Position numbers and translations under genes: made by a program
DNA from: Phorcus lineatus
Lineage: Eukaryota > Mollusca > Gastropoda > Trochida > Trochidae
Reading direction: 5' to 3'
Assembly: GCA_921293015.1 (NCBI GenBank)
Contig: OV121086.1
Coordinates: 41,805,402 to 41,869,401 of the forward strand
Length of the DNA stretch: 64,000 nucleotides
Notes under the pieces: generated by a model
Databases searched by the model: none
The model's input: the letters and a program-made list of their open reading frames with translations, nothing else
What the model was told of the DNA's origin: nothing
In this document: piece by piece, positions 1 to 64,000 of the stretch
Layout: each line of letters begins with the position of its first letter
Numbering within the stretch: position 1 is the first letter of the stretch

Positions 1-130
1 CCTGCACCCTTGACACTACCCCTAACTTCCACCTCCTGCCCCACTTCCTCACTTCCTCCACTCTCTTCCCAACCACCCCCTGCCCCCTTGACACTACCCC
101 TAACTTCCAGCCCCTACCCCACTTCCTCCC
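1..130. repeat. C-rich duplicated unit in ACY1 intron
   Basis: A unit of about 50-75 bp containing ttgacactacccctaacttc occurs twice, near 11 and 89. Each copy is followed by a ccccacttcctc stretch. It is a short degenerate tandem repeat just upstream of ACY1 exon a. Confidence 0.6.
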
Positions 131-196
131 TTGGAAAAATCCTTGAACTGCCTATGCCATGAGCTGTGTTTTACTCTGTTTACTCTGTTTCTCCAG

Positions 197-303
197 GTTT
201 TGATATCCGGATCCCGCCAACTGTGAATTTGCCAGAATTTGAGAACCAGATTAAACAATGGTGCAGAGAGGCTGGGGAGGGGGTCACCTATACCTTTGAT
301 GTG
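197..303 (+). CDS. ACY1: ACY1 exon a
   Basis: The acceptor ctccag ends at 196 and the donor gtaagt begins at 304. The exon opens with two bases that complete a split codon, then reads [14 protein letters not shown] and [11 protein letters not shown]. It ends on a whole codon. Family counterpart: the strand and helix before the WM/YD-x-P turn in animal ACY1. Confidence 0.93.
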
Positions 304-3300
304 GTAAGTTGCTGCCTATAGATTCTAAGTGATTTTAAAAATACTCATCGATGAGCATATAACTTTACTCTATACACTTAAATGAAACCTTTTTTGAAAG
401 GATAGTGTATATATATATATACCTATATATTTTATTTTTTTTGCCTGATTATGTGCGTCCATTTTGAATTATCAAATGGTTTGACATTGATGTTTTGTCC
501 TTGCATATGAAATGTCTATTGTTAGATCAAAATGCAATTTTATTGAAATTCCACTATTGATGGGTAAAAATAGTCTATTAATATGTAAATAGTCAATCAA
601 GATGGTGGAAAGAAGAGGCCTTTTACTTTTAGAACATTACTATAGATGTGTAATGCATTGTTGGTGCTTATTTAACTCATGACAAATTCAGTTCAAAGCT
701 TACAGGTCTGTATAGTACATGTACTGAAGATGGGCTTATGGCCAGGGTAAATCTCTGTCGTCCATTGGGTATTCTTAATCTTGATCTCCAAAACTTGGCA
801 CCTTGGGGATCAAATTTGTAGGTTAGGTCCTAACAACAGACAGAGAGAGAGCAACTAGAATACTGATGTTCGTTTATACAAATCTTGAGCAGCAAATAAC
901 ATATTACAATATTGCATATTTTGTATTTAGTGAATAGTTTTCAAGTAAAGGATGAATCTTATGATTTACAGCACAAGTGGCTCCATTTTTCAAGATTATT
1001 TTATGTCCAATTTCAGTATGATGGATCTCAGAATATATCACCCCATGACAAGTCAAACCCCTGGTGGAATGCTTTCAGCTCCACCCTCGAGAAACTGTGA
1101 GTTGTTGGATCATTGTGTTACAAAGTTACCATTTTAGTCATTGAATATTCTTTATAACTTCCAGTTAATTGCCATACAGACCTAGCTTTTACAATAATAG
1201 CAATATTAATGGAATGGTAAAAGTTGAGCTGCTGATTGGAAATGCAATGCATATTTGATATAAGAATAAGAATTATGATATTATAACTAGTATTCTTAAA
1301 TGTCACCTAAAATTGATTTTCAGAAAGTATTTTTTAAATCATAACCAGACACAAGAAACCAAAAGCAATTCATGAAATATTTATAAAAAATCTTTCATGC
1401 GTAGGCATATTGTATGAATGCTCTCAAATGTCACCAAACATTGATTTTCAATAATTGCTTCTATCATGACCCTCAATCACAATGTCATCAAATTTACAGT
1501 CATCTATTTGTTAATTGCTACTTCTGTTTGCTCTGGATCAAAGCATCCCTTAATGATTTATCAGCTCGGCCTCAAGTTCACTGAGTTTATCTCCATCTTG
1601 CTACTTCCTTGTTACATAATGTAATCAATATCAGTGTACATCAAATACTGTATCACCACAATCGTTTTATCAGATTCTATACTACAGATCTCTTACCATT
1701 AGGCAGATTGTGTCACATTCTGTATCAGTAAAGAACTTAAAAGCAAACCTACACAATATCATGGCAAAATTTTATCTCTGAGGTGACTATATTTTAAGAA
1801 AATGTCTTTTAACCTATCTTCTTATTCTAGCTAAAACTTAAAAGTATCTCTGTAAGGAAGGTATTAAATCCAAGGAAACTGTTAATGGTGGGCTACCTTC
1901 CTACCTACCTTCCTACCTACCTACCTACCTACCTTCCTTCCTACCTACCTACCTAGCACTGTCAATAGAATGTATGCATCCTTCCTACCTACCTACCTAC
2001 CTACCTAGCACTGTCAATAGAATGTATGCATCCTTCCTACCTACCTACCTACCTACCTACCTACCTAGCACTGTCAATAGAATGTATGCATCCTTCCTAC
2101 CTACCTAGCACTGTCAATAGAATGTATGCATCCTTCCTACCTACCTACCTACCTACCTACCTAGCACTGTCAATAGAATGTATGCATCCTTCCTACCTAC
2201 CTACCTACCTACCTAGCACTGTCAATAGAATGTATGCATCCTTCCTACCTACCTACCTACCTACCTAGCACTGTCAATAGAATGTATGCATCCTTCCTAC
2301 CTACCTACCTACCTACCTAGCACTGTCAATAGAATGTATGCATCCTTCCTACCTACCTACCTACCTATCTACCTACCTTTCCTTTGCAATCCCATAAATT
2401 TGTCTATGTTTTCCTTAGGCAATCAATTGTGTTTCATGCTTTCGTTGTCAATATTTCCAGTCATCTACTTCACACCCTGACTGTCAGTCTTCTTTTGTAG
2501 TTAATAACTGAAGACTTTCCATGATATTTTTGTATTGATGTCCCTAAATTTTTAAATATCCACGTACTGATTAATGAGAGGACATTTATTCTCACAATAA
2601 GTCCTCCCATCACACATATACAGTACACTTGACAATGTTGCGTCATTTCATTCTTGAACAATATTTTAATTGCAATGTTTAACCCAGGGAACACCTAAAT
2701 ACTTACCATTTTTAAAATGTCATATTTCATTTATCCAAAAATATAAAGCAAGAAAACAAATTATCAATCCCATTATAAGTCCTCAAATCACCAATTCTAC
2801 CCTCCTGACAACATACAAGTGCTTTAATGATTTTCAGGGAGTTAACCACTTAGCAAATACAAAACAGCTTGTATGGTTTGTTTTATGACGTGTTTAATAA
2901 ACCTGTGTAAAGTAGAGGACCTGGCGTGAGAAGTATTCTTCAGACTGCGATTTATCATAAAGCTCTTAGGCAGTAATAAAAAGTATTTGTTTCCTGTATG
3001 ATCAGTTCTCCACCAATGTGTAGGGTAAGTGATATTCTGTTCATATCAAGTATTTGTGACAGTCAATAATTTGATTTGTTGTGATTGAGATGAAGTCATT
3101 TTGGCTTTAAATCCAGTTTTAAAATAAAAATACCTATGAAAATCCCTATATGGATTAAAAAAGATCACTTTGCAATTTAAAACATTTGTTTTTATTCCCA
3201 TCCCTTTATATATCCAATAGTAAAATATGTGTCAGTATTTCTGAGGCTCACATGGCATGCAGAGTGCTTAAGAAATAAAACCTTGGATGTGCTGAGCATA

Positions 3301-4907
3301 TATGATAGAAATAAACTTAACTATTGTCAAAAAAACACAGTTTCATGATAAGAAATGAAAGATATTTATGCAATTTAGTGGCCTTACCTCGGTTTACCTG
3401 TGTTTTACCTGTTCAACTGATTGTCATTGTTTATCTAATCAATTAACATTACCTGCCATCTAGCCCTGATTGTGCTCAATATTTCACAGGTAGTCAGTAC
3501 CTTGTGGAGAATATAGATTTATTGATTTCAAGTTAAACCGGTTTATAAAATCTATGACAGGTAAAGACATGGATAATCTTGATGAAGCAGAGATTTGTTA
3601 TCACTGGAGTTGACTCAATCAGTACTGTTTTGCACTTTCCATGAACATGAATATGGAGTAATCATTCAAATGAGGGATGTGTTTAACATTTTGAATTAAA
3701 AAGGGTTTTGATCTGATTTCAGAGGATGTGAGTACACGAAGGAAGTATTTCCAGCTGGTACGGACAGTCGTTACACGCGATCTGTGAGTGCTCTAATTAT
3801 TCGCGTCATGTTTTTGTTGTATGAATTTCTTTGAAAATTGCATGGAATTTCAGTTAACAAATCTTCCTGGAGATGCAGTAAAGAGGACAATACAACACAT
3901 CTTGAGTACTGACGTAACAATACATGAGTCCAGTGATTGACTTTTGATGATTTATCAAAATACAGATCCTTATTCTTTAAATGATTTCAATTACTAGTAT
4001 TTAAACTGTGGCTGTATTTAGCATGCAAAGGGAATAAAGAAGGGACATCTGACCAATCAGATAGCTCACTATATGACCACGAGTGCACTTCTAAAACTCT
4101 GATCATTGCGTAACAGCTAAAAGCTTTAGGAAGATTTTCTGGTTTGCAACTTCTTTACTATGAAATTTACTTGTCTGGATATATTTTTACTCCTCCTTGT
4201 AAGGTGGGATGCAGGGAATATGAAATGTGGTACATATGTATGTATACCATTACCATAACAAGAAAACATAATACAAAAGTGAGGGAACAGTGTGGATTTT
4301 TATTGAAATGACAATGTAATACAATGGATATTTAAAGTAAAAACATGAACCAACTATACACTTGAGTGGTAAAATAAACAAAGTCCTTCAGGCTTAATTG
4401 AAGTAGTGGCCTTTGTTAATTTATCATATACATACCAAATTTCATATTTCCTGCATTCCATCTGATGAAGAAGTAAGCATATACTCCAAAATGTCGTAAA
4501 TTTCACAATAAAGAAGTTGTAACCAGAAATCTTGTCTTATTTTTGTGTATCACTTCTAAATGTTCACAAGGACTTGAGCAAATGGCTTTAATGGATGTAT
4601 GTTCTTATTTGGGGTTTTTGTCAGGAGGCAAAAGTCAATCGATTCAAGCTGAATATCTTAGATCTTAAAAGAGCAGGTTTAGGTCTTTTTCAATGAGATT
4701 GCATGATTGTCATGAACCTGATTGATCACATGTGAATTTCCTAATTAACATCTCCAGGTTGGAATCCCGGCGATCGGCTTCTCCCCGATGAACCACACCC
4801 CAGTACTGCTGCATGACCACAACGAGTTCCTCAACGAGAACATCTTCCTGAAGGGCATCGACATCTACCAGGAGATCATACCGGCCTTGGCTGATCTTCC
4901 TCAGTAA
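197..4907 (+). CDS. ACY1: Aminoacylase-1, C-terminal part (4 exons)
   Basis: Cytosolic zinc enzyme of the M20 family that hydrolyses N-acyl amino acids to the free amino acid and a carboxylate. Coding exons: 197-303, 1017-1096, 3723-3783 and 4758-4907. All introns are GT-AG and the phases join exactly, giving 131 codons before TAA. I recognise the family from the order of [28 protein letters not shown] and [17 protein letters not shown], ending in [15 protein letters not shown]. These match the end of animal ACY1, which is about 400 residues. The first His of HDH (codon 4812-4814) aligns with the zinc-ligand His373 of the human enzyme. The N-terminal two thirds, including the other metal ligands, lie upstream of the window. 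The frame is intact, so the gene looks functional. Exon boundaries are read from the sequence; the family assignment rests on remembered homologues. Confidence 0.95.
304..1016 (+). other. ACY1 intron a-b
   Basis: A 713-bp intron. It holds a short AT dinucleotide run near 408-425. Short open frames starting at 912 and 952 overlap exon b and are not separate genes. Confidence 0.8.
1017..1096 (+). CDS. ACY1: ACY1 exon b
   Basis: The acceptor tttcag ends at 1016 and the donor gtgagt begins at 1097. It encodes [20 protein letters not shown] and a short helix, and ends two bases into a Leu codon. SNPWW is a hallmark of the aminoacylase-1 subfamily. Confidence 0.93.
1893..2381. repeat. Compound CCTA/36-bp minisatellite in ACY1 intron b-c
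   Basis: Runs of CCTA/CCTT alternate with a fixed block that begins agcactgtcaatagaatgta and ends tgcatcc. I count eight copies of the block. They are nearly identical, while the number of CCTA units between them varies, so it looks recently expanded. Open frames across it (2026-2268, 2286-2480) come from the repeat. It lies within the 2.6-kb intron 1097-3722; I see nothing else gene-like there. Confidence 0.9.
3723..3783 (+). CDS. ACY1: ACY1 exon c
   Basis: The acceptor tttcag ends at 3722 and the donor gtgagt begins at 3784. Its first base completes the Leu codon left open by exon b. It then reads [20 protein letters not shown], matching the PAATDNRYIR segment of vertebrate ACY1. Confidence 0.92.
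3784..4757 (+). other. ACY1 intron c-terminal
   Basis: A 974-bp AT-rich intron. No repeat or coding signal was recognised. Confidence 0.7.
4758..4907 (+). CDS. ACY1: ACY1 terminal exon
   Basis: The acceptor tctccag ends at 4757 and the frame is open to TAA at 4905-4907. It carries the HDH zinc-binding motif and the C-terminal helix. It is clearly more GC-rich than the flanking intron, as expected of a constrained exon. A minus-strand frame over the same bases is only its shadow. Confidence 0.95.
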
Positions 4908-5005
4908 CAAGAACATCCTGGAACCTTAGTTCATGTAACCCTATCTACCAAGATATCTTCGGTGCCAGGCTTATGCAGGTCTAGTGTTTAAGTGATACAT
5001 GGAAA

Positions 5006-5011
5006 AATAAA
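5006..5011 (+). terminator. Poly(A) signal of ACY1
   Basis: An AATAAA hexamer lies 99 bases after the ACY1 stop. A second AATAAA at 5406-5411 could serve a longer 3' UTR. Confidence 0.55.
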
Positions 5012-6879
5012 CAATTACGCTGAATCTAGTGGCAGCGTGCGTTGCATAAATCATTCTTAATTCCCCAAACACCTAAATCAATTATCAAGAAACCTGGCAG
5101 CTGTAGCTGATATCTCCCAGTTGAATTTAGAACAGATATCATTTCTCATTGCTCATCATAGCATCATGTTTTGTAGAAAACTTTATCAGAACATGGGAGG
5201 ATGTTATTTGGTTCCCTAACCAGAAAAAGAACTTTGCACAATTTTGTTATTCATTTTGGAGAAATTTGTTTTACGATTGTTCCTGCTGTCTGAACTTCAA
5301 AAAGTTGTATCCACTCGAAAATGAAGTGTTATTTCTAATGGCCGATAAAAGAGAATACTCAAAAAGGCTGTTCCAAAGATAAATTTTGTTCTATTCATCC
5401 ATCCAAATAAAAAACATTTTACTTTGGCAGAAGTTTGGTTACACTTAGTCAAATCCCTACTTTTAAATAATCCCTATACTCACAGATTATGAAATGTTAC
5501 CACTAAATCATTACATCCAAGTATACTTAAAATCTAATGTTAATTAGATATACTTTTTCTGAAATGTCTTGTACTTCATCAATACTTTATAAGAATAATG
5601 AGCAGTATGAATGAACTTGTTTTTGGGCATTATGATTTATGCATGAACTATTTTTGTATGTGCAATATATGATATCCTAGATAAGTTCTTTTTCTGAAAA
5701 TGCCCTTGTCAAACTGTCACTTTGAAGTTGAAGAAAGGGGATTCCCACCCAGAGAACGAAAGCATCAGCTTTGACGTCAATGGTTGTTCATGAAGTAATC
5801 TTTTACTCATTAATTCATCATTTTTATTACATTGAAACCTGAATTAAACGGGAGCCATAGAAATTCGCGATTTGCGTCTGAAATTATCTTTGAATGATTT
5901 TACCAAATTACAACATTTAATATTCACTATAAGTAGTTCACATACTTAACAGAGGTTTATTATGTAGTCAGAATTAGTTTTCTTAACCCCAGCATCTCAG
6001 TACCCATCAATATGTTATTTTAACATATGTACACATGTCCAAAACAGCTTGTTAGTCATATTTGCGATTAAATGCCTTATTTTCCAAGAAAAACAAAAAG
6101 TGTTTAATAATCCATGGAACAGCAAGCTGGTAAATGTGGATGTACAGGTCCATTAGAACTGAACTGTACTGTTATATTTACAGAATATCAAGATCGGTTT
6201 ATAGATATTTGCTTCCTTGTCTATTTGCAAAGAGGATTAATCGATCAGCCAACAGCTCAGGGTTTTGAAAAATGTATTGTGAAATTTCTTATGTACATTA
6301 AATTTTATTTTGATTACAAAAATAAATCTTTGTTATATATTTTTTTCGTCAATTACATCGGTGATTTATAGTTATGAGATTATTTGATTGAAATTGTATG
6401 TGATGAGGAATGGATGAGGTGATGAAGAATGATGCAGGCAGGTTTATGGGTATACAACTTTCAGTTCTGATAAGGCATCCTTATGACACAGAGGGTAATT
6501 GTCTTTCTCAAGCAAATGAAAATGAGTATATAAGTCCAACGTATTCTTCCCAGAATGGAGATGGTGTATATCAGTAGGTTTGCCATCATCATTCTTGAAA
6601 AGTTTTTAATAATAATAATGATGATGATGATGATGATGATAATAATTTATTGCCTTTCCAGGAATGGGTTTTACATCACCAGAGCTTGAAAACATTTATA
6701 CAATCACGAGATTTTGATATCAGTACACGAATCAAATATTTTCACATTTGTTTAATAGAGATATTGTGTTTGGAATGAAAGATGTATGGGCTCTCTTAGT
6801 TTTCAATACTGGAACTTTGTAGCGGCGGCCTGAGGGGAGAAGGTGATATTCTGAATGTAGGTAGTGAGTAGTAGTCTGA
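5012..6879. other. Intergenic stretch after ACY1
   Basis: AT-rich DNA with chance frames at 5149-5382 and 6114-6371 that have no recognisable domain. The frame at 6114 starts ATGGAACAGCAAGCTG followed by gtaaat, and its phase would fit the exon at 9183. That is too little to call it a first exon. A trinucleotide microsatellite lies at 6608-6648. Confidence 0.5.
6608..6648. repeat. AAT/GAT microsatellite
   Basis: Runs of AAT, then GAT, then AAT triplets, a simple-sequence tract of about 40 bp. Confidence 0.9.
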
Positions 6880-7155
6880 TCTTTCAATGTAAACTCCTCT
6901 GTCATGTCAACATTTTATAAAGCATTTATTCAAAATATTTTAACATTATCATTCCACTGTTGGTACGGGTCTCTCTCTGTTCAATTGAAATCAAAAGTTA
7001 ACAAAATTTTAAACATTGCGGGTAAGATCGCTGGTGTCAAGTTTGACTGTTTAACTGATATATACGAGCGGCAGATCGTAAATCAATCTGTACCTAAATA
7101 TTTATATTCCGACACAGTCTCACTCAAAGAGGACCACTGGATAAATAGTATATAG
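6880..7155 (+). mobile_element. LINE reverse-transcriptase C-terminal relic
   Basis: The frame reads SFNVNSSVMSTFYKAFIQNI, then HCWYGSLSV, then KVNKILNIAGKIAGV. This matches the conserved tail after the reverse-transcriptase domain in many L2/CR1/Jockey-like elements (SFNV-x-FY-x-I-x-S-x-CWFG-x-LS-x-K-x-K-x-A-x-KI-x-G). A stop sits immediately upstream of SFNV and another ends the frame at 7153-7155. The catalytic domain and endonuclease are absent. It is a short dead fragment; the clade within non-LTR elements is not certain. Confidence 0.6.
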
Positions 7156-8318
7156 TGTGTATATTGAAAGCACAATATGTTGCACATGACAGATAAATCT
7201 AAGGAGTATTTTCATTTCATTTTCAAATCTCACGCACACATGGAAACAGACAATATGCTTACACCACACATATCATGTACATGAAGCCCTTGAATACGTA
7301 TACATGAAATTCCAGATTTCTTCTGATGCGGAATATGATTTAAGTCAAATTAAAAGTATCGATCGCACTCATACAATTTAAAATTTATGTTCATTTTATG
7401 TTTGGAAAAGTAAAATTGATAGAGATGTCGAAACTAAATTGTCACAGCATTTATTGAACAGTTTAACCTGAACTTTTATACAGTGAGCAAGTGAACAAAC
7501 GCAGTACAGAATCTCTCTCTTCTCTCAACAGTCTTTGCGATTTAGTGGATGTTTCCTGACTTAAATCAAATTGAAAATGGATAGAATCTGTCACGACTGT
7601 TCCCTGGAATGTGATTTCATGTTGTTGGGTTTTGTGTCTTTTTTTTTTATAACGCTCCTCTGTGACCCCGTCCTTTCCCCATGAGCGATCCCCTCATCCC
7701 CCGAAAATCCTAAATATAACACTGATACTGTGTATGCTGATATAAATATGAATATCTCAAATGTTCATCTATAGTATCAAGCATATATATAACCATTGTT
7801 AGTTTTCAAAAAAGGAGGAAGAAAAGAACAATCGCTTTATATTTGTGCAAAAGAGGAAATCATACGTCTATTGTACAAAAAAACTAAATTTATATATATA
7901 ACCTATCAAACACTTTCTACCCTTTCTGTCCATCTTGTGCTTTGGATAGGTTTCCGAACTATGTTTTCATTGCAGTAGTTTATTGTACTCGTGTGGATAT
8001 GTAACTTAACTGTTTTTTGACGTTTATTTTCTTATCACTGGATTAACATATATAATTTCTACAGATGTGAAATAGCTAAGTTCTTCAAATTAGGCCTTGT
8101 GAATACATCACATATAAATTTAACGGTTAAGCCTTTTAACAGGTAAAATAGCAAGAACTTGCATACACACAACACATTTATAACGTTATAATTTACGTAA
8201 AACCAGCAGTGCGTTACAAAATAAACCTGCAACGCCGTTTACACGGGAACGTACAGTTGCACTAAGGATTCTATAGAAGCGTTGCAATCGAGAACAAAAA
8301 CTATGAATGATCTTTTGA
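7156..8318. other. Stretch with no recognised gene
   Basis: AT-rich sequence. Frames at 7796-7978 and 8186-8410 have no recognisable domain, and the second runs into the MITE that follows. Nothing further supported. Confidence 0.5.
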
Positions 8319-8657
8319 AGTGGTAGTAGTAGAACGTTATTCTGGGATAAATAAAGTGATCTCAAGAAAACGAAAATGTTTCCAATTGTAAGACAACTTT
8401 TTAAAATCAAAGGAACGTACCATGATCGGTTAAGTTATGCGAATCCATTTCCCTAACTCGCTGATTAAATGGTGTCGACACAAAAATGGCCGCCAGTGTT
8501 TCTTGCTTTATGCTTGATTATTTCATTTAAGACTGCGTATGATCGGGTAGAAAATGAAATGTTTGACCCTCTGAAGAAAATACATTTGGCATAAACAAAT
8601 GTTTATTGGGGAAATCTTCAAGAATAATTTTTTTCAAAAAACATGCTACTGCCCCCT
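8319..8657 (+). mobile_element. MITE family A, copy 1
   Basis: About 340 bp, with degenerate inverted ends: left agtggtagtagtagaacg, right catgctactgccccct. It shares the internal blocks gtgatctcaagaaaacgaaaatg, catgatcggttaagttatgcg and tgtttgaccctctgaag with copies at 33.6, 37.8, 52.3 and 63.3 kb. It has no coding capacity. The terminal motif AGGGRCAGTAGCA and its TTAA-like surroundings suggest a piggyBac-type non-autonomous element. Confidence 0.65.
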
Positions 8658-9182
8658 AAGATAATAATACAAGTAATGATTTGTAACATGCTTTATGGGC
8701 CTGTAAATATATTGAAAAAGAACGTCAACTGATCAATTAGACTATGCATATCGAAAAAAATGAACACTTCATCATTTATTTGTATAAACTGTCATCAATG
8801 CTTTTCGTGAATTCATCTATTGATTGTTTTGGTGATACAAATACATCATTGATAGTTTCATTTCCATGTTAACTTTATAGAGATCAACATTCTTCATTTC
8901 ATACAAATAACAAGTCATATCTTTCACTGTCACAATCCCACATCTTTAAGCAAGCAAGTGCGAAAAACCTCCGCCTAAAGTGCTTTTAAATTCTCTACAT
9001 TAAGTATATAACGACACGTAAATGTTCTATACCTATTCTTTATAAGCCAATACGAATTGGAGGTATTTACAAATATTGTCGTAGTGAAGACGTACAAACC
9101 TATCACAATAATATTCCATGTTTTCTCAAAAAGAATAATTTCCAGTGGTTACGAAAATAAACATAAAAACATTCTATTTCAG

Positions 9183-9254
9183 CCAAGAGGTGCCCAGGAC
9201 CAGCGGACTACACTTGTGGATGGGATCTCACCTGGCACGATAGATCCATCGAGC
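9183..9254 (+). CDS. STPG-like exon 1 (first seen)
   Basis: The acceptor ttctatttcag ends at 9182 and the donor gtaaag begins at 9255. Read with two bases completing a codon, it gives KRCPGPADYTCGWDLTWHDR then SIE and one leftover base. PGPADY is a canonical PG-rich turn. A different frame is also open here, but only this one joins exon 2 in phase and carries the motif. Confidence 0.6.
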
Positions 9255-12200
9255 GTAAAGCGCGCGTAAAATCAACTTATGGTAATCTCGGATGTTATTG
9301 GGCTAATTATTCTTGTCGAATTATTTTTCTCCATTCCATCTAAAGTGCTGCGTCCTGTTTTAAAATAATTTACGTACTCGTATGGGTCATGCAATTTCAA
9401 AACAGATAGTGTGACAATGTATTAATGCTACCACTAAAATCATCCATGATATCATGCTGTTTCAAAGAAGGTATTTTAATCTGGGGTATGGTGGTTATAA
9501 ATCATTATACTCCAAGAAAGGCGATCATATAATGTAATTTTCTGTCCAAACACCCCCCCCCCTAATAATTGTCTTCTGAAAAGCAAGACTATATCTTAAC
9601 CCGAAAGAATAATACTTTCCATTTCTTTACAGGCTTATTCTACATTGCTAATGTTTTTATATTTGTTTAAAACAAGACCTGAAAGGTGTTTCATCGACTA
9701 AGCTTGACTACATAACCTATCAATATGGTAGACATATTGCTTTTAGAACCAATTGCTATATTGCTATAGTCTAATTCACGTTTATGACACACTGAGATCT
9801 GACATTTACTTCCCTAAAGCAGTTACCAATTTCCCCCATAAAGAAGGTCATTGTCTGATAAAATGCTCATTTTTTAAGATAACCAACATTCTGTTTTGCT
9901 TTCTCTGAAGAAAATTGCTTTCACAGATTTGATATTTATCTACCATAAATGCCCCAGCTTGTAGGCCACGTACATCTGTTTATGTGTAGCAGAGCAATAT
10001 AATTTCTTCACTTCTGACACTGTACGTATACAAGCGCTACTCAGACATATGATTTTCATCTTTAGAACTAATTGCTTTTCCTCAATGGCATCATACTGTA
10101 TATTTTAGCACGATGTGTAATTCTCAAAACAAGATTTTATAAAATATCACGATTTGAAGGTATTCCATTTTGTAATGTTTTTCAGAGAGAAAACTGGATA
10201 TTGAATATTGTTTAATATAAGTAATTTGTCATCACATTTTCAGCCAAAATTGTATTATTATTAACTTATTTTATTACCATTATCTTTTAATTTCCACAAC
10301 ACCATACTTGTTTTCCTAAACTATGTGCAAGTTAAGCTAAAAGAATAACAGAAATCATCATCATCCTTTTGGGTAAAACATGTTTGTGAAATGTTGATAA
10401 TGACACTTGCTCGCGGATGGCAGGAAAGCCATGGAGAACACCTGATTTCATCACATTTGTTTGATATATTTTGTCATTGTATATCTCTCATTTCATGAGC
10501 CGATATTTGGTGTTTTTCTCTGCAGAAACAGTAGCCGCCTCTGATATAGGTCCGGCTATGTACAAAACAAAGATCGCGTTGAGTAGCGAATCTCTTCGCT
10601 GCAGCACAGCCTCCAAACACGCCTGTCTCGATGTGATGGCTGGACCGCCTAGAATACCTAGCAAATTTACGTATGTGCGGTACAATAGTTAGTACGTAGC
10701 AATACTACACATGAACGTTTATCAAACATACTAAATTCACAACTAAACAAATATATTTTTCAAAAGAAAATATTCGAAAAGATATAACTGTTATGTAACT
10801 TAGTATTTGACAATATTTACACTTTCTGTGTAATCAAGCATTCACCAACAGAAACATATGATATGTAATCAACATTCAACAACAGAAACATATGATACGT
10901 AATCAACATTCAACAACAGAAACATATGATACGTAATCAACATTCAACAACAGAAACATATGATACGTAGTCAACATTCAACAACAGAAACATATGATAC
11001 GTAATCAACATTCAACAACAGAAACATATGATACGTAATCAACATTCAACAACAGAAACATATGATACGTAATCAACATTCAACAACAGAAACATATGAT
11101 ACGTAATCAACATTCAACAACACCATTCAACAACAGAAATATATGATACGTGACCAAGCATTCAACAACAGAAACATATGATACGTAACCAAGCATTCAA
11201 CAACAGAAACATATGTTGCGTAACCAAGAATTCAACAACAGAAACATATGATACGTAATCAACATTCACCAACAGAAACACATGATGTGTAATCAACATT
11301 CAACAACAGAAACATATGATACGTAATCAACATTCAACAACAGAAACATATGATACGTAATCAACATTCAACAACACCATTCAACAACAGAAATATATGA
11401 TACGTGACCAAGCATTCAACAACAGAAACATATGATACGTAACCAAGCATTCAACAACAGAAACATATGTTGCGTAACCAAGAATTCAACAACAGAAACA
11501 TATGATACGTAATCAACATTCACCAACAGAAACACATGATGTGTAATCAACATTCACTAACAGAAACATATGATACGTAACCAAACATTCAACAACAGAA
11601 ACATATGATACGTAACCAAGCATTCAACAACAGAAACATACATGTGATACGTAGTGATGCGTGATCTGCAATCAACAGCAGGTACAAATGATACGTAATG
11701 TAGCATTGAACAAAAGGTACACATGATACGTTACCAACGTACCTACAACAGAAGGTACACATGAATCAACATTCATCATTAGAAACCGAGTTGCCTTTGG
11801 TGTAGGAATATGCGTCTTTCTTATAGATGAACTATTCTAATCCATCGCACACACGGTTCTTTGTCTTTCTCTTATGAACATCATACCAAATCGATTCCAG
11901 GGTTCGAGTCCCCGGGTCCCAAATACCGACTTAACTTAAGCTACTGGGACAGAGGCCCTCGCAAATCATTTGGGACAAAGGAACCTGACGTCATAGAGGC
12001 ACCTGGACAAGGTGAGTGATCATGTTTGTCACCTGTCATTCTCACCTGTTTTATTCAGTATTTCTTTAATTTGCATAGAAATGCTGTTATAAGAAATATC
12101 AATACATTATTAAACCTTTGCGACCTGTCGTTTAAAGATTAATACCATTATGCAACAGGTGAAAATAGTTTTGTTTTATTTCGTCGGTATTTTTTTTACA

Positions 12201-15200
12201 CTTTTAAAGAAAATTTGGAGGTATTTAGGACTGTTTATCGTTGCAAACATAGATATAGCCATTTCTCACGATGTGTCACGCAATAACAGATGTAAATGTA
12301 CTTACAGATGTATAGTTAAAATTAGATAAAGGCAAAAGGGAATCGAGGGATACATTATTTATCCAATCTTAAATTAATACTATTTTAATAGAAAATACAA
12401 CCATACGAACTTTGTGAGCAAGTAATCAAGACTAACTAAAATATAATGGATTTCAAATTACCCTTGTCCAATACTGGCGGCAAGTTACAGTTAAACACTG
12501 TAGAATTATTTACAACTTTCTAAAATACAACTAATGTGGTCAACCTGAAATACATGGTTGATTCCATTATGTTTATTTGATCTGGTTTGTTCCACTGTTT
12601 TATACCAGTCGTCTCATTTGACTCGTACATATAGCTATCAATGTTGCATATGGATGGAATTCCTAATGCCCGAAATACATGTCAATACATAGAGCTTAAC
12701 TGCATCGTCTCTGAGTGGGAATTAACGTTGTAAAGTATTGAGAGCTCGTTGGAGAGCATTATGTCATCTCTTTATCTGCTATCAGTTAGAAGCATGTGTC
12801 TGCAGGGACTAACCTGTTGGTGATAATGTCCTTCTGAAATATTAATTGAAGACGAGGTGACACGGGTTATCACTGTCAATTAAAGACTTGCTTTCATCAG
12901 ATGAGATTGCTTAATTCTATTGCTTATCTTAAATTCTAAAATTATCAATCAGCTATATCTATTTTTCATATAAACTTGTTAAAATGTTGCAATTAAGACG
13001 TTTATATAGAAATTAATAGTATGGACTAAGTCACCTGGCAGCGATAACATAAGCAATGCTAATCCACATTCAGTTAAAGGGACACAGAGTATGTTGTTGA
13101 AGTCAAACATGTCAAACTTTATAAATGGTGTTATTCTATCGAGAAGTATTGGTTGTTTCTGAAAATCAGCATCTTAGTGCTTATTAACACAGTATAAGGA
13201 CAATAAGCAGGTTAATGTCGTGATTTATGATAGAAAACCGGACAGTGGCGCGCGCCAATGTCTCAAACGTAATTTTCGAAACTATCTCGACAATCATGGG
13301 TTGGAAATGATTAGTAGGTTATCAAGTTTTACTTTACTCCGGATATTTGGTAATTTGAATCTTATTTAAGCCACGTGAAAAATCATAAATTATAATCTCT
13401 GTCACTTTAAGTAAACTATTCAAAGTCCTTGGTACACGTACATTGGATTATATTTTGCAAGTCCAGTACAGTACAGTGATTTTCCGTATACATCTGGGTG
13501 CCAAGGCAAGAAGCCTAACTCCTTCACAGTATGGACATGTAGATTGAAATGAAATATAAAATCTCATATGTTGAAATCTTATATCATTTTTGTTTAAAAT
13601 CCTTTACATGTTAGTCGTTACGAATCTTTTATCATTTAACCTTTTGGTTAATGTAAGGACAATTGGATTTTAATGTGTATCAATATTATTTATCTGGTTA
13701 TCATTGTATTTATATACCAACATTTATCCCTGGCCCCGGTAATTACCACATCCCCGAACCTGACAAAGGACCCAAGCAGGGATGAGGCCAAAAGAGGTAT
13801 GGTAGATTAATATCTATTTTCATTTTTTTTTCAAAAAACAAACCTACCCTTTTCATTGGAAAGGAAATTATAGGAGAAACGGTCTTATATGCGTTTAATA
13901 AAACTTTCATATTTTCGACATCTCCTCTAGAACTGTTGTACGCCAACCTGTAAGTCATAAGGTGCGGTTTGTTAGTATTTTTAAAAGTGTATGGCAAAAA
14001 GTCGCGACTCCCTAGTCATATAAGTTACTCTTTAAAGCTTTGGTTGAAGAATAAGATCTTGAATACTTTAATCGTTTGTAGACATGTCTGACCAGCAGGT
14101 TTGATTGCTAACCATTCATTTATTGTCATCAACCTGTTACTTGTCTGCTGCCTGATATAACAAATCATGAAACGCTAAAGAGCTACAGAGCCTGTGACTG
14201 TAAATTGTTTGAGTTACGGACCTAAAACATAACATATTTATATGAACATAGTTATTTCAATAACAATCTAAGAGAATCTCCTCATATTTCTACACTACAC
14301 AACCCCCGTTCCATCGTTCCCCTGAATTTTGTTATTTCCTGTCCTTGAAGTGACTGTGAAGTAAAATACCCTTCAATGTTACCAGTAAAAATCTTTTTCG
14401 TTAAAACGATTTAATAATTACGAAACAGATGGAAGAAATCCATACAAGGTAGAGTGCATATGTTCGTCACACTTAAACATCGCAGGACTCGCACTAAGCT
14501 ATGCTTAAGTTTCTTAGTTTGTCGCATTTTATCATCGTCAAGGTCTCCTTAGCAATCAATATGATTACATGTATTCCGATTTGAAGATGGCATTCACTAA
14601 CTCCCCAAGTCCTTCAAAGCACTAATTGTTAACCATACTTGTAATGTCATTTATATTTCGTTTCATCTGTAAAGAGGATGTATCTCTCTGATCCCACACA
14701 GAACACTTAATGCACACTATCATATAGGAGTTACAAACACGACATGCGATACCGTAACCTATATGCATGACGGTTACCGTTTGATGTCCTCTTCAGTAAT
14801 TTCAGTGCATTACCTGGGGAGAAGGGAATGATATTGATTTTACACAATAAATGTATTTTGAGTATATTTTGATCACGCAATTAAGTATTACCTGCCTTTG
14901 AGTTCTTCTGCCACATGCAATTTTCAATTATCACTTTATTGCCAGTGTTTCTCGATATAGCAGTTGTGATTGTGGGGGTTGAAAAAGCTAGTTCAGATTG
15001 AAGGTATAGGTTTTCATCATGTCAAGCTCGGCAATTTTGGCTACGGTAAAGAGCTGTTCAGTGTACCTTGTGTGGCTTAAAGAGCCACTCCGTGAGTTGT
15101 TTGAGTCATATATGCCAAACTTAATCAATGGTGTCATTTGATAGCGAAGTATCGACTGTTACCAAAAAGACACATTTTAAAGCTTATTGATTTTTTACAG

Positions 15201-18200
15201 TGACAATAGGAAGGTAGAACGTCGCAATTATGATCGAATACCGGACGGTGGCGCGAGTCAAATCGTCAAATGTAATTTTGGAGACTAATCTTAAACAACC
15301 AGGAGGGCAGTTAGGAGTTGATAGTGTTTGTTAGGTTATATAACTAGTATCCATGTATATTGAACGTGATATCTACACCTCTGTGAATTTATAAGGCTGT
15401 TTTTCGATGTTTATGGAAAACCAGTATTTGTCATATATATGTCTTTTGGACATGAAAAGTTAAGAGTTTTTTTATTTTATATCACCACATGACATTAAGG
15501 TTCGTATCAAAGGTAAACAATATGTTATGAAAATCACGGAGTGGCTCTTAAAACATCATTGCAGTTGTCTAATCGAGAGTAGCAAGTTTCGTCGGAAACC
15601 GTCATGCCTTGTACATTGCGGAATTTCCCCCAGTCATTGTTTCTTCCTCGGGACCTAATTAAGAGTAATCTTTGAAGGCGAAATAGACGAGTTGGTTAGC
15701 TGCTAGTACGGTCAATGCTGGCGGTTTTGCCTGACCATGAGGGTGTGGGTTCGCGTCCAGCAACGGAGACGACTCGAAAAAAGTCTACGAATTTTTACTC
15801 TTGCAGATAGTGTGATCCCAAATATATCACTGCTATAAATCTTTGAAAAGTTCCATATGAGATATTGTACCTCGCGAGATCCGGGCTATACTGGAAGGTT
15901 TCACTACAATTCCAAACCAATAATTATTGCGGGCTTTCCATCTGGAATGATATTAGCGCCGCGATGGATGTGAAATGAGAACGAAAACTTCAAAATAATC
16001 TTATTTGTCAAAAATATTTGCATCTTCAACCACCCCCCCCCCCCCCCCCCCCACTCCCTCCCCCTACCACTGTTTTTAAAAGGGTAGTTTCGGTGATTGT
16101 GGAAGATAACAATACAACGGTGATTGTGGAAGATAAAAATGGTGTATGTATGGTCATAAATCAATCTAAGTTACGAAACAGTAATTGCGATTAGTTAAAA
16201 GGATTATTCAGGGACTTGAGGTTAAAAAACAGTCAGTATCGCGAACTTCAAACATGCACTTCAAGGACAGCTTGAAGTCTTCGCCTCAAATCCCTCACCA
16301 GACGTCGAAATCGCTCTTGTGGCAACGGCTGCCACTCCTCGTGTAATGCCGCTTCTTTTTTAAGCAAGTTCTGAGAAGGAGGAGGATCCCTGCCTTGTAT
16401 CAGTCGGTCCAATTGCCCCAAACGTGTTCAAGGGGAATACGATCCGGACTCATTGCAGGCCCAGGGGGGGGCGTCAAGGCATTGCCGTTCTCCTTGCTAG
16501 TGGTTCTCGAAATGGGGCACGACAGGTTCAAGGTCTTCCCGGATGTCAAGGTACCTCGTACGGTTACGAGATCAAGTTTGCAGTTAAACGAGAAGAACCC
16601 CCATTCCATTACAGATCCACCGCCATACAGTTCTGTTGGCATGCTACCTCGTGGTGCATATGCTGTTCCTTGATGCCTCCAAACTCTGGTCCTGCCATCC
16701 ACAGAGTGGACAAGGAACCTGTTTTCGTCTGACCAGTTAACCTTCTTCCATGATCTTAATTTCCAGCCAGGTCTTTCTCTACACCATGTCAGATTGCTTG
16801 TGGTTGTTATTTAGTTTTGGTCGCTTGATTACTCTTCTGGACTTCAATCCAGCGGTCTTGAGTCGATTTCTAACAGTTTGGTGACTGAACAGACGGTGTG
16901 GAAGCCAATGGCGTTTTAGGGTTGTACTGGAAGCTTACGAGCGTTAAGCAATGATGTATCCTCTCTCACGGAGGTGATACGTGGTCTGTCTGAGGGTGTG
17001 CAATTCTTCGCGTCATTTGGTCGTGCATGTTTTCTGGCTAAACGACTTATGGTAGATTAATGACGTCAAGTTCTTCTTGCAATTTCCTTGAAAGAAAGAC
17101 CCGTTCCAAGAAGACCAATAATCTGCCACTTGACAGCCTTCGACATTCTAGCACCCAGCATTCTGGGTTACAATGGCTAAAAAGGCTTGTATCAACGTTT
17201 TTATAACCGAAATTGATTCCAAAGCCATACTGCAAATTTCGGAAATCGTGGAGAGAAAAGTGCACGTGCAGCTTTTCGCGTTTGGATGACAAATATCCCT
17301 ACAAAAACATGATCAAATCAAACCTACTACATAGCAGATTCATGGGTACAAACAACATCAACTGGGTTTGGTATGTGCCGAAATAACTTAACTTTTACTT
17401 GGGGGTGCAACACCCTTTTTACTATGTTTATTTCGTGTAGGTTGGGTACAATTAAGCGACTCTGAAGACAAACATCACGTCAATTTTCATCAAAACAAAA
17501 ATCATATTTTTAGTATTATCTGTTCATAGAGTCTTGCCACTACTCCAGTGCTTTATATACTATCTAAGTTGTAAAATCGAAAGTTGTAAAACAATTTGAC
17601 ACGCATGTTCAAGGAATGGTATAACGGCGTCATTTACCGTCCTTATTTCCACTTAAGCCTCTGAATACAATACAGTAATTGATGTCAGAGACACATGTAT
17701 TGCATCTCTTCTGTAACTATTGTCGTTATTGTCGTGTTTACTCCTAAAAAACGCGATGAATAAACGACTGAATTGTTGCTTGTCATTGATGCTTACCACT
17801 CATTTACTTCAACAATATGAAATTTACATTTTATTTGTATCACCTATTACGACAGCTTTTTTTCATTCATTTTTTAATTTCGAGGAATTGTCTAAAAGCA
17901 TAAAATTAATGAGATTCTTTCATTCCAGCAGGAGTAACAATAATGTACTTAGATGTACAATTCATTTCCTTAGCTCATACTTGATGGTGAACACCTATTT
18001 CGGACTGAATGAAAAATTTAATTGTATAGGTAAAAGGGAAACTTCGAAAAAGAATAAACTAGAACCATTAACATTATATATGTATAATACGAATATCCGT
18101 AGTCGTAGAATAGGGTGTCTTGTAATAAGCGAAAACTTCATGTAGCCATTTTGGTGTGAATCCTTTTTTAATCATTCGAGATAAAGGCATATATATTAGT

Positions 18201-21200
18201 AGCGAGACCGAACTTGGAACATTCGTTTTAGAAGTTTATTGATTGAAAATATTGTCCTGTAATTTGGATTTGTTGTCCTTTTCGTGAGATCGATGTGTTT
18301 CTCTAAAAGAACATGCATGCCACAAGGCCTTTAGTGTAAAATGATACTTTGTAATAATAATGTCAAATGATACTTTGTAATGATAAAATCAAATGATACT
18401 TTGTAATGATAAAATCAAATGATACTTTGTAATGATAAAATCAAATGATACTTTGTAATAGTAAAATAAAATAATACTTTGTAATAATTAAATAAAATGA
18501 TAATTTGTATTTGTAATAAAAAATAAAATGATACTTTGTAAGAGAAATATTTAATGGTACTGTGTATTCTTAAAATCAAATGATACTTTTTGATAATAAA
18601 ATCAAATGAAGAGTAACATCACGCAAGAACTGGTCCAAAGAAAAATGGTTGCGTTCAGTTTCATTAGAAATTTTTAAAAAAAATTTTAATCTTTTATTGA
18701 GCGCCGTATGAACGGATCTCCTAACTCCTAGTTCATGCGTTAATGTGATCAAGTTTAACTCAGCGTAGTTAATGCAGTGATAAATGTATCAAAGAGGAGT
18801 ATTGTGACAGTATAAATACAGGGTTTGGCGTCATCCAAATCCAGGGCCGAAATACTTCCTCTTTGGGGACTAAATAAAAGGAGACGCGTCTGTTCAGGGA
18901 ATAATTCTCTTTGATTAAGACATGTTCACGTCGATACACTGCTATTATCTGAAATTAATCCCCTTTGGCTTAAAAAAGCAAGTTGATTGATATTCAAATC
19001 TTGCAAAACAGCCAAATCTTGCAAAACATTGCAAATTGAGAGTGTTACATATTCATAGCTATTCAGTTGTTGAAGCTGACGCGTGCAAACCTACATACTG
19101 AAGTTTGGGAATCATTTGTAAACTGATATCAAAATGAAGACCGTGAATGAAGAACATTAAAAAATTAATGGTAATCAGTCCCGTAGAGAAATGTCTTTAG
19201 TTGAGTTTTAAAACAATCAAGATTTTCGCAGTCTCTTAGGTGTTTATACTACACAAATAAGGACCACACTGTTATTCAATGGCATGTATAAAATAGATCA
19301 CGATGTTCACTGGTATAGACAATATGACACATTCATATAATATGTAGTGTGTAGAGAAGTGAATTTAAGTAATTCATAAAGACACTATAATTCCTTTTTG
19401 ATGTACATACATGTATGACTGATGCATTTGTCCTTTGGCTTTACCTCTACTTTATTCTACTAATACTAATATGGTATATAACTGCCGTGTGTGTCACTAA
19501 AGTTGGAATGTTAACACGTTCCTTGAAAATAGAGGCGTCAAACGTTAATTTAATAAATGCCAACCTTTTTAACCGAAAAGCTTAATCAAAAAATATAGCC
19601 AATTAAAACGTGCGTACAATGTAGATGAATGTGGATTTACACACCTCTTATGTAAATGTTTTGCCCCAGTCCGCCCTCTTGCCCCTGCACCCAACACCTA
19701 CACGCTTAAAAACACCATTGACGCCAGTACATGGCGGTCACGATGGCGTGTAGATGGTTCGACATTAAAGGTAAACTATCAATGTTATAAATCGTACAAT
19801 ATTAGTATTCTATCTGCATCATTACATGGAACTTGTCGAAAATCTACCGCAGAATCATCAATTTTGCGCTTTATCTTATTTTTATTAGTAACGATAACCA
19901 TCTCCTTTTGTTATCCTTAGCGTTATCCTTAACATCCATAACTTTTGTCAAACATCAGATTGAAGGACAGCCGAGATAACTGGAGATTCAAGATTTCGGG
20001 TGTTGAATCGATTTTGTAATCAACGTGACTTCCCATCATACCTGAACATTTTACCGCTGTAGATCTTGTTTTATAAGATTCTTTAAAATCAACAATTTTT
20101 AAACCAAAACAATCAAAACGCTCAGTTGATGAAAGAGTGGTTTGCTTCACAGAGGACGGTTCCTCGGGACCTGCACAGTGTCACGTGCGTGAAGCGACTG
20201 TGAAGAAGGACAGTTTACGTGCAGACAAATATGTCAACCTTCTACAAGTTGTACGTTACCTACTTATCTAAACTTTAAATTCAACATTCTTAAGGAGCCA
20301 TGACCGGAGCAAATCTTACAAACACATGAATATTATACAACCATATATATCACAGGTGCTTGGCTTACGCAACACTTCTCATCTTTCAATTATCTTTAAT
20401 TACTCCCTTTCATAATTTGTTGGCACACCACAATGATACCGTGAAAGAATATTTTCCGATTTCCACCGTCAAAGTTCGTCGATCATAAATGTTCAAATAT
20501 CATTGACATAAAATAAATGATCATAAGTATAATTTATTTTTTTAATCATTACGATTAAAATATTACTAATGTTCTCATCATACATATGTGTAGCATCCCC
20601 CGTACCCACCTCATCGGGAGAAACCATACTTATCACGTCAAATAACATTATCACTTATGTCGATTAAAATGTGTCGAACAAACAAAATATTAGCGAATCA
20701 ATATTTTTATCAAGAGCCGAAAGACAGATAATTTACGCCGAGGGTTTTATAAACTTTGATAATCGAACTACGTTCCCTGACTGGGCATCTGCAATCAGCA
20801 GATTGTTGTCATCAAAGGTTTCTCAAACAAAGCGCAATAAAGTTATGGCGTGACAGATTATAGTTATCTCATATCAAACTGGAGTAACAATTGAAATACT
20901 CGTTATAAATGATAACGACCCTGTTATTTTTCTTTATAAAAGGTAGGCTATCACACATAAAATTGTCTTCTTACATGCATTAACAACAATCGATCGCTGT
21001 CACATTTCAAGGGGCTTCTAATGAGTGTACATTATGCCTTATATGCATTGAAGGACGTTATATAGGAGGTATTGTCTAACTTTACACTCGGCCTAATCAT
21101 CCTGTCCTAGGGTAAACCGTATACGCTGACGCTCCGCTGTAGTACCCTCAGTTACAACCCGACTCAACCTTTTTGTTTTGTTTCATTATCCCAAATACAA

Positions 21201-24200
21201 CATCCGGGAAGGAATAGAAGTCTAAGATGGAGTTGATTGAGCCGCACAGGTGAAGTGTCATAACGGGCAGCTAAATGGTCAGTAAAATGTTGGTCACGTT
21301 ATCTCTCACGGCCAGTGTCCAGGAAAAGGAAGAGAAATGATGACATCATGGTTGAAACGTCCGTTATCTTTGATGAGGATGTGTCATGACTGCCACAAAT
21401 GGTCGACAAAAAGGTGCCTCAGATCTTACTAGTACTTTTTTGTCTTTGATGATGTGTTCGATAAATGCAACCAAAATATGGTCAACACAATGATCCCTAG
21501 TCACAAGAATATGTCCACATTGAGGAAAATTAAAGATGACACTGTGGTTGTCACGTCCGTTATATGAGGATGTGTCATGACTTCCAACCTGACGGTCAGC
21601 ACATTGAACATGGTCACGTCATCTCTCGGTCACAATGCTAATTGCAAGAAAAAGATACACGATATTAGATTATATCTCTATCTTAAGCTTCAGGAAGCTG
21701 TTAAGGATTTGCATGAGATTGTGAAGGTTATCTTCAACTGAGTTATTGAACACGTGCCGAAATACTTGGTATGGAATGGATTATATTTAGTACGCTCCAG
21801 CTTCTTTCTGTACAAGTCCGATCCGTCGTGGCGCCTGAAGATCATTGTCCAGGAACACGCAGAACAAAAAAAATCATTTTATTGACCTCGATGCGTTGTA
21901 TTGTCCCTTGGCAGTCTTTAAGAGGTAATAACAGACATGAGTCAATACGACTAATAACGGTAACGTCTCACCAAGGACAAACGAGTTTAAGTCTGAACCA
22001 TTTTGAAACAATGACATGCATATGGTACCCGCCCGCTATTGTGGAGATGCAATAAACAGTCAGAACAGACTTCAACAATGTCACAGAAAAAGGCAAGGAG
22101 GTGTAAGGAATGAAGCAGTAGTAATCTGGAACGAGGCAGTTGTAAAATGGAACGTCAAAAATGATGAGCATTCCAGTCAAAGAGTTACATGTTACCACCC
22201 TTCATCAATAGTTACATGTAACCACCCTTCATCAATAGTTACATGTAACCATCCTTCATCAATAGTTACATGTAACCACCCTTCATCAAGAGTTACGTGT
22301 AACCATCCTTCATCAATAGTTACATGTAATCACCCTTCATCAATAGTTACATGTAACCACCCTTCATCAAGAGTTACATGTAACCATCCTTCATCAATAG
22401 TTACATGTAACCACCCTTCATCAAGAGTTACGTGTAACCATCCTTCATCAATAGTTACATGTAATCACCCTTCATCAAGAGTTACATGTAATCACCCTTC
22501 ATCAAGAGTTACATGTAATCACCCTTCATCAAGAGTTACATGTAATCACCCTTCATCAAGAGTTACATGTAATCACCCTTCATCAAGAGTTACATGTAAT
22601 CACCCTTCATCAAGAGTTACATGTAATCACCCTTCATCAAGAGTTACATGTAATCACCCTTCATCAAGAGTTACATGTAACCACAGTTCATCAATAGTTA
22701 CATGTAACCACCCTTTATGAAGAGTAACATGTAATCACCCTTCATCAAGAGTTACATGTAATCACCCTTCATCAAGAGTTACATGTAACCACCCTTCATC
22801 AAGAGTTACGTTTAACCACCCTTCATCAATAGTTACATGTAACCATCCTTCATCAAGAGTTACATGTAACCACCCTTCATCAAGATTTATGGGTATTTAT
22901 AGGGATATTAAGAGATATAACATTTAGTCACATCTGGAACATGCTTAAGTTAGAATAATGAAAACAGGAGTCAATGTTCATTATCAAGCATACAGTTGTG
23001 AAGAAAAGACACACATTTTCCAAAAGGTCACCTCGTAAATGACAAGAAAGCACACAAGTTAAAACTGAACATTATCTAGAAAACCCTTGATGCTGAATAT
23101 TGACCACGGAAGCTTTCCTAATCGATGAAAGAGACGATATTCCATTATGACATTTCCCTCTATTGTATCTGTCTCGACACGACGCTAGCTGTGATAAGTC
23201 AAATAAATGATAACACGAACTAAAAAGAGGTAATGATTCTTTATCACTTTAGTACTTTTTGCTTAGATGTAGCTAATCGAGATAACAAACGGTTTATGTG
23301 CGAATCTAGGTATACACTTATCAATTGGGTACACTGAAGAAAGATAACGTTATAAGATAACCGTGTGGCCTTCTGTACATGAATCAGTCGTCCATTCCTC
23401 GTACAACGACAGTGCATGTGTGCATGACCTTGGTAATATCGTCTCAAAAAGTAAACCCAGGAAACGTTAAAACGTAAAAAAAATTCAAACTAACAATAAC
23501 TGCTGCGACACGACGTTGGTCATCCATTTGTCCAAGGTCGACTAGTCTCCTAGACATCGCGTCAACTCAAGGGTAATGTCAAGGACCCACACGATATAAA
23601 ACGGCCATTATCTGGAAGTACTTCACCACTGGAATCATCCATTATCACACAGACATTACGCTTCCATTATCAGACATCGTCCATATACTTAACTGGTCGC
23701 CGATTCTGTCACGTAACAGACGTGTGGAGCGGGGTAAATGAACAATAACACACAGGAAAATGAGCCAGTCGCTCTAGCTGTCAGCGGGGGAGGTTTTTCA
23801 TTTAATAAAAAATGTTTTCTTGATAAAATTATAATGTTATAGTTCTATTTCAAGATGCTTTTATCTACTTTCCTTAATTAATACTTTTATAGGAACACGG
23901 TATGATTCGTCACGTTTGAGGTCTATTCAACATATTTTAGTCATTTTACCCGCAGAGCAACAAAAGCATCACGGTCCTACCAATTAGTGAAACTATTTTC
24001 CTATATTCATCCACGGGAGACAGGTCATAAACGAATATTTTGTTTTATGGGTTATGATTTTGTGTCATTGTCAAAAATGCACATTTGTACTAAAATCTTT
24101 TGTACCGTCTTTTACGATTAAACATTTTCATTTATTACAACTTTAATGCAAGAATAATTATTGTTATTGAAACTCAGATTAAGGTTAATCATTCACGATG

Positions 24201-27200
24201 TTTATGCTTCTATTTTTGGTATTTTTCATAGCTTTATTCCAATTATAACCAATCAGGATAAGCCTATGCTTTCAGCATTTATGTCAGAACGTAAATAATT
24301 GAAACGTTTGGGCGAATGGTGAACGTTTACATCAAGATCATGTTTTTATGTAGTGCCATTGGCAGAGTGGCAAAACAGTCTCATAGTCCAAAAGTGCATG
24401 AATGAAATAAGTAGTACGATGGAATTTTGTATAATCGAAAAAAAAATGTAAAATGATGTAAAAAAATTTAAATGATAAATAATGTGTTCACTGATAGAAT
24501 ATCATAAAACGTCAAATATCTCTAATATCTTTGATTTATAGCAGTATACATGTATGCCACAATGACAGGTCTGACTCCTTGTCTGTGATGCATTTCCTAA
24601 TCCATTTATACCTTAAGGATTATATAGCTTGATAAGCGTAATAAAGAACAATAATTAGGCCAGGAAGTCCCTCGTTGTTCACCGGAAGTTCGAGTTTGCA
24701 TTAATGAAAGATGATAGGGGAGGATTCGGCTGGAGGGTCCATTTCCGGTAGCAGGCATCGGAGTTACAAGTGTCAAGTGGTGTCTTAGATTGGTTGGTCA
24801 ATTGTTGACATATGTACGACATTAAAGGCATTCTGTACCTCCTCGAGCTACATGTTATTTGTTGAAGCCTTCAGTATCAAAACCTCTGGGAAGTCGAAAT
24901 CAGTTGCTCTAGTGATCGTTATTAACCATACCATCGATTTATGATTTTAATGGGTTGTTTTTCATGGAGCAGGATGATATTAAAACTTAGTTGTTGCCTA
25001 TAATATATCAAGACCAAATTGTGAATTGTCAGTAAATGATTTCCGCGGATGCATGGAGGTGAATCTAAAACAAGTTAATGTGATGTTATAGGATGGGGAA
25101 CGAGAGAGTTATAATCTTGAACGATTTTTTGGCCTTCATATTACTGACCTAAATGTCACTTGTAAATCAAACGAATATACGATCACACTGATCTTTATTG
25201 GCTAATGTTATCTAAGTATTTTCGATTTTCCTGAATGTAAATTTCATCATTCGCGGTCCTATTTTAATGCTTATATAATGATATTACTGTCATTAGTTAG
25301 ATTAACTTCCAGTAAACCAGTGATAAGGAAAGACACCTTTGACAATGGGCCACTTTAGGGCTTTAGTCATTTCAGAATATTGAATGGGCCATTTCCCCAT
25401 TTAGCAATGGTAAAATTTCCAATTACAATCGGCCATTTTTTCATCCAATGTCCAATATGGCTCATGTCCCCCACTTTTCCCAATCCCTAGTAAACTAATT
25501 GAGCGATGATTTATTAAGCCATTTCTTACATTATTTCCAAAACGACAATGGGAGTTGTTTGTATTCCATGAGGTCACCATTGTAGATATCCTCAGACCGT
25601 GCTTGATTTATGAGATGACGGTTTTAAAGAGGCAATGGCAATTGTTAATGACTAGACATGACAAATATCTCTTTTGTAATTATGTTCATTAGTTTCTATC
25701 AACTATTTCCCACATAATCGAATGACGAGTTAGGGTAGAATTGTGATTTCCAATAATTCCCCCTTCAACAGCCTCATTATCTCGTAGTAACATCACATAC
25801 GTTGAATATATGTTACAGTTTTTAAAGGCACTATATCGCGCATTCTAGCGTTCAATTTGGTACTTTAAGAATTATTAGGCCAAAGGCACTCACTTTTGCG
25901 TTCTATCGATGCAATAAAATACTTATTGTTCTTTAAAATTGACCTGCAATCAATATTGAAAAAAATTGGCCGAAATCCGCTTAGAGATAAAAAGAAAAAT
26001 CTACGGTCAGCTGTGCACAAAAATGATTAAATATGGATTGTTGTAAACAGTGCAGCTTTTACCGTAATCCCTGAACTGAGAAACAAGGATGAAAAATTTG
26101 TATTAAGACAATCCCGAAACTAAACAATTCTTTGAAAATGGCATTGTTGTTTGATATACATTAGCGATTGCCGTTTTTTATTTTTCTGCTGTAAGCGAAA
26201 TTTGAATATTTCGGATAACGTAGTTCATTAAGTGCAACATTGCATTGAATACTTCTGGTCTTTAAGAATCTACTTAATAACCTGAATACGTGCCTATTTG
26301 TTAAAATTGTTTTAGGTAGATTACCCCAGTGAAGGTCGTTAAAAATATCGAAAGTTATCTACGATCTGTATAAATGAAATATTGGTGTGCCCTAGTGCCT
26401 TTAATGACATTTTCTTTGCATGGATTCGATGTTTCCATATTATTCTACCATGGTTATCCAGCAAATGATGCCATGCGTTACCTTAAGGTGAGCATATCTC
26501 TCAACAAAGATTACGGCCTTTTTTTCAAATGAATGATGAATGGATTGATAGCTAATGATAATTAAAGTTATCAAACGAGTAATTTTCTTGGCGTAAGTAT
26601 GCGATGTAATCTCAAAATTGAAAAATTGACACAGGTAAGTTTATTAAATAGTTTCTGTCTGTTCATTGAAATATTTTAAACACTATTTGTAGTGAAAGTA
26701 ATGGTTTTGACTCCTTTAATGTGAGGAATTTGTGAAGTCACGTGCAATCATTGACTTTGTAGCCCAAAAAAAGAGAAACTGTGATTGTACTTACAAACAC
26801 AAAATCATGAGGTCAATCGATGCATGTTTGCATGAACCGAGTAAGCACATTGAAGCTCATTTGGGAAAAAACAAATTGAAAGTTTAATTTTGATGACCTT
26901 TTGGCATTACCGCGTCTTACAAATGAAGAACGTCAACGCGCTATGGGGAGGCTCCGTGCTGGTCAGTCTGTGGTCACTGTGGCAAGAGACATGAACTGTT
27001 CACGACAAAAAAATTTAAATCTCAGGATGAGAGTGCATCAAACGGAAACAGTTGCAGACCACCCGCGGCCAGGAGCATCACGTGTGACGTCACTCCGGGA
27101 TGATGCAGCAATACGTTTACGTCATCTTCGCAACCGATTTGTAACTGCAACTTCCACAAGTAGGGAGATGTTTCGTAGTCAAAAATCGCTTGCGTGCCAC

Positions 27201-30200
27201 TGGACTTGGAAGGAACCTGAACCGCAAGGAAGGACCTGTCCTTACACTTCTTCATCGCCGTAACGTCTTGCGTAGGTCATTCAAAGACAGTGGAATTCCA
27301 TTGTTTTTAGTGACGAATCTCGATTCACCTTGGACGAACTGGGGCGAACCGGGTCGATGTGTTCGTCAACAAGTTAATCTACTACAGACGTCGCAAGATC
27401 TTCAACGTCGTTCTAAAATCCATGAGGAGACGTTGTGATCGATTCTCTTTCATTCTGTGAAATTCATTTGGGAGGGTATTCAGCCGTCATTAACGTTATC
27501 GACGTTAAAGACAAACGTGTTCATGTTTTTCTGTCTTCTGATTACACCCAACTGATCTTTGCACAACTTACGAATGCAATAATTGATTTAAAACAAATAT
27601 TAAAATGTGTGTGCCAGAAAAACTAAGTGTCAAGTTTTCATTTTTGCTCAGTTTATTACTTACGTATTTACTAGGGATCATGGAGAGAACGTCATACTCT
27701 AATTTACGACATATCTGGCCCTATTTCAGATCTCGTGCTACGTGATGTTGCTAAGGAAACTGTCGAACCGGAAGTGATAAACCAGACTGATGTCTCATGG
27801 TCAATGACGTTATGCAGTCATACAATGGTCGTCAACAGTCTTCATGTCATTAGGAATTCATTGAATACGAATGTCGCGAATTTGAATGATCATCTTTTAT
27901 ATTCGCCGACTTCGAATTATTTCCATGGCATTTGAGAGATTTTGGAAAAATTATTTGAAAAGTCGCATACCAATAGGGCATGACTGATTGTGATACAGCT
28001 TTCATTATGGTTTACCTATTACAACGAATCCATGGAAACCTACCAAAACTCTTTATGTCAATATATTTTCATTAAACTGGTATATCTTCAAAAAAAAAAC
28101 ATTGACTTACTTTGGGAGCCAATGGGATACTTTAATAAATAGAAAAATAAGGTTGTTTTTTCCCTTAATTTTCAAGAGTAAAATAATCTTTTCTTTGAAT
28201 GACATCAATTATTAACTGTTAATCTGTTTGATTGCGACTGGTTGAACATTGGGCATATTGAATAGAAAAAGCTGTCATAATGTTTTGATTTTATTCTTGA
28301 ACTAATTTTACATATCTTTTTTTTCTATGTTGAAATTGAAATAACGGAATCGGGTGTTTGAAAAAAGGGGTGCTCTCACGCGCTATCCTTTATCACATTT
28401 GTATTCGTATTTTTGGTACTCGCTATTGCATATCCCGACAAAGAAATGTGTTATCTGCATTGGTGCCTAGTACTACGAACACAATGTCCATATCATAATA
28501 TCGTTCACGCTGTACACCTCGGTAAGCTTGTGGTTTTCCTGGTATATTGATTAAAGCTGAAGAAGGATAAACCAATAGATATTTTATATCGACATTTCGA
28601 AAAGGACTCATTAACGTGTTTTAACTATCTTACAGTCATCAAATATATTTTCGAAATGCTTTATATATATGAAACCTCTACACATGCAGGGTATGTATAT
28701 CTTGTTATCTTTAAGTTACATGACATTAACGAAAATAATTCGATGCACCAAACAAAACAACGGGTCCCAATGACGTCACTGCGTGGACAGAACGTGCTAA
28801 ACAATGAGGGCAGATTAATTATTCAACCATAGTTATTTCTTATAGAATTGCCTTTTCTATGGTTTATTATTGTAAATTTTCTATTCTGAATCTTAAATGC
28901 AGTAGTAGGTTTATAATCAACGAGTTACAGATTAAGGACGAGTCGACTTGCATGATTTGGATGGTCGAGTTATATGTGCTTCATCGTATATGCAATGATT
29001 GTATAATCAGTCGTAAGATAGTAACATCGCCAGGTGACATGCGCACTGGCCTAATTATGAACCATCAGTTCTGAAGTAAAGTCGTGTTGACGTGTTGACT
29101 GGTCGTGTCATCTTGGTTCTCCTTGCCAGTAGTTCACAGAACAACCGTGCGAAAATAACAGTTTATACGCAAACCAGAAACAGAAGTCATGCATCCGCCT
29201 GTTCTGTGTGCCCTAAAAGGCAGGAACGAGTCAATATTTGGAGTTTGTCAAATATGTCCACCCCGGATATAAATGTCCTCCATACATGGAACGTCAATTT
29301 GCTCAATGAATGAGCGCATTATTTTGACGCTACTGTTCAACCAAAGCTTATTGTCGCGGCCCGTGTAAACGTTGCCAACTCTTGGCCAATTTCCCTCATG
29401 TGTAAGCGTCATCTTCTGACAATGTACTTATTATGGTTCAATGGAGACTTATAAACAGTAAATAGGACATGTTTTGAGTTGATTGTAGCTATGTCAGGTG
29501 CTTATTTTCCCAGGATCAATCAAATAAAGAGAAAGTTTCATGTCATTTTACTTTGTCAAGGTATCCATAATTGTCTTCCTTGAATTATACATTGTAATTA
29601 AAACAATATTTTAGAAAAAACCCTTTAACCTCTGCTAAAGAATAGCAGTTTTCGTATTAGCGTTTTTAAGTCGAAGCACAGTATTGAAAGATTATTCCAT
29701 TTAAAATCGTCCAACGTGAGGTAGTGAGTGCACTTGTACTCCAGCACTGACCAGAATCCAAGGCATGGAAGATAAATCTGTATTGAGCAATTGCAATCAA
29801 GCAGTCTAAAAGTACGACACTTGACGCTTTAAGAACTGATTGATTCTCTTATCTGATGTCGAGTCTATATTAAACATCGGCCAGGTCATTTATATCGACT
29901 CGATCTATTTCTAGATTCGTTGTGTGTTTCTATACTGAGACTAATTACTAAAACAGAGTTGTTAAGTTTAAACGGAAGGATTTATTTAACACTCGGGTAG
30001 ATGACGGGCAGATAGTCGATATTTAAGTAATAATAGAAGTCGCTTCTCGTATGAATTATTTAAAACCTTATAAACGTTCATTTCAACTATGTTTAACTTA
30101 AATTTTAACCTCACGACATACTGTGAAAATAGGCGGGTTGGTGATTAACTTCAACTTTCACACATATAAATACGATTAATACTATATTTGAGAGTATACC

Positions 30201-33200
30201 GATATTAACAAATAATGTCGACTATAGGAACTTCAAGACATGCAAGTACACGATGCTTCGACGCAGATAACTGTCTGTAATTTCCTTTAATATTTCATCC
30301 CAGGTAAACCCTATTTCTTCTTGTGTTTTTTTAAACAGGGGTTGAACGAATCAAAGTACTTTTATAACTCAAACCGTTGAAGAAATAACCAACACTAAAC
30401 TTGTTTGTTAACATCAAAGGAACTAGCTCAAAGTTGAAACTCTCAAGACCAAATCTTCTGATAGTTTACACACAAAAACAACCTATTTAACGTATTCAAA
30501 AGTACCAAGTTAAACGACAAGCCCAACGAAAATGTTTGTAAGTAGCTGAACTGATAGATTACAACGCAGATGGAACCAGGGCAAAAAGTTGGAAACGTTT
30601 AAGTCTTTTTCTGATAAATGAAGGTATTTCAACAACTTGACATACAGAAGTTTACGTCACTCCCATCCCGATCCCCCTTTTCTCTGTACACCTGTTAACT
30701 CGTTACCTGGTGACCTTGTGTAATTATTCCCTGTTCTAATTTTTACCTGGTATCTCAGGTTACCTACTCCGTAATATACCTGGCTATTTATGTTTTTATC
30801 ATCAGAACCCGCTGACCCGATTGTTTTGCTTTTACGTGTATAAGACTTTAGTTTTTACCTTGGGTGAAGGATCATTAAGTGTACATTCAAAAATAGAAGT
30901 GGGTTCATAAAATGGCCAAAGTAAAGTTATGGTAATGGATTGCATTAAAAACACAAAAAGCCATTTGCTAATGTTTTTATAAAATGAGGTGAATCGGAAT
31001 TTAACGTCGTTCCCCATTATAGCGTTTCTTGACTAGTCGTTTCTTATAAAGTCATGGAATTTTTTAATGCCAATCAATAGACGGGACTTTTGTCGGAACT
31101 TTGAGCGTCGCCTGAAACTAATGAACAATTGGTGCTATGGCGGGAACGTCAATGTAGAGACACAGCAAACCCTGACTGCATGGACTCCAAAGCCTTTGAA
31201 CCTAATTCGCTTACCTAACCCCTCTGTTTACGTTTACTATTGTATTTATCACGTCTAAAGGAAACTTGTCCCTAAATGTAATTTGGCAATTGGAATGGCA
31301 AAATATATATACCAAAATGTTCCAAGCCCGGCCAAATAGTTCGAACGCATTGTTAACTAAATAATGTGTAAAACGGTTGATTTACTTCAAATCACGTCTA
31401 AAGAGTGACAACCTTTGTAAAACACACATTCAAACACACTAGATCTATTTGAAGCACTACACATTGCGTCATAACATTCATGAAGCACTACACGATATGT
31501 CATAACGTTCATGAAGCACTACACGATATGTCATAACATTCATGAAGCACTACACGTTACGTGATAACATTCATGAAGCATTATACGTTGTGTCAACATT
31601 CTTGAAGCACTACTCGTTAAGTTATAACATTCATGAAGCACTACACGTTACGTGATAACATCCATGAAGCAATATACATTATATAAAACTTTCATGAAGC
31701 AATACACGTTATATTAAGTATTCATGGAGCTAACATTCATAAGGCAATAAAACGTTACATCACAACATTCATGAATCATTACACGTTACATCATAACTTT
31801 CATGAAGCAATACCCGTTGCATTATCACATATATGAAGCAATACACTTTGCATAAATTCATGAAGCAATACACGTTAACTCATAAAAATTAAATATTAAC
31901 AGCGTCGGAAAGTTCGTTTTCATCATTATCACACTATGAACTCTGTGTTGATAACTGTTAATTGCATAAACATGTTCACCAAAATGAATAGCTTAATAAA
32001 GTTCTGTGAATTCAACAATTCCATAAAAAGCATTTCTTTCGACTCTGCAAGTTTAAATCATTTTACATCAGTTCTGTTTCTTGCCATTAGATGATAGTAT
32101 GGAAGGTATTGAATTCTATATGAAAAACAAGTTTGTTTCCTGTTTGTCGGTGAAGTTGAGAAAGTTTCTTTGACATAAAACAAGTAAATGGTTTTCGATC
32201 ATAAAAGTCGAGATTATTTCATTAGCTAGAATACATTTGGTTAATTCAGTTATTCTATAACGCATCTTATGAATTGCGTTATTTTATACAAAACTATTCG
32301 ATATTTATATCCGCCTGAAACAAGACAAAATCGTGAATACTTTCATTATTTTATCATTATTGACGTCAATCAATGTAATAGAGTGGACTCGAAATGATCA
32401 AACTAAACTATAAAGCTCGATAATGTTTCCACTTGCCAGCAAACTAAAGGTCACCTTTACGTAATAATGGATTCTCAATAAACCCGACTGTTAGAACATC
32501 GGACCTTTGTCTGTGTACCGTATTGTCTCTTGTAGACGTTCCCCTGTTCGATAAACGCTTTGGGACGCAGACAGGACAATAGACGTATTTCCTTGGATGA
32601 TACCATACCATACCCTAATTGTTGTGACCTCCCGGGTCTTATTCGAATTTAGGATTATATTTTCCTTAGTGGCATATAGATTTATTACATTGGTTGTTAT
32701 CTCACTATTTCTAGTCCCTTTATAGTTATGAACCCCAGGTTCTTATTCGAAGTTTGGATTATATTTTCCCCAATTAGTGACATATGTGTTTATTTCACAC
32801 AGCAGGTATCCAAAGGAGCTTTTGACTAAGTTCTTACAAATGTATAATAGTCTGAATTTCATGAGGTTTCATACTTTGGTACACTATGGGAGTAAACACG
32901 GTACGCAGAGATCTGATCGACCATCGGGGAGCTGTAGCAGTTAACAAATAGCTGTTGGGTGTATATATCTCTGATAGTCAATGAATAACACTGCATGTCA
33001 ATATCTCATACAATAGCCCTGAAATCCATGTCAATAGACCCTCCTGACATTAGTTGTGCATTAACGTTCAGGCCCGAGACAATGTTCAACGACGTCATCG
33101 ACTGAATTAAAAAAACAGGGCCAAATGATGAATAATGTTTTGTATTCCGTCTTTCCAGTAGAAATTATTTCCAATCTGTAGCAACCGTTTGACGCAGTGT

Positions 33201-36200
33201 GTATATTTGGAATGTAAAGAAATACCAAGAAAATAAAAAATATTGCTACATTGTTTGCGATTGTCATTAAAATGTACAAGGTATATCCATGATGAAGCTA
33301 GATTATACAATTAATCTCACTGAATCATGGAATATCGATACAATAAGCTTGTTTATAGAGCATATCAATCAGTAAACAGAATCCAAACCGACAATAGGTA
33401 ATCTAGATAAGAAGATCTTGATTGATGTAAGTATGTCTTTTGGTACACCTGCCCCATTTTCCTCGTTAACGTTAGTAACAAGTCGGGGAACTATAAGCAT
33501 TTATTGTCAAAGGCCCTTTTTAAGTAATTCGTTTATTTTTTCTCCAAAGTTATTTATTGAGGGCACGTTAACCTGTGTTTGAAAGGTAATATATCATTTT
33601 GATGTAATCACAATGTGTACGGCGTAGCAAATTTGTTTGAAAATTTTATTTTCCTCGTTTTCCGAATAACAAGTTTATATGACTGAGTTTATGACTTTAT
33701 GATTTAATAGCTTGAGAGAGTCAAGATATCACATCATTCAATTTGATAATCCATAATCATAGAGGAAATAATCGGGTATGCAAACATAGACAAATTGGCG
33801 ACCATTTAATGAACACAATTTAAAAATTTGAGACAGGGAAATGGATTCGCATAGTTAAACCGATCATGGTACAAATGTACATGTACGATCGTTTGAAAAC
33901 TGCTTTTTTTGATTATCAACATTGTCTTGCCATTGGAAACATTAATTTTCGTTTTCGTGACATCACTTTGTTTATCTAAATCACGTGCTACTGTCCCTAT
34001 ACAGAGTATTGCGAGTTACATACTAGATTTCTGGAACACTTTTGGATGAAATTTAAATCTCTTATTCCATTTATGTGACGTCACCGACATATCTTAAATA
34101 ACGACAAACACACAAAAATGCGATATTAACTGCCAAGTCGTTGTATGTGCACATGATGCTTATGGCACTGGGCATGAAGCTCTCTTAGTGCTAGGATAGT
34201 CGTAAACCAATGTTAATGTATGGTACTTACGACTATCTTAGTGCTAAGAGAGCTTATAAAATCTAGGCATAGAAGGGTCAATAATTATATATTATATCAT
34301 AAAATGTGATCATTCTTAACTGTTTCATCCACGCTTAAGTTATAAATAAAACATTAACTGCGGGCTCTATTAAAGAGCCACTCCATGATTTTCATTACAT
34401 ATCATCTAACCTTTGATACGAACCTACATGTCATATGTGGTGATATACAATCAAAACATCTTAAATTGTCATGTCCAAAAGACATATATATATATGGCAA
34501 ATACTGGTTTTCCATGAAAATCCAAAAACAGCCATATAAAGGCACAGAGGTGTAGATATCACGTCCAATATACATGGATACTAGTTATATATAACCTAAC
34601 AAACAGTATCAACTCCTTACTGTCCTTCTGGCTGTTTTAGATAAGTCTCCAAAATTACGTTTGACTATTTGACGCGCACTACTGTCCGGATTTCGATCAT
34701 AATTGCGACGTTCTACCTTCATATTGTCACTGTACAAAACAAATTAGCTTTAAAATGTGTCTTTCTGGTAACAGTCGATACTTCGTTATCAGATGACACC
34801 ATTGATTAAATTTGGCATATATTATGATTCCTACAACTCACGGAGTGGCTCTATAAGAAGGGTGTATTAACAAGGGTCACAAGGTAATGTTTTGTCTAAG
34901 AAACTACTAACTAATTATAATTAAGTTGATTTCATTGTCCGATAACGCAAAATAAAAATATTTAAGTTATTGCTTATAGAATATCCCAATAAGCAATCGA
35001 TCGATTTTGTTGATATTGATCCGCATCAGATGTATTTCCCTTATATGTTCCCATTTTGTATGTGAGGCAGAAGGTAATTACGAAAAGTAGAGTCCCCAAA
35101 GAACAAATGAGTGACGTCACAGATAATGATCATCGAGGCAGGAACTGACGCGACTGTTTCGTTCCGGGTGCTTCTCATTATTTCTACGGTTTCAACATCT
35201 CTCTCAATGAATCTCGTCTTTCAATCACTAAAATTGAAAGAGCTGCGTCATGCCCTGACTATACGTCAACGGTGCTATAGTTATCTGTATAAACCCTCCT
35301 GGTTTTCAATAAACCATAGTTTTGTACTCCATCCAAAACTGTAGCGAAAAGGTTATTTCCATGGTAAATCAATGGAAGTTCTAAGGTATTGCTGCAAGCA
35401 CAAAACAAGTAAATATTTGACGAACAAATGTAATTTTCATAGCACACATACATCACTCAGCGTAAATAACCACGCAGCTAGAACAAATAACTATTGTGAA
35501 CCCTTTCAATCTAGGCTTTTTGATAATGATTTCATCAGGTAAACGCCGTAATTTACAACAAAGCCAATATTTTACAATTTATCACTCTGCAACTTTTAAA
35601 CGTGGCTTTTTGATAACGAATGCTAGTGGTGGTGATTTGTTGAGTCGATTTTGTATTGTCAAACCAGAATATATCCTCATTGACGTTTTTTGTCAAACAA
35701 GTGTAAATAATTACAGAGTAAACCATTCTAACTGACAGCAATCACAAATCTATGCTCGACGATATAATTTGCACCTGTGTTTATATACACCTTATTTAGT
35801 CAACATATCCATTATATGGAAAGCCGTGTTACATTGGCTGCGTTCGCATCACACAAATAACATTTATATATGTGATATGTCCCATTCAGAATCACGCAGT
35901 TTCATCTAAGGTGATTGTTCGGTGTTTATTTATGGTCTAACTCCTAATAGTAGCGCCATTAGTGAAACGCTACAGGGAATGAGTTATGAATTGTTTTCAC
36001 GTTCACAAAACAAAACGTATTAATTTGCATTATCGGATTGACGATGATTGGATTGTGTGCTGCTTCAGTCACTTTAATGTTAATGTTTTATAGCTCGCAT
36101 ACCTGTCCGAACAGGGTGGGGCTATGGTAACCCCACCTTCACGTTTGCGGGCATACATTTAATCCTAAAACGCGAGACTCATAAAGTATTCATAACGAAC

Positions 36201-39200
36201 TATGTAAGGTACGACAAAATGTCAGCCATCTTGGATTTCTCCCATAACCGGAAATGGATACTAGGATCCCTCATGGCGTTGATTAATACACATTTAAGTC
36301 AAGAAACTATTTCCGGGCATGCTAGCGATCCATTGTAGCTGACTTTGTCGTTCCTTCTTTATATTTTATTTAGATATGTTTGAATACTTATATGTATGTT
36401 TAGATTCTGGAACGTGTGATTGAATTGAGACCGAAGTTCGACGACAGCGATAAAAGGTATTTAGTAATAGTGGGTGTTTCTTACATGAAAGATGGAGACT
36501 CAGTTCAGTTAAAACAAAATGTCAACTTGACCTATCAATGCAAGCGAAAATTAAATCACTTGGAAAAATGTCTGATGTATACATTAACACACATATCTAA
36601 ACTTCTGGTTTGAAATCGACTATAGCGAGAAAAGGAAAATAGCTACCTGGGTTTTCTTTACAATAGTTTCGATCTTATCTTTGAAATACATCGATATTGA
36701 AATACAAAAGTTTAAAAATAAAATGTTTATTTTCCTTTTATAATAATTGGATGAATTATTGAAATACTGTTATCCAACTACTATTTACAGTTTAATTATT
36801 CTAACCTGTCTTAACAGAGATAATATGTATCAATATAAATCCTTGATATGTACTCATAACTTCTTGCAATACTATAAACATTATCAAATATTCTGTCATT
36901 CTGAATTTAGAATTTCTTGTTCCGAGGACGTTTTTGCCACAGACAGGACAAACCTAAGACAGGAAACTGTGTTCTGGAATACGCACATAAAAACACAATA
37001 ACGAATACGCACATAAGTACACAATCACGAAATGACCATTAAAATTTGTCATTAAAATTCAAACTTGTTAGTGCCTAGTATGCTATACAGTATTATTGTC
37101 ATTCAAAAACGTAGGTACGAACTGCACGAACAGCACGAGCGATTTCGTATCTTTTGCTTCCACAACATGCACGAGCGATTAAAGTTTATAACACTTTGTT
37201 GTCTTTATTACGTAGCAGAATTCTATATTGGGTTTTACTCATGCATATGGAATAAAAGGTCACTTTTGTCTGACAACTGTTTGATGCACTTGTTTTCAAA
37301 ATAATCGCCAATTCAATGCTGTTGTTGTGGTCTTGCTTGTTTCTATTCTGTGCTTCAAGATTTGGGACGGAACAGTCATGCAAACTTGATGAGCTAATAG
37401 AAACATTAGTTAAAACTAATTACCAAATTCTCCACATTAATTTATACTTTTGCACAGCAAAGTCACAAAAGTCACGTAATCAAATCTCTCCTGGCGAGAC
37501 TTAGATAGATGTCTGTTTCACGTGCACTGACTAAAAGCTCAATAAATCTCCACGTTTCCCCTGATTACTGAGTCGAGTGAAGCGGAACATGAAATTTATT
37601 TGCAATTTACGTGCAATGTTTTGAACGGCGTCTTAATGAGTAACCTGACTTGATTAGGAACAATGAACCGTATCTGGACGTAATGTGGCAACGAGAAGAC
37701 AGGGGCGAAGTGGTTTTATACAGTGATATTGATGTCCATTTAGATGTTCGGAGTTTGAATTAAAATTTAGCGTCTTTAAAACCTTTCATGCAGAAGGGGG
37801 CAGGAGCACGTTTATTTGGATAATTACAGTGATCTCAAGAAAAGAAGAATAAATGTTTCAAGACAGAGTTTTATGATTAAAAGAATCAGTATTAAAACGA
37901 ACTCACTTGCATGAAGGGTTAAGCTATGCGCATGCGAAGATATTTCCCTAGCTCAAATCACTTAAGGTGTTCACACACAAATAGTCGTTGGCGGTTTTTT
38001 TATATTTCATTATTTCCTCTACGGCTACAGATGATGGTGTTGAGTAATGTTTTACATCCTGTAGATAATACTTTTTGCATGAACGAAAATTTTTTGGAGT
38101 ATAATGGAAGAAAATATTTCATAAGACTTGCTACTGTCCCTGTAAGAGAAAGGCGTCACTTTATTGATGAACTGTGATGATATCATATATTCCTATTCAT
38201 GATTTCAATAAGCTGCCTTTAAGAAAGGTTTACGATAAGGAAATGTAAGTTTCAAAAATAGTTCTTGTTTGACAACTTTAATCAAGTAAGTAATTCATAA
38301 TGAGGGTTCATCACATACTTTGGGAATACTTATCAAAGAATCTGTTAAGAAATTTCAGCAAGAACGAACGAACGAAATCCACATGTGTTTTACAAACAAA
38401 ATCTACATGAGTAATCAACACTTGGGACCGGAAAAATGATCAACAAGTTATTCAGACTCAACTAGCTTTGAAAAGATAATACTGTTTCAACATGTGCAGT
38501 GTGGATGTATAAAAGTATTTTTAACAAACATTATATACCTGTGATCGCTATCTTATCGTACAGTGGTTTATGTTAAAGATAATGTTGATCCAACACGGGA
38601 AGTCATGTTAACACATACTGTAGATATATCTAGTACATAAAGCCACACATGTCAGTTATAGTCCGTCTCATCGCTATAACATGGTCCATGTGTGTTTATT
38701 TTGAGTTAATGGGGAAGTACCGAGCGCACGTGTCGACTTACTGTACTAAACACGTAGTGTACAGTGGATCTCAGGAACTGGGAGGGTTGGTGCACTCTTT
38801 GAACTTGTCCCTGGGTTCTGCTATTCATCTTGCCCTTCCTAAACTGTTGGCATATTGTGATATCATCGGGTAATTTGTGGTAAATAACATATAAGTATTG
38901 GATGATTTGTAAATTGTGAAGAAAAGGATCACCCAACCTCTTCCTTCCTTCTTGTTTAATGTGAAACTTTAAAATGTAAAACTTTTCGAAAGTGAATTGA
39001 TCCAAATTCAATACTTAATTGCAATTAATGTTTTTATATGGGGGAAGCCAATGATTCGAACCGGCTATTGTTTTCTAGATCAGAGACCGATTCGTTATTT
39101 ACTAGATGGGTAAAGTGGAAACCGTGCGTGGAGATCATTGGTAGCGTGGTCGGAGCACGTGTATTGTCATATGTTGGTTGTTAATCGCAGCGCGAGGATG

Positions 39201-42200
39201 CACGTGCACAAAAAATCATGTCCCATTAATATGAATATATGAATATAAAAAATTGCGCGAGAACGAACATTTACAAAATGAATTATGATAATCATTGTGA
39301 ATTTCGTAGCTAATCATTTCAGTACTAGCAGAGCTATAATTGATTCTTTGATAAAGATAATCGTTATCAACTCGAGCTCGCATCCTAACAGCGTCAGAAT
39401 CTTGTTTATATTATCCATATATTCACGAGTAAACATGAAAATTAATATCATTGTTCGTTCTGTAAAAGGTAATTATTGTTGCAACGATAAATGTAAGTAT
39501 TTGAGAATTTTGCTAATGATCTCCTATCGCCAGCTTCTGTATGAAAGGAGAAAACTGTTTTTCTTGGCGTCCTGTAGTTCCAAGTAAGAAATGTCGGATA
39601 TAATTCCTTAGGACAGTTAGCTTCTATTTTCAGAGTCCAATATCTCAAACATGCAGAATAAGCATTTTTATGATCAATTTCTGTGTAGAACGACAAGATA
39701 GAACCGAAAACATGCTGGGTTGTGTCTCCACGTTGCCAACGCTTGTACATGAACCTGAAGCTGTCGGCTTCAACTGAACTGATTGATACTTACCTGGAAT
39801 ACTTCGTTATGACGAACATGAAGGCCAACATCGGAAACGTAACCTCAAAAAAATAAACATATGTAGCTCAAGTAGAACTACTCTTGTTAATATTTGAGAT
39901 TTGCGTAGCAAACGTTATTCAAGTACGATTCACTGTTTAAATACGCGTGTGTAATATTCATCGCGATCCCATTTCTTACCACAATTGCATACCAAAAGTT
40001 TGTTCACATACCACTTTATCGTAGTGCAAATATCTCGTTCTTGTTAGTTTATTTCAAAGAATAGTCCTATCAGGGTACTTTTTTCGTGGAAACAAAATTC
40101 ATGGGGACATTCCAGTTTATATACTATGTTATTAGTACATGATCATAACACAACCCAGTTGAAACATGTAACTGAGGGTAACAACTTGTTGATAAAGATT
40201 TGACAACTTGATAAAGAAGAGCGCACACTCGGTAAAAAAAACCCTCAAAACAACGAGAAGTGAAGCCATTCATAAGCTACGGGAGTGAAAAGCCTTGCTA
40301 CGGCATTAAAAGGCATTGTTAAAAGGCATGATTATAGTCTTATCATAAGTCATTTGTGAATGTGTGGATATTCCATCAATACAAATAGTTTGTTTTCATT
40401 ATGTTAATATCAGTAAAAGTACAGCACTTTTGTAATGTCATTTCCCATCAAAAGATCACGGACCTTAGCCGATAGGACAGACACGTTAGGTACCAGGGCT
40501 ATATTCCCAAAACCGTCTTAGCTAAGACAATCATTTCAATCAGTAAAGGTGTGGTGCTCATGGTTAGCTTACATAAACTCTTCGAGAGATAGAAAATCTA
40601 AGCCCAAACATAATTTCAAATTGGCATTGATCACATTAGAATATTTAAAAAAGGTCATTTTCATTAGTTCTGTGTATCAATACCATCTTCAATATCTGTC
40701 AAAATGTATCTTTGTTGCCCACATGTTATGTAACATTTTGGGTTTTCTTATTCCCTATCAAGAGCTATCTTAACTACATGCAAGAAAATGGAATCTAAAG
40801 TTTAATCAACAATATACCTCATACACGGTAATCGAGCTCATTTACATCACCACCATCCTCTCATTTTGATTTTCAAATTTTAAAAACACGTTATTCACCG
40901 CCTTACTCTGTTTTTTTGAGCAAGTTTGAAACATGTGTAATAAAATCAGCAGCACCGAAAACTTAAACGCACTAGTGCACGCCAATATTTCGTAAACACA
41001 ACGAATGCACAGATACCCCATATCTCTCGATAATACTCACTATCCTCACTCAAGTAATCTACCTCGTAAGTTATTTAACAAATATTTACGTATTCAGGTA
41101 GTCAAGTGGATTTTTAAAGGCCGGAAGTATTTAATGTTACGTTACATTAAATCCGCATGAACTACGATATCGGAAATATTACAATTTTGCTCATAACCAG
41201 AAAAGCGGAAACGGCAGCCGCTATGAACAATCTAATTACAATGCTAATACTGTGTTATTAATTCGGTTTATTTACAACATTGCTTTCATTAAACTTATTT
41301 CATTATTTGTTCTCAGTTTAGAGTTTAGGTAAATTCAATAGCTGCATACAATACTAGTTCGGCCGTTTCCAAGTGTCAATAGTTTATCCGTTTTGTGCAC
41401 AGCTAACCGTTGATTTTTATATGTCCAAGCCAACAGCGGCTGTCTTAACGTTTTCATTGTTGATTGCAGGTAAATTGTAAAGAATGTTTAGTGTTTCGTT
41501 GCATCGATAGAAAGTTTAAGTGAATGCATAAGTCCTCGTAAACCTTAAAAAAGCCAATTTAAACCGTAAAAGCGTGCACTAGTGCCTTTAAATGCTTATA
41601 GTAAGTATATTTTGCTTATCTAGTGTCACGCTTCTTCATTGAAATTCATTGAATGCATAAAAGGATATTCTAAATGATTGATTTGTTTTGACGACGTTCG
41701 ATTACATATCAAGTGATGTTCTGCAATATTAATATAATCTGCAATCTATAATTATGTAGAATTAGGGTTTGAATAATTGGTGACGTAGTTGGGAAAAGAA
41801 TTTTAACTAGAGAATTATGTTCGTTATATTACATGATCGTAAAACCAGCTTGTTTTATTACCTAAACAATTTGATTTTAAGCATAAAACGTATTTTCGTA
41901 ATTACAGTTACTAAAAAATAATTGGAAATCTCTTCGGCACAGCATGTACCTAACTAACGTCTAATTATCTAAATTACTACGAGTAGCACAGTTGCACTAG
42001 AGCCTAAATGCAATGTATGAGCGCAAATCGTGTAGTCTTACGGCACATCAGAAGGAAATTCTAATCATTTACAAATTTCGATGAAAAGGTAAGCTGTGTG
42101 TATAATAGTTTGACTATTGAAGATAGGAGACTTAGTTCTACACCCTGAGAGCACATCAGCGTAAAATATACATCCTTTACAAATTACTTTGGTGTGTTGG

Positions 42201-45200
42201 CCCTAAACGTATTTGCTGAATTATATTTATGATGAGGCGTAAGTATAGCAAGCTTTGAATTTGATCACGTACTAAACATTAAAGTTAATATAAACCGACT
42301 CGAAGTGTTTAATACAAATTTATCATCATCTATGTAATGATTTGAACTTATAGGTGGTTTGCTGAATAAATATCGTTTCACAAAATTGTTAATTTGAAAT
42401 GAGTTCTTTATTTATAGTACCACTCAAACGAAACTGTAAATGCAGGGAACGATGAGAATATCCCAACGAATCGCACTTCATAGATTCATGTACAAGTAAG
42501 CCAAACGCAAAGGCTGAAAATATGGTTGCTTATATGTAGCTGATGGTATCCTCAACGGAGAGATGAAACTTCACTTTAAAGACGCAAACTGACGGTTGAA
42601 CAGACAGAGTTCATACATACCGACAATAATATTGGAACGAGCTATGCTTCTTCAGCATTTACAACCCAAACCTGAGGTTAATGAACGATAGATTGTAAAC
42701 GACGAAACAAGTAATTGGAAGCCGCAGATAAGACACGATTTGCCCTAACACCAATACCGAAGCATCTCTGGTAGTTAACTGATCATGTATCCACTTAATA
42801 GTTCCACATGTTGAACATAGCATAGATGATCATTGTCAAAACTACCAACTATCTCAATATCACATGGATCTGTATTGCTGAACCCATTATGTCCTTGGAC
42901 GTATTTATTCACCAATGCATGACCCTATGTTTCTGATTCTGGTCTACTTTATTTGAGTCTTTTCTGAGTTGTTTTTCAATACGTCACGTGATACTGATTT
43001 AACATACTGATAAAAGTACTTAAGAGAAATAACATTTTAGATCTGGACCTCCTAGGAAACGGTCATATATGTTGTAGGTCTATCGAAGGCGAAAGCGATG
43101 AAATGCCAGAAATGATAACTATTTCTGAATATCATGGTCAGAACTTTCTAAGAGTTCTTACCTTTCTTCAAAGATTTAACCTTTAGCGTTGAGCGACTAA
43201 AACCACCCCCGCCACGTAGTAGGAGAAATATCGCATTAACAATGCATGTTTCGGGAGCTTTATAACAGGAAAACTCCTGAAGTTATCTGTTTAAGGGGCA
43301 TTCCGACGATAGATAGCACGCGCAAGCGAATAAATGAGCGATAACATTAAACGTAAACGCAAATGTTTGCAATGCAATAATTAATTCGCGATCTGTCACC
43401 TGAGATAGTACTCTACAATTTGAACCAAAACTGATTATCAGAGGATAGTTGTGCGATGTTGTGTAATGAAATATAACGTCGATTTATAGGAGAGACCCGA
43501 TATTGGCTTCGCAAATGGCTTAGCTCACTGACTGGATTAATTTCAGGACTTGAAATACACTAGTTCGTTTTTTCCGACTTATGATGTCATCTGAAGGCAA
43601 AGGTGTTTGGATTAATGTGATATATTGTTTAAATGGCTTATTTGACCATGGCATTTTGAAAATAGTTTTCAAAGAGACTATGGGTGTTGACCCCTTTATA
43701 CTTCCCTAAGTATAGGTGCTTGATCGCCGACTCTTTTTCCACACTGTTTATCCCTGTGACTAACGAAACACGTATAAGGAAGAATGAGAGCACGTTATGG
43801 TAACACTACAAGACAAAGGCGTTTCATTAGATTATTCACTTTTGAGAAGCACATTTTCTATGGCTAGCCGCTGGTACGGTCGTTGGTGGTACGACCCTGA
43901 CTCTGAGGGTGTGGGTTCGAATCCTACGACTCAACCCGAAAGAGTAAAAGAATTTGTACAAGTGCAGATAGCATAATCGAAAATATAACAGTGCCCTATT
44001 AGTATAGTTGGGTAGAGACAATATGAAGGATAAACGTCTAAGGCTTGTTATTGAGTCTATATGAAATGCAAAGAATCTTTAAGAAACACCGTGAAGGAGG
44101 AATGCGAACAAGTCTGAGGGTAGGCTACAAGACACTGTAATGCTAGTTTAGATTACGGAGGTGATTTACGTACCTGTGCCTCCTCATAATTACGTCCGGT
44201 TCAAGAATCTCGCTACATATCACTCCACAGCATGTTTATGTTAGAGTCTGCCTCATGGATAGTTCAAGCCCAGGCGACGCATATGAAGATGAGGCCATCG
44301 TCTAGGGGTTTTAGTTATCAAAAGTAGTTACTTCCTTATTTTTTAATAACAAATGAGGTTAATCATATTGTGTGTAAATTGGTTTCAAACAGAATCCATA
44401 TGAACGTGAGTGTTGAGACTGCAAGATGAGTGATCAATCATATCATACCTACTTAAATACAAAGTGCCGAGGAGGTTTTTTTTTTTAATTCAGGAAAAAA
44501 ATGTAAAAGCCCATCTGTAAATGTGTTGTTATATCAAAGTATAAACATACTCGTTTTACACTTAAACGACCTATAAACATGTGTCCGTATAGTTTGATAT
44601 TTCGTAAAACTGTTTTAAACCGGATCCTACGTGCAGTTTTCACTTGGCGTTACGAAGTAATGTGAAACAATCATCTAAACCATTGAAAGCACGTAATACT
44701 TCCTTAATGTTCAATGAATAATGTTGAGTTATATATAGAATTGTTTTAATCTTAAAAAATGTTACCTGTACCTGAGAAACATAATAAGTATGTAAACTCT
44801 GCTTGTAACATTGTATAATTGAAGGTACACATTACAACATCATCAAAATATAAGGTTTGCAAAAGTGCTTTAAACTGAGTTGCTTGCTCTTAATAATTGC
44901 ACTGTTGACGGAAGTATAAACAAGTTAACGGAAGTATAAACAATGATGCTTTACAAATAGATACCATAAACGTTGTTACTGTCACATTCCCTTAACATGA
45001 AGTTTGTTGATGTTGTTTCTAATTGGTTTAAACCCAATCTCATGCCTCCATAATTGAACTAAATGATGAAAGGATTAACGCACTGCAAGATGTTGTTCAC
45101 TTACATGCTATAAATTATCTTTTCGCGACTTGCTCTGAGAACCATTTTCTGTGCAAGTGGTTAATATTCGTACAATGGGAATTTTTTAAACATTTTCATG

Positions 45201-48072
45201 GTATCAATAAGTCAGTATACTTGATCGATTATTTTGATGACACGAACCAGATTGATGCTAGGCCCATATGCATTTAAGTGTGGTAACCTTTTAGAAGTTT
45301 AAAAATGAAATGTCCACAAACTTTCTGAAAATACCACATACTGAATTGGAATTTTTATATTTACAGATTATGGTAAATGTTTTTTCATCATCATCATTAT
45401 ATAATTCATTCAGAATTTAGGCCATTCGGGCCCATATACATGTGTTAACACATTAAGTCATATTACAAAAACCTATAAACACGCCCATCTGCATTAATGT
45501 ATTTACACATTTCCATAAAAAAGAACATTGATATATATTGATAACTAACAAAGAAAACATATGTGTAATTTGACTCTTAATGTTACTTACATTCTTGTAA
45601 TAGTTTACATCTTAGCTCGTATGAATGCATGATATACTGGAAACAAGTAGAAAATGGACTCTCCAAGAGGAAGGCTTTAGTTCGGTACCAGAACTAAAAA
45701 AACTCATCTTTCTATATCATATAACGTGTTTTCATTTTGAACAGATTTATATACTTGAAAGTTTTTATTTGTACATTTCCCCTTTCACTCGTCGATGTTA
45801 AGTATCAATATTTTACCTTCGTTTCAATAATTCATATTCATTCATAAATGTACTGTGATTATTACAAAATATTAAATCAAAATGAACACAAAGGAAATAG
45901 CTCAAGCGATTTTTCGGAGAGTTATTAAACGCTTTAACACTAAATGGTTAACTGAGAATAAATGGTTTAAATTATACCTGGATTAGGTTAGAGAGTTCAA
46001 TTATTGAAGTAACATTTAGAATAATCCAATATGTATTAGTGGTCGACTATTTAGTAACAAATCCAATCAGCATGTTACTTTATAGAGACTCAATAAATAA
46101 AGTAGTTTTTAATCGATCCAGTACTAGTTATTAAAGGAAGCTCTATACATACACCATACCCGTGTATATAAAGAAATAAGTAAAATACTAAGCAATAAAC
46201 TCAAATACTCCGCCTAATATAGTACAGACAACTGTACAAAACAGGATGTAGACTGACTGCAGACTGATACAGCACTTTACACGCCACCGATCAATTCGTA
46301 ATGAAACACCTTTTGGGAAACCGTTTTTGAACTGTGAAGTACAGCTGTTGAACAATTGTCACAGAACTGCGTAAACATAAACATAAACATTTATCCTTAC
46401 AACTTGAACAAAGTTTCATCTTATCATCAATAATTATCTCTGGGCGTTAACCAAACGAGTGGTCATTGGGAGCATTTATAATTCCAAGACATCTCCAAGA
46501 GACCGGAATAATTATCCATATGCAGCACAGCTGTTAAAATGTCACTGAACCATGTGGTCAAAAACATAAAAAGGGATATACTAATTCAATCGCAATCAAG
46601 GTAAACAGCTCTCATAACCAACATGATTCGATGATTGTTAGCGTTCATTTGATGTTTCACATCTGTTTCGTTAAAGTACATTTACATTTAATTGTACCAA
46701 GTGCACTGGATCATGAAACTTAAAGAAGAAAAAAAACCCAAAACATTCGTGCATGTTTCGTACAGCTGTTGAACATGCATGTATCTTCAGTATGTGTTTT
46801 CAGTCCCAATCTGCCAACAGGTTAATTCACATGAATACATTTCACGGTCCAGTGGTCAGGAAGTAAGGTTCATGTGCTGACCTTACCTTTCTCTACAGAA
46901 AGGGACTCAACTTAGGAAGTTGAACATAGGGTACTAAACTTCAAACCAGTACCATAAACGATGTTTCAATTACCTCTCAGGTCAACATCTTTACCATTAC
47001 GAAACTAATAAAATTATATCATTGACTTATAAATGAGGGAACGGACAATTGACCAGTTGACCACAGACAATGATCTACGAGCAGTTCGCATTGACCGGGC
47101 GAATGCACATATATTACATTGAGACCAGTACAGCTGTTTGTATTTCAGGTCTTTCCGTGAAATCCTGAACAATGATCTATACACAATTTAGATAAACACC
47201 TATTTAACTGTTAGCATGAAACTACAATAACCATTCATTCAGATATGACCAGTAGCTGTGGAGTGGTCAGTTGAACTAGACCATTTGTGATTGGTCAACG
47301 ACTCGTACAGTAATCGGAGCAGGTGTGATAATACAAACACCTGTTCATAAGTAAATACATACGTAAGTCATTGAACTATATACCCACATAGACGTTTACA
47401 CACATCTGTTTTAATATCTTCATGGAAACGAATATACCTTGTTGATGGCGTTTTTCTTAACCGCATATATTTTGTAAGTGTATTCGTAAATTGGTACCCC
47501 AAATTAAGAGACGAATATCGTTGCTTTTACGTAGTTATGGATATCTGTAGCTTAGATAGATCTATGGAAATTATGCAAATATTCTTGAACTAATAAGGTT
47601 CGAATTATGTCAATTTAATTCAAGCACGATTCATGCATCATTAAACATCCAGTGCTTAGGTTATTGTCAAATCTGATCGGAAGTTATGCGATCCCATTAC
47701 ATGTAAATGAAACACATATACATACATGTACATTTCTTGTGATCTTGAAATGAGATGTTTTCTACAAAAGTATTTGTGAATACCACTTTTACGAATCACG
47801 ATTTAAGTGATTGTGACTTAACCTCTATGTTCTATAAACTGCTGAATATACTACTGACTACTACCGAATAAGAATCGTACCAGAAGTGAGAAATATATTT
47901 CATAAATAGGGAAAGTTTTAACTGAAAGTCAACTTACCTGTATCTTCTTACAGAAAAAGGCCCGGCCCCAAGCCAGTATCGAGTCGAGAAGCCCAAAAAA
48001 ACCAGGCGCTGTTCGAGCCCCTGCCTTCACTATGGGTCGATACTATCTTCTTTCTCCCCTGGTTTCAATTGA
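9183..48072 (+). CDS. Sperm-tail PG-rich repeat protein (STPG/SHIPPO/ODF3-like), multi-exon
   Basis: Assembled from exons 9183-9254, 10526-10670, 11901-12011, 19670-19770, 20155-20250, 32536-32584 and 47954 onward, perhaps with a 17-nt microexon at 11783-11799. Most modules begin with a PG/PA turn plus Tyr or a near match: CPGPADYTCGW, IGPAMYKTK, SPGPKYRL, APAPNTYTL, SGPAQCHV and GPAPSQYRV. Basic stretches such as RKSFGTK or SINALGRRQ follow. This is the layout of STPG repeats in ODF3/SHIPPO and CIMAP proteins, which are associated with sperm flagella, axonemes and cytoplasmic microtubules. Phases agree at 9254/10526, 12011/19670, 19770/20155, 20250/32536 and 32584/47954. Only 10670/11901 fails without a further exon. 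The first exon needs one base from an upstream exon that I did not find. Introns reach 15 kb. I infer the family from repeat spacing, not a database hit. Confidence 0.68.
10526..10670 (+). CDS. STPG-like exon 2
   Basis: The acceptor tgtttttctctgcag is strong and the donor gtatgt begins at 10671. Only one plus frame is open across all 145 bases. It contains TVAASDIGPAMYKTKIALSS and later MAGPPRIPSKF. GC content is clearly above the flanks. It joins exon 1 (one leftover base plus AA) to make Gln. The minus frame over the same bases is a shadow. Confidence 0.62.
10829..11650. repeat. 34-bp satellite array with higher-order duplication
   Basis: More than twenty units of a 34-bp monomer containing aacattcaacaacagaaaca and tatgatacgta. 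A larger block, starting at the anomalous caccattcaac near 11121, is repeated near 11375. That is a 254-bp higher-order duplication carrying the same variant order. It lies in the intron between STPG-like exons 2 and 3. Confidence 0.9.
11783..11799 (+). CDS. Possible 17-nt microexon of the STPG-like gene
   Basis: The acceptor catcattag ends at 11782 and gtgtag follows at 11800. The piece adds one base to exon 2, then NRVAF, then one base to exon 3. That is exactly what is needed to bring exons 2 and 3 into the same frame. The flanking sites are mediocre and 17 nt is tiny, so this is a hypothesis, not a call. Confidence 0.25.
11901..12011 (+). CDS. STPG-like exon 3
   Basis: The acceptor tcgattccag ends at 11900 and the consensus donor gtgagt begins at 12012. 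It encodes FESPGPKYRLNLSYW then RGPRKSFGTKEPDVIEAPG. The SPGPKY turn plus SFGTK is the most recognisable STPG module in the window. One leftover G joins exon 4 as GTC. Confidence 0.75.
13078..13406 (+). mobile_element. MITE family B', flanked by TTAA
   Basis: 329 bp between perfect TTAA copies at 13074-13077 and 13407-13410. Ends: agggacacagagtatgt and, reversed, agtgacagagattataa. The interior matches family B (gtcaaacwtgtcaaactttat, gaaaaccggacagtggcgcg), so it is a diverged subfamily with different tips. TTAA target duplication is the hallmark of piggyBac transposition. Confidence 0.75.
13729..13785 (+). pseudogene. STPG-like module, decayed exon or alternative last exon
   Basis: The frame reads PGPGNYHIPEPDKGPKQG and then TGA: a textbook PG-rich turn 1.7 kb after exon 3. 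No AG lies close upstream. The nearest phase-compatible acceptor is at 13656-13657, which would add an unusual AT-rich segment. AATAAA follows near 13895, so an alternative 3' exon is possible. A dead duplicate exon is equally possible. Confidence 0.4.
15081..15547 (+). mobile_element. MITE family B, copy 1
   Basis: 467 bp with inverted ends agagccactccgtga and tcacggagtggctc. TTAA lies at 15077-15080 and 15548-15551. The interior has no open frame. A reversed copy is at 34374-34852 and a truncated one at 62879. Confidence 0.85.
15691..15838 (+). mobile_element. tRNA-headed SINE, copy 1
   Basis: The head ggttagctgctagtacggtc is followed by a pol III B-box-like gtgggttcgcgtcc. A shared body follows (tttttactcttgcagatagt, gatcccaaatatatcac). 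The same order recurs at 43.86 and 58.19 kb, so it is a dispersed SINE and not a tRNA gene. Confidence 0.7.
16032..16052. repeat. Poly-C tract
   Basis: An uninterrupted run of about 20 C followed by ccactccctccccc. Possible length instability or assembly uncertainty. Confidence 0.9.
16248..17146 (-). mobile_element. Tc1-like transposase relic
   Basis: Read on the minus strand, it starts MSKAVKWQIIGLLGTGL then SFKEIARRT, the paired-type helix-turn-helix of Tc1 transposases. Later come GRTRVWRHQGTAYAP, GGGSVMEWG and MSPDRIPLEHVWGNW. It ends EEWQPLPQERFRRLVRDLRR and a stop. These are the N-terminal DNA-binding, DDE-domain and C-terminal parts in the right order. The frame is broken several times and about 100 codons short of the usual 340. 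Terminal inverted repeats were not identified. Part of the plus-strand frames here are shadows. Confidence 0.85.
17147..18335. other. Intron stretch after Tc1 relic
   Basis: AT-rich. The 141-codon frame at 17720-18145 has no domain I recognise and low-complexity AT-driven composition, so I treat it as chance. Confidence 0.45.
18336..18606. repeat. 26-bp tandem repeat
   Basis: About ten units of aaatgatactttgtaatgat plus aaaatc. The first units are nearly identical and the later ones decay. It is in the intron before STPG-like exon 4. Confidence 0.88.
18607..19669. other. Last part of STPG-like intron 3-4
   Basis: AT-rich, with no recognised repeat or coding signal. Confidence 0.5.
19670..19770 (+). 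CDS. STPG-like exon 4
   Basis: The acceptor tgttttgccccag and donor gtaaac flank 101 bases that read RPLAPAPNTYTLKNTIDAST then WRSRWRVDGSTLK. PAPNTYTL is a typical repeat core. Two opening bases complete the codon left by exon 3, 7.7 kb upstream. It ends on a whole codon. Confidence 0.68.
20155..20250 (+). CDS. STPG-like exon 5
   Basis: Tandem acceptors cacag and cacagag lie before it; the second, ending at 20154, keeps the frame of exon 4. It reads DGSSGPAQCHVREATVKKDS then LRADKYVNLLQV. The donor gtacgt begins at 20251. The repeat Tyr is replaced by Cys in GPAQCHV. Nearby GT dinucleotides leave the exact end slightly uncertain, but each keeps the same phase. Confidence 0.58.
21287..21640. 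repeat. Local duplicated segment
   Basis: Blocks such as cgtccgttat, gaggatgtgtcatgact and ggtcacgttatctctc/ggtcacgtcatctctc occur twice, about 200-300 bp apart and in altered order. It is an old local duplication without coding signal. Confidence 0.6.
22180..22887. repeat. 27-bp satellite, about 26 units
   Basis: The unit agttacatgtaaccaccctt plus catcaag is tandem throughout. Every unit holds the palindrome ttacatgtaa. Because 27 is divisible by three, it keeps an open frame (22016-22720) encoding a nine-residue repeat RVTCNHPSS. No start, domain or splice context supports a real protein, so I annotate it as a satellite in STPG-like intron 5-6. Confidence 0.92.
22888..25825. other. Intron stretch, nothing recognised
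   Basis: AT-rich sequence in STPG-like intron 5-6. Slightly GC-richer pockets near 23.6-23.8 and 24.7 kb show no coherent exon. Confidence 0.45.
25826..26400 (+). mobile_element. MITE family C, copy 1, flanked by TTAA
   Basis: 575 bp with perfect TTAA at 25822-25825 and 26401-26404. The tips are aggcacta and tagtgcct. The interior shares ttctatcgatgcaa, cctgcaatcaa and gtcagctgtgcacaaaa with the reversed copy at 40967-41587. Non-coding. Confidence 0.85.
26901..27470 (+). mobile_element. Tc1-like transposase relic, internally deleted
   Basis: It reads LPRLTNEERQRAMGRLRAGQ, then VADHPRPGASRV and HLRNRFVTAT. In a shifted frame come RATGLGRNLNRKEGPVL, then VFSDESRFTLDELGR with the first catalytic Asp. 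Soon after, VLKSMRRRCDR appears, which normally sits at the very C-terminus. The middle of the DDE domain, including the second and third acidic residues, is therefore missing. Its sequence differs from the minus-strand Tc1 relic at 16.2 kb, so it comes from another lineage. Confidence 0.8.
27471..31429. other. Intron stretch with chance frames
   Basis: Frames at 27735-27935, 28423-28611 (minus), 28859-29074, 29092-29313, 30832-31017 (minus) and 31067-31258 have no recognisable domains. Nothing else supported. Confidence 0.4.
31430..31885. repeat. Degenerate ~32-bp tandem repeat
   Basis: About 14 units around cattcatgaagcactacacg and ttacgtgataa, with substitutions and length changes. It is older than the 27- and 34-bp arrays. 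Confidence 0.85.
32536..32584 (+). CDS. STPG-like exon 6
   Basis: The acceptor tattgtctcttgtag ends at 32535 and gtattt begins at 32585. The 49 bases read TFPCSINALGRRQDNR plus one base, like the second half of an STPG module (PxFSxGxR). It starts in the phase left by exon 5. Its leftover C plus AA of exon 7 gives Gln, so NRQKGPAPSQY forms across the join. Short, so moderate confidence. Confidence 0.5.
32634..32787. repeat. Local duplication of ~60 bp
   Basis: A block with cttattcgaa, ggattatattttcc, tgrcatat and tttatt occurs at 32637 and again about 110 bp later. It lies 50 bp downstream of STPG-like exon 6. Confidence 0.7.
33620..33999 (-). mobile_element. MITE family A, copy 2
   Basis: The reverse orientation of copy 1. 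The right end is cgtgctactgtccct. The interior includes ccgatcatggtac, tttcctctatgatt reversed, and a match to the ggaaatggattcgc block. The left edge is less certain. Confidence 0.6.
34177..34255. repeat. 29-bp inverted repeat (hairpin)
   Basis: Arms aagctctcttagtgctagga plus tagtcgtaa and ttacgactatcttagtgcta plus agagagctt pair with about two mismatches around a 21-base loop. It could be a fold-back element or a remnant of two TIRs. Confidence 0.8.
34374..34852 (-). mobile_element. MITE family B, copy 2
   Basis: 479 bp, reversed relative to the copy at 15.1 kb and alike along its full length. TTAA precedes it (34370-34373) and ATAA follows, so one flank has mutated. The ends are agagccactcca and cggagtggctct. 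Confidence 0.85.
34853..37794. other. Intron stretch with chance frames
   Basis: Several 60-85-codon frames on both strands (for example 35111, 35496, 36747, 37065) lack domains. An exon-like piece at 36404-36456 is discussed under rejected items. Confidence 0.4.
37795..38141 (+). mobile_element. MITE family A, copy 3
   Basis: About 347 bp with ends agggggcaggagcacg and cttgctactgtccct. It shares gtgatctcaagaaaag, gggttaagctatgcgcatgc and ttatttcctctac with other copies. The frame 37926-38177 lies inside it and is not a gene. Confidence 0.7.
38142..40966. other. Intron stretch with two GC-richer pockets
   Basis: At 38.7-38.9 kb and 39.45-39.8 kb, open frames of about 100 codons exist on the minus strand (38706-39011 and 39448-39750). 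I recognise neither protein and see no convincing splice structure. Confidence 0.35.
40967..41587 (-). mobile_element. MITE family C, copy 2, flanked by TTAA
   Basis: 621 bp with TTAA at 40963-40966 and 41588-41591. The ends acgcactagtgcacgc and gcgtgcactagtgcct form a near-perfect inverted repeat. It is homologous to the copy at 25.8 kb, in opposite orientation. Confidence 0.88.
41588..43857. other. Intron stretch, nothing recognised
   Basis: AT-rich. Two weakly similar ~60-bp segments with gagcacatcag/ggcacatcag and catttacaaatt/cctttacaaatt lie near 42.05 and 42.15 kb. Confidence 0.4.
43858..43995 (+). mobile_element. tRNA-headed SINE, copy 2
   Basis: The head ggctagccgctggtacggtc, the B box gtgggttcgaatcc, and the body gtgcagatagcataatcgaa. 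It aligns with the copy at 15.7 kb. The minus frame 43836-44021 is its shadow. Confidence 0.72.
43996..47953. other. Last part of STPG-like intron 6-7
   Basis: AT-rich, without long frames. Short phrases with acagctgtt recur between 46.3 and 47.2 kb, but no clear repeat unit emerges. Confidence 0.4.
47954..48072 (+). CDS. STPG-like exon 7, possibly terminal
   Basis: The acceptor tatcttcttacag ends at 47953. It encodes KGPAPSQYRVEKPKKTRR then CSSPCLHYGS, a full repeat module with the PxxxxGS ending. The frame stays open to TGA at 48070-48072, so it may be the last exon, with ATTAAA near 48212. Alternatively it splices from a weak GT near 48036 or 48061. The sequence does not decide which. Confidence 0.62.
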
Positions 48073-51000
48073 TTAGAAACGTTTTTTAAACTTACAAGCT
48101 GCTGACTTAACACTGGAACAGTTCGTCTACTTTTGTCAATGGGATGGCACCGTTTTACCTAGGACTTGAGTTAATCTGAATCCTATAAAACGTTTTCACC
48201 TCTGACAATAGATTAAATCCCTTTGATGTGTGTCTGTTACAGTGTAAACTTCTCCGTTGGCCTCCGCTTTGACTAACCGGAAGTTCGTATCTGTCTTTTG
48301 TCGACTTTTGCCGTGGATTGGAAACGTTTATTAAATTGCCGGTTATCAACTTCCACAAGTTTATACCAATAGAATCGAACGGTTACATTACTTTATTTTC
48401 ACAATTGTCGCTGTAAATGCTAATAGAATTTAACTTTATTTCGCAACTTTCCAGAAGAAACCGATTTCGTCCACAGGCGCCGATAGACCCGAACGCTATA
48501 AAGTTTTACCTATTACATTAGTCAAGTAAAACTTAAGAAGTCTGATGTTATATGTTCACCTGTTTTAATGGATCAGAACTCTTCGGTGCTCCACAATAGT
48601 GCCAATTGACTACCCTATTACTCTCCCGCCAGGTTCGTTACTCCGTGGTGTCCTTGCTGTCAACAGATTGTATTAATCCTAAATCCAATAAGGTCTCAGT
48701 GACTTTTTTCTTTGTATTGATTGAGCGTTATACCTTCCGTGATCAGCTGTGGAGGACAGATCGCGACGGTTTCTGATTTTCTATCACTTTGACGGTGTGC
48801 CAAATTCTGCCCCACCTTAATTTTCCGGTTGCTGTTCTGCTAACACACTACAAACCGTGATTGAATTTTATGAAAGATTTCTTTGAAAGTCTTTAAAAAT
48901 AACTCTCTTAGCCAGTTCTCCCAAAATTGTTCCACCTGTTGACTTGCACACTACACGTGTATACTTCCAACAAATGGTTGCTTGAATAGTTCTTCAAAAC
49001 GTTTAAAGCTCTCTGATTTCTCAATGCTTCCCTTTACATCCAACTGTATAGGTCATTGAATGTAATACAAATCTCACGGGTAGAATTATAGCACTCTGAA
49101 ACACTAAGTATTTTTTATAAAACCACGAATAGTTATCATAATGCCATAGAACTTCACGTAAACAGTATGTCCGAGACTGTTCCAAATTAAGTTGTTTGCA
49201 GAATGGTACCACGCTACTGACTCCGATGAGGCCCCGACGAGTATTTCATTGAGCGCGATTCATCTAAGCTACTCCATACAATCTGGTTTATCCGTGAAGC
49301 TAGTTCATTACAGTATAATACCTGCAAGCTACGACAGATGGTTGTGTCGATTTGGCTTAACTTTCGTCGTCTGCTGTGTGGGAAGCTCGACCAAACAGAA
49401 CTGAGGTTTTAAATTGATGGTATTTGCTAAGCCAATCAGAGCTCGTGTTACAAATGGATAGAATTTGCTACAACCTGTTAATTGTCTAATAGAACGACGA
49501 CGACGGCTCTTGCAGAGAACCGTTCATGCACGAGAGTGGAGTAAACTCCTCCACTGCGCGTGCCGTCTGACACTGCGGGGAGTGTGGCGCAGTTAGGAAA
49601 TAAGACGCAATCAGCCTGTTGACAAATGATTTCGATTTCCAATCCAAGTTCATCGAAGAGACCGAAATTAGCATCCTTTTAACCTAAAGTTGCATCTTTA
49701 GATCAACGTGTGCTGTAATTATATATGTTGCATACATATCCTTAGGCTGGTTAGAAAGACAGTGGTTATATTTGAGGCGATGTTCACAGACACTTAGTGA
49801 CTTTTAAGAACAGCATTTCTTAGATTCTGTCATACAAATAATTATTTAATGAAGAAAAATTATCAAAACAAATCTACAATTTATCTTACAGTTTTTATTT
49901 TCTTCAGTATGAATCAAACCCGTGTACATTATTGCTGTGTTCGAATTACTAAGAATTGTCATGCATTTATACTCATAATGATGTCAGTATATTCTTGCTT
50001 GTCTAAAATCCATGTAATTACCAAGATATTAAAGGTCAGTCAATCGTTTCAAATTGCACTGTTCAAACGATAACGATAATAACATGTATTACCATATTTA
50101 CCTTTAATGAATTAAGATTGTTAACCGTGATGATCCTTAGCTTACATGTTTATAGAAGTTACGATCAGGATTGGAAGATGGAATCAGGGTGGATCACTAT
50201 GGCGGATCAAGAAACTCATAAAGGATTCCGAGGTCGCCTTCATCATGTGGTTATTCAAACAGCCGATAATAGTTTGTTAACGTCAGATATCATTGCAATT
50301 GAATGAAGGGTGGTCATTAACGGTAGAATCTAAGAGGACATGCTTACTTTGGTGGCAGCTAGATATCATTGGCGTAGGAACACTTAAAAGTTATGGGGGC
50401 AAAATCTCTCATGTGTAGGTGGGCCGTCGTTGAAACAAGCCCGTGGTGGTACTTTCTACGACAAGACAATAGTTCTAGTCCAAGGATGCGTAATACAGAA
50501 CCTGCAATCATTACGTCACCCTATCTCCTGGCTTGCTGAGAGAAATAATGGTGTGAAGTACTTAAATGCTTGACAAACTCATACACTCGCGTATAGTATA
50601 GTAATGTGACGCTTATATCGTTAGATATCCGAAGCAAGAAGAATCTAATTTTGGTTCTGCAGACTAAATATAGCGAAAATATATTCTTTGAAATACCCGC
50701 TTGCTGAAGGGGATTCATAGACTGCACAAAAGAGTTCGAAAAATATGCAGTCTTGGTGCCAAACTGCAAAAATGACGTTGTAAGGGAAAGCTTATTTGGA
50801 TTTATGAGAGTCAAGTACAGTAAAATTATTCTCTCATGACGATCGACTTTTTATCACTAGTTCGATACAAGTTTGAACAAGGACATGTCTCTGTTCTCAG
50901 AAAATTCCTTGGGGAATATAATAACGATTTTTGACTGGTTGTGATTTGATATGGCGTGACTCGGTGTCAATGTAATCTTGAACCATATGTACTTGTTTAA

Positions 51001-52102
51001 ATTCTGTACTTTTGTATTACTGAAAAGCTGACTGAGAAATCTAAGGTGCGACAAAGCTGAAACAAGAACTATTAAATCTCAATTTTGAAAGGGTTTTTTT
51101 CATTCCTGAAAATTACCAATACCTAACTTGCGGAAAAGAAAAGTAACAAATTTTGTTAAAATGAATGTATATTTTGTTAAATATATATATTACTTATTTA
51201 ATTTGAGGTAAAAAAATAAAGTTTCGTATGGAATCGTTTCCTGAATGTCAAAACAAATCTTTTTTGTTATCTGTAATGATAATATTTTTGATAAACCAAT
51301 TATTTTATGAAGAAAGAATTAGCATGTAAAATATCGCAGGCGCAGTTTTTTTTGTGAGGAAACTTTTGCTACGGAGAAACCTTAGTTTACGTGCAGCTGA
51401 TACAGTTGTAGATTTCCGAAGGATGAAGACGGAATTTCACGTGTAGCTCATGCATTCACAAAAGTCAACTTACATTCGGTGACGCATATACCTGCACTAA
51501 CATTGCATGTTCTAACTGCATTAGAGCAAAATATGATATTCATTACACGGTATTTTTTCCCAAAATGGATGTTAGTAAAAGGGAAGTCTGTGCAAATGGC
51601 CCTTAAAGTAGAATGAAAAAGTCCGCTTAGCCGTAACGTAATGTATTGTTATTGAGACTGTAATAACGATTGGTGCAAGACAATTGCTTCGAACATGTAT
51701 CGACTGGCAGGCTTACCTTTCTGGGTTCGATCCCAGAGATACAACCAGGTTGGTGATCAATAGGATCCTATCCGTATAGGGAGTGTTTGTGAATTCCTAT
51801 CAATATCGATGAACTATGGAATGACAAAGAGCATTTTATTACATTATAACGCGTATGCTTGACTCGTGTTTACCCAAAGAGATTGTTTGATCAAGTTACG
51901 TGTAAGCATGATGATATGTGCTGTAATCATAGCTACAATATTTTATTGGATATGTTGACGTCGATTTCAACTAAGAGAAAATGCCAGAACTATCCATGGA
52001 AAACTGTATTGACATGGTTACAGGTATTTCATCGAAATAGCCCTATGAAGTAGGCAGTGTTAATTCACATATTGGTTTTTCTCAAGTATCTTGTTTTCAG
52101 AA
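48073..52102. other. Intergenic or intronic stretch
   Basis: 48.1-49.7 kb is somewhat richer in GC than the rest but shows no coherent exon apart from the minus-strand candidate. 49.7-52.1 kb holds chance frames only. Confidence 0.4.
49486..49572 (-). CDS. Possible last exon on minus strand, unknown gene
   Basis: Read on minus, the acceptor ctgcgccacactccccgcag is excellent. The following frame CQTARAVEEFTPLSCMNGSL then QEPSSSFY ends in TAG. The pocket is GC-rich against its surroundings. No partner exon was recognised and the product is unknown. It may be chance. Confidence 0.2.
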   Translation of the reverse strand, partial: CQTARAVEEFTPLSCMNGSLQEPSSSFY

Positions 52103-52215
52103 AGATGGCCAAATTGTTAAGGCATGCACCTTAGGACTGTAAAGTCCCGGGTTTGAATCGCATAAGGGACTATGCACCTTGGCGGGCTCAAGGCAAATTT
52201 TGTACATTTTTCAAA
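52103..52215 (+). mobile_element. SINE with tRNA-Tyr-like head
   Basis: gatggccaaattgttaaggc looks like a D-arm/A box. ggactgtaaagtcc folds as an anticodon arm whose loop would place GTA (Tyr). gggtttgaatcgc matches a B box. There is no matching acceptor stem, so it is tRNA-derived rather than a tRNA gene. Confidence 0.45.
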
Positions 52216-52324
52216 GGTTTGGTCTTTTGAGTCTTTATTTTTTTCCAGGAGTAACCGAAAATTACACATAAACATTACATTACATTATTTATATGTCATA
52301 GCCTTTTAGCACGTTTTCCCTAAT

Positions 52325-52575
52325 GTATTATATTCAGAGGGTCAAAACATTTTATTTTTCAACCCGATCATCCGTAGTCGTAGAGGAAATGATCAAGTAT
52401 CAAGCATAAACCACTTTCCATCATTTTTGTATGAAAACATTTTAATTATTTGAGGTACGGAAATGGTTTGCATTGCTTAACCGATCATAATACGTTTGTT
52501 TTTAAACTACTTCTTTTGTTTAAAAAAACATTGTCTTGCAATTGAACATTGTTTGATGATAACTGTATACCGGTA
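52325..52575 (-). mobile_element. MITE family A, copy 4 (partial)
   Basis: It matches family A reversed: gagggtcaaaacat, cccgatcatccgtagtcgta, ttaaccgatcata and acattgtcttgcaattgaac. The outer tips are not recognisable. Confidence 0.6.
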
Positions 52576-53384
52576 GCTAAACTTTATTATATCCATAGCT
52601 GCCTTAAAAATCATATTGACCTATAAATATGGTATGACTTTTCTTAACTCTAGTGATCGTTAGTTTACCAAAACAATGTTATAACTACATGTATGGGTTG
52701 ATATCGAGCGCCCATAGCAATAAGTCTGCTTTATACAGATAGGCCCATTATCGGACCGATACCTTGTAGCCTAGGCTAATCAATACAATTAAGATTTATC
52801 CATAGTTCGATGACTACATGACTGTGCATAATCGATTACCAATCATTGATCTGTGACAGTAACACATGTGTGTTCACATGTCACATAGCGAGTAAATCTG
52901 CATCAGGCCAATACTTCGATGTACGATGACATTATACAGAAAACCTATATACGCTGTACATGTATATGCATAATAGCAAAAAATGGATTTCCTGTTAATA
53001 TTCGTCTATACTGGTTGATCTGGATGAACTCTCTATTGAGGTTACTTTTATATTTCAATTTATACGAAGACTAAATGGGTGTCCTATGTTATGTCCCAGC
53101 ACTTTGAGTTATCAGATTCTGATATCCCTTGTTCAAGTACCTACACGGAAGTAATCAAACAGACTCTTATCTATGTAACGACTTTGACTTTGATTATATT
53201 TCTATCGAAACGTTCCTAATACAATAGTATCTCATGAGATATTCCACTGCTACTGTTTACTGTTACTTGATTCGATAGTAAATCCACGTGTTCTGTCATG
53301 GTATTCGAAGCTTTTTGGAAAGTACGAGAATATAAATTTAGAAGGACATGAAGTTACACATTCATATACATCTCAATCTAAATG

Positions 53385-53549
53385 GCAGTTTTAATGAATG
53401 CGTTTTCATTTGGGTTTGACGGACGACGGCAAGACCTAGTAGACAAAACCGAGAGTAAAATTGGTTTGATATTGACAAAAAGCTCGTCAAAAGTCAAGAG
53501 TGACCATAATGAAAAGCTAGAAAAGGGAGGTGACATGGCAATAGCTTAA
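53385..53549 (+). CDS. Short open frame with STPG-like phrase, uncertain
   Basis: The frame contains NAFSFGFDGRRQDLVDKTES and runs to TAA at 53547-53549. FSFG-x-R-x-D resembles the second half of an STPG module. A weak acceptor (aaatggcag) would give a phase compatible with one possible donor of exon 7. It could be the true last exon of the STPG-like gene, or chance. Confidence 0.25.
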   Translation, partial: AVLMNAFSFGFDGRRQDLVDKTESKIGLILTKSSSKVKSDHNEKLEKGGDMAIA

Positions 53550-54622
53550 GTGTGCATTTGTTTGAAAGATTCAGTTAACATCTTAGTATTCAGCAGGAAA
53601 AGGGTTAACAAAAATAGAGATAAGAGATGCGTTTCGCTTGGAAATACGAAATGTAACGAATTTTCAGTTTTATGGTATCAATATAGGTAAATTGATTTCG
53701 AACATTTTGTTTCATTTTGGTCTCTGTTCGAGGGTATCTAAAAAGGGAATTAAAAGCGCGAAATTATTTTTGACGGAGTAATTGTCCTTTTTCGTTTTTT
53801 ACTCTTATTTAGGACTTGTAGTAAAAGGTTACGAGGGGATGTTGATGAATATGTCTTCTTGTCCCTTTCACTTTCAAATTTTGACTGCGTTTTCCGTCCT
53901 GCAAAGCGCCTATATTACCCTCATATCCATCAAGGTAAATGCCTCGTATCACAAGCGATGTCATCGACTAAACCATTTGGTAAATAACTAGTCCTCAGCA
54001 ATAAGATAGTTTTGCCTTTATTTATATCGGGATATTGCGGGAACTTTTTGTATTTGAGGATCTAGTTCAACAAGAAATAATGTGAAACAGTATAAGAATT
54101 GTTCTTATAATTGAACTTGATTCAAACATGTAAGCATCCTTAACATCTTGTCTACCCCATTTTACACAAACCTCACACCTAGTGTACATCGTAAAATTGT
54201 TTATCTAATCGTTTTGTGATCATCAATCAATAGCATATGTTACATTTATGTTTGCTTCCACTATTAGCGAACACAGATGTATCGTTATATAATACTATAA
54301 ACTAAATCTTTATCTCTATTCCATATGCCATGTTTATTAAAAAATGATGACATTACATCTCAATTATCTTTTGCTACACCCTTAAATTGCTTGTCTTCAT
54401 TTTGATTAGTGATCAAATTTTATCTCAGGGTAATGTGGTTCTCCACGAAAATACATTGCTGATATAAGGAGTTTTGACAGTAAATTTGAAGAAAATTACA
54501 ATGTTTACAGCTTATTGTTTCCCTTGTATAAACTTTTGAACCTTATTTGTCATCTTGGAATTGATAATTTGTCAATTATCAAGATTCCTTTATCAGCACG
54601 TGAGTAAGATGTAATGTAATTA

Positions 54623-54789
54623 GGAGATAAACGTACTGTGTATGGAAATCAGAGGCATATAACGGAATTATAATAGCTCTAAATTCAATTTAAAGTCGAA
54701 CGCGTAGCGTGAGGCTTTAAATGGATAATTTAGAGCTATCATAATTCCGTTATATGCCTCTGATTTCCAAACACAGTATGTTTATCTCC
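54623..54789. repeat. Long fold-back, ~70-bp arms
   Basis: ggagataaacgtactgtg, gaaatcagaggcatataacg and gaattataatagctctaaat are mirrored on the other side of a short loop holding cgaacgcgtagcgtg. The arms pair with few mismatches, like a fold-back MITE. Confidence 0.88.
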
Positions 54790-54790
54790 A

Positions 54791-55502
54791 TTCTACCATA
54801 ACACCGATTTAAAATTGAACTATATTCTTTCGCGTTAGCTCGATTGTGCTGTGTCATTGATGCCCGTGCACGGTTTCCACGGACTGACATTCATACAGAG
54901 ATGACGTACTTAGGAATCCCGAATAACGTTGCTTGAAGTAAGCCTCGGACATTACCGACAATTTTCAAATGCTTTAAAGGGAGCTCACTCTATTCAATCC
55001 ACGTTGGTATTTCGCGACCAGCGTCAGCGTTCGGAATAATTTCTGCAATATTTTAATTTTTTTAAAGTCAGTATAATGGCATTGATGTTTTGAATAAAGT
55101 TATGAGGTGAGGGCAATTTTAATTTTGATGAATTTGGTGTGATATATTTTCCGTCTCTGTTCCAAACCATCGCCAGCCTACTGTAGCCATATATATATAA
55201 CGCCGTGTTATTAAATGCCTGCCTTCATGAACTGTCGGGGTTTCGCTGTATTTGACCGCGTTACGCAGTTGCATACGTTTATTAAATTGGAATTTAATTT
55301 AATTGTGCAATGTTAAACACAATAATGTTATCTTTTGTAAAATTGTCCGGCAGACGAGTATTTAGAGAATATTGTTGCTAGGCAACTAGTGAATTATTGC
55401 GCGTAAGACGAAGTAAACAGAAGACTGTATAACCAGATTATACACCCTCTGATTTTTCACAGCAGCCAATCAGAATTGGGTATTTTGCACAGTTATGGTA
55501 GA
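54791..55502. mobile_element. Possible element bounded by 13-bp inverted ends
   Basis: It begins attctaccataac directly after the fold-back and ends gttatggtagaat. The right part holds gttgctaggcaactagtgaa and cagccaatcagaattgggta. No frame is present. The shared border with the fold-back suggests one composite non-autonomous element, but target duplication was not seen. Confidence 0.4.
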
Positions 55503-55992
55503 ATAAGTAATGTCCTTGCTTGCCTTTGGCAGAGACAATAGTAAATTCTTTATGAAAATGAAAATTAAGTAGGCGTGCTGTTACTACAACGCACGGCCAC
55601 TATGCCAAATGTTGAAATATAACAGCATCCTGAACCATGGTTACAGTGTTGCGATTTGCGTCAAACTCCGAAAATTCTGACAACAATACTAGCTACATGC
55701 AAATTATCAAATATAGTGCTCGATATAAGGGTATCACATATATAACAGCCTATAGTAGAACAGGGAAATTCTTACTAAATCCCATTTGATACTTAGCAAG
55801 ATGTATCAGTATAATTTAACCACATCACACATTAGGGTAATGCGCGTACGTGTTACAGCTAATTCATGGGACACGATAATGAAATTGTACACCTTTAATC
55901 AACACACCTGAACAATGCACACCTGTTCCAGATAATTACACTGTTCGCCCGGAACCAGCGCACAGTCTGCAGGTGCCTGTGTCAGGTACACA

Positions 55993-62630
<6,638 letters not shown>

Positions 62631-62878
62631 GTAATGTCAATTGTTTGGCAACATCAATCATTTGTGCACAAATAAACTTAATCCCACACAACCCGACGCT
62701 CCATCACCCCAGCTGTTGATATAGTTGAAACCTAAATGTGCAGTATCATACGACTCGGTGACAGCTTTCCAGAAAATACCATGTAACGTACGTTAAAAAC
62801 TAATTTTAAGACCATTTTTCTTACAACTCATTTTTTGTATCAATGTTCGACATATATCTGTCAATAATGTTAGATTAA

Positions 62879-63270
62879 AGAGCCACTCCGTGAGTTGTTG
62901 GAGTCATATATGCCAAACTTAATCAATGGTGTCATTTGATCGCGAAGTATCGACTGTTACCAGAAAGACACATTTTAAAGCTAATTGTTTATTTACAGTG
63001 ACAATATGAAGGTAGAACGTCGCAATTATGATCGAAAACCGGACCGCGTCAAATAGTCAAACGTAATTTTGAATACTTATCTAAAACAACCAGGAGGGCA
63101 GTTAGGTGTCGATAGTGATTTTTAGGTTATGTAACTAGTATCCATGTATATTGGACGTGATATCTATACCTCAGTGCATTTATAAGGCTGTTTTTACATT
63201 TTCATGGAAAACAAGTTTTTGTCATATATATATAATATATATATGTGTGTCTTTTGGACATGAAAAGTCT
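62879..63270 (+). mobile_element. MITE family B, copy 3, truncated
   Basis: TTAA at 62875-62878, then agagccactccgtgagttg and close similarity to the copy at 15.1 kb up to ggacatgaaaagt. There it meets a family A element. The right end of family B does not reappear. Confidence 0.85.
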
Positions 63271-63274
63271 TTAA

Positions 63275-63615
63275 AGGGGCAGTTACAGGTTTTCAAAGAT
63301 AAATAAAGTCATTTCGCTAAAACGAAATTTAATGTTCCCAGTTGCAAGACAATGTTTGTTAATCAAAATAGGCAGTTTGGAATGAACGTACTATGATGTG
63401 ATCTATTTCCTAACCTCAAATGATTAAAACGTGTTCTCTCAAAATTGACAGCCATTTGTTTTTACTTGATACCCGATTATTTCCTCTACCACTACCAGTA
63501 GTGAGATGTTTTGACCCTCTCAAGGAGATAATGCATTTTACAGATAATTTTTTATTTTCAAGAAATAAATCTTTCAAGGATATGAAAAAAACAGAAGCAA
63601 GTTTTTTAACAGATA
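63275..63615 (+). mobile_element. MITE family A, copy 5
   Basis: It starts aggggcagttacagg directly after TTAA at 63271-63274, inside the family B copy. It has the family blocks (cccagttgcaagacaatg, atacccgattatttcctcta, tgttttgaccctctc). The right tip is not clear. The frame 63420-63656 lies inside it and is not a gene. Confidence 0.7.
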
Positions 63616-64000
63616 TATTTCTTCAAATTTTCCAAATAAAAACTAACAATCAATGAGGTAAGTTTAACAATGCACATCAAACTCAATTCTTCATTGTACT
63701 TGACCGCCAGCACGACGTCAATTTTCCTGTAGACAGCAAGTCTTTAGAGTCTCCTTAATCACCGGGATCAGGACATGACCCTCCAGACGCCAATAGTGAT
63801 GTTGTCACTTTCAGATTCATGTTAGTGAATGCCAAGCATTTGAATACCACATGCAGGTTCTTGTTGTTTTGTTTTAAAAGACAGTAAAACATATTGAGTC
63901 GACCACTAGCTTGAAATTTGATACGACCCCCTGAAACATTATTATATACAAAGTGAACTTTGATGTACATCATGTTCAGGTATTGTTAGTTTGGAACCGG
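63616..64000. other. Window end, nothing recognised
   Basis: No exon is seen here that continues the gene at 55.99 kb. The minus frame at 63755-63973 has no domain. Confidence 0.4.

Follow-up and report, generated by a model that had tools for sequence, protein, structure and literature searches.

A probable, highly diverged ODF3/CIMAP1-like gene of PG-turn exons in Phorcus lineatus

In the window analysed here, a 64-kb stretch of the Phorcus lineatus genome (C11:41805402-41869401 of a 958-Mb assembly), four islands on the plus strand (exons 1-4) are real in the sense that each of them combines splice-type ends, an open frame, high GC content and one PG-type turn. A split gene of the STPG/SHIPPO kind is the best reading of these islands; they are probably exons of a genuine, highly diverged and presumably coding PG-turn gene of ODF3/CIMAP1-like type, located on the plus strand downstream of an aminoacylase-1 gene. 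Two further islands, a probable exon 5 and a possible last exon, would extend the chain, the latter over a very long intron.

The exon islands and the joined chain

The start of the window is part of an aminoacylase-1 gene on the plus strand, recognised from two joined exon-like pieces (Table 1), and the chain of PG-turn exons begins approximately 4 kb downstream of it on the same strand. Exons 1 and 3 and the island at 47954 were obtained from a scan for turn letters and subsequent reading, exon 2 was added by reading around them, and the stretch at 19681 was reached via tblastn with the ODF3 paralogs of this genome. Exon 3 is the best single island; its stretch and donor were chosen by a spliced profile alignment. 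The 3' end of exon 2 is uncertain, with donors at 10674, 10687 and 10691 lying in three different phases, of which 10687 (score -2.8) was used, and exon 5 has two acceptors, 20153 and 20155, only two bases apart. Upstream of exon 1, no convincing candidate for a start exon was found between 4.9 and 9.2 kb.

Table 1. Position and characteristics of the exon islands and of other features in the window (plus-strand coordinates of the 64-kb stretch)
Feature	Position	Strand	Sequence	Remarks
Aminoacylase-1, first piece	~193-285	+		weak peptidase-dimerisation match only, E 0.15
Aminoacylase-1, second piece	~4.75-4.89 kb (4750-4890)	+		matches human aminoacylase-1, 1q7l_B, E 1e-18
Exon 1	9183..9281	+	KRCPGPADYTCGWDLTWHDRSIERKARVKSTY	phase 1 in and out; splice scores 0.3 and 0.2; turn PGPADY
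Exon 2	10526..10687	+	TVAASDIGPAMYKTKIALSSESLRCSTASKHACLDVMAGPPRIPSKFTYVRYN	good acceptor, 7.0; turn IGPAMY
Minisatellite	10830-11640			34-base units; in the intron between exons 2 and 3
Exon 3	11901..12011	+	FESPGPKYRLNLSYWDRGPRKSFGTKEPDVIEAPGQ	strong donor, 8.3; turn PGPKY
Stray turn	~13733-13782	+	PGPGNYHIPEPDKGP	lone turn between exons 3 and 4, outside the chain; stop soon after, no good acceptor by eye
Tc1-type transposase remnant	16817-17059	-		in the intron between exons 3 and 4; HTH_Tnp_Tc3_2 33.1 bits (cut-off 31.5); neighbouring 16.2-16.8 kb without HTH_Tnp_Tc3_2 match
Exon 4	19670..19770	+	RPLAPAPNTYTLKNTIDASTWRSRWRVDGSTLK	turn PAPNTY; tblastn with paralog A, E 0.85 (19681)
Exon 5, probable	20155..20250	+	DGSSGPAQCHVREATVKKDSLRADKYVNLLQV	spotted by eye among GC-rich stretches; GC 0.50; GPAQC
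Minisatellite	22180-22889			27-base units; between exon 5 and the last exon
GC-rich open stretch	26881-27433	+		helix-turn-helix matches under the Pfam cut-offs; possibly another transposase remnant
Minisatellite	31450-31885			31-base units; between exon 5 and the last exon
tRNA-like stretch	43818-43975	+	GGTTCGAATCC	SINE-looking; encoded STFSMASR mimics half an STPG repeat
Last exon, possible	47954..48076	+	RAPAFTMGRYYLLSPLVSID	acceptor 5.0; in-phase frame ends with the sequence given, followed by a stop at 48076

Joined together, the six exons give a chain of 692 nt and 229 residues, in which the five joins are in phase up to the stop. Four turns and the GPAQC of exon 5 follow each other along this chain at steps of 36, 51, 38 and 32 residues (counted by hand), compared with 36-43 residues in paralog D of the same genome (see below), so that two of the four steps lie outside the range of that gene. 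Exons 1-4 and the last exon have a GC content of 49-54% against 32-36% in their 1-kb flanks (for exon 1, 0.53 against 0.32), a level that is matched by only 0.8-2.8% of the window positions. Both other forward frames are interrupted by stops in all five of exons 1-5, the boundaries of which had been picked to be open; unlike this pattern, the third frame of the last exon is also open throughout. The third-position GC content of the chain is 0.48; the two stretches of paralogs that were measured have 0.67 and 0.57.

A reading made from the sequence alone had counted six or seven such islands with splice sites and PG turns on the plus strand. Four of these are well founded (exons 1-4), being the sole loci returned by the scan described below; exon 5 and the last exon are weaker, and a seventh exon was not found between 20.3 and 47.9 kb, where turn-bearing exons were sought in any phase and a wider search covered the combination of phase-0 entry and phase-1 exit. 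The dimensions given in that reading, exons of 50-145 nt and introns of up to 15 kb, differ from those obtained here: the exons measure 96-162 nt and the last intron would span 27.7 kb.

Clustering of the islands and their phases

The clustering of the islands was assessed with a scan for exon-like stretches of 60-200 nt that have an acceptor score of at least -1 and a donor score of at least -3 and contain [GA]P-x(1,2)-Y. These cut-offs were fixed after the islands had been seen, so as to admit them, which makes the contrast a flattering one; controls were scored with the same cut-offs. On the plus strand of the window, the scan returned exactly four loci in any phase, which are exons 1-4, all situated within 10.5 kb and all entering in phase 1 only. 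The minus strand of the window gave none, and none were found in 187,392 nt of real control sequence, for which the antisense strands were taken from 11 paralog loci and both strands from five others. One hundred local dinucleotide shuffles contained on average 0.88 loci per 64 kb; four loci occurred in a single shuffle and four within 11 kb in none of them. When phase 1-1 was required, the mean over 60 shuffles dropped to 0.17 with a maximum of 2, as against the four observed. Run on the paralog loci in sense orientation, the phase-1 scan yielded 12 candidates, distributed over six of the 11 loci. Both its sensitivity and its specificity are incomplete, because at least one of these candidates (in L009) is not a PG turn and real PG exons were missed in other loci.

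The agreement of phase at five joins, on which the sequence-only reading had relied, was overstated. The joins between exons 1 and 2 and between exons 3 and 4 are unforced, whereas the other three leave a choice: exon 2 offers donors in all three phases, the better-scoring acceptor of exon 5, 20153, is out of phase with the better donor of exon 4 and suits only a poorer one, and the phase at the last join varies with the frame that is read in the last exon.

A spliced profile aligner was written for this analysis and run at several intron penalties with minus, reversed and complement controls. Plus-strand scores of 31.6, 27.6 and 25.5 at three penalties compare with control scores of at most 24.0, 20.0 and 19.4, which is a modest separation. 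The alignment took exon 3 and the last exon only and left exons 1, 2, 4 and 5 unused; it placed the last exon in its GPAPSQY frame, on the columns of repeat 3, and at two of the three penalties added a spurious exon, located at 35.0 kb. Restricted to 7-21 kb, the aligner favoured a single look-alike at 13.7 kb, and at a low intron penalty it produced meaningless paths of many exons, the minus strand (173.9) exceeding the plus strand (170.8). Among five pieces searched separately, only the stray turn at 13.7 kb, which may be a relic repeat or a product of chance, registers with PF07004, scoring 13.6 bits and thus under the cut-off of 20.

Two observations concern other parts of the assembly. 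Locus L009 (G000:C65:5000-14500, minus strand, approximately 3764-5645 of the reverse complement) holds coding stretches rich in PGPGxY, the frames of which are broken by TAA and TAG only, while TGA terminates the last of them. This is the pattern of ciliates in which TAA and TAG encode glutamine. The contig, C65, is 19 kb long with a GC content of 52% in the piece examined, and may have entered this mollusc assembly from a contaminating or associated ciliate. Haemocyanin beta-sandwich domains (16 in total) form two clusters of eight on G000:C12, one near 7.65 Mb and the other near 16.56 Mb. The clusters are separated by about 9 Mb and occupy opposite strands, which fits two mollusc haemocyanin genes of eight units each.

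Comparison with ODF3/CIMAP1 genes and STPG profiles

Genuine genes of the family are present in this genome, namely paralog A (L004, an ODF3 in a single open frame), the split paralogs B and C (both on C9), paralog D (C1, L006) and paralog E (C9, L005). Paralog D matches the ODF3 chain 8snb_5A at E 3.6e-91 and PF07004 with 90.1 bits, and in its repeats 2 and 3 a phase-1 intron directly precedes the turn. Two introns of the window gene are likewise in phase 1 at offsets of 0 and 1 residue, judged by eye from one closely compared gene with predicted splice sites: from the split codon to the turn there are six residues in both genes at repeat 2, and three in the window gene versus four in paralog D at repeat 3. 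Two exons of paralog E were scored as phase 1-1 in the scan. In paralog C, a single exon covers repeat 1 together with the beginning of repeat 2, and in paralog B repeats 1-3 share one open frame; the resemblance of the introns is, thus, to paralog D. If acceptor 20155 is used, the junction of exons 4 and 5 is in phase 0, which by eye is like the intron before repeat 5 in paralog C.

With ODF3/CIMAP1 proteins (8snb_5A, 8snb_1a, 8otz_A1, 8otz_A0 and 8iyj_Y0), the window gene shares an ordered series of PG-type turns, each in an exon module of its own, and, as in paralog D, phase-1 introns that in repeats 2 and 3 closely precede the turn. In addition, PAPNTYTL of exon 4 is similar to the P-A-x-N-x-Y-T-L with which ODF3 repeat 4 begins, and the end of the chain resembles the C-terminus of the family, although this match is weak (E 0.93). 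The window gene differs from these proteins in its IGP and PAP turns (exons 2 and 4), in a step of 51 residues from turn 2 to turn 3 compared with 36 in paralog D, in a sixth turn that lies outside the frame of the chain, in the start exon that was not found and in the lack of a significant Pfam, phmmer or hhalign match. Likewise, the P-G/A-P-x(1,2)-Y turn of PF07004 (SHIPPO; STPG and related proteins) recurs along the chain, but neither the pieces nor the joined chain match the profile.

Neither the joined 229-residue chain nor any of its pieces found a Pfam family at E values up to 10 or reached the curated PF07004 cut-off of 20 bits, and in the PDB no relative of the chain was found at E values up to 10. 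A search of the joined exons with the STPG-repeat profile had been set beforehand as the test of an STPG/SHIPPO-like gene, and it returned no match where paralog D scores as given above; what stands of that proposal are the four ordered turns on one strand and the intron phases like those of paralog D. Among the 19 matches listed for a genome-wide PF07004 search, in which the best candidates were scored, none lies in the window. An hhalign comparison of the chain with an ODF3 profile gave a probability of 3% (P 0.014); for the translation of exons 1-4, 30, 7 and 6 of 2000 shuffles scored as high against three ODF3 profiles. Global alignment to nine relatives resulted in z values of 0.6 to 3.5, and of -0.3 to 3.9 with the turns masked, the value for paralog D then being only 0.3. 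Judged by sequence, tests of family membership thus failed or were marginal, and the resemblance appears to reside mostly in the turns and the architecture. The window gene may act like a member of the family, but cannot be classed as one by profile.

Gene extent, alternative readings and significance

The extent of 39 kb (9183 to 48072) that had been proposed corresponds to an in-phase chain that does exist and runs to the stop at 48076; yet, this length depends solely on the weakly supported last exon and is not proven. In the last exon, a GPAPSQY turn is found in another frame than the in-phase end, one whose stop is at 48072, with the frame switch near an A-run; this split of the last repeat may reflect an evolutionary frame shift, an assembly slip, a relic or coincidence. 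The in-phase end, which resembles ODF3 ends, ranks joint third among 2983 open-frame ends of the window against the ODF3 C-terminus profile. Without the last exon, the gene may stop near 20.3 kb, at a length of 11 kb. Such a shorter gene, running from 9.2 to approximately 20.3 kb with exon 5 as the terminal, stop-containing exon and the 47.95-kb island unrelated to it, is a variant of the main reading rather than exclusive of it, and we regard it as possible but somewhat doubtful. It would agree with exon 5 remaining open for six residues past its donor before a stop, with A[AT]TAAA signals 262-586 nt beyond 20250, and with the 27.7 kb between exon 5 and 47.95 kb, in which the scan found no turn-bearing exon in any phase, as well as with the weak similarity and the fully open third frame of the last exon. 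However, A[AT]TAAA also occurs 142 and 260 nt beyond 48070, such signals being common in AT-rich DNA; the 47.95-kb island combines its acceptor with high GC and a C-terminus-like in-phase end; and in ODF3-type proteins a sixth repeat is present and the C-terminus is conserved. Between 19.8 and 47.9 kb, a search for a repeat-5 exon entering in phase 0 and leaving in phase 1 gave none with a PG turn and 25 turnless candidates, none of them convincing. Three further stretches were dropped by eye: YTFKSRNY at 36287 for want of exon context, PGASHY at 35149-35277 for want of an acceptor, and TFSMASR at 43.8 kb, which sits in a tRNA-like stretch.

The islands could also be the decaying relic of an ODF3/CIMAP-like gene that was once coding and has lost constraint. 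Strong divergence from all compared paralogs, several weak splice scores, the start exon that was searched for in vain, the halves of the last repeat in different frames, a third-position GC content below that of two paralog stretches and the stray turn at 13.7 kb with its nearby stop are all in line with decay, but the islands of high GC persist, the chain runs in phase to its stop without a frame break, and in exons 1-5 one frame is open where both others are stopped, albeit within boundaries picked to be open; a pseudogene seems unlikely. It is more improbable still that GC-rich islands with P-G-x-Y look-alikes were drawn by chance from 64 kb of AT-rich sequence. Splice-site choice does permit phase fitting, the cut-offs were post hoc, shuffles contain look-alikes in any phase at close to one per window length, and the chain has no Pfam or PDB match; on the other hand, four loci within 10.5 kb on one strand contrast with an opposite strand and 187 kb of real sequence that contain no locus at all, and with 100 shuffles that gave no such cluster, and the window gene and paralog D have intron phases in common. 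Hardly credible is an origin of exon 3 or other islands as pieces of a repeat element. It is suggested by GGTTCGAGTCC at the start of exon 3, which we take to resemble the B box of a tRNA-SINE, and by the tRNA-like stretch that is also present near 43.9 kb. Against it, exon 3 with its flanks matched only itself in a DNA search, which skips very common words and is not conclusive, and at the protein level searches of the genome with exon 3 and with the joined chain gave no second copy: the chain matched nothing there but the six exons from which it was built, and the one further hit was a 27% match at E 4.7.

Proteins of the PG-turn kind are extended and mostly disordered. ODF3 proteins occur, by molecule name, as chains in solved sperm or axoneme structures, which presumably represent sperm doublets. 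If the preferred reading of a diverged, coding PG-turn gene holds, the chain would be transcribed, with exon 5 and the last exon as putative members, and by analogy to the solved relatives its product may be an extended, mostly unstructured chain, the short P-G/A-P-x-Y turns of which would pack stepwise along tubulin as repeated contacts within sperm or ciliary doublet microtubules; an axonemal place of the product is suggested by the same analogy. One passage of a published paper names ODF3A among the microtubule inner proteins identified by another mouse sperm study (PMC10663601), and a table row of another gives stpg2 as testis-enriched in a freshwater snail (PMC13023353). No published description of the window gene was found in a literature search that was not aimed at Phorcus lineatus.

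Tentatively, the window gene might encode a lineage-specific, fast-evolving doublet-microtubule protein of molluscs, in which only the PG turns and the exon architecture of ODF3/CIMAP1 have been kept while the sequence has moved past the reach of profiles, and might thereby represent a hidden, unannotated class. The scan for a motif together with splice sites is simple and could be tried elsewhere. If the gene is real, PG-turn axonemal proteins can outrun profile detection and yet retain their exon-turn modules and, consequently, lists of the sperm-tail genes of molluscs would have gaps.
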